Source: a virus
DNA length: 51,820 nucleotides
IMG/VR virus record: IMGVR_UViG_3300025418_001486
Coordinates: 1-51,820 of that record
Reading direction: 5' to 3' (one strand)
The notes under the pieces were generated by a model that saw only the letters and a program-made list of their open reading frames with translations, searched no databases and had not been told where the DNA came from. Position 1 is the first letter of the stretch, and each line of letters opens with the position of its first letter. Positions 1 through 51,820 of this stretch are shown piece by piece. The translations under genes and the position numbers were made by a program.

Positions 1-1564
1 CGCTCTCCCAAGCAAATACTATTAGTTCGTTAACATCTTTTGGTTTAGTGCTAGGTGGAATCATTAAGTTTAATGATTGACCTTGGTCAATATACTTTTG
101 ACGAGCAGCAGCCTGAATTACTATTTCTTTCTGACTAATTTCGCCAAAGGTCTTAAACACACCTTTTTCTTCTGGTGTGAGGAACTCAAGATGTTGTACC
201 GAACCACCCTTTACAAGTATAGACTTCCATACCCCTTCTGTATTCTTTTTCTTTGTTTCAAGTAAAGCCTCGAGATAAGGGTTCTTGTATGTGAACTTAC
301 CCTTAGCTAAGTCTTTTACAAAGTAGTTAGAGTTAAGAGGTTCAACTGAAGGAGAAGCTTGACCTAGAATAAACGAACTAGAAGTAGTAGGCGCTACAGC
401 TAGTGTAGTTACATTACGACGGCCATAGCCTTTAAGTAGAAGTGGTTCCCCGTACTCTACAGCCATTTGTGCGGTAGCAGCATCTGCTTTCTTACGAACA
501 AAGCTCCATATTTGAGTATTGAGTAGCTTTGCTTCCATTGTCTCGAACCCAATCATTTTAGATTGAAGATATGTATGCCAACCAAGAGCGCCAATACCGA
601 GTGCGCGCTGATTAATAGCAAAGTTTCTTGGGTGTACCATAAACTTCATCTTCTCAGTCTTATTAATAAACTCAGTCATTACCGCATCAAGGAAGTATAC
701 TAATGTTTCTACTGCATCGGTATTCTTCCAGTTGTCCCATTGCTCAAAGTTAAGAGAAGATAAATCGCAAACAAACGATTCTTCGTTATCGTTTGATAGC
801 ATAATCTCTGTACAGAGATTACTTTGATTGATCTTAATGTTCTTATCTTTATATACTTGTGGTGCCTGGTTGTTAGCGTTATCAGTAAAGAAGATATAAG
901 GATAGCCAGATTCAAAGCGTTTCTTAATAACTAAGCCCCAGATACGGCGTTTTTCTTTATCGCCTTCAATCATAGACTTTAACCATTCATCAGTTACACA
1001 AACACCGATAGAAAGGTTTTGTATATCGTCGCCTTCGCTTCTAATCTTTAAGAATTCTTCAACGTCTTTATGTTCGATAGGTAGATACGCAGCAAATGAA
1101 CCTCTACGTACATTACCTTGTGAGATATAGTCTGTTAACGTTTCAAATACAGTTAACTGATGATGCACACCAGTAGATTCCCCGCCAGATGAAATAGGTG
1201 CACCACGTGGACGTATTTTACCGAAGTAAGCAGATGTACCACCACCCGCTTTTGACATAGTACCTATTTCTGAAATCTTATACAGAATAGCATCCATATC
1301 ATCATCAATGTATGAACCAAAGCAAGAAATAGGCAAGCCACGGTTACGACCGAAGTTTGACCAGATAGGAGAAGCCAAGGAATAAAAACCTTGGTGCATA
1401 TAGCTTTCAAACTTATCTGCAAAACCTTTTAATTTAAGATACTCTTCAGCTTTTTCAGCTATATCCCTGATACGTTGTTCAGCAGTTTCTCCGTCCAGGA
1501 GGTAACCGCGTTCAAGGAACTTGCGAGAGTCGCTATTCAGCCAGTAAATGTTCTTGTTACTCAT
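1..1564 (-). CDS. nrdA: Ribonucleotide reductase class I, large (alpha) subunit, 3' end cut by window
   Basis: Reduces ribonucleoside diphosphates to deoxy forms with NrdB, supplying dNTPs for phage replication. The reading frame starts at the ATG complementary to 1562-1564 and runs off the left edge, giving about 521 residues. Visible family motifs: first redox Cys in LPISCF (C81), the active-site NLCTE (N249, C251, E253), second redox Cys in FVCDLSS (C266), and PTTSSSFILG near the end of the visible part. The N-terminus goes directly into the catalytic barrel (LNSDSRKFLERGYLL), so the roughly 90-residue ATP cone of E. coli-type NrdA is absent; allosteric activity control is probably lost. 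It lies just downstream of nrdB (26 bases between), so the two are co-transcribed in the order nrdB-nrdA. Identification is secure. Confidence 0.95.
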   Translation of the reverse strand, partial: MSNKNIYWLNSDSRKFLERGYLLDGETAEQRIRDIAEKAEEYLKLKGFADKFESYMHQGFYSLASPIWSNFGRNRGLPISCFGSYIDDDMDAILYKISEIGTMSKAGGGTSAYFGKIRPRGAPISSGGESTGVHHQLTVFETLTDYISQGNVRRGSFAAYLPIEHKDVEEFLKIRSEGDDIQNLSIGVCVTDEWLKSMIEGDKEKRRIWGLVIKKRFESGYPYIFFTDNANNQAPQVYKDKNIKINQSNLCTEIMLSNDNEESFVCDLSSLNFEQWDNWKNTDAVETLVYFLDAVMTEFINKTEKMKFMVHPRNFAINQRALGIGALGWHTYLQSKMIGFETMEAKLLNTQIWSFVRKKADAATAQMAVEYGEPLLLKGYGRRNVTTLAVAPTTSSSFILGQASPSVEPLNSNYFVKDLAKGKFTYKNPYLEALLETKKKNTEGVWKSILVKGGSVQHLEFLTPEEKGVFKTFGEISQKEIVIQAAARQKYIDQGQSLNLMIPPSTKPKDVNELIVFAWES

Positions 1565-1590
1565 TTTTATATATTATACTATACTTTTTA

Positions 1591-2562
1591 TTAAAATAAA
1601 TCGTCTTCTGAAAAGCTTTGTGACTTTTTAGAGTACTCTACAGGACGAGAATGGAAGAAGTCGGTCATATTGTTACCGAGTAATTCTTCGTTAAACCAGG
1701 AAATATCTTTGAGAAGCTTAGAATCCGTTTCATACACCTCTGGGAAGCCGATACCTTTAAGAGATTCATTGATACGGTCTTTTACGAACTCTTTAAGATG
1801 AGCTGCAGTTAATCCGTCTTCATTGATACCATTAACCATCCAATCAATGATCTTTGCTTCACTTTCATATGCTTCTTTAGCTTCAGCGAGGACCCTCTCT
1901 ACAAGCTCGTCATCAAAGAGCTCTGGATACTCTTCTCTAATAGTGTTAACGATCTTCATACCAACTAAAGCATGAATATGTTCTTCATTGCGAGTGTATT
2001 TTACTTGTTGGTCGGTATCCTTAAGTACGTTTTTATTACGCGCAAACCAGTTAATAATATAAAACTGGCTCATTAATGAAACATTCTCTACAAATAGAGT
2101 AAAGAGTATAAGTGCGTAAAGGTATTGCTTCTTAGAGTCTTTATAGTAACGATGTGTGTACTTTTTAAGATACTTCACACGACCTTGTATCCATTCCAGT
2201 TTAAGATTTTCTTCAAATATATCTTCAAGACCAAGTACAGTGAGTAGTCTTTCATAAGCATTGTTATGAATTACTTCTGTATTAGCCATTACGTAGCCGA
2301 GATCCTGTAAAGATGGGTGCGGTAGGTTTTCACCAAGCTTAGCCCAAAACGTTTTCACCGCTACTTCAATCTGACCAATAGCGGATAAAGTACGGATGAT
2401 AATCTCTCTTTCTTGATCATTTAGCTTAACTTTAAACTGCTGTACATCTGACTTAAAACTAAACTCTTTATGAGTCCAAAAGCCATTATGCATGGATTCG
2501 ATAAATTCCTCTGTCCAAGGATAGTGATTAGGTTTACGAGAGATTTGTTCGTTGAATATCAT
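1591..2562 (-). CDS. nrdB: Ribonucleotide reductase class I, small (beta) subunit
   Basis: Holds the di-iron/tyrosyl radical cofactor for NrdA. All ligand positions are readable: E66, E96 and H99 (TEVIH), E159 (FVEN), E194 and H197 (EEHIH), with the radical tyrosine Y103 four residues after H99, as in class Ia enzymes. The acidic C-terminal tail ending SFSEDDLF is the type that docks into the large subunit. The length of 323 is normal. There is no Shine-Dalgarno before the ATG at 2562; a TAAATAAT motif lies 19 bases upstream (2582-2589). First gene of an nrdB-nrdA operon. Confidence 0.95.
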   Translation of the reverse strand: MIFNEQISRKPNHYPWTEEFIESMHNGFWTHKEFSFKSDVQQFKVKLNDQEREIIIRTLSAIGQIEVAVKTFWAKLGENLPHPSLQDLGYVMANTEVIHNNAYERLLTVLGLEDIFEENLKLEWIQGRVKYLKKYTHRYYKDSKKQYLYALILFTLFVENVSLMSQFYIINWFARNKNVLKDTDQQVKYTRNEEHIHALVGMKIVNTIREEYPELFDDELVERVLAEAKEAYESEAKIIDWMVNGINEDGLTAAHLKEFVKDRINESLKGIGFPEVYETDSKLLKDISWFNEELLGNNMTDFFHSRPVEYSKKSQSFSEDDLF

Positions 2563-2671
2563 AGTTTTAGTTACAGGGAATATTATTTACGTATTGTAAA
2601 TGTTTTTACATTTTTATCTCTAAGAAAAAAATATTTTTCTTTCGCCAGTGTACTTGACTGAGTTATAAAAG

Positions 2672-3451
2672 TTAGTTCTTCTTATTATATAATTCTAACT
2701 TTTTTACTATATATCGTACAATTTCACTACGTACAATATCTGCTTCTGTTAATGTAAAAACGTGGATACCTTTTTCACGGCTTTCATTATCGTTAAAAAC
2801 GTTACACATTTTTTCAAATCCTGATTTACCGTTAATATCGGATTGCATTGGATCGCCGCATATAAACAATTTACTAAATTGACCCACACGAGTTAATAAC
2901 GTTGTAAGCTCTCTAAAGGTACTATTTTGAGCTTCGTCCATAATAATAGCTTTAGCGTTCCAAGAAAGACCGCGAAGATATCCTGTTGGTTTACCTTCAA
3001 TACGGTTTTCTTTCATAAGCATATTAATATCTGCTTTACAGAGTAACTCATCAAGCTTCTCCATTAAAGGTTCTAGATATGGAGATAGCTTTTCAGCAGC
3101 GTCTCCCGGGAGATATCCCATTTTATTATCTGAACTCTCAACTATACTACGAATATATATTAAGTCAGAAACCTTTTTTAGGTTTAATAATTCCAAAGCA
3201 ACCAACGTTGCTAGAAAGCTCTTACTACTACCAGAAGGTCCGGTAATAAAAACAATCTTAGTATGGTTATCTAAAGCTAGTTTGAGAAATTCTTTTTGTT
3301 TATTTGTCAAATCCGGTCTTTGTCGAATCTGTACCGGTCTTTCTAATTTATCGGCCTGATGTACTAAAAGACTCTTGTCTTTAGTAGCAGGTGCGTTATT
3401 TTGACTTTGTTGAGCTAACTTCTGTTTTTGCAGGCGTTTTTTCTTACTCAT
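2672..3451 (-). CDS. phoH: PhoH-like ATPase
   Basis: P-loop ATPase of the PhoH family, common in marine phages; the cellular role is unsettled (RNA metabolism or phosphate-stress links have been proposed). Walker A is GPSGSSKS at residues 71-78 (serines replace the usual GTGK core), and Walker B is IIMDEAQN with D172/E173. A lysine- and glutamine-rich N-terminus of about 45 residues precedes the domain. The 259-residue length fits the short phage form. A TAAATAAT element lies 5 bases before the ATG (3457-3464), back to back with the same motif for the divergent gene at 3487. Confidence 0.9.
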   Translation of the reverse strand: MSKKKRLQKQKLAQQSQNNAPATKDKSLLVHQADKLERPVQIRQRPDLTNKQKEFLKLALDNHTKIVFITGPSGSSKSFLATLVALELLNLKKVSDLIYIRSIVESSDNKMGYLPGDAAEKLSPYLEPLMEKLDELLCKADINMLMKENRIEGKPTGYLRGLSWNAKAIIMDEAQNSTFRELTTLLTRVGQFSKLFICGDPMQSDINGKSGFEKMCNVFNDNESREKGIHVFTLTEADIVRSEIVRYIVKKLELYNKKN

Positions 3452-3456
3452 CTGTT

Positions 3457-3464
3457 ATTATTTA
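3457..3464 (-). promoter_or_regulatory. Late-promoter-like motif before phoH
   Basis: Minus-strand TAAATAAT, 5 bases before the phoH start codon. It resembles the T4 late promoter TATAAATA and the motif seen before many genes here. Activity is inferred only. Confidence 0.45.
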
Positions 3465-3474
3465 CTCGAGAAAC

Positions 3475-3482
3475 TAAATAAT
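3475..3482 (+). promoter_or_regulatory. Late-promoter-like motif before DUF6321-like gene
   Basis: TAAATAAT 4 bases before the ATG at 3487. It forms a divergent pair with the phoH motif 10 bases away. Inferred from recurrence in this window. Confidence 0.5.
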
Positions 3483-3486
3483 ATAT

Positions 3487-3831
3487 ATGTTTAACCAGTT
3501 TGATTCAAAAGTAAATGAACTATTAAAAGAGTTTACGGATACCTTTCCAGTAGAGGGACACGCACCTACCTGGCAAAAGAAAGCTGGTAAATCTCCTTCT
3601 GGAGGTCTTAACCGTAAAGGTATTGCTAGTTATCGTAGAGCACATCCTGGTTCGCATTTATCAATGGCGGTTACTACTAAGCCAAGCAAGTTAAAACCAG
3701 GTAGTAAAGCAGCTAAACGTCGTAAGAGTTTTTGTGCTCGTATGAGTGGTGTAAAAGGTCCAATGAAGAAACCAAACGGTAAACCAACTCGTAAAGCATT
3801 AGCTTTACGCAAATGGCACTGTCACGAATAA
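3487..3831 (+). CDS. Small basic DUF6321-like protein
   Basis: The function is unknown. The 114-residue protein is strongly basic and carries the signature SPSGGLNRKGIASYRR (about 36-52) followed by KSFCARMSG (about 81-89) and a C-terminal RKALALRKWHC. I recognise this pattern from small conserved proteins of aquatic phages (DUF6321), but cannot check it. The first 16 residues (MFNQFDSKVNELLKEF) form an amphipathic helix like those that begin several other small proteins here, which in T4 would suggest a capsid-targeted internal protein; its basic character would fit DNA contact in the head. It is followed by a strong bidirectional terminator and faces the capsid gene. Confidence 0.7.
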   Translation: MFNQFDSKVNELLKEFTDTFPVEGHAPTWQKKAGKSPSGGLNRKGIASYRRAHPGSHLSMAVTTKPSKLKPGSKAAKRRKSFCARMSGVKGPMKKPNGKPTRKALALRKWHCHE

Positions 3832-3857
3832 GTTTTAATTTATTTTAATCAATAAGA

Positions 3858-3890
3858 AACCCGCCTATTGCTAGGCGGGTTCTTTGTTTT
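3858..3890 (+). terminator. Strong bidirectional intrinsic terminator between convergent genes
   Basis: A perfect 10-bp stem AACCCGCCTA / TAGGCGGGTT with a 4-base loop (TTGC) spans 3858-3881, followed by TCTTTGTTTT. The hairpin is GC-rich in an AT-rich genome and lies between the converging DUF6321-like gene and gene 23, so it can end both transcripts. Confidence 0.9.
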
Positions 3891-3918
3891 AAACGTTTTA
3901 CCGTTCGTACAACGCTTA

Positions 3919-5382
3919 TTATAGCATTGTAGCAGCTGTACCAGGAACAAAAGCCTGACCTAAGCCGGAAACGATGATGAGGTGGTAGTAAAGACTTGCA
4001 CCAAAGATATGGTCAATAACGCCATAACGGGTCATTAAACCAACACGTGGGCTGAAGTCATTAGGACCAACTGTACGTTGTACCAATACAGGAATGTATG
4101 GGCAGTAAACAATACCGGTATCATAATATTCTGCACCCTTATAGCCTAATAAGCAATATTCGAGAGCAGTTGCACGAGTACCTACTTGGTATTGAGCTTC
4201 TGTACGTGTATCACGATAAACGCTGAAGCGTCCACCGACTGTACCAACTTTAGCAATACCAACTGGTTGTGTGTTTACATTACCTTGTACTGCGAACCAT
4301 TGGAACTCAGGAAGCATTTCTAACATTGCGCAAACACGAGGTGTAGCAACAATGAAGTTTGCAGCGCCACGACGGTTACGGATAGCAACACGGTTAGCTT
4401 CTACTACTACACGAGCATAGAAGTCACGGTTACGTTCACCGATCCAGCGACCATCTGCAGAAGCAGCATTCCAGAATGAATAACCTTGTGTATAGCCAGC
4501 GTTGAGGGCAACTTGGCACATACGAACGATCATTTCACGGTCGATTTCAGCTTGAATTTCGTACGACATAGCGTTCGTTAATTCATTGTCGATGTCGATA
4601 CCGTTCATGTTCTTGAGATCTTGCTCAAGTTCAACGGACCAACGAGCTGCTAAACGACGTGTACCAGCTTCAACAGCAGTCTTTTCGAATGAAACAACCA
4701 TCTGTGGGATGTTGCTTGTTAATTCGAAGTTACCTAAGAGTTGAGCAATACCTTGATCTAGACCAGGAATTGTGAACTGTGAAGGACCACCTGATAAGAA
4801 TGCAGCAGATGTACCTGTGAAGGCTGTGTTTAAGTAGTTCCAGCCAGCTTCTGTGCCGTCTGCTAACTGATTTGTCCAACCTTGAACACCATTTGCAGTG
4901 TTGTTACCATACTGGTTATCACCAGCTGTAGCACCCAATGGATTGTTTTCGTAACGATAACGGAGTGCGAATGCTAGACCAACAGGACCACTCATAGGCT
5001 GAACACCAACGATTTCGTTTGTGATCAATTCTGGGAAAGTACGGCGGATCATAGGGATGAGGATCTTTGGCAGACGAGCATCACCTGAAGCATAGAAATC
5101 ACTTGACTTACCAGTTGTTGTTGGATCATATGTGTTACCAAATGAACCACCGTAACCAGCTGCGTTCGTTGTGTTTGTTTCAAAGCACCACTTTTCTTGA
5201 TTTTCAAGAAGAATAGCAGTGTTTAGCTTTGTGTGATCGTCTTTGATTGCTGGAGTTGCTTCATCAGCATGCTCAAGCAATGGTGCCCACTTCTTTAAAA
5301 GTTGGCTTGCGCGATCCTTATCGATATAGGATTGTGAAGGTTTGATTTGTTTCATAACTAATAATTTTTTATAAACTAACAT
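3919..5382 (-). CDS. 23: Major capsid protein (T4 gp23 type)
   Basis: Forms the hexamers of the head shell. The segment LLKKWAPLLE near the N-terminus, the ENQEK motif and the GVQPMSGPVGLAFALR segment after IRRTFPEL follow T4 gp23 closely. As in T4, the first roughly 55-70 residues should be removed by the gp21 protease; LLE in the AILLENQEK stretch is a candidate L-x-E cleavage site. Two starts are possible: the ATG at 5380-5382 (487 aa), preceded by GAGG at a short 2-base spacing, or the ATG nine codons on (MKQIKPSQ, start 5355), which resembles the T4 start better. Upstream are a hairpin, a late-promoter motif and a terminator, so the gene has its own transcription unit within the head cluster. 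Confidence 0.95.
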   Translation of the reverse strand: MLVYKKLLVMKQIKPSQSYIDKDRASQLLKKWAPLLEHADEATPAIKDDHTKLNTAILLENQEKWCFETNTTNAAGYGGSFGNTYDPTTTGKSSDFYASGDARLPKILIPMIRRTFPELITNEIVGVQPMSGPVGLAFALRYRYENNPLGATAGDNQYGNNTANGVQGWTNQLADGTEAGWNYLNTAFTGTSAAFLSGGPSQFTIPGLDQGIAQLLGNFELTSNIPQMVVSFEKTAVEAGTRRLAARWSVELEQDLKNMNGIDIDNELTNAMSYEIQAEIDREMIVRMCQVALNAGYTQGYSFWNAASADGRWIGERNRDFYARVVVEANRVAIRNRRGAANFIVATPRVCAMLEMLPEFQWFAVQGNVNTQPVGIAKVGTVGGRFSVYRDTRTEAQYQVGTRATALEYCLLGYKGAEYYDTGIVYCPYIPVLVQRTVGPNDFSPRVGLMTRYGVIDHIFGASLYYHLIIVSGLGQAFVPGTAATML

Positions 5383-5384
5383 TA

Positions 5385-5406
5385 CCTCAAGTTCTTAACA
5401 GAACTT
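5385..5406 (-). promoter_or_regulatory. Leader hairpin and GAGG ribosome-binding site of the capsid gene
   Basis: On the minus strand a perfect 7-bp stem AAGTTCT / AGAACTT with a 4-base loop (5389-5406) is followed directly by GAGG (5385-5388) and then ATG after two bases. This is one of the few purine-rich Shine-Dalgarno-like sequences in the window, placed before what should be its most highly expressed gene. The hairpin could protect the 5' end or hold the site open. Confidence 0.55.
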
Positions 5407-5417
5407 CAACATGTAGA

Positions 5418-5425
5418 TATACTTA
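5418..5425 (-). promoter_or_regulatory. Late-promoter-like motif of gene 23
   Basis: Minus-strand TAAGTATA between the gene 22 terminator and the capsid leader. Unlike most copies of the motif it leaves about 35 bases before the start codon, giving a real 5' leader. The placement just after a terminator supports promoter function. Confidence 0.65.
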
Positions 5426-5431
5426 CAAAAA

Positions 5432-5453
5432 AAAGCCCGATTTCTCGGGCTTT
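5432..5453 (-). terminator. Intrinsic terminator after gene 22
   Basis: A 9-bp stem AAAGCCCGA / TCGGGCTTT with a 4-base loop. Read on the minus strand it is followed by a run of T (complement of the A tract at 5427-5434), a classic terminator. It isolates the upstream 21-22 unit from gene 23, which has its own promoter motif. Confidence 0.85.
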
Positions 5454-5477
5454 GGGATAAAAAAATCAGATTTTTTA

Positions 5478-6419
5478 TTAAACTAATTTATTCTTAAGTA
5501 ATGATACGTAAGACTCTGCTACAAACTTTTCACCAGTATCTTCTTCAGCAGTACTGTAGGATTTTGTACTACGCTTTACTGAAGCTCCTTCTGTAACTAC
5601 ATCCACTCCCTGAGTTTTTGGTTTTGTGGATTCTTTAAGTTCTTGAAGTTTTTCATCTTCTCTCTTGTCAAACATTTCAACTACATAATTGAAGTTTTCG
5701 TTGATGTATGCAGCACTTTTTTCTGCAAGTACGCGTTGTACGTAACTCTTTTTATTAGCAGGAAGGGTTGCAACTTTTCTTTCTAAAAGAAGATTTGTTT
5801 CAAGTCTTTCAACTTTTTCATTTAGTAATTGTGCGCTCTTTGCAGCTTCAGCAGCTTTTGCATTAGCTTCGTCAATTTGCTTCTTTCCATCTAATAAAGC
5901 TTCTTTGATGCTTTCATTAACAAATGTTTCGTCTAAGCTTACTAAACGTTTAATCTCTTCAACGATCTTTGAGTTGCGAGTGTTTTGTGTAGCTTCTTGA
6001 ATTTGTTGAGCAGGAATTGCTTTATCAAGATAAAGTTCAAGGTATGATGAAACATTTTCAACAACTGTCTTCTTAAAATCATCAGCACCGTTCTTTAATG
6101 CACCTTCATAAAGCTTTACAAGCTTTTGAAGTTTTTCAGAGTGATCTTCATCAATCTTCTTTAATGCTTTCTCAAATTGAGCAGCATGTACATCGTCGAT
6201 ACGAGTTACAATCTTTTCGAGCTTTGCTGTATGATCAGCATCAATAGCTTCTAGAACTTTTTCAAGTTTTGAAGAGTACTCTTCGTCTTGTTGGACTAAA
6301 GCAGCTTCAACAGCGAGGGTAACCTTTGCTTCAACAGCTTCAGAAACTGCTTTTAGCGATTCCTCGGAAAGGAGGTCTTTTGTTGCCTCTTTAAGAATTG
6401 TGGAAATGTCTTGGCTCAT
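5478..6419 (-). CDS. 22: Prohead scaffold/core protein (T4 gp22 type)
   Basis: Forms the internal scaffold on which gp23 assembles and is later degraded by gp21. The 313-residue product is charged and helical throughout, with almost no aromatic or cysteine residues, and sits between the protease and capsid genes exactly where T4 has gene 22. Residues 45-104 are four tandem 15-residue coiled-coil repeats of the form D-x-x-H/Y-x-x-K/Q-L/F-x-K-x-L/V-x-x-I. A second helical block (about 165-250) and a C-terminus ending FVAESYVSLLKNKLV follow. A TAAATATT motif lies 9 bases before the start (6429-6436). Identification rests on composition plus position. Confidence 0.85.
   Translation of the reverse strand: MSQDISTILKEATKDLLSEESLKAVSEAVEAKVTLAVEAALVQQDEEYSSKLEKVLEAIDADHTAKLEKIVTRIDDVHAAQFEKALKKIDEDHSEKLQKLVKLYEGALKNGADDFKKTVVENVSSYLELYLDKAIPAQQIQEATQNTRNSKIVEEIKRLVSLDETFVNESIKEALLDGKKQIDEANAKAAEAAKSAQLLNEKVERLETNLLLERKVATLPANKKSYVQRVLAEKSAAYINENFNYVVEMFDKREDEKLQELKESTKPKTQGVDVVTEGASVKRSTKSYSTAEEDTGEKFVAESYVSLLKNKLV
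6108..6287 (-). repeat. Four tandem 15-residue coding repeats in gene 22
   Basis: Encodes residues 45-104 of the scaffold protein. Repeat starts are DEEYSSKLEKVLEAI, DADHTAKLEKIVTRI, DDVHAAQFEKALKKI and DEDHSEKLQKLVKLY. The unit is 15 residues, close to two heptads, so it forms a regular coiled-coil rod. Confidence 0.85.
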
Positions 6420-6454
6420 ATCGTATTAAATATTTAGTAAATTGTACCTTATTA

Positions 6455-6616
6455 TTAGGATTTTTTGTTGCTTTTGTTTGCTAGTGATGCATCCGCTTTC
6501 TGGATACGGTTTTTTAGCTTTTCGTTGATTACTGATTGTAATGTAGAATTAGCAGCTGCGTAATTATTATCAACTACGTGCTTAATAAATCTCGCGATTT
6601 GATTCTTTTGGTTCAT
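6455..6616 (-). CDS. Small prohead core component (T4 gp67/gp68 type)
   Basis: A 53-residue protein that starts at the ATG complementary to 6614-6616, one base after the gp21 stop codon. The sequence begins MNQKNQIARFIKHVVDNNYA and continues with a helical segment containing SVINEKLKNRIQKA. This layout (D-N-x-x-A-A then V-x-x-K-x-x-R-I-x-K-A) is like the short prohead core proteins gp67/gp68 that lie beside gene 21 in T4-like phages. The position between protease and scaffold genes strongly supports a core role. The protein is too short for certainty. Confidence 0.65.
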   Translation of the reverse strand: MNQKNQIARFIKHVVDNNYAAANSTLQSVINEKLKNRIQKADASLANKSNKKS

Positions 6617-6617
6617 A

Positions 6618-7277
6618 TTATTTAAGATTGTTAATAAAGCGAATAATGTGCTCTCTTAAGTAAAGATCTACATCCTTCTTAGGTAAAGAACTAAGCTTGT
6701 TTTCAAACGTATCGTAAAATTCTTCATAACGACCGTCTTGTTTAATAATAAATGATTTGGATTCGAGAATACCGTTTACAAATGCGCCAGGAGCAGAAGG
6801 ATCAGCTACAGCATCGATTGTAATAAGTTTCATGTTACTAACATGGTTTACTCCGCCACGTTCTTCTACTGTACCTAAAGCTCTCGAGCTCATGCCCATC
6901 TTAACACCATCCATAACTAGAGATCTCATGATTTCTCCTAGTGGGGTGCGTAGTACCTTGCTTTTACCTTTTACTACATTACCTTCCATACGGAGTTCAG
7001 TAATTAGATGACACGCTCTTTCACTGCTAACATTAGCACTGTTTGGGTGTTCAAGTTCACCTAAAGCTCTGTTTGTCTTGACAAATTCTTCGTTATAACG
7101 TGCAACCTCTTTTGCCATTTCTTCAGCACTATAAATACGATTGTTACGGTTTTTTTCTTCCGCTACCATATAAACGCCGGAAACATATATGTTTGCAGGC
7201 TTGTCTTTATTGCCTTCTTCGATTAAATAATCTAGACCTTCGCAGATAGGGGTCTGAGTTATAAGTTTGTAAAACAT
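6618..7277 (-). CDS. 21: Prohead maturation protease (T4 gp21 type)
   Basis: Serine protease that cleaves scaffold, internal proteins and capsid N-termini at L/I-x-E sites during head maturation. The family motifs are clear: GELEHP with catalytic H77, GMSSRALG with the catalytic serine at 130 or 131, and DAVADPSAPGAF (about 155-166). The 219-residue length matches the T4 enzyme. A TAAGTATA motif ends 4 bases before the ATG. It is followed by the small core gene, scaffold and capsid genes, the canonical T4 order. Confidence 0.93.
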   Translation of the reverse strand: MFYKLITQTPICEGLDYLIEEGNKDKPANIYVSGVYMVAEEKNRNNRIYSAEEMAKEVARYNEEFVKTNRALGELEHPNSANVSSERACHLITELRMEGNVVKGKSKVLRTPLGEIMRSLVMDGVKMGMSSRALGTVEERGGVNHVSNMKLITIDAVADPSAPGAFVNGILESKSFIIKQDGRYEEFYDTFENKLSSLPKKDVDLYLREHIIRFINNLK

Positions 7278-7281
7278 TGAT

Positions 7282-7289
7282 TATACTTA
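7282..7289 (-). promoter_or_regulatory. Late-promoter-like motif of gene 21
   Basis: Minus-strand TAAGTATA, 4 bases before the ATG of the prohead protease and so upstream of the head gene cluster. Confidence 0.6.
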
Positions 7290-7356
7290 TGCAATCTTAT
7301 CAAAAAACTATGTGTAATTACTTGTATTTTTAGTAATTTAACGTAAAATAAAGATA

Positions 7357-8409
7357 ATGATACTTAATGATGTAACCGCTACGATGTCCACTCGTGGTCG
7401 TAATAGTACAACTTTACCTCTTGTTTTGTCATCTATTTTAAGTCAAAACAAGAAACCAGGCAAGGTGTACATTTACGATGATAACGATAATTTTGATGAT
7501 CCGCGTAAGAATGATGTACTTAACAATGTGTTAGCTGCACTATTATGCTCAGGCATACAATGGTTTTGGGAGCCAGGAGCAAGAAACGGTCAAGTATACA
7601 ACCATGAGACAGCGCGTAGAAAGTGCGATACTACATATTTGTGGCGTATTGATGATGATAATATGTTATTACCGGATACTTTAGAGGTACTACATAAAAC
7701 AATTGAATCAGATAAAAATATAGGTGCAGTTGGTCCTTCTATAGTAGACCCAAAGAACGCGTTTAACTCTTCTTTAGCTTCTAACAAAATAGAAGACCTA
7801 TTTTTAGGATTAAATGAGCAATGGAATTTTAGAAAAGACCTAGAAGTAAAAGAAGTAGATCATTTGCAAGGTAGCACGTTTTTGTATAGGGTTGCTGCTG
7901 CAAAGCACGGCTATGAAATGTCTCTTTCCAGGAAAGGTCATAGAGAAGAAACTATCTTTACATATGAAATGCACCGATCTGGGTGGAAATTGATGGCAGT
8001 ATTAGGCTTGACAACATGGCATTTCCATTATCAGTCTGGCGGTATACGTAGTGAGAGTGATAATAGAATGTCACAAAACGATGAACTCGTATTCCACAAT
8101 AAATTAAATCAGTGGAAAATAAACCCTACTAACTACAAGTTCTTTTACTTGGACAGCGGTAGAGGAGATCATTATATGTTTAAATCTATATTATCTGAAA
8201 TAATGGAAAAATATAAAGATCATAAAATAGTAATAGCTTGTTGCTATCCAGACACATTCTGGGACATAAAAGACGAACGTATTAAGCTTTGTTCCTTAGC
8301 TGAAGGGGCCGCATTTGTCAATCAAGATGCACAAAACGTATACAAATACATGTTCGATAGAAACTGGAAAGAAAGTGTTGTAGACGCATATAAGAAAATA
8401 TATCTATGA
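7357..8409 (+). CDS. Two-domain glycosyltransferase: GT-A (family 2-like) plus GT9-like N-domain
   Basis: Residues 1-230 are a GT-A fold: an N-terminal strand with TMSTRGR, a VYIYDDNDNF strand, and the metal/sugar-nucleotide motif WRIDDDNML near residue 90, then a region with HFHYQSGG. Residues 240-350 are different: FYLDSGRGDHYMFKS followed by a KIVIACCYPD strand look like the acceptor-side Rossmann half of ADP-heptose-type (GT9) transferases. The matching C-terminal half is encoded by the next gene, which overlaps by 4 bases. Substrate unknown; likely modifies phage DNA, a virion protein or host surface sugars. No ribosome-binding site is visible. Confidence 0.75.
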   Translation: MILNDVTATMSTRGRNSTTLPLVLSSILSQNKKPGKVYIYDDNDNFDDPRKNDVLNNVLAALLCSGIQWFWEPGARNGQVYNHETARRKCDTTYLWRIDDDNMLLPDTLEVLHKTIESDKNIGAVGPSIVDPKNAFNSSLASNKIEDLFLGLNEQWNFRKDLEVKEVDHLQGSTFLYRVAAAKHGYEMSLSRKGHREETIFTYEMHRSGWKLMAVLGLTTWHFHYQSGGIRSESDNRMSQNDELVFHNKLNQWKINPTNYKFFYLDSGRGDHYMFKSILSEIMEKYKDHKIVIACCYPDTFWDIKDERIKLCSLAEGAAFVNQDAQNVYKYMFDRNWKESVVDAYKKIYL

Positions 8410-8903
8410 AAATTGTAATAAGCCCGTATTCACAAAAACTACCTAAGGAAAAACTTTGCAAAGGACATGACGGTAGAAACCCTAAAAATTATCCTTATTG
8501 GGAGCAATTTATAAAATTGCTTAAAGCAAAAATACCAGATATTGAAATAATACAAGTAGGTGTAACTGGAGAATCTATATTAAAAGGTGTAACTTCTATT
8601 AAACATAATCTTTCTCAAGAAGAGTTATTAAAAGTAGTACAAGACTGTGATGGATGGTTTTCAGTAGACAATTTCTTTAATCATTTTTGTTCGTACTATA
8701 AAATACCAAACGGATTTGTTATATTTGGAATGTCAGACCCAAATATATATGGTTATAAACAAAATACTAATGTACTTAAAGATAGAGCATATCTAAGACC
8801 TGATCAATTCGGATTTTGGTGGGATATAGTATATAACGAAAACGTATTTGTTACAGCAGAAGAACTATTAAAATTGGTACTACCAGTGCTTAAGGCCTCC
8901 TAA
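8406..8903 (+). CDS. GT9-like (heptosyltransferase-type) C-terminal half as a separate protein
   Basis: A 165-residue protein that begins ISPYSQK followed by KNYPYWEQFIKLLKAK, then VGVTGES, a helix with LSQEELLKVVQDCDGWFS, and VDNFFNHFCSYYKIP before FVIFGMSDP. This matches, in order, the sugar-nucleotide-binding half of heptosyltransferases, where the equivalent segments read like ND-SGPMHLAAALG-KP and LFGPTDP. It lacks its own N-terminal domain, which appears to be the last ~110 residues of the preceding gene (ATGA overlap, so translationally coupled). The two probably form one active site. Confidence 0.7.
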   Translation: MKIVISPYSQKLPKEKLCKGHDGRNPKNYPYWEQFIKLLKAKIPDIEIIQVGVTGESILKGVTSIKHNLSQEELLKVVQDCDGWFSVDNFFNHFCSYYKIPNGFVIFGMSDPNIYGYKQNTNVLKDRAYLRPDQFGFWWDIVYNENVFVTAEELLKLVLPVLKAS

Positions 8904-8908
8904 GTATA
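8901..8908 (+). promoter_or_regulatory. Late-promoter-like motif before neck-like gene
   Basis: TAAGTATA with only GGT between it and the ATG at 8912. This is one of the clearest cases where the motif abuts the start codon. Confidence 0.6.
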
Positions 8909-8911
8909 GGT

Positions 8912-10096
8912 ATGGCATACGACTACAATCCAACCATTCTCTACACTAATGTAAATAGTGTAAGTGGTGCTTACTTAAACTTTTTTAGTGCTAGTGGTTT
9001 TTCTGCATCTGCAACTAATCAATGGGATCCAAATGGACCATCTGCTCCTAATTTAAATCAAGTACAGTCCGGTTGGTATGCTAACGGTAATGGGTTAAAT
9101 AACAGTATTGTACAAGCTTTAACCGGGCAAGGTACAACCCTTGTAACAGTAAAAGTAAATCAGGGCGCTGCTTTACCTGGTAGTACGTATTCCTTTTCAC
9201 AGCAAAAATATGTTGCACCTTATAACAGCAATCCTACTGTAGGTCCTGCAGCATTTCTTTCTACTAATTTAAATAGCCGTATTCAAAGCTATGATATGCT
9301 AGCTGAGCGTATCTTTTTCCAGCTTGGTGCACCGTTAATCAATCTTGAAATTGCTTGTAATGCAGCGTATGATATGATTGCTTACGCGATTGAGCAGTTT
9401 ACACGCTTTACACCTGGTACGGAAGAGTTGTTAATATTTGATTCAAGTCTTTATACATCAGGTCAAGGTATTAGATTAGACACTTTAATTAATTATACCC
9501 CTGAACTTTCTTCTTTAAGTTCAACATTTCAAACCGGTTGGGATTATGATTTAAATTCTTATAGAAAAGTAATAGATATATACAATTTCCAAGAAGGTAC
9601 AAACGAAGGTGTTAATACGTTGTTTACTATTGAGCAATCATTAGCACAACAAATGCATTTTGCGTATTCATTAGGTAGTAAAGCATTCGACTTGATTACT
9701 TGGCACGTATTGAAAGATTGGTTAAAAACCCGTGAGAAGTTATTTGCAATGAAGCAGTACGTACGTTTTGACCCGCGTACGCAGGTATTAAGAATTGCAC
9801 CTGAACCTAACTTACCTATGAATAATCGCTATTTTGCATGTGTCGGTGTTTATCTAGAAAGACCGATTAAAGATTTAGTAAAAGAGCGTTGGGTAATGGA
9901 ATATGCTAAAGCATTAATAAAGATCGCGATAGCTAATACCCGTGGTAAATTCGGTGGTACACAACTCTTTGGTAGTGGTACGTTACAGTATCAAGAACTA
10001 ATGAGACAGGGTACTGAAGAAAAGAAAGCTCTTGAAGATGAATTGAAAAGCGGTAGACAGGAAGATCAAACACCGCCTCTATTTTTCCTCGGTTAA
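8912..10096 (+). CDS. Virion structural protein, probable neck protein (gp13-like)
   Basis: A 394-residue structural protein. The middle and C-terminal parts carry the pattern I know from a conserved T4-like aquatic phage neck protein: a helix with YAIEQFTRF, a domain with VRFDPRTQVLRIAPEP, then WVMEYAKALIKIAIANTRGKF, a glycine-rich turn, EEKKALEDELKSG, and a terminus PPLFFLG (family members end like PPDFFIG). Residues 30-120 are a serine/asparagine-rich insertion that probably loops outward. It lies on the plus strand among head genes on the minus strand and has a late-type motif 3 bases before ATG. The gp13 assignment is moderate; a structural role is likely. Confidence 0.6.
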   Translation: MAYDYNPTILYTNVNSVSGAYLNFFSASGFSASATNQWDPNGPSAPNLNQVQSGWYANGNGLNNSIVQALTGQGTTLVTVKVNQGAALPGSTYSFSQQKYVAPYNSNPTVGPAAFLSTNLNSRIQSYDMLAERIFFQLGAPLINLEIACNAAYDMIAYAIEQFTRFTPGTEELLIFDSSLYTSGQGIRLDTLINYTPELSSLSSTFQTGWDYDLNSYRKVIDIYNFQEGTNEGVNTLFTIEQSLAQQMHFAYSLGSKAFDLITWHVLKDWLKTREKLFAMKQYVRFDPRTQVLRIAPEPNLPMNNRYFACVGVYLERPIKDLVKERWVMEYAKALIKIAIANTRGKFGGTQLFGSGTLQYQELMRQGTEEKKALEDELKSGRQEDQTPPLFFLG

Positions 10097-10705
10097 CCTC
10101 ACTGTATAACCTTTTATTTGCTTAAATTGTCCTGTGCATAAACTATAGATACTAGCTATGCTTATATTACATTTAGTTTTTTCTTTACAGTCTTTACTAG
10201 AGTAAAAAGGGCCTTGCTCAATATTGTTATATATTAAATAAAAAGCTTTTCTTTTATTGGCCCGATTTCTAAAAGCAAGTTTCATATTTTCTATTACACT
10301 AGGGTTAGAAACTCGTTTGCGAGCAGCAATCGTCATATTATATATTATCTCTTCGGTAGGTCGCCAGCCCTTTTTACTTTTAGATATTTTTTTCTTGGTA
10401 CTAGGTTTTTGTTTGCCACGTACAGGCGGTTTATTTGCGGTAGGGCACATATTCAAGCATCCTTCTTTTCCATAATATGTGTTTAAATATTTCTGTTCGG
10501 TTTCGAGAAGAACATTTTCGTTTACCTCTTCAAGTACAACTACAGTACAGTCTTTATGCTTATTATAAACATTTTGTAAAAATGGATTTATATGTTTATT
10601 ATCTCTTAATAATTGTAAATGTGTATCAGTTCTTTTCTGTATATTAGTAGAGGAACCAATGTAATAATATCCACCTGGTAAGTTAAGTTTGTATATGCCA
10701 ACCAT
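10079..10705 (-). CDS. GIY-YIG homing endonuclease with NUMOD-type tail
   Basis: Mobile endonuclease gene. The GIY motif is at residues 3-5 (MVGIYKL) and YIG at 15-17 (YYYIGSS), with downstream R and an E-containing helix as in the catalytic fold; the C-terminal half has nuclease-associated modular segments (PSTKKKISKSKKG; then a FYSSKDCKEK-type helix-turn-helix region). I chose the ATG at 10703-10705 rather than seven codons upstream because the upstream ATG would overlap a TAAGTATA motif and the GIY strand begins here. It is free-standing between the neck-like gene (18-base convergent overlap) and gene 20. Confidence 0.88.
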   Translation of the reverse strand: MVGIYKLNLPGGYYYIGSSTNIQKRTDTHLQLLRDNKHINPFLQNVYNKHKDCTVVVLEEVNENVLLETEQKYLNTYYGKEGCLNMCPTANKPPVRGKQKPSTKKKISKSKKGWRPTEEIIYNMTIAARKRVSNPSVIENMKLAFRNRANKRKAFYLIYNNIEQGPFYSSKDCKEKTKCNISIASIYSLCTGQFKQIKGYTVRLTEEK

Positions 10706-10708
10706 ACA

Positions 10709-10716
10709 TATACTTA
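10709..10716 (-). promoter_or_regulatory. Late-promoter-like motif of first GIY-YIG gene
   Basis: Minus-strand TAAGTATA 3 bases before the ATG. The 13-base stretch TAAGTATATGTAT is identical to that before the second endonuclease gene at 26230. Confidence 0.55.
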
Positions 10717-10747
10717 GGCTAACCAAAGTTATTTCTGGGTTTTTTTA

Positions 10748-12586
10748 TTAAGCTGGTGGTAATGCGCTTCCGCCACCACCTGCAGGTGTAGGTGCAGCAG
10801 CCGCTGCTCCAGGTGTACCAGCTCCGGCTTCTGCACCGGCTCCAGCCTCAGGCGCTGGACCAGGACCAAATGCTGGTGCACTACCAGCTCCAGGGGCTGC
10901 TCCGCCACCGCCACCAGCTGCTGCTCCAGCTTCTGCGCCGGGACCACCCGCTGTTAAGGCTTCTTTCCAATTTTTACCTAAATTGGTAATCTGTGTAACT
11001 TCCCAATTAAATTCAGCATCCTTCTTTAACCAACCTCTATTAGCAAGTACTTCATCGTCTGTCCAATTCATATACTTCTTAAGAGCGTATGTTTTTGAAA
11101 TTGTGTTTTCCACTTGAGTAGCAGATTTAAAATTGTTAAACTTTAAGTCCATTAACTGCTGGTCTCTCATTGCTGAGAAGTGAGAAGGTGGGTTAAGAGA
11201 TACGTTTATATCACTTTCTTTAAGCTTATAATCACTCCATAAACCCTTTAACTTTAAGTGAGTGATATACGTGTCTTTAATAGTAGATGCAAAATGTCTT
11301 TGTAATCTAATGATAAGTTTAGCAAACTTAAGTTCTTCCCTTAATATTTCAGCTCCATCAGCAAACTTTGTATCTGGTGTTAATCTTGTGCTTGGTACGC
11401 GTAGTGCTTTGTATAGTTTCTTTACAAAGTAATTTAAATCGTCTAATTGACCTAAGTTCTGACCACCTTTTAATGTTTCGACTTTAGTACCTTGCTCTCC
11501 TTGACGACGAGCAAACCAATAACTGTCTAACATACTTTGTGGGTCGTAAACATTAATATTACCACCTTGATTGGAATCATATGTTCTCTTAGACCAGTAA
11601 TTTTGCATTAAACGTTTTAGGTATGCTTCAGCTTTTGCAGAAGGCATATTACCTACATCAACGTAAAATGCTAAACGTTCTGGTGCTCTTACTAAGCGAT
11701 AAACTACAATACTGTCTTCAATTAACGAAAGTTGTTTATATGCACGACGAGCAACCTCTAAATAAGGTAAACGAATTGTTTTGTTTTCATTCCACATATG
11801 AGAATGAAAATACGTGACTTGATGACGTTCTAATGGAATTAATTCCATTCCATCTTTCTTAGGACCACCTGAAGGACCTCTGTTGTTTTGATTCATTCCT
11901 CCAGTTTTATGATCTTGTGGTACTGGTTTCTTTAACAAGTACCCTTTAATGATCATATTCTGAACATTATCAAAAATTGGGTTAATATGCTCTGTAGGTA
12001 TTTGCACTAAACTAATAATACCCGCATCCTTATTATCTTCATTGATTACGTTTTCAAAAAATATTTCAGCATCAATTAAAAGCGTTCTGAAATACTCCCA
12101 ACCTCTATTTTCAAGGTTGAACATATCCATAATTTGATGAAAGTTTTTCAAAAGTTCTTTCTTTTGAATATCATCTATTTTTTCGTTAATAGTAAGCTGA
12201 GCGTACTGACCTCTTTCATCTTTAACTATAGCTTCATCACACATTTCATCTAATGCATGACTAATTTCTGCATAAGAAGCCATAATACGGTAATCAGCTA
12301 CTCTCTTTGCTTTATCAGTATCAATTAAAGCATAAAGATAATCATGGTACCCCTTATCAACCATTACTCCGTTTAAATTATTAATCGGGTTGTTAGGGTC
12401 TTGTACTATAGAAACTGCTTGTTTTAAGTTTCTTTCCTGCTGAGTCGTTCCGATTTTCATGAACGTCTCGAACTTTGGATTTATTTCTCCAATATTGTCG
12501 ATCACGGTAGTGTTACCGGCATATGGCATTTTGTTAACAAAATTGTTAAATGCTTTTGAAAAGTAATTTGGTTGATTCTGTGCCAT
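10748..12586 (-). CDS. 20: Portal vertex protein (T4 gp20 type)
   Basis: Forms the dodecameric ring through which DNA enters and leaves the head. The 612-residue protein shows T4-like portal features: ADYRIMASYAEISHALDEMCDEAIV (in the first third), the RLVRAPERLAFYVDVGNMP segment in the crown/stem region, and KALRVPSTRL followed by ILREELKFAKLI. T4 gp20 is 524 residues; the extra length is a C-terminal Ala/Gly/Pro low-complexity tail (about residues 530-612) that may be disordered. A TAAATATT motif lies 4 bases before the ATG. Confidence 0.93.
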   Translation of the reverse strand: MAQNQPNYFSKAFNNFVNKMPYAGNTTVIDNIGEINPKFETFMKIGTTQQERNLKQAVSIVQDPNNPINNLNGVMVDKGYHDYLYALIDTDKAKRVADYRIMASYAEISHALDEMCDEAIVKDERGQYAQLTINEKIDDIQKKELLKNFHQIMDMFNLENRGWEYFRTLLIDAEIFFENVINEDNKDAGIISLVQIPTEHINPIFDNVQNMIIKGYLLKKPVPQDHKTGGMNQNNRGPSGGPKKDGMELIPLERHQVTYFHSHMWNENKTIRLPYLEVARRAYKQLSLIEDSIVVYRLVRAPERLAFYVDVGNMPSAKAEAYLKRLMQNYWSKRTYDSNQGGNINVYDPQSMLDSYWFARRQGEQGTKVETLKGGQNLGQLDDLNYFVKKLYKALRVPSTRLTPDTKFADGAEILREELKFAKLIIRLQRHFASTIKDTYITHLKLKGLWSDYKLKESDINVSLNPPSHFSAMRDQQLMDLKFNNFKSATQVENTISKTYALKKYMNWTDDEVLANRGWLKKDAEFNWEVTQITNLGKNWKEALTAGGPGAEAGAAAGGGGGAAPGAGSAPAFGPGPAPEAGAGAEAGAGTPGAAAAAPTPAGGGGSALPPA

Positions 12587-12590
12587 TGTT

Positions 12591-12598
12591 AATATTTA
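12591..12598 (-). promoter_or_regulatory. Late-promoter-like motif of gene 20
   Basis: Minus-strand TAAATATT with AACA between it and the ATG of the portal gene. Confidence 0.55.
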
Positions 12599-12634
12599 CA
12601 CTGTTAGCTGTTATTATATACTGGATTTATTAAA

Positions 12635-13321
12635 TTACCACTGCTTTGTTGTTGTGCCTACTATCTGGAAGTACGGATACGCAGCTGCATATGATGTCCA
12701 CGGGCCAGTCCAGTACGCACTACCTGGGGGTGTGGTAATATGTTGGTTACCTGGAGCACTGTATGCAGCTATATAATCTGGATCGGTATTATTATTATAC
12801 CAACTTGCATTTGTGTTCATACCTACAGCTACATACCCAGTAGCTGAAAGATTCATTGTAGGTTTCTTATTTACCCAATATGTATTAGTTGTAGTGTTGC
12901 TGCCATTACCTTGTGCACTTAATATACTATAATATGTACCTTCCCAGGTATACGAATACAACGGCCAAACGGTAGCATTAGCACCGGCTGGCCTTGCAGC
13001 AAATGCAATAAAGTATGTACCGCCAGCTGCAGAAGAATAAACAGAGTTTGTAATAGTAGCATAGTTAGATGCAAACGAGTTGTTATACGTAGATGATAAC
13101 TCTCGTGCCAGCATACCGGCTGTTGTTGCACCTGCAACATTGTTTATAACACTAAAGTAATCAGCGCTTGTAACAGTTACCCAAGTACCTATTGCAGCTG
13201 CATTATAAGCAGAAATACTAGATGCAGTAACTAACGCATTCAATATAGCATCTGTACCGGTATATACAGGGGTATATTCAACAAAGGTTTCGTTTATTGC
13301 AGTAAGATTGTTTATATACAT
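12635..13321 (-). CDS. Unrecognised structural protein, likely fibre-associated
   Basis: I do not recognise a family. The 228-residue protein is rich in Ala, Thr, Asn, Tyr and Gly with almost no charged residues, the composition of extracellular beta-structured virion proteins. It begins MYINNLTAINETF and ends in an aromatic stretch. It follows the LamG-like gene by one base and both follow the collagen-like fibre gene, so the three probably make parts of one surface fibre or decoration. Confidence 0.6.
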   Translation of the reverse strand: MYINNLTAINETFVEYTPVYTGTDAILNALVTASSISAYNAAAIGTWVTVTSADYFSVINNVAGATTAGMLARELSSTYNNSFASNYATITNSVYSSAAGGTYFIAFAARPAGANATVWPLYSYTWEGTYYSILSAQGNGSNTTTNTYWVNKKPTMNLSATGYVAVGMNTNASWYNNNTDPDYIAAYSAPGNQHITTPPGSAYWTGPWTSYAAAYPYFQIVGTTTKQW

Positions 13322-13322
13322 A

Positions 13323-14039
13323 TTAGAACGGCTTTGTTGATGATTGAGTTATTGTACCGTGACTTGTTACTGTTTGTATTCCGCTACTATCAGTTGTTAC
13401 TGCACCACCTAACATTAAATATTGAGTATTAGTTATAGCGGTTAATGGAGCGTTCGGTGCTGTAATACTTGTTTGTGTTGGGTCATAAACATTTGAACCG
13501 ACTACAACTCTCAAATTAGTCATATAACCCGGCCATTCTTGTCCGTAATATGTTCCAATATCGTTAGTAGGGTTTGATGACGTATAGTAATTTATAGTAT
13601 TTGTTTGCACACCAGATGAACTTCTAGCTGCAGAAAGACCTGGTGTACTTCCAAGAAATAGCGTTTCTTGATTACTACTATTTCTTGTTAAAGCAAAATA
13701 ATACCACTTGTTTATACTCATCGTAGGAACTGTATATGAAAACTGCCCGTGACCGCCATAACTATCTGTGGTTATGGTGGTAGAGTTAGTAACAAATAAA
13801 CTCAAACCCCATACAGCATTAGCACCCATTATACCGTAAGCGTTAGTAAAATTAGGTAATTGAAACCAGCCTTCAATAGTGTAGGCACCACCAGCTATAG
13901 ATATACCTGGACTGAGACTTAAATATGAACCACCGTGGCTAGTACTGCCCCCTGTAAATAATAAGCTACCTGCTAATGTAGGTACTGGGGTGACATCGTA
14001 AAAAACGGTATTACCTGTACTAATATTTCCTATTATCAT
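13323..14039 (-). CDS. LamG/concanavalin-like jelly-roll protein, fibre component
   Basis: The 238-residue protein contains a laminin-G-like fold signature: YTIEGWFQLPNF, a strand with WGLSLFVTNS, then INKWYYFALTRNSS and the late GYMTNLRVVVG. These segments, in this order, are typical of LamG-like carbohydrate-binding jelly rolls (W-Y-F-A-L-T-R is the core strand). Low charge and abundant Ser/Thr suit an exposed virion protein. It is probably a receptor-binding or decorating part of the neighbouring collagen-like fibre. Confidence 0.7.
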   Translation of the reverse strand: MIIGNISTGNTVFYDVTPVPTLAGSLLFTGGSTSHGGSYLSLSPGISIAGGAYTIEGWFQLPNFTNAYGIMGANAVWGLSLFVTNSTTITTDSYGGHGQFSYTVPTMSINKWYYFALTRNSSNQETLFLGSTPGLSAARSSSGVQTNTINYYTSSNPTNDIGTYYGQEWPGYMTNLRVVVGSNVYDPTQTSITAPNAPLTAITNTQYLMLGGAVTTDSSGIQTVTSHGTITQSSTKPF

Positions 14040-14047
14040 ACATTATA

Positions 14048-16291
14048 TTACTGATCTATACGGAAACTTCTACAATAGTTGTTTGAAGTAGAACCACCTG
14101 TATAAGCACCGACTGCGCAATATGTACCGCCAAAGTTAAGGCCTGTTATGTTAAAGCTACCTTGTAGGTTATTATTTAAGTAAAAATCCATATAACGGCT
14201 ACTACCTATTGTTCTAAACTCTAACTTTAATGTATAGAATGTGGATGCACTCACCGTAGATGCACTGGAGTTGTATACTGTTACACTACCAGAACTACTG
14301 GTTTGCCCTGTAGGATTAAACGGTATATTTAACGTATTTGTGTTGCCGTTCCAACTTGCTTCAAACTGTTCTGCAGCACTATAAAAGTGTACTTGTAAGC
14401 CCACCGCGCTTAAACCAACAAATTGAGAAAGATTAGGGTTACCAAATGGTAAAGCGCTTAATGCACTACCTATTAATACGTACGGGCCGTCTGCACCCGA
14501 ACCACCAAAACTTGTAAAACTGGTTTGTACTGTGAAATCTGTTGTGTAATTTATCTGAGGTATGTTCCATACAACAAACCCGGTATAACTGTTAGTAGCA
14601 GGGGTTAACTGTACACCGTAGTTGTTACTAATAAAGCTAGTGTTACTACCGCTGAGTGAACCGCCAACTGTAGTAGGGCTACCGTTTACTATACTGTTCC
14701 AATAAAAATTAGTTCTCTGAGGATTAATTGATAAGTTGTTTAGAGTAATACTAGAAGCTGAAATCGCATTAGCGGATAAGGTTGTAATACTTACAAAACC
14801 ACTAATACCAGGTGTGATGTTAATATTGCCGTTTACAGCAGATACTGAAATACTTAAAGCATTAGCAGCTGAAATATAACCAACTCCAGTGGTACCTACA
14901 GTCAATGAACCACTTACTGTAGCGCTTGCTAACGCACTTGCTCCTGAAATACCGCTATAACCGCTAATACCTGTATACCCTGATATACCAGTGTAACCAG
15001 ATATACCAGTGTATCCTGAGTAACCACTAATACCCGTATAACCTGATATACCGGTGTATCCTGAGTAGCCGCTAATACCAGAGTAGCCTGAATATCCTGA
15101 GGTACCAGCAACACTACTAGTTGATACCCATTGTATGCCGTTACCTGTTGTAGTTAATACATAACCTGACGTACCTAAAGTGTTATTAGCATATATACCA
15201 CCAGCGGCAGATAAGGTTCCTACGTTAATCACCCCTGACGGTCCTGGTGTTAAAATTATATTACCACTTACTGCAGAAACTTGTAATGTTAAAGAATTAA
15301 TTGCAGATATAAGACCGTAACCAGTAGTACCTAATACCAATGCACCGCTTAACGTCGCACCTGTGGCGATTGCATTAAGGCCTGAAAAACCACTATAACC
15401 ACTAATACCAGTGTAACCTGAAATACCAGTATAACCTGAAATACCTGTATAGCCTGAATACCCGCTAATACCAGTAAAGCCAGAGTAGCCAGAAGCCCCA
15501 CCCCCACCGCCACCAGTTGCTGATAGTGCTACACCGTTTAAATAAAAACTAACCGCAGAAACACTAACAGCAGATACACTTTGAAATGTTACGTTATTAG
15601 TAGTGTTTAAACTTTGATTATATGTAGTACCAGCGCCAGAGTAACCACTTATACCAGTGTAACCTGATATGCCTGTAAACCCTGAATACCCACTTATACC
15701 AGTGTAACCACTTATACCAGTGTACCCTGATATACCTATAAAACCAGAATAACCACTTATACCAGTACCTGAATAACCAGATATACCAGTGTAACCAGAA
15801 ATACCGGTATAACCTGACACCCCTGTACCGGTAGCGCCTTGTGCACCAGTAGGACCGGAATACCCGCTGTAGCCTGATTTACCCGAATAGCCTGAAATAC
15901 TAGAATAGCCTGAAATACCGGAATAACCGCTTGTACTAGAGTAACCGCTAAAACCAGAATAACCAGCACCAGAGCTACCTTGAGGTCCAGTTAAACCGCT
16001 ATAACCTGAGTAACCTGAACCTAGTAAAGCTGCTCCTAAACCGGCACTCATTTGTACAACAGCAGCGTTTAATGAAGTAAAATTATTATTAAGAGTTACT
16101 CTACTTGTTTGTACTTGATCTGTGGGTTGTAGTATTACAATACCACTATAGCCTGACAGCCCAGTAGGTATACTACCAGCCAATGCACTAACTTGTGCAA
16201 CTGCAGTGTTTAAATTACTGAAGTTACTATTAATAATAGGTAAACTATTACTAAGAGTTTGTGTAGCGGGTATGACGGTAATATTAGCCAT
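14048..16291 (-). CDS. Collagen-like (GYSG-repeat) fibre protein with lectin-like C-terminus
   Basis: A 747-residue fibre. The N-terminus has two copies of a short helical unit (INSNFSNLNTAVAQVSA at 20-36 and LNNNFTSLNAAVVQMSA at 67-83) that look like trimerising or attachment segments. Three Gly-x-y tracts made of GYSG, GYTG and GISG (about 91-221, 260-304 and 396-451) should form collagen-like triple helices, without proline. They are separated by beta-rich modules with VSAVS motifs. Residues from about 515 form a jelly-roll domain (INYTTDFTVQTSFTSFGG, VGLQVHFYS, YTLKLEFRT, MDFYLNNNLQGSF) like L-type lectins. Likely a tail or neck fibre that binds host glycans. Confidence 0.82.
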   Translation of the reverse strand: MANITVIPATQTLSNSLPIINSNFSNLNTAVAQVSALAGSIPTGLSGYSGIVILQPTDQVQTSRVTLNNNFTSLNAAVVQMSAGLGAALLGSGYSGYSGLTGPQGSSGAGYSGFSGYSSTSGYSGISGYSSISGYSGKSGYSGYSGPTGAQGATGTGVSGYTGISGYTGISGYSGTGISGYSGFIGISGYTGISGYTGISGYSGFTGISGYTGISGYSGAGTTYNQSLNTTNNVTFQSVSAVSVSAVSFYLNGVALSATGGGGGGASGYSGFTGISGYSGYTGISGYTGISGYTGISGYSGFSGLNAIATGATLSGALVLGTTGYGLISAINSLTLQVSAVSGNIILTPGPSGVINVGTLSAAGGIYANNTLGTSGYVLTTTGNGIQWVSTSSVAGTSGYSGYSGISGYSGYTGISGYTGISGYSGYTGISGYTGISGYTGISGYSGISGASALASATVSGSLTVGTTGVGYISAANALSISVSAVNGNINITPGISGFVSITTLSANAISASSITLNNLSINPQRTNFYWNSIVNGSPTTVGGSLSGSNTSFISNNYGVQLTPATNSYTGFVVWNIPQINYTTDFTVQTSFTSFGGSGADGPYVLIGSALSALPFGNPNLSQFVGLSAVGLQVHFYSAAEQFEASWNGNTNTLNIPFNPTGQTSSSGSVTVYNSSASTVSASTFYTLKLEFRTIGSSRYMDFYLNNNLQGSFNITGLNFGGTYCAVGAYTGGSTSNNYCRSFRIDQ
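14939..15106 (-). repeat. Collagen-like coding repeat tract 3
   Basis: Encodes residues about 396-451, repeating SGYTGI units with an 18-base DNA periodicity. The near-identical DNA units favour slippage and recombination. Confidence 0.85.
15380..15514 (-). repeat. Collagen-like coding repeat tract 2
   Basis: Encodes residues about 260-304, beginning with a run of seven glycines and continuing with GYTGIS repeats. Confidence 0.85.
15629..16021 (-). repeat. Collagen-like coding repeat tract 1
   Basis: Encodes residues about 91-221, the longest Gly-x-y tract, with GYSG, GISG and GYTG units and two GPxG interruptions. Confidence 0.85.
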
Positions 16292-16298
16292 GTTATAA

Positions 16299-16306
16299 TA
16301 TTTATA
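16299..16306 (-). promoter_or_regulatory. T4-type late promoter element TATAAATA
   Basis: An exact match to the T4 late consensus TATAAATA on the minus strand, 7 bases before the ATG of the collagen-like fibre gene. It bridges the local TAAGTATA/TAAATAT variants to the known T4 element. Confidence 0.6.
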
Positions 16307-17528
16307 CTGTTAACCAAGTATACGTATTACCACCCCAAGTAAATGTAGACTCATACCAATCTATCTCTGTTGGGTTTACCACAGCTACATATATACCATA
16401 ATGTGCGTACGGTTGTTGTACTGGCATGCCCGGATTATATGTATCATGAGATAAAATAGAATATCCAGCCGGATTTACTACTATAATATCAAAATACGTT
16501 GTACCAGCACTTAAGCTTGGAGCTTGATAGTTAACGACTAACTTATTATTGTTAATTATGCTGTAACTTAATGCTGGTAATAGCCCAGATAAAGCAGGGT
16601 ATTTTGCAGATAATGAAGGAGTGTTAACGAAATCATCTAAAACTACAGTGCTGTTAGTTCCTAAAAATGCATCAGGTACTGAACCGCTTACATACACTGC
16701 GTTGGTGTAATCAAACATATCTCCTAACAACGTACACGTACCAGAAAGCTGTGCAGGAGTTAACCACCGGTCAGTATATTTTATTAATGGACGCGCTGAA
16801 ACTGTAACGGTTTCATTATATGTTGTACCGTTTAATGCATTAATGGTATCGTATATAGAACCGTAATCAGCTTCGTTTGCAGGTGTGTCATTAGTTGCGT
16901 AAAAGTTGTTATTAATCTTAAAAATCCTGCCCGCTGCACCTGCATCTGACTTAAACAACCATCCTTTTATTGTAAATGTAGTATCACAGGTAATTTGGGT
17001 AGGTTGATTATTATTTACATCTATTGGGTATCCCATTTTTAGGTTACCATCCCATAATACTTCTGTTCTTATCTCCGTCCCTGGCATTGCATCATTTGTC
17101 CAAGAAATAACAAAATAAGGATCACTCCATGGAACGAAATTACTAAGAATTTGATCCATATCTGTCTGGAAGCGTGTTAAAATACTAATATTAACAACTA
17201 CATTGACAGGCACTGGCTGTAAAGCATGCGTACTAGCAACATCGGTAGAATTAATGTTATAATAGTAGCCTCCTAATTTATTAAAGACTCTATTAACATC
17301 ACGAGAGATTGAACCTATGCTAAATGCTACCGCAGGAATCGTTATTGTCTGAGCTTTATTAACTAAATCATTTAAGACTCTCTGTTTTGGAGAGTAAACA
17401 TAACGAACTGACACGGCTGACCCTGGGTTCCGGTTATTATCGTACCGTCTTACAATAGCTCCGTCAAAAGCTTGTAAGAACTGCGTTAATAAATCCTTTA
17501 TTTCCCAGTGATAGTTGTATGCCTGCAC
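16302..17528 (-). CDS. 15: Tail sheath stabiliser/completion protein (gp15 type) with long C-terminal extension
   Basis: Caps the tail tube and sheath for head joining. Residues 1-210 follow the aquatic T4-like gp15 pattern: YHWEIKDLLTQFLQAFDG, VSVRYVYSPKQRVLNDL, PAVAFSIGSISRDVNRV, then PVPVNVVVNISILTRFQTD and an ILSNFVPWSDP segment. T4 gp15 is 272 residues; this one is 408. The extra part (about 235-408) contains an Ig/IPT-like stretch with SYSIINNNKLVVNY and GTTYFDIIVVNPAGYSIL, likely an exposed decoration. The start is GTG (complement of 17526-17528), 3 bases after a TAAGTATA motif. Confidence 0.8.
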   Translation of the reverse strand: MQAYNYHWEIKDLLTQFLQAFDGAIVRRYDNNRNPGSAVSVRYVYSPKQRVLNDLVNKAQTITIPAVAFSIGSISRDVNRVFNKLGGYYYNINSTDVASTHALQPVPVNVVVNISILTRFQTDMDQILSNFVPWSDPYFVISWTNDAMPGTEIRTEVLWDGNLKMGYPIDVNNNQPTQITCDTTFTIKGWLFKSDAGAAGRIFKINNNFYATNDTPANEADYGSIYDTINALNGTTYNETVTVSARPLIKYTDRWLTPAQLSGTCTLLGDMFDYTNAVYVSGSVPDAFLGTNSTVVLDDFVNTPSLSAKYPALSGLLPALSYSIINNNKLVVNYQAPSLSAGTTYFDIIVVNPAGYSILSHDTYNPGMPVQQPYAHYGIYVAVVNPTEIDWYESTFTWGGNTYTWLTV

Positions 17529-17531
17529 AGG

Positions 17532-17539
17532 TATACTTA
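17532..17539 (-). promoter_or_regulatory. Late-promoter-like motif of gene 15
   Basis: Minus-strand TAAGTATA 3 bases before a GTG start. It also overlaps the last codon of the upstream helicase gene, so it can start late transcription within a longer early unit. Confidence 0.6.
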
Positions 17540-19144
17540 CATAATCCTATTTAAAAAGTGCCCTGGCAAAATATTTGTATTTCTTTTAATAACTGTTCCT
17601 GCAGATCCATCCAGGATATATGTAACACTAGTATCTTCTTTAGTTCGAGTGCATCTACCTGCAGCTTGGATTAAACTAATAAACATTTTCATTGTGTACC
17701 AATGTTCGTCTTTCTCTTTAAGTAAGTTAATTCGCTTACTCTCCAAAGACATATACGGCATTTTTATAATAATTTGCCATTTACCAAAATCTCCTTTTAA
17801 ATCTAACCCCATAGTAAGAGAAGGACTAATTAAAACAGTGGGGTCTGACCGTAAAAAATGCTCTCTCACTATAGATTCATTTGTAGTTCCCTCTTCTCTG
17901 TATAAAAACCGTTTACCGTTTAGTTTGTTTTGTAAAGCTTGTGTAATATTAAACGAATGAGTATGTATAATACCCTTTTCATCTTTGTGATGCTCAGCTA
18001 TTTGCTTAATAATATCGATAACTTTAGGTAAATTCTTACTAATTACCTGCTTATTCAACGGGTATTTATTATGAATATAAATAGGGCTCTTTTTCGGGTC
18101 AAAAGTTGACTGTAAATCTATGTATTTGTAGTCTGTAATACCTAAACTTTTTGCAAAAATATCACGATCTACAATAGTAGCACTCATTAACACTACAACT
18201 TCAGCATAATCAAATAAACAGTGTGTAAGTTTGTCAATTTTTAGTGGCATTACTACCACTTTTTCTGCATTTTTTTCAACAATATATTGTGCATCTTCCC
18301 AATGATTAACTGTATGCACTATAGAGTCGTATATTTCTTTGCGTTGCTGTTGTTTTGCTAATTCTATTTTATTTTTTTCAAACCTAGAACGATTAGAAAA
18401 CGAACCAATTGCTTCTTCTAACACAGAACATACATCTGTCAACCACCCTACTACTTCTGTAGTCGATTCAGACTTAAGTTTCTCAATTTTTACATCGAGA
18501 TAAGCCATCTGTTTATAATTAACAGTAGCAGAAAAGTTTTTTACTATTTCGTCTTCTAGTTCTGAACACTCATCACAAACAATAATTTGACGTTTTTTAA
18601 GATAATTAGGTAAGTTAAAGAATGAAGCGTAATTTAACACCGTAAACTTGTTAACTAGTGCTTTATTACGAGTCTCATAATATGGACATATACAATCGCT
18701 CCAACACTTTTTCTTAAGATTTTGTGCAATTACACAAGGTGCCTGATCCACAGTAAAACTATCATCAACTTCACACTGATAGTTAGTCTTACCTTTAAAT
18801 ATTACACCATCTTCAAACAACTTACCGTACTGATCTTGTAAAGCTTTTGTTGTAGTTAAAGCAAAGGCACCATGAGGTTCAAACCTATTAAACGCACCTT
18901 CAAAATCTTTATCATAAGCACTATAACTATACACTAATTTTGCATAATCTGAATGAGCTTCATTAGTAGTATTAGCAAGTGTTTTACTAAAAAACGACTT
19001 ACCTGAACCAGTAGGTGCTTGTACAATAATAAACTTTGTACCTGAATTGATTGCTTCCTGGATCTGGTTTAGTCCAGCGATTTGATGCTCTCTAGGTTCA
19101 AATCCAGGCGGAAAGTAGTCCAGTAAAGGTTTTTCGAGTTTCAT
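17537..19144 (-). CDS. XPD/DinG-type superfamily 2 DNA helicase with Fe-S cluster cysteines
   Basis: ATP-dependent 5'-3' helicase expected to act in replication or repair. Walker A is APTGSGKS (43-50), the DEAH-type box is DECS (191-194), and the C-terminal half has a TSLTMGLDL-like motif V (SPSLTMGLDLKG) and motif VI QAAGRCTRT. Cysteines at 124, 137, 147, 151 and 153 lie between motif I and motif II, exactly where XPD/DinG enzymes hold a 4Fe-4S cluster. At 535 residues it is compact compared with DinG (~700). It is separate from UvsW, which is encoded at 34436. Confidence 0.88.
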   Translation of the reverse strand: MKLEKPLLDYFPPGFEPREHQIAGLNQIQEAINSGTKFIIVQAPTGSGKSFFSKTLANTTNEAHSDYAKLVYSYSAYDKDFEGAFNRFEPHGAFALTTTKALQDQYGKLFEDGVIFKGKTNYQCEVDDSFTVDQAPCVIAQNLKKKCWSDCICPYYETRNKALVNKFTVLNYASFFNLPNYLKKRQIIVCDECSELEDEIVKNFSATVNYKQMAYLDVKIEKLKSESTTEVVGWLTDVCSVLEEAIGSFSNRSRFEKNKIELAKQQQRKEIYDSIVHTVNHWEDAQYIVEKNAEKVVVMPLKIDKLTHCLFDYAEVVVLMSATIVDRDIFAKSLGITDYKYIDLQSTFDPKKSPIYIHNKYPLNKQVISKNLPKVIDIIKQIAEHHKDEKGIIHTHSFNITQALQNKLNGKRFLYREEGTTNESIVREHFLRSDPTVLISPSLTMGLDLKGDFGKWQIIIKMPYMSLESKRINLLKEKDEHWYTMKMFISLIQAAGRCTRTKEDTSVTYILDGSAGTVIKRNTNILPGHFLNRIM

Positions 19145-19183
19145 TAATAAATGTATACGTTATTATACTTGTACTTTAACGTA

Positions 19184-19516
19184 TTACAAGCTCGAAATCG
19201 TCAAAACACTATCATAAAACCGACTATTTTTGACTTTTGTAACTCCTTTTAGAGTTAAAAGCAAATTAAAGTCGTTTTCTGCTAAAGTTTCTAATCTATA
19301 GTCAAAGCTTACCTTACCCTTTTCTTCTTCTGCAGAGTATGGAAACGGAATCTCAAAGGTTTCGCGTTTTTTATCATTAACTAAGATAAAAGACAGATAG
19401 TTGCCAGATAACTTGTATATTAGTAATCTGCCACTCTTGTATGTTTTATGTTTAAAACTAAATGTTACCTCTTTTTGCAGGAGAGGTTTGAGTAAAGTGT
19501 CTATTTTTTCTGTCAT
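19184..19516 (-). CDS. Unrecognised 110-residue protein
   Basis: No family recognised. The sequence alternates hydrophobic and charged residues in short stretches (EVTFSFKHKTYKSGRLLIYKL; then FDYRLETLAE), suggesting a small beta-sheet protein. It overlaps the preceding WYL_2-like gene by 4 bases, so the two are translationally coupled and may work together. Confidence 0.6.
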   Translation of the reverse strand: MTEKIDTLLKPLLQKEVTFSFKHKTYKSGRLLIYKLSGNYLSFILVNDKKRETFEIPFPYSAEEEKGKVSFDYRLETLAENDFNLLLTLKGVTKVKNSRFYDSVLTISSL

Positions 19517-19887
19517 GTGTGCATGAACTGTACTTTTTCAGATTCTGTCATTTTTGACAGTACTTTATTGAAATATTCCCAAAACTTATCTGGGGGGTTA
19601 GTATTAATTGCGCTAACTATCTCTACACTTTCTGCAGGAATTAACCTGAAATCTTGCATAAAAATATCCCAGGTCATTACAAGGCCTTTTTCAACAGGAC
19701 TAAAATCTAAGCTGTTAGGTGCACCGTGAAAATTCAAAGCCAAACGACCCGGGGTACTATTAAGTAGATTAGTATCGTTAGTTGCAAGCATTCTTCTAAA
19801 TTCGTTTCCAGGTAGAGGTCTACGTCTATTGAATCTAAGTTCTACAACGTTAGTATTGAGTATTTGTACTAGGGTACCTGGAGACAT
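19513..19887 (-). CDS. Sm/SH3-like small protein (WYL_2 / DUF2693 type)
   Basis: A 124-residue protein with the pattern VVELRFNRRR, then RRMLATNDTNLL, and later VMTWDIFMQDFRLIPAESV. This order (basic strand, R-x-M-x-x-T, then W-D-x-x-x-x-x-x-R-x-x-x-x-x-x-I/V) is what I know from the Sm-like SH3 beta-barrel family WYL_2 (DUF2693), common in T4-like phages. The biochemical role is unknown; nucleic-acid binding is a reasonable guess from the fold. Confidence 0.6.
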   Translation of the reverse strand: MSPGTLVQILNTNVVELRFNRRRPLPGNEFRRMLATNDTNLLNSTPGRLALNFHGAPNSLDFSPVEKGLVMTWDIFMQDFRLIPAESVEIVSAINTNPPDKFWEYFNKVLSKMTESEKVQFMHT

Positions 19888-19892
19888 TCATA

Positions 19893-20345
19893 TTACTTAG
19901 CAGGTACTGCTCTGCCAAAAATACGTTCTTCATTGAGAAACACAATGTTCTTTAATCCGTTCATCTTTGCACACTTAATGCCAAAGTTACTTGGAAATAT
20001 TACGTGTTCTCCTACCTTAGTTTTGCATCGAGGACCGGCAATGATGACTTTAGCTACACGCCAAGCAGACTGCACCATATTAACAGGTACAAATATACCA
20101 TCTCTCATAATTTGAGTGTTATCCTCATTACAATCTGCAAACTGGCACATCATAATATCATCTAAGAGTGATTCTAGCTTCCAATCACTAAGATTAATAT
20201 CAGAACCTGCGTAATTGTCAAGCTGAACAAGACCTTTAACGTTGTCTGTTTCAATATCTTCGTTTGCCTTAAGCGCTTGATTACGGTCCTCAGCGCTTAA
20301 ATGCTTTAAATCTCTCTCTAGTTTATGTTGTAGATTTTTCTTCAT
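19893..20345 (-). CDS. GroES-like co-chaperonin candidate (functional analogue of gp31)
   Basis: The C-terminal 85 residues follow the GroES barrel order: a strand with DDIMMCQF, a loop, DGIFVPV, WRVAKVIIAGP, then KVGEHVIFPSNFGI and a last strand IVFLNEERIFG. GroES proteins read similarly (G-G-I-x-x-P, V-G-x-V-x-x-x-G-P, V-x-x-G-D-x-V-x-F). T4 encodes gp31 to help GroEL fold the capsid protein, so a phage co-chaperonin is plausible. An N-terminal helical extension of about 60 residues is unusual for GroES. It overlaps gene 62 by 23 bases. Recognition is from pattern only. Confidence 0.55.
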   Translation of the reverse strand: MKKNLQHKLERDLKHLSAEDRNQALKANEDIETDNVKGLVQLDNYAGSDINLSDWKLESLLDDIMMCQFADCNEDNTQIMRDGIFVPVNMVQSAWRVAKVIIAGPRCKTKVGEHVIFPSNFGIKCAKMNGLKNIVFLNEERIFGRAVPAK

Positions 20346-20715
20346 TTGGTAATTTTAAATTAAATTGCTCTATATAGAGACTTACCTCTCTCTCTGAGAT
20401 TTCAAGGTTGTTTGCAATCTTTTGTAAGGTCGCGGTACTTTTGTTACTAGCATCTTTCTTAGCTTTCTTAATATAGCTTATACGTTTAAACTTACAAGCA
20501 GGTAAAATAGTCTTTAACGTTACGTACCAGTCTTTATTAGACTCTAAATTCTTCCAATACCTGTTGGTTGTATCGTTAACTATTTGTGCTACTGGAGCAG
20601 AATGCATAGAACACCAACGCTGGATAAGGAACGGTTGAAATTCCTTATCCTCGTTGATATTGCTAATATCAGATTCCTTACCTTTATAAAGAATCTTATT
20701 GATATAATCAAACAT
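20323..20715 (-). CDS. 62: Sliding-clamp loader small subunit (gp62 type)
   Basis: Pairs with gp44 to load the gp45 clamp. The 130-residue protein starts MFDYINKILYKGK, continues with EFQPFLIQRWCSM and NRYWKN, then LKTILPACKFKRISYIKKAKK and a C-terminal helix-turn segment. This matches the short gp62 form of aquatic T4-like phages (FxPFxxxRxLSx, then RxxFxxWxKK). T4 gp62 is longer (187). The 3' end overlaps the GroES-like gene by 23 bases; the stop of the upstream gene overlaps its start codon by one base. Confidence 0.75.
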   Translation of the reverse strand: MFDYINKILYKGKESDISNINEDKEFQPFLIQRWCSMHSAPVAQIVNDTTNRYWKNLESNKDWYVTLKTILPACKFKRISYIKKAKKDASNKSTATLQKIANNLEISEREVSLYIEQFNLKLPNEEKSTT

Positions 20716-21296
20716 TAAACAATTACTTTAGCAGTAGCAACAAAAATGTTATCTACCATTTGATAAAACTGTTGATGTACTTGTAATTGGAACTTTTCTG
20801 CATCAGCAGGTGAAAGATTAGTACTAAATGCAAAAGCAGGAGCTTTTTTACCAGCACTAATATTAATACCTGTATGTCCAATAGCTACATTATCTTTAGA
20901 GTATGTAATACTAACAGAAGCTTTACCTTTTTGTTGTACTATACCACCTTGATTATGTTCAGCGTGTACAATTAAGTCATCACCTTTCATTTCAATAGGT
21001 TTCTTAATATAAGTGTGTAGAGTATTAGCAATCGCTGTATTAAACAAGCGCTGAAAACATACTGCACCGAAAGGATCTAGATTAGGTATCTCCCAGCAGA
21101 AGTTAATCATAGAATCACTATAGATGTAGTCTTTTTCTAGAGAATCTTCTAAATCAATAAGGTTTAATGTAACTTCTACAGGAGCTACGTAGCTAACAAT
21201 ATTACCCACAGCCAGAGTCTTATCTCTGAAATACTTATAAGCAAAACGCTTGTGAATAAAATCGCCGTTATAGATAGTTTGGTCTTTGATAATCAT
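20715..21296 (-). CDS. DUF366-like protein
   Basis: The 193-residue protein has the order I know from DUF366: YNGDFIHKRFAYKYF at the N-terminus, VSYVAPVEV, LIDLEDS, IYSDSMINFCWEIPN, then FQRLFNTAIANTL. DUF366 proteins read M-V-D-L-E-D, S-x-x-M-L-H-F and Q-R-L-L at these points. The second half has DLIVHAEHNQGG and KASVSITYSKDN. Function is not established. Because this phage carries a 7-deazaguanine pathway, and an enzyme in that pathway would be useful, it is worth asking whether it belongs there, but nothing in the sequence proves it. It is one base from gene 62. Confidence 0.6.
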   Translation of the reverse strand: MIIKDQTIYNGDFIHKRFAYKYFRDKTLAVGNIVSYVAPVEVTLNLIDLEDSLEKDYIYSDSMINFCWEIPNLDPFGAVCFQRLFNTAIANTLHTYIKKPIEMKGDDLIVHAEHNQGGIVQQKGKASVSITYSKDNVAIGHTGINISAGKKAPAFAFSTNLSPADAEKFQLQVHQQFYQMVDNIFVATAKVIV

Positions 21297-21317
21297 AATA
21301 GTATTATAAAATGTATT

Positions 21318-22007
21318 TTAATATTTTCCAGTCCTTGCCTTATTTAAAAACCAGTCTTGTCCGATATTAAATTCATTAGTAAAAGATCTCAAGCCCGGTG
21401 AAGTATGTACGACATTAATATTAGTAGTACCGAGTTTTAATTTAGCTTTATTACATTGCAAGCTAAAATCAATATCATAAAAATGAAACTTAGCTGGACA
21501 TGTCTCATCGAAACTAACACCAGCTTCATATATTTTTTTAGGGTTAAATGCTAAAAATAGCCCGTCCAACATAAGCACTCTGCCGTTTTTTCCAAAATGA
21601 GTCTTAAAAACACTATTTCTGTTTATATCTTGAGTATGGTAAACATCCCCTCTATGTGTTTCTTTAGGGCACATAATATGCCAAAGTGCAGGCGTCGTAA
21701 GCTTTGCTTCTGAACCACCTGCTAAGCCTATAACATCATATTTTGTTAAAGCTTGATGCAGTTTTTCTATCCAATCATCGTCAGTGATTAGTATATCATC
21801 ATGTGCTAATACAAGTATACAATCTTCATCTTTATAGGTGTTGATAAAAGAGTTGTATACTTTAGCAATAGCGGTTTTATTATTAAATGCACCGCTTACC
21901 GTCGTGACTTTATCTAACTCTTCGCTGTTAGCGATAACAAACTTACTTCTTTTCTTAAGATCCTCAAAAGAAGAGGCTGTAGAACAGAAACTTAAATAAA
22001 CATTCAT
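21318..22007 (-). CDS. Glycosyltransferase, GT-A type
   Basis: The 229-residue protein has a GT-A-like layout: N-terminal strand VYLSFCSTAS, NNKTAIAKVYNSFI, the acidic strand ILVLAHDDILI, a VIGLAGGSEA segment, LDGLFLAFNPKKIYEAG and a late FHFYDIDFSLQCNKA with D-x-D and acceptor-site acidic residues. The HDD triplet at about residue 69 is the likely metal/sugar-nucleotide site. It is like the short family-2 enzymes whose conserved end reads H-x-Y-D-x-D. It overlaps the next gene by one base. Confidence 0.75.
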   Translation of the reverse strand: MNVYLSFCSTASSFEDLKKRSKFVIANSEELDKVTTVSGAFNNKTAIAKVYNSFINTYKDEDCILVLAHDDILITDDDWIEKLHQALTKYDVIGLAGGSEAKLTTPALWHIMCPKETHRGDVYHTQDINRNSVFKTHFGKNGRVLMLDGLFLAFNPKKIYEAGVSFDETCPAKFHFYDIDFSLQCNKAKLKLGTTNINVVHTSPGLRSFTNEFNIGQDWFLNKARTGKY

Positions 22008-22267
22008 TAGTCTTTAATAACTGTTTGTCTCGGTATATTAGGTATCTTGTTTACAAGCTCTTCTACAGTAAAATCATCACTGATACCTGTTTCATATATA
22101 AAGATATTATACAGTTTCATGTTTTTATCGTTAATTCTTTCTGCTAATTCAAGCATACGTTTACGGTGCACAGGTGTGTGATCGGAACATATATCACAAC
22201 TTGCAGTGAACAATAACGATTCTACTAAGAGTTGTTTTTCTTCTGTATTTAACTGTAAGCCTTTCAT
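22007..22267 (-). CDS. Small conserved-looking protein, unknown
   Basis: An 86-residue protein. The N-terminal half (NTEEKQLLVESLLFTASCD followed by a second Cys and HRKRMLELAERI) looks helical, with a C-x-x-C pair at about 24-27. The second half is acidic and proline-containing. I have seen similar short proteins in T4-like aquatic phages but know no function. Confidence 0.55.
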   Translation of the reverse strand: MKGLQLNTEEKQLLVESLLFTASCDICSDHTPVHRKRMLELAERINDKNMKLYNIFIYETGISDDFTVEELVNKIPNIPRQTVIKD

Positions 22268-22309
22268 ATAGTGCTTACAGTATAATAGTTTATAGAAATA
22301 AATCTACTA

Positions 22310-22678
22310 CTATTTACCGAAAAAATGAATTAACAGATCTGTAACGCTGCTTATCAATGCAACCCAAATAGCTGTTTGCATATGCCAATGTAAGCCTTGC
22401 TGTTTTTGGTGTTTTGCATCGCATTTATTCACAGTAGTGTATATTTCATTATGGTACACTTCCATCAAGTCTCGTGTTTCGTTAAAACGACTATCCATAT
22501 CAGCCCTTAAATGCATTATATCATTATTAAGAGTTGCAACTTGTTGCATTAAACTAGGATGTCCATTACCGTCTCGTACAATTTTACTAATATTAGCAAG
22601 ATCTTCTTTTACGTTGACTATATCTCTATTAATATAGTCTATAGCAGTATTTCTTTCGGGTGTTTTTTTTGCAGGCAT
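22310..22678 (-). CDS. Small coiled-coil protein with C-terminal membrane anchor
   Basis: The 122-residue protein has a basic start (MPAKKTPER), a long helical stretch with heptad-like spacing (about 15-85, including QQVATLNNDIMHLRADMDSR), and a single hydrophobic segment near the end (TAIWVALISSVTDLLIHFF, about 102-120) followed by GK. This is a tail-anchored membrane protein with its coil in the cytoplasm or periplasm. Roles in lysis control or superinfection are possible but not shown. Confidence 0.6.
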   Translation of the reverse strand: MPAKKTPERNTAIDYINRDIVNVKEDLANISKIVRDGNGHPSLMQQVATLNNDIMHLRADMDSRFNETRDLMEVYHNEIYTTVNKCDAKHQKQQGLHWHMQTAIWVALISSVTDLLIHFFGK

Positions 22679-22687
22679 ACATTATAT

Positions 22688-23344
22688 TTAGAATACAAAG
22701 TATGGAGACTTATGCTTGAATCTTCCGGCAGGTACTATACATTTGCAATCTTGTATTTCATATACAATTCCCTCATTTAAAGACTCACTATCTTGGAATT
22801 CAGTAGATGAAAAAGATCCAGAAGCTGGATTTGCAAACAAAGTACTCGCACTTCTAGCCAAATAAGTTTTATTAGTCTTACTATTAAAAGCCCATATAGC
22901 AAATGTACCTTTGAGTACTTCCATAGCTTCTGATACTTGTTTTTTAACTTCTAATACACGAGGTATAATACAGCTATCAGTTCTACCGGTAAAATCTTCG
23001 TCAGGAAAATACTCTCTGCATAAGCTCTCAAAATTACTAATAATACCGTTATGAGCAACTATCCAGTCACCATAAGTGAATGGGTGATTGTTAATTGCTT
23101 CAAATGTCTTCGTTTCAACAGTAGGGCCACGGGAATGATATAAAAAGTAATGGTTATGAGTATCTATACCCGGCGGGTTAAAACAATCTACAGGTTTATT
23201 AAAGATACCTTCAGTCTTTTGAACTCGGTACTGACTGTTAGAGTCTAATACTAACGCACCTGAGCTATAATAACCTCTTGCAAGATTATCTTTGTATAGA
23301 CTAAAAGCTGTATCTTTATCTTTACTACCTGCTATACCGCACAT
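22688..23344 (-). CDS. Class II glutamine amidotransferase, paired with QueC
   Basis: An N-terminal-nucleophile amidotransferase that releases ammonia from glutamine. Cys2 follows the initiator (MCGIAGS); HSRGPT (like H-T-R-W-A-T), NNHPFTYGDWIVAHNGIISN (like N-A-H-P-F and H-N-G-I) and RTDSC complete the family pattern. At 218 residues it is the glutaminase domain alone, so it needs a partner synthase. It lies one base downstream of queC in the same operon. In some archaea and phages, glutaminase and QueC domains are fused (GAT-QueC) to make archaeosine; here the two are adjacent genes. It may instead simply feed ammonia to QueC. Confidence 0.85.
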   Translation of the reverse strand: MCGIAGSKDKDTAFSLYKDNLARGYYSSGALVLDSNSQYRVQKTEGIFNKPVDCFNPPGIDTHNHYFLYHSRGPTVETKTFEAINNHPFTYGDWIVAHNGIISNFESLCREYFPDEDFTGRTDSCIIPRVLEVKKQVSEAMEVLKGTFAIWAFNSKTNKTYLARSASTLFANPASGSFSSTEFQDSESLNEGIVYEIQDCKCIVPAGRFKHKSPYFVF

Positions 23345-23345
23345 A

Positions 23346-24068
23346 TTATGTTAAATAGGTTAAAGGTTTGCAATCGTACTGTTCCCATGGAATATTACGT
23401 GAATATTTAATAGGGTCAATAGCTTTATTATCAATAAAACCTTTAATACGTGCAGCACACGATACACATTCACCACAAGCAGGGTCAGTACCTTCATAAC
23501 AGGTATGTGTTTGTCTAAAATCTACTTTTAAGTCAATACCAGTCTTAATTACCTCTTCTTTAGAATAACGCATAAACGGTGCATTAACTTTAATAGTATT
23601 CTTACGATTAAGACTATAAATGTCATTAACTTTATTTAGAAACATTGAAGTGCAGTCCCAGTAACCGCTGAAATCGTCGGTTTCAACAGCACCATAAAAT
23701 AAGTCTTGTGCACCGATAGATTCAGCCCAGCCAGCTGCAGAAGTAAGTAGAAGTAAGTTTCTAAACGGTACGTAGCTTAAAGGCTGAGCATTACCAATAT
23801 CATCTTTAGCTTTAGGTATCTTTAAGTCTTTATTAGTTAATGCAGACATTGTAGAGATATCTCTAAAGAAATCCATATCAATGACTTTATGCTCTTTAAC
23901 ATTGCAAGCTTTAGCTTGAAACTTAGCACAATCGATTTCTCGAGCAATCCGTTGACCGTAATTAAAAGTTACAGCATATACCTCATCATAACTAAGAGTC
24001 TTAGTTACATAATGTAATAATACTGTACTATCCATACCGCCTGATAATATAACTAGTGCTTTACTCAT
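23346..24068 (-). CDS. queC: 7-cyano-7-deazaguanine (preQ0) synthase QueC
   Basis: Converts 7-carboxy-7-deazaguanine (made by QueE) to preQ0 with ATP and ammonia. The PP-loop SGGMDSTVLL is at residues 9-18, FNYGQR is near 38, and the C-terminal zinc site reads CYEGTDPACGECVSCAAR (four cysteines). Length 240 is normal. First gene of a two-gene unit with the glutaminase. Together with queD, queE, queF and dpdA in this window it supplies a DNA-base modification pathway. Confidence 0.95.
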   Translation of the reverse strand: MSKALVILSGGMDSTVLLHYVTKTLSYDEVYAVTFNYGQRIAREIDCAKFQAKACNVKEHKVIDMDFFRDISTMSALTNKDLKIPKAKDDIGNAQPLSYVPFRNLLLLTSAAGWAESIGAQDLFYGAVETDDFSGYWDCTSMFLNKVNDIYSLNRKNTIKVNAPFMRYSKEEVIKTGIDLKVDFRQTHTCYEGTDPACGECVSCAARIKGFIDNKAIDPIKYSRNIPWEQYDCKPLTYLT

Positions 24069-24113
24069 ATGCCTATAATAACGTCTCTTAATAGAAATTC
24101 AATGGAAAAGTAG

Positions 24114-24121
24114 TAAATAAT
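24114..24121 (+). promoter_or_regulatory. Late-promoter-like motif before repeat-containing internal-protein candidate
   Basis: TAAATAAT with GTAT before the ATG at 24126. The fixed 3-5 base spacing seen elsewhere favours this ATG over the one at 24120, which would sit inside the motif. Confidence 0.5.
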
Positions 24122-24125
24122 GTAT

Positions 24126-24935
24126 ATGAAGAATTTGTTCCAAGACGCATTTAATGAATCCCTAGATAAAGAAGGTGCAGGAATTATGCACTATGCAGAT
24201 CAGCAAGCTAAAAAGGCTGGTAAAAAGGAATTCAAACTTGGTGGTAAGACTTTTCCTGTTAAAGAAAAGAAAAAAATGGAAGATGAAGGCGCTGGAGTAA
24301 TGCATTTTAAAGATGTTGAAGCTAAAAAGAAAGGTGAAAAGACATTTACGTTAGGCGGTAAAGAATTTCCTGTTAAAGAGAAGAAACATATGACTCCTAC
24401 TCAAGTTAAAAAAAGAGATGTTATATATAAAAATCTTCCTAAAAAAGATATCGAGAAACGTTACGGTAAAGATATTCGTGGTAATATTGCAACCGCAAAA
24501 GCTTTAGCTGAAAACGCGTTTGGTGCATCATTAGATATGGAAGCTAAACCAGCACCTGCAGCTGCAGAACCAGATGATAATGCAGCCTGGGCTAAGAGTT
24601 TAGATAAAACCACAGAGCCTGGTAAGTTTGATGCAGCTACTAACCCAGCTCTTAAGCTTGATACAGAAGGCGTAGCAAAAGCACGTGAATGGATTAAAAA
24701 ACTCGATGACATGGCAACTTTTATTAACGGTACAGACGATAATAGTTTAAATGCACAAATTAATGCATTAGAAATGCGTAATTCTATTCCTTTTAAAGGT
24801 ATTGTCCGTCGTGAAGAAAAACGTATTACTAAATTAGCTGAAAATCTTCGTGGTTTAGCAGAGCTGTTTAAAACAGTTGTTACAAGTTCAGGCAAAAAGA
24901 TACACGACGCTACTAGCAAAATTACGACTCGTTAA
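24126..24935 (+). CDS. Lysine-rich repeat protein, candidate internal head protein
   Basis: Function unknown. The 269-residue protein begins MKNLFQDAFNESLDKE, an amphipathic N-terminus like other small proteins in this window. Two 34-residue repeats follow (16-49 and 54-87), each with EGAG-I/V-MH, a lysine-rich middle and LGGK-x-FPVKEKK. A charged linker, an Ala/Pro-rich stretch (about 140-155) and a helical C-terminal third complete it. The start at 24126 is chosen over 24120 because of the promoter-motif spacing. A terminator hairpin follows, inside the end of thyX. Confidence 0.65.
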   Translation: MKNLFQDAFNESLDKEGAGIMHYADQQAKKAGKKEFKLGGKTFPVKEKKKMEDEGAGVMHFKDVEAKKKGEKTFTLGGKEFPVKEKKHMTPTQVKKRDVIYKNLPKKDIEKRYGKDIRGNIATAKALAENAFGASLDMEAKPAPAAAEPDDNAAWAKSLDKTTEPGKFDAATNPALKLDTEGVAKAREWIKKLDDMATFINGTDDNSLNAQINALEMRNSIPFKGIVRREEKRITKLAENLRGLAELFKTVVTSSGKKIHDATSKITTR

Positions 24936-25596
24936 TTACTTTAAACGTCTCCGGGAACTCTTCCTCGAGACGTTTTTTTATGTCTAGAGCTATAAGTTTG
25001 TGTTCTTTTTGAGTACCTTCTTCACAGCGTAACTCAAGATAGTGTATCCAACTACGCAAAGTACCGGTCATATAAATAGTAGTCTGAGTATTAAGAGGTA
25101 ATATCATTCGAGCGCTTTCTTTCGCTATACCTGCTTTAATAAGTGCTTGATAAGCTTCGTAGCTTTGCTTTTGAGCGGTCGATACTTGTAATTGTAACGG
25201 TGCATCTAGTATAACAGGTTTATCTCCTACTTGTCTATTAGTTTTACCTTGCTCTCTCCATTCAATAGGTTCAAGTTCAGCTATTTCTGCATAACGCTGA
25301 CTGAATTCCTGAAACGTAAACGAACGATGTCTTAGTATTTGAGCTGCTATAGCACGAGATGTAATGATTTGAAATGTACAGGAAACCTGTTCAAAAATAC
25401 TCCAGTGGTGGTTTTTTACGCAATAACGCAAAAGCCGTGGACCTGTTTCAACGTTATTTTGATTACTTGGATTACTTACTCTGGCACAGTACACAATAAA
25501 TTCCTCCGCGGTTAAGTACGGTTGGTTTAAAGTGCCCTCTGGTGTGACTATTCTTTTAATTAATGGCTGAGTTACTGCAATAAGTCTTGTCTGCAT
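24922..25596 (-). CDS. thyX: Flavin-dependent thymidylate synthase ThyX
   Basis: Makes dTMP from dUMP using FAD and methylenetetrahydrofolate. The signature RHRSFTFQEFSQRY (about 89-102) matches the ThyX motif R-H-R-x(7)-S-x-R; ARMILPLNTQTTIYMTGTLR and WIHYLELRCEEGTQKE are the expected C-terminal substrate segments. 224 residues is the usual size. Its first 41 bases are overlapped by the end of the upstream GIY-YIG gene, and its last 14 by the convergent repeat-protein gene. Confidence 0.95.
   Translation of the reverse strand: MQTRLIAVTQPLIKRIVTPEGTLNQPYLTAEEFIVYCARVSNPSNQNNVETGPRLLRYCVKNHHWSIFEQVSCTFQIITSRAIAAQILRHRSFTFQEFSQRYAEIAELEPIEWREQGKTNRQVGDKPVILDAPLQLQVSTAQKQSYEAYQALIKAGIAKESARMILPLNTQTTIYMTGTLRSWIHYLELRCEEGTQKEHKLIALDIKKRLEEEFPETFKVINES
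24943..24979 (+). terminator. Terminator embedded in the 3' end of convergent thyX
   Basis: A 9-bp stem AAACGTCTC / GAGACGTTT with a 15-base loop, followed by TTTT and an A. It starts 8 bases after the stop of the plus-strand repeat protein gene and lies wholly within thyX coding sequence on the other strand. Confidence 0.75.
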
Positions 25597-26230
25597 TATA
25601 TTTTAATAAAGTTTTTATTTTGTTTGTTGTACAGTTATATTTTTTGCTTAAAAAATTAATAGATGCCCCGGTATTATAGTCTTGTAAAACGTCTTTTTCA
25701 ATATGTTCAGGAAACTTTGTACGTAAATAAGTTTTATACCCTATAAGAATACGCGTACTGTCTTTATGAGACTTACCATACATAGAATTATTTTTACCGC
25801 TATGATTCACTCCTGGTTTAAATCTACCTTGAGAATTTAAAAATTCTTTACTTACTTTACCTTCCTCATAACGTTTTTTTGAAGATGCGGAGATTTTTTT
25901 AATAATTTGTTCTCTATTAGGGTGCATACTTATAGTATCTCCACCCCCGGCAGACTGTGCAACATTTAATAGTAATGCGGTTTTTCTGTATTTATTTAAA
26001 TAATATTGCTCTCTAATTAAAATATCCTGCACAGTACAAACTTCTAATTTTAGAAACAGTAAGTCTTTTTTACCGTGTTTATTATATATTCGCTGTAAAT
26101 GAATGTTGTGATGTTTATTGTTTTGTAGCTTATTATAGTGCCATTTCCAACGAGATTTTATTGTTTTGCTACTACCTATATAAAATCTGCCAGTTTTTTT
26201 GCTTGTTATTGCGTATATATAACACGACAT
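25556..26230 (-). CDS. GIY-YIG homing endonuclease with NUMOD3 segment, overlapping thyX
   Basis: Mobile endonuclease: Y-I-Y at residues 4-6 (MSCYIYAITS), YIG at 17-19 (FYIGSS), catalytic-fold R and E downstream, then DNA-binding modules including GKNNSMYGKSH (NUMOD3 signature). 224 residues. The gene ends 41 bases inside thyX on the same strand, so it has landed precisely at the front of thyX without destroying it. Same promoter-like motif and spacing as the other endonuclease gene at 10705, but the proteins differ clearly in sequence. Confidence 0.9.
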   Translation of the reverse strand: MSCYIYAITSKKTGRFYIGSSKTIKSRWKWHYNKLQNNKHHNIHLQRIYNKHGKKDLLFLKLEVCTVQDILIREQYYLNKYRKTALLLNVAQSAGGGDTISMHPNREQIIKKISASSKKRYEEGKVSKEFLNSQGRFKPGVNHSGKNNSMYGKSHKDSTRILIGYKTYLRTKFPEHIEKDVLQDYNTGASINFLSKKYNCTTNKIKTLLKYNADKTYCSNSAIN

Positions 26231-26233
26231 ACA

Positions 26234-26241
26234 TATACTTA
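26234..26241 (-). promoter_or_regulatory. Late-promoter-like motif of second GIY-YIG gene
   Basis: Minus-strand TAAGTATA followed by TGT and ATG, the same arrangement as at 10709-10716. Confidence 0.55.
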
Positions 26242-26260
26242 GTTCAAACGGGGTTAAGAT

Positions 26261-27274
26261 TCAAGTTTGTTTGCATTTAATTTTTGAAAATTCTATTAAA
26301 CCTCTCATGCCTTTATGACAGTTAGGTAAAACAAACTCGACTGGCACACTACTAGTGTTAGTAGCAATGCACATTTCATTAAAGTCTTTATACGGTACTG
26401 AAGGCCATATAAATACCGTTTCTCCTTTTTCTAAAAGCTCTTTAGTTACTTTATAAGCAGTTTTATCTACCCATTGATTATCTAATACATAAATTAAACT
26501 ATGCATAGGATACGCTTTTTGTAACATATCTAATTGCTCCTCTGTAGGGTGTATACCAGCTAATGCTACACTATTACGCAAAAACATAGCATCAATAGGC
26601 CCTTCTTGTAAGAATATATAATCTAAATCAGGAGATACTCTGTCTAAATTAAAGACTCCTTTATCGCTGTTTACTTTAGATAGATACTTTGCTTTATCTT
26701 CATCTTCTTTATATAAAGCTCTTGACTGATATGTTACAATTTTACCTTCTGTATTATAAAAAGGAAACACTACTCTATTCTTATGAGTCATATCAGTTAG
26801 ACTCAACCAAAGAGTTTTAGGTTTATTAATAGCAATGTTTAAACGTCTCTTATTGATAAACTCAAGAGCATCCCTAACTACCTGGTTTTCTTTATAAAAT
26901 GATACCTGATTACTGTCGAATAAATTAATACTATCGTACGGTAAGGGATTAGGATTAGCTTTCTTATAAAAGCTAGACTTTTTAATAACATCTTCAACAG
27001 TATCTGCATATGAACCGGATTGTGATAGTATTTCATTAAGCGGTAAGTTTGTCATGTCCTTAACAAACTCTAATCCGTTTTTACTTTCATTACAGTTATG
27101 ACAATATAGATGATCTTCCTCAGGAATATAAAAGAACCTACGTTTCTTACCAGCGCTTTTACCTTCGTGGCAATATGGACATTCCGCATTATACGTGTTA
27201 GTAGTCTTTCTAGAGACTGGACGTTTAGTATATTGAAAAAACGTCTGTATAATAAAATTCTGAGGAACGATCAT
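26261..27274 (-). CDS. 61: DNA primase (T4 gp61 type)
   Basis: Makes RNA primers for lagging-strand synthesis with the replicative helicase. The N-terminal zinc site is CPYCHEGK followed about 25 residues later by CHNC; the TOPRIM core shows FLQEGPIDAMF and later YVLDNQWVD. I chose the ATG at 27272-27274 (MIVPQNFI, 337 aa) because it gives the family-sized protein (T4 gp61: 342) and avoids reading through the divergent promoter region; an upstream start would overlap the gp4 gene. Confidence 0.9.
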   Translation of the reverse strand: MIVPQNFIIQTFFQYTKRPVSRKTTNTYNAECPYCHEGKSAGKKRRFFYIPEEDHLYCHNCNESKNGLEFVKDMTNLPLNEILSQSGSYADTVEDVIKKSSFYKKANPNPLPYDSINLFDSNQVSFYKENQVVRDALEFINKRRLNIAINKPKTLWLSLTDMTHKNRVVFPFYNTEGKIVTYQSRALYKEDEDKAKYLSKVNSDKGVFNLDRVSPDLDYIFLQEGPIDAMFLRNSVALAGIHPTEEQLDMLQKAYPMHSLIYVLDNQWVDKTAYKVTKELLEKGETVFIWPSVPYKDFNEMCIATNTSSVPVEFVLPNCHKGMRGLIEFSKIKCKQT

Positions 27275-27278
27275 AAAG

Positions 27279-27286
27279 TAAATATA
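27279..27286 (+). promoter_or_regulatory. Late-promoter-like motif of gene 4
   Basis: TAAATATA with GTAT before the ATG at 27291, lying in the 16-base gap between primase and gene 4. Confidence 0.55.
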
Positions 27287-27290
27287 GTAT

Positions 27291-27749
27291 ATGGGGTACC
27301 CTAAAAATAGCAAATGGATACAGGGAATTTATACACCGATAAATAAAAATAAATATGTCGGTAGTACTAATCCTGTGTACAGATCAGCTTTAGAGAGAGA
27401 TTTCTTTTTGTTTTTTGATCAAAACCCTAACGTTACCGCTTGGGCAAGTGAGGGTATAGTTGTGCCTTATTATAATGATGTTGATCATAAAGTACACAAC
27501 TATTATGTAGACTTAGTTGCTGCTATTAAAGATAATAATGGCAATATTCAAAAGTATTTAATCGAACTTAAGCCTTTCTCTCAAACTCAACCACCCGTAC
27601 AATCAAATAAGAAGAAACGAAGCACAGTATTGTACGAACATTTAATGTATCACAAGAATCAGTGCAAATGGAAAGCCGCGAGTGAGTACGCGGCTAAGAA
27701 AGGTATGAAGTTTGTTGTACTAACTGAAAAGTACCTTACAACTCAGTAG
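27291..27749 (+). CDS. 4: Head completion protein (T4 gp4 type), nuclease-like
   Basis: Needed for final head stabilisation before tail joining; the family has a restriction-endonuclease-like fold. The 152 residues follow T4 gp4 closely: IQGIYTPINKNKYVGS, YRSALERDFFLFFDQNPNV, WASEGIVVPYYN, HNYYVDLVAAIKDNNG and YLIELKPF. The D-x(n)-E-x-K pattern (D in YVDLV, E and K in IELKP) is the nuclease active-site form. Divergent from primase with a late-type motif 4 bases before the ATG. Confidence 0.9.
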   Translation: MGYPKNSKWIQGIYTPINKNKYVGSTNPVYRSALERDFFLFFDQNPNVTAWASEGIVVPYYNDVDHKVHNYYVDLVAAIKDNNGNIQKYLIELKPFSQTQPPVQSNKKKRSTVLYEHLMYHKNQCKWKAASEYAAKKGMKFVVLTEKYLTTQ

Positions 27750-28371
27750 GATCAATTGGCTCATCACGCATATTGATCTTAGGCTCGTTGTAATCAATTT
27801 CACCTGGCTCTTCTTCCGGTTCGTCTGCAACTGCTTTTCTACCCGGACGTCCCTTTGACTTAAACCCGTGCATCTTGTATAGTGCTTGGCGTACTCGATC
27901 GTACTTTGCTGCTAGCTCTTGTTTACGTAAAGCTTCTGAATCAGGTTCTTGTTCGATATCTTCTCCAGCTTTTACGTCTGCAATAGCAGTCTTTATTACT
28001 TCTGGGTCTAAATTAAGAGGTGTTTCTTCTGAATCCTGAGCATTAATAGCAGACATAACCTCTTCAGGTGTTGCCTCAGGGTTATGTTGCAAATATGTTG
28101 CCACAGCTTCTTTAGTTCTTAATGTGTCAGGTAATTCTTTATACTTTATACCAACCGGTTCAGCTACTGATGCAGCAGCAGGAGCTTTTGCCACGGTTCC
28201 TACTTTACCAGCATTGAATTCTTTTCTTGCGTAAGCATAAGCAGTTGCAGGAGATAAGCCCTGCTTCTCAAGCTCAGCTGCTCTTTTTAAAATAGCTGGA
28301 TTCTTTGGCTTTGCCATTTCCGCTTCAAGTGCGGACTCAGCAATAAAATTAATAGCATCATCGAATTTCAT
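27736..28371 (-). CDS. Acidic protein with capsid-targeting-like N-terminus, unknown
   Basis: 211 residues from the ATG complementary to 28369-28371. The start MKFDDAINFIAESALEAE is amphipathic and contains IAE-S, a possible L/I-x-E cleavage site for the prohead protease. A LSPATAYAYARKEF motif (about 40-53) and Ala/Pro-rich linker follow, then an acidic C-terminal half with a basic island (KSKGRPGRKA). No family recognised. A TTG codon at 28378-28380 could extend it by three residues, but that codon lies within the promoter-like motif. Confidence 0.65.
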   Translation of the reverse strand: MKFDDAINFIAESALEAEMAKPKNPAILKRAAELEKQGLSPATAYAYARKEFNAGKVGTVAKAPAAASVAEPVGIKYKELPDTLRTKEAVATYLQHNPEATPEEVMSAINAQDSEETPLNLDPEVIKTAIADVKAGEDIEQEPDSEALRKQELAAKYDRVRQALYKMHGFKSKGRPGRKAVADEPEEEPGEIDYNEPKINMRDEPIDPTEL

Positions 28372-28378
28372 ATGATAC

Positions 28379-28386
28379 AATACTTA
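28379..28386 (-). promoter_or_regulatory. Late-promoter-like motif before internal-protein candidate
   Basis: Minus-strand TAAGTATT, 7 bases before the ATG at 28371. Confidence 0.45.
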
Positions 28387-29100
28387 CTATAATTTAAACT
28401 GTTTTTTATCCGTTAATCCTAATTGATCAGCTAACATTTGTTGTTCTGCTATGTCTTTAATTAAAGAATCTTCTTCTCCAAAAAATTCACAACTATTATT
28501 AATGTACATATTCATTATAGCGATACGCTCTAACGGATTTCCGTAAACAGGTATAATGGGTGGTGTGTCATCATTATCAAAGAAACGAGACCTACCAGTT
28601 TCCCAAGCTTTAAATATACCATCAAACAAGAGTGCTATCTCTCCTCGATAAATAGGGTCAATATCTCTATTCTCTTTAGTCTGAAGTAGTACGTCATTTT
28701 CTTTACATAAAGGAATATAAAATATAATTGAATAAGACTTAACTGCTTCTCTTACTTGTATTACAGTCTTGTCAATAAAAGCTTCATCAATATCTCCTAA
28801 ACCTTTTTCGAAGAGCCATAACGAATAAACTAAATTATCGATAGGGGTACGGTCAAATACCATTTTCTTTTTACCGTAGTTAGCCATTGCTTCATCAACA
28901 AGGAAGTTAAGAATCTCTTGTTGAGAGGCTTTAGTACCGTTTTTATTGATAGGTAGTTTCTTGTCTTTAATTAAATCCCGGTATGTCTTTTCAGGTTTAG
29001 TTAACTGAGGCCACTGCAGTAACATATCATTTACTAGAGTGGTTTTACCGATACATTGTGTACCGATAATACCTATTTTATTAAGCTTAGTATTACTCAT
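28387..29100 (-). CDS. NadR-like P-loop ATPase/kinase
   Basis: 237 residues with Walker A GTQCIGKTT (13-21) and a second acidic motif VFDRTPIDNLVYS (about 81-93), the layout of NadR-type AAA/kinase domains (AAA_28). Such phage proteins are candidates for nucleotide or nucleoside kinases, but the substrate cannot be read from sequence. A paralogue-like gene is present at 49231. It overlaps the downstream start region of the upstream gene by 4 bases. Confidence 0.75.
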   Translation of the reverse strand: MSNTKLNKIGIIGTQCIGKTTLVNDMLLQWPQLTKPEKTYRDLIKDKKLPINKNGTKASQQEILNFLVDEAMANYGKKKMVFDRTPIDNLVYSLWLFEKGLGDIDEAFIDKTVIQVREAVKSYSIIFYIPLCKENDVLLQTKENRDIDPIYRGEIALLFDGIFKAWETGRSRFFDNDDTPPIIPVYGNPLERIAIMNMYINNSCEFFGEEDSLIKDIAEQQMLADQLGLTDKKQFKL

Positions 29101-29414
29101 TTATTAGATTTATTCTTCTTAGCCGATTTAGCAAATTCTCTCTGTATTTCATTTTTTGCGTTAGATTCTGTTACGGGGTCTTGAATACTAATATCATCAT
29201 ACGATGCATCTTCCCCGTTAACGTCTACCCAATCAAGTACACAGTTGTCGGGCGGGTTGTAACCTATAGCTTTAACAAAAGCATTAAACTCTTCTGTTAG
29301 TTCCTCTAAGTCGGCTTGACCGTCAAAAGTGATTTCAACTTTACGGGGTGTACCGACGTTAATATCATCTTTAGTATGCTCTAACGTGTATATAAACTTA
29401 ATTTCTTGTTTCAT
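29097..29414 (-). CDS. Unknown 105-residue acidic protein
   Basis: No family recognised. Short beta-like strands at the start (KFIYTLEHTKDD; VEITFDG) are followed by an acidic helix and a lysine-rich tail (AKSAKKNKSNK). It overlaps the NadR-like gene by 4 bases and follows the small membrane protein gene by three bases, so it belongs to the same operon. Confidence 0.6.
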   Translation of the reverse strand: MKQEIKFIYTLEHTKDDINVGTPRKVEITFDGQADLEELTEEFNAFVKAIGYNPPDNCVLDWVDVNGEDASYDDISIQDPVTESNAKNEIQREFAKSAKKNKSNK

Positions 29415-29417
29415 ATG

Positions 29418-29579
29418 TTATACCATTTCTTCGATAATACCGAGTACTTCTGCTACGATTAGCAAAATACCAGTAACCCAAAATGCACCAAAGCAAAGGC
29501 ATGTACCCGCAATAATGCGGATAATGCTTTTAATGATGCTAATATTTTTATGTTTTTTAGGATCAGGAATGTCGTTCAT
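29418..29579 (-). CDS. Small membrane protein, 53 residues
   Basis: Reads MNDIPDPKKHKNI, then a basic helix and a hydrophobic stretch from about residue 22 to 49 containing IAGTCLCFGAFWVTGILLIV, ending EVLGIIEEMV. One long or two short membrane segments with the positive N-terminus inside. The frame is tightly packed between queE (3 bases) and the 105-residue gene (3 bases), which supports it as a real gene. Function unknown. Confidence 0.65.
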   Translation of the reverse strand: MNDIPDPKKHKNISIIKSIIRIIAGTCLCFGAFWVTGILLIVAEVLGIIEEMV

Positions 29580-29582
29580 ATA

Positions 29583-30392
29583 TTAAACTGATAACGCTTT
29601 ATCCCATAATTGTAAATGTAACCTATTAGAGAATTTAAAATTATACTTCTTGCACAATTCAGCTACTATAGGACCTACCTCTAATAATTCTTTACGACTA
29701 CCACACATAGGCATTATCCATACTTGATCTGAACGTACCCCTACCTCGGGATTATTAAGGTAGTTTTCTAGTACTTCATTTAAATCTGATTCTTGTTTAG
29801 CTACAAACTTAAAACAGGCGTCCTGTACAGCTAAATAACGTAAAACTTCTGGTTTATAACGTTTTTCAACAGGATCTCCATTACTAGATAATTTAGGAGA
29901 TGTGGTATATGTTACTTGAATACCAAGTCGGGACCACTCTTCGTCTGGCATGATAGTACCGTTGGTTTCAAAGTCAATATGTAATTTAGGTCTACCAATA
30001 TCATCAGATGTAAGGGTCTTGCTGTAGTTAACAAAGCCCCAACGATCTCTAATAAACTTAATAAAATTAAGTAATTTCTTTTGCTGCAAAAAAGGTTCAC
30101 CACCGCTTATTTTAAAAAGCGCGCCATTTTTAAGTAGCTCGTGGTGTTCTCTCTCTTCCATATATTTTGCGATCTCTGTAAAGGTCATTTTGTTCTTTAT
30201 ACTCCAACTAACGTAACTATCACAACCAAACGGGGAGTCAACAGACTTGAATCCTTGACACGTTAAATTGCAGCTTGCTAGACGTATAAATACTGTAGGG
30301 TAACCAATATAGCGACCCTCGCCTTCTAGCGTATTAAAGCAAAAATCATTAGAAATATACATATATTCTTTATCTGGATCTACGGTATTCAT
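29583..30392 (-). CDS. queE: 7-carboxy-7-deazaguanine synthase QueE (radical SAM)
   Basis: Rearranges carboxytetrahydropterin (QueD product) to 7-carboxy-7-deazaguanine. Family motifs: FNTLEGEGRYIGYP, FIRLASCNLTC, SGGEPFLQ and DFETNGT. The cluster cysteines read C-x3-C-x11-C (C41, C45, C57 in this numbering), an expanded loop as in other QueE proteins rather than the usual C-x3-C-x2-C. I use the ATG at 30390-30392 (MNTVDPDKEY, 269 aa); an upstream start at 30428 adds 12 hydrophobic residues with no homology value. Seven or so bases after queD in the ORF sense, same operon. Confidence 0.92.
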   Translation of the reverse strand: MNTVDPDKEYMYISNDFCFNTLEGEGRYIGYPTVFIRLASCNLTCQGFKSVDSPFGCDSYVSWSIKNKMTFTEIAKYMEEREHHELLKNGALFKISGGEPFLQQKKLLNFIKFIRDRWGFVNYSKTLTSDDIGRPKLHIDFETNGTIMPDEEWSRLGIQVTYTTSPKLSSNGDPVEKRYKPEVLRYLAVQDACFKFVAKQESDLNEVLENYLNNPEVGVRSDQVWIMPMCGSRKELLEVGPIVAELCKKYNFKFSNRLHLQLWDKALSV

Positions 30393-30435
30393 ATACTGGT
30401 ATAATATTATAAAAAAAATACAAATCAACTGTTAA

Positions 30436-30876
30436 TTAACCTTCGTATATAGCTGAATTGTCCGGGTGTTCCCAAACTTCTACTTTAGAACACCAGCAAC
30501 GACCATTAGTTAAGCTATCTACATATTCGTTTGCAAGTCTATGGCATAATTCAGCAAATCGTTCGATACCAACGCCGTCTTCAAGTACCACTAATTCAAT
30601 CATCTTACGTTGTTCTAGTAGTTTAAACATATCTAAGTCAGGGTCTTTTGCCCAAACCACTGTTTTATGGTCAAAGTATTCTTCTAAAGTAGTTTTAAGT
30701 TGTTTGAGCGCGCCGAAATCTACAACCCAGTTATTGTTATCTAGTGTATTACAAGTAAACCAAAACTTAGCTTGTAAACGATAACCGTGAATAAAGTGAC
30801 AGTGACTTTGTGCATAAGGCTGTCTAAATGCAGCCGATCCTAACGGAATGACTTTAGTTGAAGTGAATTTACCCAT
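30436..30876 (-). CDS. queD: 6-carboxytetrahydropterin synthase QueD (phage-type)
   Basis: Converts dihydroneopterin triphosphate to carboxytetrahydropterin, entry step after GTP cyclohydrolase. The core reads GSAAFRQ (11-19) and SHCHFIHGYRLQAKFWF (24-40), then WVVDFGALKQLK, FDHKTVV and EVWEHPDNSA at the end. Compared with bacterial QueD (SAAHRL and C-x3-HGH), two zinc-ligand histidines are replaced (F17 and Y32), while C26 and H30 remain and H25/H27 are new. I know the same FRQ...SHCxxxHGY form from T4-like aquatic phages, so it is a subfamily trait. Confidence 0.88.
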   Translation of the reverse strand: MGKFTSTKVIPLGSAAFRQPYAQSHCHFIHGYRLQAKFWFTCNTLDNNNWVVDFGALKQLKTTLEEYFDHKTVVWAKDPDLDMFKLLEQRKMIELVVLEDGVGIERFAELCHRLANEYVDSLTNGRCWCSKVEVWEHPDNSAIYEG

Positions 30877-30910
30877 ACATTATAGTATGAGGTATTTTTA
30901 AAAGATCAAC

Positions 30911-31264
30911 TTAAATTAACCCTTGAGTGTGTTTTTCTATCCACTTTTCTAAAATATCAGGCTTAATGTCCGGTGGAGTAGATATTACAGCATTACTATC
31001 TTCATGAGAGTCGTACAAATATCTTTGAATATATCTTTTTTCTTCCATTGTATCCAAACTTAGGAATAATCCAGATCTTTTGTCTTTTATTAAAGTATTA
31101 CCCACTAATGCAACCGTTACACAGTGTATTCTTACAAACTCTTTAGGTTTGGTATAATTAACTAAATTATTAATAAATTCGTTTTTGTCGGATGCATTTT
31201 TAAAATACAAAAATATAGGTAGGTCGTCACTATTGTAAGTTTTATTTTTGTATTTAATTATCAC
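30911..31264 (-). CDS. Unknown 117-residue protein
   Basis: No family recognised. Mixed alpha/beta appearance: IIKYKNKTYNSDDLPIFLYF at the start, FVRIHCVTVALVG in the middle, and a C-terminal helix with ILEKWIEKHTQ. It starts next to the promoter region of the divergent lysozyme gene and reads towards queD. Confidence 0.55.
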   Translation of the reverse strand: MIIKYKNKTYNSDDLPIFLYFKNASDKNEFINNLVNYTKPKEFVRIHCVTVALVGNTLIKDKRSGLFLSLDTMEEKRYIQRYLYDSHEDSNAVISTPPDIKPDILEKWIEKHTQGLI

Positions 31265-31284
31265 GTATTTATTTATTTAATTAG

Positions 31285-31292
31285 TAAGTATT
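31285..31292 (+). promoter_or_regulatory. Late-promoter-like motif of lysozyme gene
   Basis: TAAGTATT, 3 bases before the GTG start at 31296. Confidence 0.55.
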
Positions 31293-31295
31293 AAC

Positions 31296-31937
31296 GTGAA
31301 TTACAGCAAAAAAGGGTTAAGTAAAGAAGCAATGGACATGCCGCCACCGCCTATTCATTTCACCCCACCTGCAATGGTGCAAAAAGTTGATAAACCAGTA
31401 GGTAGCTTTTCAAATTATTATAATGCCAATATTAATTTTGCTAAACCCCAAGCAGCTCAAACAGGTGATATTACTTCCAAAGCTGCCCAATATGTAAGAC
31501 GTCATGAAGGTTCGCGTAATCGTTTATACAAGGACAGTAGAAACTATTGGACAATAGGTATCGGGCATTTAGTGACACCTCAAGAGCTACCGCGTTTTAA
31601 AAATAGAGTATTATCGGATGCAGAAATAGAAAGCATTTTCGCAAAAGACCTTGCAAGTAAAATGCAGTTAATAAACGCTAAGTTTGGTGCAACATTTAAT
31701 ACATTTTCTGATAACCTTAAATGTGCTGTAATAGATGGCTACTTTAGAGGAGATCTACCAGGTTCCCCTAAAACAATAGATTTATTATTGCAAGGAAACT
31801 TTGAAAAAGCTGCTGCTGAATATTTAAACAATAAAGAATACCACAATGCTAAAGCAAGTGGTTCGGGTGTAGCAAAACGTATGGAGCAAAATGCAGCTAT
31901 AATGAAGCAAGAAGCTAGCTTACACCATTCCGCCTAA
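31296..31937 (+). CDS. T4-type lysozyme (GH24) with proline-rich N-terminal extension
   Basis: Peptidoglycan hydrolase. The T4 lysozyme catalytic set is present with exact spacing: E71 in RRHEG, D80 in LYKDS and T86 in YWTIGIGH. The rest of the GH24 fold follows (LSDAEIESIF, CAVIDGYFRGDLPGS). A 60-residue N-terminal extension with PPPP and no signal peptide precedes it, so it is either a holin-dependent endolysin with an added linker or a virion-borne enzyme like gp5. GTG start, 213 residues; convergent 18-base overlap with the next gene. Confidence 0.88.
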   Translation: MNYSKKGLSKEAMDMPPPPIHFTPPAMVQKVDKPVGSFSNYYNANINFAKPQAAQTGDITSKAAQYVRRHEGSRNRLYKDSRNYWTIGIGHLVTPQELPRFKNRVLSDAEIESIFAKDLASKMQLINAKFGATFNTFSDNLKCAVIDGYFRGDLPGSPKTIDLLLQGNFEKAAAEYLNNKEYHNAKASGSGVAKRMEQNAAIMKQEASLHHSA

Positions 31938-32291
31938 GTTTTTAATAATATCTAAAACTTCGTCTTTATTCTTAAGATTAACCCCGCTTGACAACATCTT
32001 AATATCGTCAGCAGTTAATAAACTAGGATCTGCTTGTACTCTTACAATAGCATCAGCTGCCATAGTAATGATTTGTGTTTCCCAGTTTTGTAGCTCTCCA
32101 GGAGAACGGTCTGCTTGAGTACTTTGAGCTGGTTGCTGAACATTAACAGGACCACCATCTTGAGGTAAGCCTGCAGCAGGCGCAGCTGGTGCAGCCGGAG
32201 CATTTGCCGGTGCTGCTGGTGCAACAGGTGGAGGTGGAGCTTCTAATAAAGTACGAAATATACCGTCAGCTATTTGATTAAATCTTTTCAT
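31920..32291 (-). CDS. Ala/Pro-rich protein with capsid-targeting-like N-terminus
   Basis: 123 residues. The start MKRFNQIADGIFRTLLEA resembles the T4 internal-protein targeting peptide, and LLE-A at 15-18 is a consensus cleavage site for a gp21-type protease. A proline/alanine-rich linker (about 19-45) and a helical C-terminal domain (DWETQIITMAADAIV-like, then LTADDIKML) follow. Likely packaged inside the head, by inference. It overlaps the 89-residue gene by 4 bases. Confidence 0.65.
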   Translation of the reverse strand: MKRFNQIADGIFRTLLEAPPPPVAPAAPANAPAAPAAPAAGLPQDGGPVNVQQPAQSTQADRSPGELQNWETQIITMAADAIVRVQADPSLLTADDIKMLSSGVNLKNKDEVLDIIKNLGGMV

Positions 32292-32557
32292 ATGTTGCTA
32301 AGAGATTTAATAAAGTCAGGATTTGAAAGCTTTGTTACATCACCGTTGAGTTCAGGGTGAGCTTTAACAGCAGCTAATAATGCAGCATTTGCAGCCTTAA
32401 TTGCATCAGCATTTTTTTGACCTGATGTCTGTTGTGCGACAGTTGCTTGATCACTAGCCTTGGTAGCAGTGGACGGATCATTCGTAATCTGTCCAGTTTG
32501 ACCATCTTCTTTTAATGCTGTTTCAAGTACTTGTAAAAACTTACTTTTTGCTTTCAT
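32288..32557 (-). CDS. Small helical protein with capsid-targeting-like N-terminus
   Basis: 89 residues starting MKAKSKFLQVLETALKED, an amphipathic helix similar to its neighbours. The middle is Thr/Gln/Ala-rich and the C-terminal third is helical (IKAANAALLAAVKAHPEL). Translationally coupled (ATGA) to the Ala/Pro-rich gene. No family recognised. Confidence 0.6.
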   Translation of the reverse strand: MKAKSKFLQVLETALKEDGQTGQITNDPSTATKASDQATVAQQTSGQKNADAIKAANAALLAAVKAHPELNGDVTKLSNPDFIKSLSNI

Positions 32558-32562
32558 TTCAA

Positions 32563-32570
32563 TATATTTA
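32563..32570 (-). promoter_or_regulatory. Late-promoter-like motif before small head-protein pair
   Basis: Minus-strand TAAATATA, 5 bases before the ATG at 32557. Confidence 0.5.
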
Positions 32571-32646
32571 CGACTTTTTTGTATATTTGCACTTGATTTT
32601 TATTGGCAATAAAGTAATATAAAGTGTCGTCGGTTTAAGGAGTATA

Positions 32647-32770
32647 CCACATACAACAAGTTATATGTTAAAGTTTGTGGACTCAGGAGCATAGCTCCTT
32701 CGTCTCTGGTCTTGTCAGACCTCTTTAACAAGCTCGCTAGCGCTCGCTTGTATATTATATATATTATATA
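32647..32770. other. Cluster of GC-rich hairpins in the largest gene gap, possible structured RNA
   Basis: In the 230-base gap between 32557 and 32788 four hairpins follow each other: CCACA/TGTGG (32647-32680), AGGAGC-ATA-GCTCCT (32685-32699), GGTCT-TGTC-AGACC (32708-32721) and ACAAGC/GCTTGT (32728-32751), then an alternating TA tract (32751-32770). The local GC content stands out. No T-loop or anticodon arm of a tRNA is visible. Could be a small RNA, a multi-hairpin terminator for the 160-residue gene, or an origin-like element. Confidence 0.45.
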
Positions 32771-32787
32771 TCTGGATTTAAATCCCA

Positions 32788-33270
32788 TTAGATTTTGAAT
32801 TGATTTAGCAAGCTTTCTAGTCCGTTTTTTGTGCAAAACCGCTTAATTTTATTGAAACTATACTTGCTATAGTCGATGGAATAGCGAAACTCCTTGAGCT
32901 CGGTAGTTACTTCTGTGCATTCTGCAGTATTTTCCTTAAAAGATACGGAACTATATGTTTTATCGGTTATATAAAGTAGTATTGGGAAACATTTTTTTAC
33001 TTCTTTAATAAATGTTAATATATCCGTATTACATGTATTTTTATTAATCCAAAATATAGTGTTCTTTTTATTATCTAGTTTTGCGTATTCTTTGAAAAGC
33101 GTAGAAAGCGTAAAATAGTGTATAAGCTTGAGATAATCTTGTTTTGGGAGACTATCATAGGTTATAACGTTATACTTTTGTAATTCGGATTTAAATAAAG
33201 TCAAAGCCTCTGATTCTATATCTGTAAAATCAGCTAGATAAAGATTGTACTTGAGAGGTAGTACTCGCAT
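32788..33270 (-). CDS. Unknown 160-residue protein
   Basis: No family recognised. It begins MRVLPLKYNLYLADF and has alternating strands and helices (NTIFWINKNT; FPILLYITDK), consistent with a Rossmann-like alpha/beta fold, and ends in a basic helix. It overlaps the end of the upstream GIY-YIG-like gene by 41 bases. Lysine/isoleucine-rich with AT-rich codons. It might be a recent arrival with the neighbouring endonuclease-like gene, but there is no direct evidence. Confidence 0.55.
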   Translation of the reverse strand: MRVLPLKYNLYLADFTDIESEALTLFKSELQKYNVITYDSLPKQDYLKLIHYFTLSTLFKEYAKLDNKKNTIFWINKNTCNTDILTFIKEVKKCFPILLYITDKTYSSVSFKENTAECTEVTTELKEFRYSIDYSKYSFNKIKRFCTKNGLESLLNQFKI

Positions 33271-33721
33271 TATTGGTTATTGTACTGTTTTTATTTTCTA
33301 ATGCAAGCTTTTTCAATAAAGCATCTGGTGCTCTTCCGATGCGGCAGTTTATAATACCGTTGTAGTAACCCTCTTTGAGTAATACATCGTGATCGAATTG
33401 TATTTTAGCTTCATAATAAGCTAATTCAAACTTACTGTCACAAAACTTTAGTATTTCAAACTTAAACTTGTCTTTACCGATTTTTTCTATATCTTTATTA
33501 ACATCATTAGAAGATGATGTGTACGTTTTCCAGTCTGTCTCTATGTCGAAGTGTCTTTTGTTTTTTCTTCCTTTGAGAGGTTTGAGTTTTTTAACACTTT
33601 TAATTTGTTTCTTTCCGAAATATGTCTTGCCAGTGTGGGTGTTAGTAATACGGTAAATAAAACCGTAAGGTAAATTATCAGCATTATAATTCTCATTTGT
33701 AACCCAGTGACCTAAATCCAT
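33230..33721 (-). CDS. GIY-YIG-like putative endonuclease (conserved T4-like type)
   Basis: 163 residues with YGFIYRITNTHTGKTYFGKK (about 19-38): a GIY-like strand followed by Y-x-G in the YIG position. DWKTYTSSSNDVNKDIEKIG and FELAYYEAKIQFDHDVL (with the catalytic-type Glu) follow. This is a family I know from many T4-like phages, where the pattern is Y-G-F-x-Y-x-I-x-N, W-x-x-Y-x-S-S and Y-x-E-A-K. The role is unclear; it may be a resident nuclease rather than a homing enzyme. Confidence 0.7.
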   Translation of the reverse strand: MDLGHWVTNENYNADNLPYGFIYRITNTHTGKTYFGKKQIKSVKKLKPLKGRKNKRHFDIETDWKTYTSSSNDVNKDIEKIGKDKFKFEILKFCDSKFELAYYEAKIQFDHDVLLKEGYYNGIINCRIGRAPDALLKKLALENKNSTITNNASTTSQVQSLSS

Positions 33722-33733
33722 GTATCCTACTTA

Positions 33734-33988
33734 CTACATACCTGGAAAGGTTCTACGGATTAAAGGTACAGCTTCTCCGTTCATTTTCTTCTTTTTACCT
33801 TTTTTAGGTTTCCAGCCTTTACCACCACCGAATAAGTTTCTTGAATCTCCTGGTGCGTAGAAATCACCGGATTTACCTGTTGGAGAGGCGTGAGCTTGAC
33901 CAGCACCAAATGCAGCTGAAGTAGTATTACCCATTGCAGCTCCCATATCTTCCAAAAGTTTAGTATACAATTTATTAAAGGTTTTCAC
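33734..33988 (-). CDS. Small protein mimicking the N-arm of the major capsid protein
   Basis: 84 residues from a GTG start (complement of 33986-33988). The first 15 residues (MKTFNKLYTKLLEDM) resemble a capsid-targeting peptide. Residues 21-50 and 75-82 then match the capsid protein: NTTSAA versus NTTNAA, PTGKSGDFYAPGDSR versus TTGKSSDFYASGDAR, and PLIRRTFP versus PMIRRTFP. Between the two blocks is a lysine/glycine-rich insert (about 55-70). Probably a head-associated protein that competes with or complements the capsid N-arm; function inferred. Confidence 0.7.
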   Translation of the reverse strand: MKTFNKLYTKLLEDMGAAMGNTTSAAFGAGQAHASPTGKSGDFYAPGDSRNLFGGGKGWKPKKGKKKKMNGEAVPLIRRTFPGM

Positions 33989-34011
33989 GTAGATTTATTT
34001 AAAATATAATA

Positions 34012-34019
34012 TATACTTA
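34012..34019 (-). promoter_or_regulatory. Late-promoter-like motif before capsid-arm mimic gene
   Basis: Minus-strand TAAGTATA, 23 bases before the GTG start; a second TAAATAAA-like element lies closer (about 33994-34001). Confidence 0.45.
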
Positions 34020-34028
34020 GTAAAAAAT

Positions 34029-34436
34029 ATGGATAATCTTTCTATAGATGTTGAAGATGTTCTAAGCAAGTTCCAAGCTAGACTAGAACAAGACCTCAAA
34101 ATGAATGAGCTTGATATAAAAGAAAAAGCTATGCTTGCACCCACTATTAAACATAAATGGGTAGCTGAAACAACAAAGTATAAAGTTGCTCTCATTAAGT
34201 TAGAATCTGCTAAGAAGCAAAAGATTAAATCTAAAACAGTAAACTCTCCAGTTGTCTTGTCTAAAGCAGCTAGAGATGAAATCGTATACAACGATCCTGA
34301 TATTAATACTATTAATGAAAGTATTGAAAAGATAAAGCTTGTATTAGAGTATTTAGAAAAAGCTGAAAAACTAACTAGCTCGTTATCATACGACTACAAG
34401 AATGTAATAGACTTGCAGAAGCTTGAGACAACATAA
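34029..34436 (+). CDS. uvsY: Recombination mediator UvsY
   Basis: Loads UvsX on ssDNA covered by single-strand binding protein. The 135-residue, helix-rich protein matches T4 UvsY (137 residues) in layout: an N-terminal L-x-x-D-L-K segment, KHKWVAETTKYKVALIKLESAKKQ, a linker with VLSKAARDEIVYNDPDI, and a C-terminal helix pair (IEKIKLVLEYLEKAEKL, then DYKNVIDLQKLE). Adjacent to uvsW with a one-base overlap, as in T4-like phages. Confidence 0.82.
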   Translation: MDNLSIDVEDVLSKFQARLEQDLKMNELDIKEKAMLAPTIKHKWVAETTKYKVALIKLESAKKQKIKSKTVNSPVVLSKAARDEIVYNDPDINTINESIEKIKLVLEYLEKAEKLTSSLSYDYKNVIDLQKLETT

Positions 34437-36304
34437 TGGTAGTTGAGTTTCAATATGACCCGAAGCGTAAGGAAGTAAAAATCGTATCAGATTTTCTTCC
34501 TAATATTAAGGAGCACTTTAGTGTAAAGAACCCTGGTGCACGTTTTAATCGTTTTCAGAGATTCTTACCGCAACGAATATATGCTATTACACCAGCTGGT
34601 TATTGTGGTATTGGGTTAGTGCCTGGTATTATTGAATATCTCAGATTACAAAATATACCTTTTACTATTCAGTATAATCAAGAGTATAATGATATAATAC
34701 AAAAAACACATATACTTGAACCAAATAGATTCAAGACATTAAGTAGTGAATTTAAGCTTAGAGATTATCAAGAAACAGCTGTTAGCAAAGCATTAAACAA
34801 CGGCTATGGGGTAGTAGAACTAGCAACAGGTGGTGGTAAGACGTTAATTATTGCTAATTTGGTTTATGCTGCTTTACACCAGGTAGAACCTACTGAAAAA
34901 ATATTAATAGTAGTACCAGACTTAGGTCTAGTATCTCAAACTTATAAAGATTTTACTTCCTATAATTTTCCAATGGAAGTTGTGAGTAAATGGACCGGTA
35001 ATACTGAATTAGACCCTAACGCTCGTGTTATTGTAGCTAATATGGGCATATTACAAAGTAAGAATTCAGATATTAGCTGGTTTAGTAAAGTAGGCTTATT
35101 GGTTGTAGATGAATGTTTAAGAAAAAATACTACTTTAATTACACCTTCTGGCTACAAGTATATACAAGATATAAAAATAAACGACTTAGTAATGTCATAT
35201 AATATTGAGACCGGTTGTAATGAATTTCAAAAAGTACTAAACGTTTGGCGTAATTTGTACAAAAGCAATGCTTATGATCATTTTTTAGAAATTACAACAG
35301 ACGACGGCAACACTATACAGGCTACACCTAATCACAAGATTTACACCAAGAAAGGTATGATTAGAGCAGATGCATTATCTATTAATGATGAAATAATTTG
35401 CATTAAACCTTCGTTTTTTATGAAAATTCTAAACATAAAAAAAATACCTCGTCAAAATGAAGACGTATTCAATATAGAAGTAGAGCATAACAACAACTAT
35501 TATGCTAACGGTATACTTGTAAGTAATTGCCATAAACTTCGTCGCGGTAACAAGCTTTGTAAACTTATAGATAAAATACCCACTCTACGACGTATAGGTT
35601 TTACAGGTACATTACCAGAAAACAATATCGACACCTGGAATATTAATAATTTTATTGGCCCGGTTATATTCAAGAAAACGACTACTGAATTAAGAGAAGC
35701 CGCAGGCGGTGAGTATATTGCTAACGCACAATGCTTAGCTATTAAACTCAATTACGACTTTAAACCAGATTATACGGCTGTATCTCCTGCACAAAGGTAT
35801 CTATTAGAGCTTGAATATATACATAACAGCAAATTCAGAAACAAAGTAATTAAGCAGCTAGCTCATAATTTTAAAAATAACTGTCTTATTCTTATTGATC
35901 ATATAGCACATGGAGAAAATCTATACAAAGAACTATCCGCATTAACGGATAAACAGGTATATTTTATACAAGGTAGTGTAGAGGTAGAGGAACGTCGTAA
36001 AGTCCAAGAAATAATGGAACAGCATAACAATGTTGTATGTATTGCCATAAGTAAGATCTTTTCTACTGGCATTTCTATAAAAAACATACATTATATAGTG
36101 TTTGCTGCAGGCGGTAAATCAAAAATTAAAACTCTACAGTCTATCGGTCGTGGATTGCGTGTTCACGAAAATAAAGACATATTGACTTTAGTCGATATTG
36201 TTGATGATTTAATTTATGGTATCAAGCACTACGACAAACGAAAAGAATTTTATGACCTTGAAAAAATCAACACTACCGAAAAAACAATTACAGAGTCCGC
36301 CTGA
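34436..36304 (+). CDS. uvsW: DNA/RNA helicase UvsW interrupted by a mini-intein
   Basis: Superfamily 2 helicase that remodels recombination intermediates and shuts off R-loop origins. Walker A ATGGGKT is at 130-136, motif VI is QSIGRGLR. The DECH box is split: VVDE (223-226) is followed by an intein running from C227 to N364, and the host protein resumes with CHKLRRGN at 365. Removing 138 residues leaves 484, close to T4 UvsW (503). The N-terminal domain (FLPQRIYAITPAGYCGIGL) and helicase motifs are otherwise intact. Confidence 0.92.
   Translation: MVVEFQYDPKRKEVKIVSDFLPNIKEHFSVKNPGARFNRFQRFLPQRIYAITPAGYCGIGLVPGIIEYLRLQNIPFTIQYNQEYNDIIQKTHILEPNRFKTLSSEFKLRDYQETAVSKALNNGYGVVELATGGGKTLIIANLVYAALHQVEPTEKILIVVPDLGLVSQTYKDFTSYNFPMEVVSKWTGNTELDPNARVIVANMGILQSKNSDISWFSKVGLLVVDECLRKNTTLITPSGYKYIQDIKINDLVMSYNIETGCNEFQKVLNVWRNLYKSNAYDHFLEITTDDGNTIQATPNHKIYTKKGMIRADALSINDEIICIKPSFFMKILNIKKIPRQNEDVFNIEVEHNNNYYANGILVSNCHKLRRGNKLCKLIDKIPTLRRIGFTGTLPENNIDTWNINNFIGPVIFKKTTTELREAAGGEYIANAQCLAIKLNYDFKPDYTAVSPAQRYLLELEYIHNSKFRNKVIKQLAHNFKNNCLILIDHIAHGENLYKELSALTDKQVYFIQGSVEVEERRKVQEIMEQHNNVVCIAISKIFSTGISIKNIHYIVFAAGGKSKIKTLQSIGRGLRVHENKDILTLVDIVDDLIYGIKHYDKRKEFYDLEKINTTEKTITESA
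35114..35527 (+). mobile_element. Mini-intein in the UvsW DECH box
   Basis: 138 residues in frame. Block A: CLRKNTTLITPSGYKYIQDI; block B: IQATPNHKIYTKKG with T-x-x-H; block F: VFNIEVEHNNNYYANGILV; terminal N364 followed by extein C365. The penultimate position is Ser instead of the usual His (VSN rather than VHN). No LAGLIDADG or HNH endonuclease domain fits in this length, so it is a mini-intein. Excision would restore the contiguous DECH motif. Confidence 0.92.
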
Positions 36305-36788
36305 AGTGCCGTCTACTGTAAAGATTACCAAAGTAAAATCTTCTGGTAGACCTAAAAAGCCGTTAAGCGAAGCAGCTAAAGCTAAGAAGGTTTATTATGT
36401 AAGTCCTGCTGAATTTACTGCTGAACTTAAAAAGTATTATGAAACAGACGTGATGAGTGATAACCTTGCCATTATGATACGTAATATTGCGTACGGGTTA
36501 GCACATGCATCTAATTTTATTAACTACACATTTAAAGAAGAAGCTATTGGTGACTCTCTTATCAATATGTTTAATGCATTAAAAGATAAGAAGTATAACT
36601 TTGACAAAGGTTTTAACCCGTTTTCATATTTTAATTCTATTGCTTTTAACTGCTGGCGTTCTCGTATTAAGAAAGAAAAACGTATGAGAGATACGTTAGC
36701 AGCTTATCAAGAAGAAGTGTATAGTGTCATTGGACCTAATGTAGGTATTGATGATCCAGTAAACCCGAACAATAAACATGCAGATTAA
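36252..36788 (+). CDS. 55: Late-transcription sigma factor (T4 gp55 type)
   Basis: Directs host RNA polymerase to late promoters. From the ATG at 36252 (inside the end of uvsW) the product is 178 residues (T4 gp55: 185). The sigma region-2-like core reads IRNIAYGLAHASNFINYTF, EEAIGDSLINMFNALK, FDKGFNPFSYFNSIAFNC and RSRIKKEKRMRD, the gp55 pattern (D-x-x-N, F-D-x-x-x-x-N-P-F-A-Y-F, then a K-E-K helix). A lysine-rich N-terminal extension precedes it. It is the likely reader of the TAAGTATA/TAAATAT motif found before late genes. Confidence 0.85.
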   Translation: MTLKKSTLPKKQLQSPPEVPSTVKITKVKSSGRPKKPLSEAAKAKKVYYVSPAEFTAELKKYYETDVMSDNLAIMIRNIAYGLAHASNFINYTFKEEAIGDSLINMFNALKDKKYNFDKGFNPFSYFNSIAFNCWRSRIKKEKRMRDTLAAYQEEVYSVIGPNVGIDDPVNPNNKHAD

Positions 36789-37830
36789 AGGAACCGAAGT
36801 AGGTATATTTTCAGACCCACATTATGGGGTACACCGTAACAGTGAAATATGGCACAAGACAGCATTAAACCATGCTAAATGGGCTGCTGAGCAATTTAAA
36901 CAACGCGGCATACAAGATATAATAATACCTGGAGACATATTTCATGATCGTAATGACATTGCTGTTAACACTCTTCACGTGGTTACTGACATCTTTGATG
37001 TATTGCGTGATTTTAATATCATTATTACCGTGGGTAATCACGATGCTTATTACCGAGATAATTCTTCAGTTAATTCCGTATCCATTCTTCGTGGTTGGAG
37101 TAATATTACTGTTGTCGATAAGCTTATCGTCGAAACGTTCCAAGGAAGAAAAATAGCTTTCTGTCCGTGGGGCCAGGATATTAACGAAGTACCTAAATGT
37201 GACTTAATTGTAGGTCATTTTGAGATTAATAGTTTCAAAATGAATTCATATAAAGTATGTACTAACGGTTTAAAGTCTTCTGATTTAACTGATAGAGCCC
37301 CTCTAACTATTACAGGACATTTTCATCATAGAGAAGAACGCAAATACAAAGATGGTACTATACTCTATGTAGGTGCACCTTATCAACAGGATTGGGGTGA
37401 TTTCGGTACCACTAAAGGATTGTATATATTAGATCTTGCAGATTTAAGTTATAAGTTCATAGAGAATACTATTTCGCCGCAGTATCGCCGTTTACAGTAT
37501 ACAGAATTATCTGGTAATGTATATACCCCGGAAACGTTAAAATCTGTAATTGCAGGTAATATTGTAAAGTTTATAGTTGACAGAGTACTGGAACCTGTTA
37601 CTTTAGAAACTATTGTACGTAAATTAGTATCCGTTAAACCAGTTGAATTTACAATCGAACATGATGTTTCCGAACAAAGTAGAATTAATATTGAAGAAGC
37701 AGCTAATAAAGAATTTAATATTAGTGTGGAGAAATCTATAGATGAATTTGTAGAGCTTATGGATATAAAAAATAAACCTGCTGTAAAGGCATATGTAAGT
37801 GATTTATATTCTAGAGCATGTAAATTATAG
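36778..37830 (+). CDS. 47: Recombination nuclease subunit gp47 (SbcD/Mre11 type)
   Basis: Metallophosphatase subunit of the gp46/gp47 complex that resects DNA ends for recombination-dependent replication. Metal-site motifs: D13-x-H15 (SDPHYG), GDIFHDRN (D53), GNHD (86-89), GHFEI and GHFHHRE. 350 residues, T4 gp47 is 339. It overlaps the end of gene 55 by 11 bases. Its partner gene 46 is not adjacent; a glycosyltransferase island of five genes lies between them. Confidence 0.94.
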   Translation: MQIKGTEVGIFSDPHYGVHRNSEIWHKTALNHAKWAAEQFKQRGIQDIIIPGDIFHDRNDIAVNTLHVVTDIFDVLRDFNIIITVGNHDAYYRDNSSVNSVSILRGWSNITVVDKLIVETFQGRKIAFCPWGQDINEVPKCDLIVGHFEINSFKMNSYKVCTNGLKSSDLTDRAPLTITGHFHHREERKYKDGTILYVGAPYQQDWGDFGTTKGLYILDLADLSYKFIENTISPQYRRLQYTELSGNVYTPETLKSVIAGNIVKFIVDRVLEPVTLETIVRKLVSVKPVEFTIEHDVSEQSRINIEEAANKEFNISVEKSIDEFVELMDIKNKPAVKAYVSDLYSRACKL

Positions 37831-37832
37831 AA

Positions 37833-38822
37833 ATGAAGATAGCAATACATGTTAATACTATCGACGGTCGCGGATTAGGTAAAACACCACACGACTATGG
37901 GGTAGGATTAAAGAATTTACTTAACCATGATGTAGTGTACATTACCGGTAAACAAAACGGTAATGAAGGTGTACCGCGTGTTGCTAAACAGTTCGATATA
38001 CACTATTATGATGGCAATATTGACCGTACACCTAAAAATGTAATAAAAAGTCAGATAGAAAAAATTGTTGTTGAACAAAAAATTGATTTTGTTCATATGC
38101 TTAAAGCAGGAGAAGATGATCTCATAACACCTACTAATTGTAAAACAGGTATACATTGTGTGTTTCATATGGGTCAACCGCATGGTAATGTATATGCAGC
38201 TGTATCAGAAAACCTTGCCAAAAAACATAATAAGACGTTATATGTACCACATATAATTAAAAAAGTTGAACCAACTAAAGACATACGTAAAGCGCTTAAT
38301 ATACCAGAGGATGCATTAGTTGTTGGTCGGCACGGTGGTACAGGTACATTTGATTTAGCATTTGTACATAAGGCAATTAAAGAGGTACTAGATAAACGTA
38401 AAGATGTTTATTTTCTGTTTTTATCTACTGATGTATTTCATAATCATGAACGAGTAATGTATTTTCCTTGGGTATTACAAGAGGCAGGTATATTTAACTT
38501 TATTAATGCTTGTGATGTGATGTTACACGCTAGACAAATGGGCGAAACGTTTGGTTTATCAGTAGGAGAGTTTGCTGTATCTAACAAACCAGTAATGACA
38601 TGGTCAGGTATGTGGCAAGGTATGAAACAACCTTCATACGATACAGCACATATTGATCATCTTAAAGGTAAGGCTATACTTTACGATAACGATATAGACT
38701 TAGAGAAAACTATATTAAACATGGATGTTAAACAGCTTAGAGGTAAAAACTGGGATACATTCTCAGACGTTTTTAGTGAACAAAAAGTAATAGAACAATA
38801 TAACAAGGTATTTTTACAATGA
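37833..38822 (+). CDS. Glycosyltransferase, GT-B type (group 1-like)
   Basis: 329 residues with an N-terminal HVNTIDGRGLGK glycine loop, a middle strand VVGRHGGTGTFDLAFV, VYFLFLSTD, then FINACDVMLHARQMGETFGLSVGEFAVSNKPVMTW. The final part matches the GT4-type donor-site pattern (A-D-x-x-x-x-x-S-x-x-E-x-F-G-x-x-x-x-E-A). First gene of the island between 47 and 46; two bases after gene 47. Confidence 0.82.
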   Translation: MKIAIHVNTIDGRGLGKTPHDYGVGLKNLLNHDVVYITGKQNGNEGVPRVAKQFDIHYYDGNIDRTPKNVIKSQIEKIVVEQKIDFVHMLKAGEDDLITPTNCKTGIHCVFHMGQPHGNVYAAVSENLAKKHNKTLYVPHIIKKVEPTKDIRKALNIPEDALVVGRHGGTGTFDLAFVHKAIKEVLDKRKDVYFLFLSTDVFHNHERVMYFPWVLQEAGIFNFINACDVMLHARQMGETFGLSVGEFAVSNKPVMTWSGMWQGMKQPSYDTAHIDHLKGKAILYDNDIDLEKTILNMDVKQLRGKNWDTFSDVFSEQKVIEQYNKVFLQ

Positions 38823-39643
38823 AAATCGGTGTAGGTATAATTACATGTAATAGAAATGATTATTTAAAAGCTTTAATAGCTACGTTACCTACTGACGGTA
38901 TTGATCAGTTAGTAGTTGTTAACGACGGTAAAGCTGAAAACCAAATAGAAGTACCAGGTACATGGCTACAAAATGAAGTTAATTTAGGTGTAGGTAAATC
39001 TAAAAATAAAGCAATGAAGTATCTTTATGATGCTGGTTGTGATTATATTTTTATTATTGAAGATGATATGCTCATTAAAGACAAGACTGTATTTAACAAA
39101 TACATAGAAGCATATCAAACTACAGGTATACATCATTTTAATTACGGTCCTGGATCACCGTTTAATCGTAAGCAAAATATAGAGTTTGACCTACATAATA
39201 GACACTTACTTGATCAAAAGAGTCCTGTCAATCCTCGTATTATTGTCGAGTATCCTAATAATGTTAAGATTGCACTGTATACCCATACAGTAGCGATGTT
39301 CTCGTTCTTTACTAGAGAAGTACTTGAAAAGGTAGGCTATTTAGACGAACAATTTTATAATGCTTGGGAACACGTAGATCATACTTACCGTATTGCACTA
39401 GCTGGTTACCATCCTCCTTTCTGGTGGTTTGCTGATATTGCTGATAGTGAAAACTATCTAGAAGAAGCACCAGGAGCTATTGACAATTCATCTATTGCAG
39501 ATAAAAAAGAACAATGGCATAAAAACGTGTACGGTGGTCGAGAACTATACAAAAATAAGCACGGTCATTATCCAAACGAACCTAAAAATTACACTCAAAA
39601 CGAGGTTTTAAATATACTTAAACAAATTAAAAATAAGAAATGA
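38819..39643 (+). CDS. Glycosyltransferase, GT-A family 2 type
   Basis: 274 residues. GT2 layout: GVGIITCNRNDYLKALI at the N-terminus, LVVVNDG, LGVGKSKNKAMKYL, the acidic FIIEDDMLI (D-x-D-like), then FSFFTREVLEKVGYLDEQF and WEHVDHTYRIALAG with the likely catalytic acidic residues. Begins in the ATGA overlap with the previous gene. Confidence 0.85.
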   Translation: MKIGVGIITCNRNDYLKALIATLPTDGIDQLVVVNDGKAENQIEVPGTWLQNEVNLGVGKSKNKAMKYLYDAGCDYIFIIEDDMLIKDKTVFNKYIEAYQTTGIHHFNYGPGSPFNRKQNIEFDLHNRHLLDQKSPVNPRIIVEYPNNVKIALYTHTVAMFSFFTREVLEKVGYLDEQFYNAWEHVDHTYRIALAGYHPPFWWFADIADSENYLEEAPGAIDNSSIADKKEQWHKNVYGGRELYKNKHGHYPNEPKNYTQNEVLNILKQIKNKK

Positions 39644-40422
39644 AAATTGCAATATTAGTACCGACCCGCGAAAGGCTTAATAAAAAGCTTACCTTGCTTA
39701 ATTCTATACTCTGTACAGCTAATGACATTAATAATGTCACTGTATATTTTGGTGTAGATGTGGATGATCCTAAGAGAGATACCATATTAAAAATGGCGAA
39801 AGCTTTTACTTTTCTTAAAATCGTAGATATACCCGCACAACCTAACGTAGATGTTAATATTAATAAAATATGGAACAAGTTAGCATCGGTAGCTACTGAA
39901 GAAATATTCGGCTATATTGGTGATGATATGGTTTTTAGAACAAACAATTGGGATGTAGAGATATTAAAGGAGTTTTCTGATGATAAATTACCTAAAGACA
40001 AAATTAAATGTGTCCATTGTGATGACGGTTTTCATAAGCATGCTATTTGTATTAACGCTTTTATGCATCGTGCTTACTATGATACTATAGGTTATTTTGT
40101 AAGGGATGAATTCTTAGTTAATTGGTCAGATCAATGGATGTTCCAGGTTTATAAATCTCTTGATAGGTTAACATACCGTGGAGATATTTTTATTGAACAT
40201 GAACAATGGATGGTAAAACAAATTAAACAAAAAGTTAACATTACCCCTGATAGTACTACTCAAAGAATGTTAGATAGAGATAACAGTGACAATAAAGCTC
40301 GTTCAGATGGTTTCTGGGATAAACTTGGACCTGAAAGAGATAAAGAAGTGGCATTTTGGGAGAAAAAGCTTAATATTAAAGCTAATTACGCTGTTGTTGA
40401 AAATAGTTTTAGAAAGAAATGA
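39640..40422 (+). CDS. Glycosyltransferase-like protein, GT-A type
   Basis: 260 residues. ILVPTRERLNKKLTLLNSI is a GT2-like start, VTVYFGVDVDDP and FGYIGDDMVFRTNNWD supply the nucleotide-sugar strand with D-D near residue 95, and NWSDQWMFQVY is a later acidic segment. Coupled to both neighbours by 4-base overlaps. Substrate unknown. Confidence 0.75.
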   Translation: MKIAILVPTRERLNKKLTLLNSILCTANDINNVTVYFGVDVDDPKRDTILKMAKAFTFLKIVDIPAQPNVDVNINKIWNKLASVATEEIFGYIGDDMVFRTNNWDVEILKEFSDDKLPKDKIKCVHCDDGFHKHAICINAFMHRAYYDTIGYFVRDEFLVNWSDQWMFQVYKSLDRLTYRGDIFIEHEQWMVKQIKQKVNITPDSTTQRMLDRDNSDNKARSDGFWDKLGPERDKEVAFWEKKLNIKANYAVVENSFRKK

Positions 40423-41156
40423 GAACCACTCTATTTAGTTTTGGTAATTGGAACTATTATCTTACTTTAGATAAGCTTAAAGAATCTGCTGAAGGTAAAG
40501 TAGATAATATTCTATTATTTAAAGAATCAGATATACCATCTGATTTCTATGCAAAACATGTACAGCATTTTAGAGATAGAAGAGGTTTCGGGTACTGGAT
40601 ATGGAAGTCATATTTTATTAACAAAATGCTTGAAACAGCATCCGATGATGATGTTTTTATGTTTGTTGATGCAGGTAATCTATTAATTAGAGATATTAAA
40701 CCATTATATGAACTATGCGCTAATGATGAGAAAGGTATAATACTATTTGATAATAGAGACGGTACAGATGATGGTAGTATCTGGAAAAATGCACAATGGA
40801 CTAAATCTGATTGTTTTAATATTCTTAATTTAAAGTCACCTGAATATATTAACGGAGATCAAGTAAACGCATCTTATATTGTGTTTCGTAAAACAGAATT
40901 TAGTATTAAATTCTTTAAACAATTTGCAGATCTTTGTTCAAATTATAATTTAATCTCTGATGCACCTAATATTACAGAAAACTTTAACACTGCATTTAGA
41001 GATCATAGACATGATCAATCAATTCTCTCTTTATTGAGTATTAGATACAAGATTACTATACATAGAGATCCATCGGAATGGGGTAATAAAGCTCTCAATA
41101 AAAGCTCATACGGACAGCTATTTCAACATCATAGAAGAAGATATTATATCGGATGA
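40419..41156 (+). CDS. Putative glycosyltransferase
   Basis: 245 residues. The motif RRGFGYWIWKSYFI followed by DVFMFVDAGN is one I know from a capsular-polysaccharide-type transferase group (G-F-G-Y-W-x-W-K-P, then D-x-G). A late HRHDQSILSLLSIRY has the H-D-Q-S segment common in such enzymes. Coupled by 4-base overlaps on both sides. Family confidence is moderate. Confidence 0.65.
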   Translation: MRTTLFSFGNWNYYLTLDKLKESAEGKVDNILLFKESDIPSDFYAKHVQHFRDRRGFGYWIWKSYFINKMLETASDDDVFMFVDAGNLLIRDIKPLYELCANDEKGIILFDNRDGTDDGSIWKNAQWTKSDCFNILNLKSPEYINGDQVNASYIVFRKTEFSIKFFKQFADLCSNYNLISDAPNITENFNTAFRDHRHDQSILSLLSIRYKITIHRDPSEWGNKALNKSSYGQLFQHHRRRYYIG

Positions 41157-42001
41157 AAATACTAATTATACAAGAATATAGCAGACATGCAGAAAACGTT
41201 CTTTATAGAGAATGTTTATGTTTTCAACGCGCATTTAAAAGTATCGGTTGGGAAGCAGATGCATGGGGTTTAGGTCATAGTAATTATAATCAGATACCGG
41301 ATTTTAATAGTTATGATGTAATTTTAAATTGCGAAAATTACGGTGATCACTGGTTACCCGATCTTAATCAGTATAAGAAACCGTATAAGATACTTTATGC
41401 AGTTGATCCTCATTGTAGAGGTATACAACCATATGAACAGATTGTAAAACTACAAGGTTATAACTTTCTATTTGTTGCTGTAAGAGATTTTTCTTCCGGA
41501 GAAAATAAAGCATGGCTACCTCCTGCAGTGGATGAAGAACTATTTGTAAACAAAGGTTTAAAGAGAGATATACATATGGGGTTTGTAGGCAACTATGTAA
41601 ACAGAAAAGATCTCTTAGATTTTATGACCAATAATTTCGGTCTTAAACAATGTATACAGGTTTTTGGAGATGAAATGGTAAATCTACTCAATAGGTTCAC
41701 TATTGGTTTTAATAAAAACATAGCAAACGATACTAACTATAGAAGCTTTGAAACTATTGCTTGTGGTGCTATGTTAATGTCTGATAATAATCCTGCATAT
41801 AAAGATCTAGGATTTGTACATGGAGAAAACTGCTTTCTATACAATAATGATATAAATCATATAAAGGATTTAGTCGAGCAAGCGTTTACTCATCCTGCAC
41901 TTGTAAGTGATATAGCTAATCGAGGCTATCTTTTATCTAAAAAACATACATATAAAAAGAGAGCTGAAAGTATTGCTAAGTTCCTTTCGAGCAAGATTTA
42001 A
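41153..42001 (+). CDS. Glycosyltransferase, GT-B type (CgeB/group 1-like)
   Basis: 282 residues. LIIQEYSRHAENVLYRECLCFQRAFKSIG begins like CgeB-type proteins (listed here as separate short segments: LIIQEYS, then CFQRAFKS), followed by DVILNCENYGDHWLPDL, WLPPAVDEELF and VGFVGNYVNRKDLL. The C-terminal donor site reads NYRSFETIACGAMLMSDN and FVHGENCFLYNN. Last of the five-gene island. Confidence 0.82.
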   Translation: MKILIIQEYSRHAENVLYRECLCFQRAFKSIGWEADAWGLGHSNYNQIPDFNSYDVILNCENYGDHWLPDLNQYKKPYKILYAVDPHCRGIQPYEQIVKLQGYNFLFVAVRDFSSGENKAWLPPAVDEELFVNKGLKRDIHMGFVGNYVNRKDLLDFMTNNFGLKQCIQVFGDEMVNLLNRFTIGFNKNIANDTNYRSFETIACGAMLMSDNNPAYKDLGFVHGENCFLYNNDINHIKDLVEQAFTHPALVSDIANRGYLLSKKHTYKKRAESIAKFLSSKI

Positions 42002-42038
42002 GTAGAAAAAGTACAATATTAATATAATATTGTAACTA

Positions 42039-43862
42039 ATGCAGTACGTTTTCTTTAAAAATATAAAAATTACTAATTTCCTGTCTGTAGGTAAAAGACC
42101 GGTTGTTATTGATTTTAAGCCAGGATTAAACATTATCACTGGTAAGAACTACGATAAAAGTGACCGTGCTAATGGTGTAGGTAAGTCCACTATTACTGAT
42201 GCTATACATTTTGCATTGTATGGTACTACTATCAGAGATCTTAAGAAAGAGAATATAGTAAACAATCTGTTTCCAGAGGATTTATGTGAAGTAGAACTAC
42301 AATTTGTAGTTGAAGAGAATCATAATAAAACAGAGTATAAAATTACTCGTACACTTAATCCTACTAAGTGTTTCTTATATATTAACGGTGAAGATAAAAC
42401 TCGTTCCGGTGTACCGCAAACTACAGAATACATTATAGATATAATTAATACTTCATCAGAAGTATTTCAAAATAGTGTTGTAATGACCATAAACAGTACT
42501 GTACCGTTTATGGCGCAAAAGAAAGTAGAAAAACGTAAGTTTATTGAAGGTATTCTTGGTTTAGAGGTATTCGGTAATATGTTAAATATTGCACGCTCTG
42601 AATTCAATGATACTAAGCGTTATCTTGATATCGAGATGACAAAAGCAGATGAAACTGAGCGGGCATATCAAGAAAACATTAAACAAAAAGATGTTTATGA
42701 AGAGAACAAGAAAAAGCGTAAAGATGTACTTTTAACTCGTCAACGTAACAACGAGCAGGAGCTTGCTTTATTAAACGAAAAGATTAATAAACTCGATTCT
42801 GTAGATACAGTAGCTGAAAAAAAGATACTTGATAATATGTCAGCACTTAAAACTGCTGAAGGTCTATGTGATAAAAAAATAGCTAGTATCAACAGACTTA
42901 TTACTGAAGCAGAAACACATATTAAGCTTAACAATGACCGTATTAAAAAACTTAAAAAGATTGATAGTAAATGTCCTCATTGTGGTAAAGATCTAGCTGA
43001 AGCTACTAACGTTCAATATGAAAAAGATAAATCTGAATGTCAGGCTGAAATACAAAAGTATACAGAAGTTATTAACACTCAGAAGCCTCTTTTAGTTGAA
43101 GCACAAGAACAGTTAAATAAAGTAGAGACTCATATTACAAACACTCAGAAGAAGGTAAGCGATTTTAATGTACGTAAAAAAGAAGTCGAGAACATTAACT
43201 CTCGTATTAAGCAATTAAATGAGTGGCAATCATCTCTCAAAGTAGATATTGAAGCATTAGATCATAACGATAATGCATTCATTGAGAGTATAAGGAATAT
43301 TGAAACTCGTATCGCTGATATAAAGGTAAAAATTACCGATTTACAAGATAAGATTGATGTAATTGAATCTGCTAAGTTTATTGCTTCTGAAGAAGGTGTA
43401 AAATCGTTTATTGTTAAGAAGATACTTGAAGTACTAAACATAAGATTAGCATTTTATCTCAAAAAACTCGAAAGTAATAGTATGGTTAAGTTTAATGAGT
43501 TCTTTGAAGAAACTATTACAAACGAGCGTGGAGTTGAATGTAGTTATTTTAATTTTTCTGGAGCAGAACGTAAAGCTATAGATCTTGCAATGATTTTTAC
43601 GTTTCAAGATATCCGTAGAGCACAAGCTAACGTATGGTTAAACATATCTGTATTCGATGAATTATTAGATTCGTCATTAGATGAGAAAGGTATTGAATTG
43701 GTATTGGATATAATACGTGAAAGAGTTGAAAAATACCAAGAGGCAATATATATAATATCACACCGTAAGGAAAGTATGAAATACTGTACAAGCGGTGAAA
43801 TAGTCTATCTTGAAAAGAAAAACGGTATAACAGTAAGATCAACAACTTTTAATAATGAATAA
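42039..43862 (+). CDS. 46: Recombination nuclease subunit gp46 (SbcC/Rad50 type)
   Basis: ABC-type ATPase that partners gp47. Walker A is split by a short insertion (GKNYDKSDRANGVGKST, about 35-51); long coiled coils flank the zinc hook CPHCGKDL with C312 and C315; the C-terminal signature and Walker B appear as FSGAERKAIDLAMIF and NISVFDELLDSSLD. 607 residues against 560 in T4. No ribosome-binding site; an AT-rich gap of 37 bases separates it from the transferase island. Confidence 0.95.
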   Translation: MQYVFFKNIKITNFLSVGKRPVVIDFKPGLNIITGKNYDKSDRANGVGKSTITDAIHFALYGTTIRDLKKENIVNNLFPEDLCEVELQFVVEENHNKTEYKITRTLNPTKCFLYINGEDKTRSGVPQTTEYIIDIINTSSEVFQNSVVMTINSTVPFMAQKKVEKRKFIEGILGLEVFGNMLNIARSEFNDTKRYLDIEMTKADETERAYQENIKQKDVYEENKKKRKDVLLTRQRNNEQELALLNEKINKLDSVDTVAEKKILDNMSALKTAEGLCDKKIASINRLITEAETHIKLNNDRIKKLKKIDSKCPHCGKDLAEATNVQYEKDKSECQAEIQKYTEVINTQKPLLVEAQEQLNKVETHITNTQKKVSDFNVRKKEVENINSRIKQLNEWQSSLKVDIEALDHNDNAFIESIRNIETRIADIKVKITDLQDKIDVIESAKFIASEEGVKSFIVKKILEVLNIRLAFYLKKLESNSMVKFNEFFEETITNERGVECSYFNFSGAERKAIDLAMIFTFQDIRRAQANVWLNISVFDELLDSSLDEKGIELVLDIIRERVEKYQEAIYIISHRKESMKYCTSGEIVYLEKKNGITVRSTTFNNE

Positions 43863-45030
43863 TTCCTTCGTTCTCGGAGCACCTCAACTTCCAATTGGAG
43901 CACCTGTTTTTGGGTCACCACTTCAGGCACCTGAAACTCCACCAGCACCTTCTGCATCTCCTAACCCACCAGCTAACATGGCTATTAGTTTTGCTGCTGA
44001 CCATGGTGGTTGTGGTTTTTGGCGTATACACTGGCCAGAGGCTTTAATTAACTCATCTGGTAAAGGAGTTATTACTAACTCTACAATGATGCTTTTAGAT
44101 CCGCGTTATTATGCTAACGTAAAATCTGTAAAGATACAACGACAAGTCACTGAACCTCAATTGCAGTTTGTAAAGTTTTTAAGAGATACATCTAATAAAG
44201 GTAATAAGTTTAAACTCTATTATGAGATTGACGATGTTATTTTCCCTGAAGACATCCCGTTATATAATAAATCTAGACAAGCTTTCGTTGATCCTATTAT
44301 TGCGAAAACAGCAGTTGAGATTATTAAGCATTGCGACGCTATTACATGTCCTACTAAGTTTATGGCAGACTACTACACTGAAAAAACAGGTGTACCTGCA
44401 ATAGTAGTACCTAATTATTTACCTAAGTTTTGGATAGATCGTTTTTACGATAAAAAGAAAGTAGTTGACAACTTTGATTATAATGTAAAGAGACCGCGTA
44501 TCGGTTACGTTGGTAGCCCTACACACTTAAATGTTGATAGATTACCTGGTATACAAGATGATATTGATCCGTATATACCTATTATACGTAAAACATATAA
44601 ACAGTATAAGTGGGTATTCATGGGTGGTGTTCCGTACGAACTACAAGATTTAGTACGTTCTGGAGATATTGAATACACTCCATGGAGATCATTATATGAT
44701 TATAGTTATGCATTTGATGCATTAAAGCTTAATTTAGCATTTGCACCTTTACAAAATAACAAGTTTAATTATGCAAAAGCACCTATCAAGTATCTTGAAG
44801 CTGGTGCGTTAGGTGTACCTTGCTTGTGTCAAGATGCACCACCATATAATACAGACCCAGTTGCACCTTTAAGGTTTGATACCCCGGATGAAATGATGGA
44901 TTTAGTTAAGAAGCTTTGCAATAACCGCAAACAATACTTAACTGAATCGGATCATGCACGTAAAGTAGCAACTCAATACTGGCTTGAAGATCATATTGAC
45001 GAGCACATGAAAGTTTACTTTCCTTCTTGA
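43855..45030 (+). CDS. Glycosyltransferase, GT-B type, with proline-rich N-terminus
   Basis: 391 residues. Residues 1-42 are a proline/alanine-rich linker (APETPPAPSASPNPPA). The catalytic part starts FAADHGGCGFWRIHWP, has KLYYEIDDVIF, AITCPTKFMADYY and IGYVGSPTHLNVD, and a C-terminal donor site FNYAKAPIKYLEAGALGVPCL. The same layout occurs in phage GT4-like proteins that act on virion or host sugars. It overlaps gene 46 by 8 bases. Confidence 0.82.
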   Translation: MNNSFVLGAPQLPIGAPVFGSPLQAPETPPAPSASPNPPANMAISFAADHGGCGFWRIHWPEALINSSGKGVITNSTMMLLDPRYYANVKSVKIQRQVTEPQLQFVKFLRDTSNKGNKFKLYYEIDDVIFPEDIPLYNKSRQAFVDPIIAKTAVEIIKHCDAITCPTKFMADYYTEKTGVPAIVVPNYLPKFWIDRFYDKKKVVDNFDYNVKRPRIGYVGSPTHLNVDRLPGIQDDIDPYIPIIRKTYKQYKWVFMGGVPYELQDLVRSGDIEYTPWRSLYDYSYAFDALKLNLAFAPLQNNKFNYAKAPIKYLEAGALGVPCLCQDAPPYNTDPVAPLRFDTPDEMMDLVKKLCNNRKQYLTESDHARKVATQYWLEDHIDEHMKVYFPS

Positions 45031-45061
45031 TTAGTTTGTAAGATGGTACATAATATGTTTT

Positions 45062-47623
45062 GTGTATCGTAACGTATATTACAATTCAAGAGAAGCATTA
45101 GCATATCTATTTACCTGGGATAAAAACGGTAAACGGGTAGTTAAAAAGGAACCTTATAGTCCCTATTTCTACATAGAGACTAATCAGGACAATGCTGATG
45201 CTTTGTCTATTTTTAAGACTAAACTAAAAAAGAAAGTCTTTCCTAATGCCTTCGAACGTAATAAGGCTGCACAGGATGGTGCTATTAAGAGACTATTTCA
45301 TAATATTCAGGTAGAACAACAGTTTCTTATTGAGAAGTTTAAAGATGAATACGAGAAACCTGAGTTTTCTGCTAACCCTTTAAAGGTTTGTTTTCTAGAT
45401 ATCGAAGTCTATTCTCCAGATGAGTTTCCTGAAGCTAAGGATGCTAAGCATCCTATCAATCTTATAACGATATATGATAACTTATCTGAAACGTTTTATA
45501 CCTGGGGTTGTAAACCTTATACCCCGTCTCGTAAGAACGTTGTATACACAGAATGTAGCGGCGAAATAGATCTACTTAATAAGTTTCTAGAATTTTGGGA
45601 AAACGATTACTACCCAGATATCTTATCTGGTTGGAACACAGACTTTTTCGACTTTCCTTATACTATTAACCGTATCAATAACTTATTAGGTGAAAACGCT
45701 GCTAAACGTTTATCACCGTTAAAAAGTCTTTGGTGCCGTAAAGGTATTTTCGTTAAAGGACAAGAGTTAGATCGTTGGTATATTCATGGTATGTCTGCAA
45801 TGGACTATCTTGAAGTATATAAAGGCTTTGCGCGTGGTTTATTAGAGTCATATGCACTAAACTTTGTAGCACAACATGAGTTAGGTGAAGGTAAACTAGC
45901 TATCAATGCTACTAACTTAGCTTCTTTATCTGAAAATGATTGGAATAACTTTGTAGACTATAATATTCAAGACGTTGACCTGTTAGTACGAATGGAAAAG
46001 AAATTGCAGTTCTTTAAGATCATTCGTATGTTAGCTTATAAAGGGTTAACTAGCTTTGAAGCTGCACTAGGTAAAGTTCAGATTGTTACCGGTTGTGTTG
46101 CTTTAGAAGCATATAAACACGGCTTAGTTATACCAACGTTTGTGTCTGGTCCTACTAGAGATGAAATTGAAGGTGGTTATGTTAGAGATCCAGAACGTGG
46201 TTTAAAGACCTCTATCGTGAGTTATGACGCTAACTCTCTATACCCTAACACTATTATTACTCTTAATATCTCACCTGAGACTAAGATAGGTAAGATCTTA
46301 CGTAAATCTGACACAGAGACAACACTATTATTAGCTAACGGTTCTGAAAAGACAGTGCCTAATGAAAAACTTGAAAAGTTGATGGATATAGAAAAGTTAG
46401 CTATATCTAAAGCTAATGTTTTGTATACTCAGAAAAAGAAAGGTGTAGTACCTTCGTTAATTGACGGTCTTTATAGTGAGCGTGTAAGAAATAAGAACCA
46501 GTACATTGATTATAAGAAACAACTAAGTAATTTAACCCCAGATACTGATGAATATAAAACGTGTAAGTTTAATATGGAACGAGCTGACACCATCCAGCAC
46601 GTCATTAAGATTCTTCTCAATTCTATTTACGGGGTTTTTGCTAATAAGTTTAGTCCTATTTGCGATAGCGATCATGCCGGTAGTATTACTCTTACTGGGC
46701 AGTCAGTGGTTAAGCAGGCAGGTGTCATCCTTGATACATATGCTAAAGAAAAATACAATGTTGACGTTTCTCTTAACATATATGGTGATACTGACAGTAC
46801 TCATGTTACTATTCAACCGATTGTTGATAAGCTTAAGATAAAGTTATTTGCTAACGGTAAAGTAACTCCAGAAGGTTTAGATTTAATTGATAAAGATATT
46901 GGTACATACTTAAATAACGAAATTAAACGTTGGTCTGCTGCAGAATTTAAGTCTACCGATCCTCGTTACTTCTTTAAACGTGAATCGATTTGTGATGTAG
47001 GTGTTTATCTACAGAAAAAACGTTACATTATTCATGTACTAAACGATGAAGGTGCAAACGTTAATAAGTTTAAATATGTCGGGGTTGAAATCGCTAGATC
47101 TACTACACCTAAGAAAGCAAAAGAACTGATTAAGAAGGTTATTGAGAACTCTTTGTTAGGTCAGGATCAAATAAAAGCAAACAGTCTTTATAAAGAGGTT
47201 TATGATGCTTTTAAACTGTTACCTGTTGATGAAATAGCTATTCGTGGTGGTCTCAGTGATTTAGAGAAATACGAAGTTAAAGCAGATGGCTTTAAAATCG
47301 GTACAGGTACTCCAAATCACGTTAAGGGTGCTTTATGGTACAATCATTTGTTGAAGCATTTGAAGCTAGAAACAAAATACGAACGGATTACTTCTGGTGG
47401 CAAAGTAAAGAAGATTTATATTGCACCAAACAAGTATAATATCGATACTCTTTGCTATCCTTACAACTTTCCACCAGAATTTAATGAGTTTCAAGTAGAC
47501 TATATTGAAATGTTTGATACAATAATTAAACCGCCTATATTAGCTGTATATGAAGCTATTGGATGGCGATTACCAGATTTAACTAACGAAGTAACAACAG
47601 ACCTATTCGACTTATTCACATGA
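45062..47623 (+). CDS. 43: DNA polymerase, family B (T4 gp43 type)
   Basis: Replicative polymerase with proofreading. Exonuclease motif I is FLDIEV (D113, E115), later GWNTDFFDFPY and YNIQDVDLLVRM are exo II and III. Polymerase motif A is YDANSLYP (D389), motif B is KILLNSIYGVFAN and motif C is YGDTDSTHV (D576, D578). 853 residues (T4: 898). Start is GTG at 45062, the only in-frame start before the conserved N-terminus. It overlaps dpdA by 4 bases, so the base-modification enzyme is translationally coupled to the polymerase. Confidence 0.96.
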   Translation: MYRNVYYNSREALAYLFTWDKNGKRVVKKEPYSPYFYIETNQDNADALSIFKTKLKKKVFPNAFERNKAAQDGAIKRLFHNIQVEQQFLIEKFKDEYEKPEFSANPLKVCFLDIEVYSPDEFPEAKDAKHPINLITIYDNLSETFYTWGCKPYTPSRKNVVYTECSGEIDLLNKFLEFWENDYYPDILSGWNTDFFDFPYTINRINNLLGENAAKRLSPLKSLWCRKGIFVKGQELDRWYIHGMSAMDYLEVYKGFARGLLESYALNFVAQHELGEGKLAINATNLASLSENDWNNFVDYNIQDVDLLVRMEKKLQFFKIIRMLAYKGLTSFEAALGKVQIVTGCVALEAYKHGLVIPTFVSGPTRDEIEGGYVRDPERGLKTSIVSYDANSLYPNTIITLNISPETKIGKILRKSDTETTLLLANGSEKTVPNEKLEKLMDIEKLAISKANVLYTQKKKGVVPSLIDGLYSERVRNKNQYIDYKKQLSNLTPDTDEYKTCKFNMERADTIQHVIKILLNSIYGVFANKFSPICDSDHAGSITLTGQSVVKQAGVILDTYAKEKYNVDVSLNIYGDTDSTHVTIQPIVDKLKIKLFANGKVTPEGLDLIDKDIGTYLNNEIKRWSAAEFKSTDPRYFFKRESICDVGVYLQKKRYIIHVLNDEGANVNKFKYVGVEIARSTTPKKAKELIKKVIENSLLGQDQIKANSLYKEVYDAFKLLPVDEIAIRGGLSDLEKYEVKADGFKIGTGTPNHVKGALWYNHLLKHLKLETKYERITSGGKVKKIYIAPNKYNIDTLCYPYNFPPEFNEFQVDYIEMFDTIIKPPILAVYEAIGWRLPDLTNEVTTDLFDLFT

Positions 47624-48426
47624 TTAAAATATCTCACGAATCTCCTTTAAGTATGCTCGAGATCTCTCGTACATACAACGATTACTGCTATGCACTCGTG
47701 CACCTCTTTGAAACTCACCCGCAATACTATAAGTTCTTTGAAGATAGTGTTAAAATGGGCCGCCATGTTTTGCTAGATAACTCTATATTTGAGTTAGGTA
47801 CCTCTTTTGACCCTAAACGCTATGCACACTGGATACAAAAACTAAATCCTACAGAATATATTATACCAGACGTATTAGAAGACTGTCAGGGTACTATAGA
47901 TTCAGCTAAGAAATGCTTATGGAAAGAATGGGACTTTGTTAGTAATTCTAAAACTATTGGTGTTGTACAAGGTAAGACTTACGGCGAGTTAGTTAAGTGT
48001 TATGTAGCTTTAGATCAAGAAATTGGTGTAGATAAGTTAGCTATATCATTTGACTATTCTTATTACCTCAAATTATTCCCGCATCCTAACAAGTGGGTAT
48101 CTTATATGATGGGTAGAGTAATGACTTTAACTCAGTTAATGAATGACGGTATTATTAATAAAGATAAACCTCACCATTTATTAGGTTGTGCACACCCTAG
48201 AGAATTTAGTTTCTATCAAGGACCTGAGTATAGCTGGATAGAAACACTAGATACTTCATCTCCTATTGTACATGGTATTAAAAGAGTAAGATATACTGAT
48301 GCAATAGGTAACTGGAAGAAAGAATCTACTAAGCTAGTAGATCTTTTAGATGTAGTACCAGATGAAATACAAGAAAGAATTATTGCAAGTAATTTAATTC
48401 AGTTTAGAAACTTTGTTAATGGATGA
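47620..48426 (+). CDS. dpdA: DNA-guanine transglycosylase DpdA (TGT-like), inserts 7-deazaguanine into phage DNA
   Basis: Swaps guanine in DNA for a 7-deazaguanine base, after replication. The TGT-like barrel motifs are: LLDNSIFELG (D53), YIIPDVLED (D84), IGVVQGKTYGEL (Q117, like the V-Q-G of TGT), KLAISFDYS, HHLLGCAHPREF (like the G-G loop) and WIETLDTSSP with D211 as the likely nucleophile. The zinc-binding cysteine cluster of tRNA enzymes is absent, and at 268 residues it is much shorter than bacterial TGT, both as in phage DpdA. It starts inside the stop of gene 43 and leads a cassette that also encodes the formyltransferase and QueF. Confidence 0.85.
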   Translation: MIKISHESPLSMLEISRTYNDYCYALVHLFETHPQYYKFFEDSVKMGRHVLLDNSIFELGTSFDPKRYAHWIQKLNPTEYIIPDVLEDCQGTIDSAKKCLWKEWDFVSNSKTIGVVQGKTYGELVKCYVALDQEIGVDKLAISFDYSYYLKLFPHPNKWVSYMMGRVMTLTQLMNDGIINKDKPHHLLGCAHPREFSFYQGPEYSWIETLDTSSPIVHGIKRVRYTDAIGNWKKESTKLVDLLDVVPDEIQERIIASNLIQFRNFVNG

Positions 48427-48653
48427 CCACTTTAGAAGCTATAACTAACTCAGTACATGCAAACTATCCTCACTTACTGGCCAATTCTGTTTATATCCGC
48501 GATTATTATTTTTGGGATTGTATTCGTAATAAAGAACTCCCGGTAAAAGAGCTTGCAGATGTTAAACCTTACATAATAAAACACGGTATTGTTGACTTTA
48601 CGCTTGTTATTTTCTTTAGTGATAATACAATAGGGTATCGACTAAACATATGA
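48423..48653 (+). CDS. Unknown 76-residue protein in the dpdA cassette
   Basis: No family recognised. Two-part sequence: SVHANYPHLLANSVYIRDYYFWDCIRN then VKELADVKPYIIKHG (given here in pieces: VYIRDYYFWDCI; VDFTLVIFFSDN). Translationally coupled by 4-base overlaps to dpdA and to the formyltransferase gene, so it may be a subunit or adaptor of the modification enzymes. Confidence 0.6.
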   Translation: MTTLEAITNSVHANYPHLLANSVYIRDYYFWDCIRNKELPVKELADVKPYIIKHGIVDFTLVIFFSDNTIGYRLNI

Positions 48654-49234
48654 AACGTACCTTAACTTGGAAAACATTTTTCTCTCAGAGCGGCTCTGAG
48701 ATATACGAAATATCTAAAAATATTGGTAGGTTTCCGGATGCAATTATAACTAATAAAAGCTTTGAAGAAATGGATAAAATTAATCCTGATCTTCTAGAAA
48801 GATGTTTTGATCGTTTTATATTTTTACCCAAGAAACCGACTGTAGAAGAATACCGTGAAGCTATTAGAAATGCTGATGTTATTACGCTTCACGGTTATCT
48901 TCGTATATTACCACCAGAGATCTGTGGTAGATTTAAGATATACAATGGGCATCCAGGTCTTATTACTAAGTTTCCTGAATTAAAAGGCAAAGATCCTCAA
49001 GCTAAAGTATGGTATAAACACTTCGAAAAACCGTACAAATTACACGGGCATGTTATTCACGAGGTAATACCAGAAGTAGATGCTGGTAAAGTCGTGTCTG
49101 AGAAAGAGTTTTATAGCGAAAGTATTTACAAAGAATTTAATAGTTTAAACGATTATATTGTAAGATTGCATAAGCTAGCAATTGAAAATTGGGTTGGCTT
49201 TATGCGAAAAAGTCTATTAAATAATAAACTATGA
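48650..49234 (+). CDS. PurN-like formyltransferase, candidate DNA preQ1 formyltransferase
   Basis: 194 residues with the formyltransferase catalytic set: N99 and H101 in YNGHPGL, D144 in PEVDAGKVV, plus HGYLRILPPEI (like A-G-F-M-R-I-L-S) and HGHVIHEV before the Asp. It presumably uses 10-formyltetrahydrofolate. The usual purine-nucleotide loop of PurN (S-G-x-G-S-N) is altered to FSQSGSEIY, so glycinamide ribonucleotide is not the certain substrate. It lies between dpdA and queF in a coupled operon, which makes it a good candidate for the enzyme predicted to formylate deoxy-preQ1 in phage DNA (named DpdN in the literature as I recall it). Confidence 0.8.
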   Translation: MKRTLTWKTFFSQSGSEIYEISKNIGRFPDAIITNKSFEEMDKINPDLLERCFDRFIFLPKKPTVEEYREAIRNADVITLHGYLRILPPEICGRFKIYNGHPGLITKFPELKGKDPQAKVWYKHFEKPYKLHGHVIHEVIPEVDAGKVVSEKEFYSESIYKEFNSLNDYIVRLHKLAIENWVGFMRKSLLNNKL

Positions 49235-49806
49235 GAACAAACTATAAAGCTGCAATTTGTGGCGCTCATTCACAAGGTAAAACTACTTTAGTAAAAGCTC
49301 TAAAGAATGAATTATTGTTAGATGATAATCATTTTTCTTTTAGAACTAACTTAACGAGAGGTTTAAAAGACTTAAATGTACCTATTAATGAAGGTGGTAC
49401 TTCTTTAACTCAATATTTGGTAATGGCTAGACATTTAGAGTATGGTTTAACTCCGGGTAACTGGATATTAGATAGAGGTGCTTTAGATGGTATTGCTTAT
49501 ACTACTTATTTTTATGAAAAAGGTCAGGTAAATAAAGACGTATATCAAGCTGCTTTAGTTGTTTACGAAGAATTACTAAAGACTTATGATAAGATTTTTT
49601 ATGTCGTACCTGAACTTGATATCAAAGATGATGGAGAGAGAAGTACAGGTAAAGAGTTTTTTGACGGAGTTGTAAAACAGTTTGATTTCTATCTTAAGCA
49701 TTTTTCAATGCCTACTGATAAACTTGTTTATGTATCAGGTACAGTAGAAGAAAGAGTTAATAAAGTAATTACAGAGATAAAGAAAGATTTCACCAATGAG
49801 CTATAA
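49231..49806 (+). CDS. NadR-like P-loop kinase/ATPase
   Basis: 191 residues. Walker A GAHSQGKTTL (10-19), then ILDRGALDGIAYTTYF, FYVVPELDI and a C-terminal VSGTVEERVNKV. This is the same AAA_28/NadR-like layout as the gene at 28387, but the two are diverged. In the operon with dpdA and queF, a role as a nucleotide kinase in modified or ordinary dNTP supply is possible; DpdA acts on polymer DNA, so a nucleotide kinase is not needed for the base exchange itself. Confidence 0.75.
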   Translation: MRTNYKAAICGAHSQGKTTLVKALKNELLLDDNHFSFRTNLTRGLKDLNVPINEGGTSLTQYLVMARHLEYGLTPGNWILDRGALDGIAYTTYFYEKGQVNKDVYQAALVVYEELLKTYDKIFYVVPELDIKDDGERSTGKEFFDGVVKQFDFYLKHFSMPTDKLVYVSGTVEERVNKVITEIKKDFTNEL

Positions 49807-50716
49807 TACTAATAATATTGACAAAGTACTTGGTCAGAGAGTTGACTCTCCTACCACTTACACACCAGAGATTTTGGTGCGTGAAGAGCGCCAACGTAAC
49901 CGTACCCATCTTGATCTTAAGAACGGTTTCTTACCTTTCGTAGGTCACGACATTTGGAACGGTTATGAATGTAGTGCATTAACAGATAACGGTTTACCTG
50001 TTACTTGTGTTGCTAAAGTAGTTTATTCTGCTGAAAATGATTTCATTGTAGAGTCTAAGTCAATGAAGCTATACTGGAATTCATTTAATATGCAGAAAAT
50101 GGGTAAGAACACTAAAGAAGTACTTAAGAACATTAAGCAAACAGCTTCTAAAGACTTATCTTTATTACTAGAAACTGATGTTAAAGTAGAGTTATTTCCT
50201 CAAACAGTAGACAAAGAAACTAATGTTCAACGCGATGCTTGGTATAATAATTACAACCAAGAATTCTGGCCTGTATTAGAAAAGACTAAAGGTGCAGAAA
50301 AGATTGAGTTTACTGTATTTAACGAAGATGCAAAACTACTACAAGTAAACGATCAAATTACTGATGTAAGTTACCGTTGTATGAGTACGTTACTACGCTC
50401 TAATTGTAAGATTACTAAGCAACCAGATTCAGGCGATATTTTCATTTATTATAAAGGACCTAAAGCTGTTACAGAAAAGTCTTTATTAGAATGGATTGTA
50501 TCATTCCGTAATGAATGTCACTTCCACGAAGAAATCTGTGAAGCTGCTTACAAACGCCTTTGGGACTTATTAGAACCAGATGAACTATTAGTAACTTGCT
50601 TTTATGCTCGTCGTGGTGGTTGGGATATTGTACCAACTCGCGCTTCAAGTAAAAAGTTACTAGATAAACGTCTTATTGACGTAAAGCACCCTTATTTTAA
50701 GTTTCCTCGTCAATAA
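49796..50716 (+). CDS. queF: NADPH-dependent 7-cyano-7-deazaguanine (preQ0) reductase QueF
   Basis: Reduces the nitrile of preQ0 to the aminomethyl group of preQ1. The motif ESKSMKLYWNSF is at 86-97 (QueF signature E-S-K-S-x-K-L-Y). The C-terminal module has LLRSNCKITKQPDSG with catalytic C204 and D211, FHEEIC (H244, E245) and FYARRGGWDI, all as in the two-domain (E. coli-like) QueF of about 280 residues. One change: the usual H-Q-P-D-W-G is K-Q-P-D-S-G. Coupled to the kinase-like gene by an 11-base overlap. It shows that preQ1, not only preQ0, is an intended product. Confidence 0.93.
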   Translation: MSYNTNNIDKVLGQRVDSPTTYTPEILVREERQRNRTHLDLKNGFLPFVGHDIWNGYECSALTDNGLPVTCVAKVVYSAENDFIVESKSMKLYWNSFNMQKMGKNTKEVLKNIKQTASKDLSLLLETDVKVELFPQTVDKETNVQRDAWYNNYNQEFWPVLEKTKGAEKIEFTVFNEDAKLLQVNDQITDVSYRCMSTLLRSNCKITKQPDSGDIFIYYKGPKAVTEKSLLEWIVSFRNECHFHEEICEAAYKRLWDLLEPDELLVTCFYARRGGWDIVPTRASSKKLLDKRLIDVKHPYFKFPRQ

Positions 50717-50752
50717 CCTTGATAAAAACAAAAACTATATTAATATAAACAT

Positions 50753-51100
50753 ATGAGCCAAGATAAAATCATAGTATTCCTAGACGCTATTCAACGTACA
50801 ATTATTGCTACTCTTGTTGAGCAAGACGATGCAACAATTACCGTAACTAAACCAGTTATTCTTAACGTATCACCTACGCAAGATAAAAAACTACAAGTAC
50901 AGCTTTATCCAGTATTCTTTAGAGAGTTTACTGCAGATAGAGACGTTTTTGCTAACTGGACATATTCAAAGAGTTCTATTGTATTAAGCACAGCTGAAAT
51001 TGAATCAAACCTCAATTTACAATATACTCAAATGTTCCAGACAGCAGCTGCTTCTCAAGCTAACTCAAATACCCCTGTAGTTAAGCTATTTGACGAATAA
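50753..51100 (+). CDS. Conserved small protein preceding uvsX, unknown
   Basis: 115 residues. The pattern IVFLDAIQRTIIATLVE, VTKPVILNVSPTQDKKLQVQLYPVFFREF and SKSSIVLSTAEIESNL resembles a small protein found next to uvsX in T4-like aquatic phages (L-D-x-x-x-R-T-I, then V-x-V-Q-L-x-P-x-F-F-x-E-F). Beta-rich with a C-terminal helix. Function not known. Confidence 0.65.
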   Translation: MSQDKIIVFLDAIQRTIIATLVEQDDATITVTKPVILNVSPTQDKKLQVQLYPVFFREFTADRDVFANWTYSKSSIVLSTAEIESNLNLQYTQMFQTAAASQANSNTPVVKLFDE

Positions 51101-51105
51101 TCTAT

Positions 51106-51820
51106 ATGGTAAAAAAATCTAACAACGAAGAGACAAAAGCCTCTTCAATGAAAGATATCTTTGAGGCAGTAGACGCACTAAATGCAGATGCGTCTCTGCT
51201 TTCAGATGATAATTCTCTTTCTATTGTAGGCGACTGGATCGACACGGGTTCATACGCTCTTAATGCTATCTTCTCTGGTTCTTTATATAAAGGCATACCA
51301 GTAGGTAGAGTAACAGGCTTTAGTGGTCCTTCAGGTGCAGGTAAAACACTTATCGTTAATAAGATCATTGCTAATGCACAAAAGAAAGGTTACTTTGCTG
51401 CAGTATGGGATACAGAAGCAGCAGTAGATAAGCAATCTGCTGAAGGTGTTGGTATTGACCCTAAGCGTTTAAAGTACTATCCTGTAGAAACAGTAGAAGA
51501 TTGCCGTAACCAAATCGCTACATTCTTAGATAAGATTATTGCAGCTAATGATCCTAATTTAAAGGTTATTATTGCTATTGATAGTCTTGGTAACTTAGCA
51601 AGTGCTAAAGAGCTTCGCGACGTTACTGAAGGTAAGGATGCAGCAGATATGGGTACAAAGGCTAAAGCAATGAAATCTATGATGCGTGCTTTAACCTTTA
51701 AGGCAGCTAAAGCTCGTGTGCCTATTCTCTTTACTAATCACATTTATGATAACCCAACCTCACTCTATCCTGAACTGGTTAAAAAGCAGTCCGGTGGTTC
51801 TGGGCCTATTTATCTTGCTT
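51106..51820 (+). CDS. uvsX: Recombinase UvsX (RecA-like), 3' end cut by window
   Basis: Strand-exchange protein for recombination-dependent replication, loaded by UvsY. Starts at the ATG at 51106 after a 5-base gap. About 238 residues are visible: Walker A GPSGAGKT, VWDTEAAVDKQ, Walker B VIIAIDSLGNLAS, then LTFKAAKARVPILFTNHIYDN and a loop with KKQSGGSGPIY, all as in UvsX. The frame remains open at the right edge. Confidence 0.95.
   Translation, partial: MVKKSNNEETKASSMKDIFEAVDALNADASLLSDDNSLSIVGDWIDTGSYALNAIFSGSLYKGIPVGRVTGFSGPSGAGKTLIVNKIIANAQKKGYFAAVWDTEAAVDKQSAEGVGIDPKRLKYYPVETVEDCRNQIATFLDKIIAANDPNLKVIIAIDSLGNLASAKELRDVTEGKDAADMGTKAKAMKSMMRALTFKAAKARVPILFTNHIYDNPTSLYPELVKKQSGGSGPIYLA

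Follow-up and report, generated by a model that had tools for sequence, protein, structure and literature searches.

A T4-like lake phage with a 7-deazaguanine DNA-modification pathway that probably yields formyl-preQ1

The window (the whole 51,820-nucleotide stretch analysed here, from IMG/VR record IMGVR_UViG_3300025418_001486) comes from a virus of bacteria from a lake and holds a near-complete gene set for making a modified guanine and placing it into the virus's own DNA. All five ORFs named in a first-pass annotation (queD, queE, queC, queF and dpdA) are real and lie at the positions it gave, and QueD, QueE, QueC and QueF match known families. Its proposal that a preQ1-derived base replaces guanine passed every test that could be run but was incomplete, missing a formyltransferase, an amidotransferase and a kinase. 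On sequence grounds, the modified guanine most likely carries a formyl cap. Our preferred reading, with a probability of about 0.68, places the window in the genome of a T4-like phage that has a complete 7-deazaguanine pathway for DNA modification, with FolE probably encoded just past the window's right edge and fdPreQ1 in the DNA.

The preQ0 synthesis enzymes QueD, QueE and QueC are all present in the window. QueC, 7-cyano-7-deazaguanine (preQ0) synthase (positions 23346–24068, minus strand), matches PF06508 at 7e-63 and TIGR00364 above cut-off. The motifs of QueD, a 6-carboxytetrahydropterin synthase of phage type (30436–30876, minus strand; PF01242, 6e-18; phrog_2389, 1.6e-35), had been called intact. 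Aligned to E. coli QueD, it keeps the Cys, Asp, His and Glu catalytic equivalents, but two of the three zinc-binding histidines are replaced (AAH to AAF and HGH to HGY). This SHC...HGY form is kept across the window clade, and T/SHC...HGY is kept in Flavobacterium phage vB_FspM_immuto_2-6A (hereafter immuto) and Chryseobacterium phage MA9V-3. QueE, the radical SAM enzyme 7-carboxy-7-deazaguanine synthase (29583–30428, minus strand), is assigned by alignment and by phrog_2076 (6e-43), with NCBIfam QueE models below cut-off; the alignment makes the ATG near 30392 its probable true start. Its cluster motif, also called intact, is CX3CX11C rather than CX3CX2C, and aligned relatives carry insertions of different lengths at the same spot. 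These departures of the QueD and QueE metal sites from the canonical count against the preferred reading.

A PF01227 search across the window returned no match, in agreement with the first-pass report that FolE is missing from it. This absence, and that of FolE from ~118 kb of the relative G004, also weighs against a complete pathway. Of 12 clade contigs long enough to include the site, 11 have folE there, ~11 kb after dpdA and ~7 kb past the window's right edge. FolE of the window phage is therefore probably encoded just past that edge, its absence here being due to the early end of the contig. Supply of FolE by the host is disfavoured as the main explanation, since colinear relatives have folE just beyond the window edge.

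DpdA (47620–48426, plus strand) is a guanine exchange enzyme with the TGT fold and belongs to the CP220/immuto subfamily. The ORF matches nothing in Pfam or NCBIfam, and among families only the unnamed phrog_19058 (2.6e-50) recognises it, but it shares 49% identity along its whole length with the DpdA-annotated gene of immuto and 42% over 99% with CP220 DpdA. Since searching PDB sequences with the DpdA profile gave no relatives, folds were compared. The AlphaFold model (pLDDT 86.7) is a TGT barrel (VIA Z 17.5) whose top ten PDB matches are all TGT, so structure prediction upholds the earlier placement in this family. The profile does not detect the DpdA of phages 9g, CAjan or Dp-1. The CP220 subfamily corresponds to DpdA3, that of complete replacement. 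Overlapping dpdA by 4 bp is a family B DNA polymerase gene (45062–47623, plus strand; PF00136, PF03104), which adjoins dpdA on the same strand in all 55 loci having both. On the other side, at a conserved position, is a gene for a 76-aa protein of unknown function (48423–48653, plus strand) that has no family match and occurs in the window clade only. Whole-genome replacement of dG is plausible in the window phage because Campylobacter phage CP220, like CPt10, has 100% of its dG replaced by dADG (PMC8306585).

The genes that follow dpdA bear on the identity of the base. QueF (49796–50716, plus strand), a two-domain preQ0 nitrile reductase making preQ1, matches PF14819 (4.5e-27), PF14489 (1.5e-18) and the solved Vibrio cholerae QueF (1.6e-33). 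Its motifs ESKSxKLY, SNCxITxQPD and FHE are of the nitrile-reductase type, as expected of the preQ1 maker first proposed. Just after dpdA, and conserved with it across relatives, is the formyltransferase gene (48650–49234, plus strand). The protein matches PF00551 above cut-off (3e-8), has NGHP and VDAG motifs and has solved relatives of PurN type, while matching the PurN models far below their cut-off. It is a probable preQ1 formyltransferase (DpdN-like), which makes formyl-preQ1 a likelier base than preQ1 itself; the substrate assignment rests on genomic context, which, with the low PurN scores, tempers the preferred reading. The order dpdA–formyltransferase–kinase–queF is kept in divergent phages, including the cultured phage immuto. 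The pathway had been described as spread over 30 kb, which is true of the window, but a related lineage (L059, L073) has the whole set, as QueE–FolE–DpdA–formyltransferase–kinase–QueF–QueC–GATase–QueD, within ~9 kb. Relatives without the formyltransferase (L081/L243) have a kinase–acetyltransferase fusion in its place, which suggests that the preQ1 amine is decorated.

From the observed genes, fold, motifs and operon conservation, we infer the following product, order of last steps, extent of replacement and role of the amidotransferase, and likewise the role of the kinase considered below. FolE, QueD, QueE and QueC would make preQ0, with the amidotransferase adjoining QueC supplying its ammonia, and QueF would reduce preQ0 to preQ1. 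The DpdN-like formyltransferase would add a formyl group to the aminomethyl group of preQ1, and DpdA would swap guanine for the 7-deazaguanine, before or after formylation. The predicted end product in DNA is 7-(formylamino)methyl-7-deazaguanine (fdPreQ1), and replacement is perhaps extensive or complete, by analogy with CP220. Both fdPreQ1 and a dPreQ1 formyltransferase named DpdN were reportedly described by Cui et al. in 2023 (NAR). A literature search for DpdN or fdPreQ1, in a set that did not include that paper, returned nothing relevant.

A nucleoside/nucleotide-type P-loop kinase is encoded between the formyltransferase and QueF (49231–49806, plus strand; PF13521; model nearest NadR kinase, dNK and TMPK). 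It is the constant partner of the CP220/immuto DpdA subfamily in every lineage seen, its gene lying within 2 kb of dpdA (62/62 loci). This pairing counts in favour of an exchange on deoxynucleotides, in which DpdA would act on a guanine nucleotide, the kinase would yield a modified dGTP and the polymerase would incorporate it, giving total replacement. Such a modified-dGTP route has been proposed for Campylobacter phages (PMC6884629). Consistent with it are the kinase type indicated by the model, the occurrence of the kinase in CP220, with its 100% replacement, and in CC_R7 (order queC–dpdA–kinase–polymerase), the lack of a kinase HMM match in the first 50 kb of 9g, CAjan and Dp-1, and a PRA-PH pyrophosphohydrolase gene preceding dpdA in the immuto clade. 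However, the known DpdA/TGT reaction acts on nucleic acid, 9g DpdA and Gat-QueC modify DNA in E. coli, and the kinase might simply raise nucleotide supply. PRA-PH occurs only in the immuto clade and not in the window clade, for which it was rejected as a general dGTP-clearing partner. Adjacency of dpdA to the polymerase gene is also weakened as support, since 9g and CAjan, both only partly modified, likewise have polymerase and clamp genes close to dpdA. We consider nucleotide-level exchange unlikely. In a wider form, exchange on deoxynucleotides via the kinase would explain total replacement, and interchangeable operon enzymes would determine which acyl group is added (formyl here, acetyl in L081/L243); this, too, is unlikely. 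A second P-loop kinase (AAA_28; 28387–29100, minus strand; PF13521) is encoded near QueE, is ~30% identical to the first and lies on the QueE strand in 67 of 67 loci having both; it is a possible member of the pathway.

It is improbable that the same pathway leaves plain preQ1 in DNA, with the formyltransferase serving purine or folate metabolism. QueF is present, the formyltransferase resembles PurN, and dPreQ1 is known in phages Dp-1 and HVTV-1 (PMC6884629). Against this, the formyltransferase remains within the dpdA–queF operon across divergent phages, and the acetyltransferase domain found where it is absent argues for decoration.

The neighbourhood of queC could instead signify archaeosine. 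One bp after queC is the gene for a class II glutamine amidotransferase (22688–23344, minus strand; PF13522 and PF13537 above cut-off; Cys2 present), which adjoins QueC on the same strand in 89 of 89 loci having both and is proposed to be its ammonia supplier. The amidotransferase HMM picks up the Gat domain of phage 9g Gat-QueC (E 2e-5), which makes dG+ (PMC6884629). Amidotransferase and QueC are separate ORFs here rather than a fusion, and may work like a split Gat-QueC. In cultured phages, the amidotransferase has tblastn matches only in unannotated records assigned to Listeria, Enterococcus and Staphylococcus phages, and these matches resemble pieces of host glmS. Archaeosine in the DNA, alone or mixed, would leave the reductase-type QueF and the formyltransferase idle; immuto and related L074-type operons have both of these, and a scan of part of immuto detected no amidotransferase beside its QueC. 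We therefore regard archaeosine as quite improbable. A DUF366 protein (20715–21296, minus strand; PF04017, 1.6e-20), with no solved relative by sequence search, is a weak candidate for an accessory of the pathway. Its gene sits ~2 kb past queC across the window clade and adjoins queC in some bacteria; that it occurs together with QueC in 16 of 16 genomes says little, since QueC is common. A role in host tRNA queuosine, for which preQ0 and preQ1 are precursors and which has been considered for phages without DpdA (PMC6884629), is very improbable given the DpdA of the CP220/immuto subfamily, the absence of tRNA genes from the window and the lack of a place for a formyltransferase in the queuosine pathway.

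Under the preferred fdPreQ1 reading, the modification probably protects phage DNA against host nucleases, the DNA-cutting enzymes of bacteria, and a T4-like phage clade widespread in fresh water joins the phages that rebuild guanine in DNA, with a specific predicted base, formyl-preQ1. The pathway core is a known strategy in a more complete form, and the new leads are the constant DpdA–kinase pairing and the kinase–acetyltransferase relatives. The former allows a test of whether phages with all guanines replaced exchange the base in DNA already made or while it is still a nucleotide. Where an acetyltransferase appears to have taken over from the formyltransferase, an acetylated base is predicted, of a kind that to our knowledge is unreported.

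Several known systems share parts of this scheme. Streptococcus phage Dp-1 combines preQ0 enzymes with a QueF-type protein, giving dPreQ1 (PMC6884629), but its QueF is short, its DpdA is of another subfamily and no formyltransferase or partner kinase was found. Enterobacteria phage 9g (dG+, Gat-QueC, DpdA1) shares the preQ0 pathway, the linkage of an amidotransferase with QueC and the closeness of polymerase genes to dpdA; it differs in that Gat and QueC are fused, its DpdA is missed by our profile and an HMM scan found no QueF, formyltransferase or partner kinase (first 50 kb for the kinase). CP220 shares the related DpdA and a neighbouring kinase (33% identical), but in the stretch scanned its dpdA has neither QueF nor a formyltransferase as a neighbour. 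The fdPreQ1/DpdN system, as reportedly described, yields the same base as is proposed here and likewise includes an added formyltransferase. Immuto (NC_055915) has a different phage backbone, with a family A polymerase, PRA-PH before dpdA and its genes on one strand, yet it shares with the window the order dpdA, small ORF, formyltransferase, 'thymidylate kinase' and QueF, and also encodes FolE, QueD, QueE and QueC.

The 51,820-bp window is a complete IMG/VR record of a virus contig. It encodes gp23 (the major capsid protein, T4-type), the portal protein gp20 and a DNA polymerase of family B, which identify it, on sequence, as a piece of a T4-like phage genome. Its gp23 is at most ~36% identical to that of the best-matched phages in the public collection, which also holds larger contigs with DpdA 90-96% identical to the window's; one of these (G002) is colinear with the window. 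The five genes that the first-pass annotation assigned to 7-deazaguanine DNA modification lie where it placed them, and QueC (from 23346), QueD (30436-30876), QueE (29583-30428) and QueF (49796-50716) have clear family matches; QueF in addition matches the Vibrio cholerae enzyme, whose structure is solved. Its description of the core motifs as intact needs qualification, as QueD and QueE deviate from canonical metal-site motifs in forms that are conserved or variable among relatives. Where the E. coli QueD has three zinc-binding histidines, the phage enzyme keeps one and has other residues for the remaining two (HGH to HGY, AAH to AAF), a pattern kept in the window clade, Flavobacterium phage vB_FspM_immuto_2-6A (immuto, NC_055915) and a Chryseobacterium phage. 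The QueE cluster motif is CX3CX11C rather than CX3CX2C, and relatives carry insertions of differing length at the same site, before the third cysteine of the radical-SAM cluster loop (~30 in loci L059 and L073; CX3CX7C in immuto, L001:16576-17352). Conservation of these deviant motifs argues for function, short of proof.

The dpdA ORF (47620-48426) had no match in Pfam or NCBIfam and matched only an unnamed PHROG. Its product is 49% identical over its full length to a gene annotated as DpdA in immuto and 42% identical to gp56 of Campylobacter phage CP220. A model built from 34 relatives (pLDDT 86.7) has eight strands in barrel order, and all ten of its best PDB matches are tRNA-guanine transglycosylase (TGT; VIA Z 17.5, 232 residues, 3.1-3.2 angstrom), so the fold comparison, on which the assignment could have failed, left it standing, with DpdA placed by prediction in the TGT barrel family. 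Invariant residues in the alignment are D53 (LLDNS), Q117-G118 (VVQGK) and D211 (LDTSSP), which by their place in the sequence, set against established TGT residues, may correspond to TGT D102, Q203 and D280. Homologues with 25-28% identity in Campylobacter phage CC_R7 (L245), Bacillus phage BSTP10 (L246) and Weizmannia phage Youna2 (L248) are annotated as hypothetical or polynucleotide kinase and directly adjoin kinase and/or DNA polymerase genes.

Further genes, overlooked at first pass, adjoin the known ones. The dpdA-queF interval encodes a 76-aa protein, a PurN-like formyltransferase (48650-49234; PF00551, with NGHP and VDAG motifs) and a P-loop kinase (49231-49806; PF13521), and a class II glutamine amidotransferase (22688-23344) directly follows queC. 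The order dpdA-formyltransferase-kinase-queF is kept in the window clade, in clades at 51-62% DpdA identity and in immuto. In all 62 loci whose sequence continues for 2.5 kb or more past dpdA, the kinase is within 2 kb of it on the same strand, and amidotransferase and queC are neighbours on one strand in all 89 loci having both. That formyltransferase, kinase and amidotransferase would belong to the pathway is best supported by a compact cluster in a distant relative (L059, L073), where QueE-FolE-DpdA-formyltransferase-kinase-QueF-QueC-GATase-QueD fall inside ~9 kb. A tblastn search (1e-5) of the phage collection for a stand-alone amidotransferase beside queC returned glmS-like fragments only. 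Among the fetched clades, only the immuto-like one has, in all its members, a PRA-PH/MazG-like pyrophosphohydrolase (PF01503) just upstream of dpdA (L074:9254-9826, L079:9236-9820, L081:8797-9339, L001:19282-19806).

A DUF366 gene (20715-21296) lies ~2 kb after queC throughout the window clade. In bacteria, DUF366 is encoded immediately after queC in three genomes that share one arrangement (L253:5301-6540, L259, L264) and lies away from it in 12/16 genomes, a hint that this uncharacterised family has some part in queuosine/7-deazaguanine pathways. L002 (MW495066, filed as 'Microcystis phage MaAM05') carries glyS, fliM, secDF and murJ along with a DUF366 gene that begins almost exactly like the one in Vampirovibrio chlorellavorus (L265), and looks like a bacterial chromosome fragment entered as phage. 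Elsewhere in the window, a UvsW-like helicase (34436-36304) is split by an intein-like splicing domain (PF14890) with no homing endonuclease match, and three GIY-YIG endonuclease-like ORFs were recognized by eye (10079-10726, 25556-26230, 33230-33721), one directly adjoining thyX. Many glycosyltransferase-like genes (37833-42001, 43855-45030, 7357-8409, 21318-22007; PF13712 confirmed for that at 21318, the others judged by eye) make glycosylation of DNA or virion, in addition to 7-deazaguanine, possible.

FolE, already reported missing, was indeed not found within the window. It lies ~10-11 kb after dpdA in clade relatives whose contigs reach far enough (G001, G002, G003, G005, G016, G023, G024, G028, G029, G030, G032); because the window ends 4.2 kb past the dpdA start, the phage's own folE is expected, by analogy, ~7 kb past the edge. 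Among clade contigs reaching the site, folE is missing only in the close relative G004 (L043, 140,720 bp), with ~118 kb of downstream contig; it has dpdA, formyltransferase, kinase and queF, and may depend on host FolE.

Established enzymology leads from GTP to preQ0 by FolE, QueD, QueE and QueC, and to preQ1 by QueF (PMC6884629), and the same steps would operate here. The formyltransferase most likely acts on the preQ1 aminomethyl group, and the resulting base, fdPreQ1 (7-(formylamino)methyl-7-deazaguanine), would be put in place of guanine by DpdA, with formylation before or after insertion. The base name fdPreQ1 and enzyme name DpdN reportedly stem from Cui et al. 2023. The amidotransferase is most likely the ammonia source for QueC; its position beside QueC could also indicate archaeosine, as in phage 9g, which is less likely because the reductase-type QueF and the formyltransferase would stand idle. 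Formyl decoration of preQ1 is supported by two loci with 77% identical proteins (L081, 10331-11287; L243), which lack the formyltransferase and whose kinase continues at its C-terminus into a fused GNAT acetyltransferase domain (PF13673, 28.1 bits versus a Pfam cut-off of 23.6), suggesting an N-acetyl-preQ1 base in their DNA. The structures closest to the kinase model are NadR ribosylnicotinamide kinase, deoxynucleoside kinases and thymidylate kinases, and we know of no published role for this kinase in such a system. A nucleotide-level route through this kinase, giving total guanine replacement, is improbable, as TGT/DpdA enzymes are established to act on nucleic acid, and in E. coli the pair of 9g DpdA and Gat-QueC brings about DNA modification (PMC6884629).

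Phages CP220 and CPt10 carry dADG in place of all dG (PMC8306585), and because CP220 DpdA is the nearest to the window's among those with citable chemistry, extensive guanine replacement is plausible by analogy. The kinase lies directly 3' of dpdA in CP220 (33% identity) and in CC_R7 (queC-dpdA-kinase-DNA polymerase), although the remaining gene context differs; its profile, run against the initial 50 kb of 9g, CAjan and Dp-1, had no match. The modification type, the enzymes and, in immuto, the gene order of the operon all have precedents, either described or present in existing sequences. A free-standing amidotransferase next to queC adds a small variation; what merits pursuing is the kinase, together with the variant that carries an acetyltransferase.
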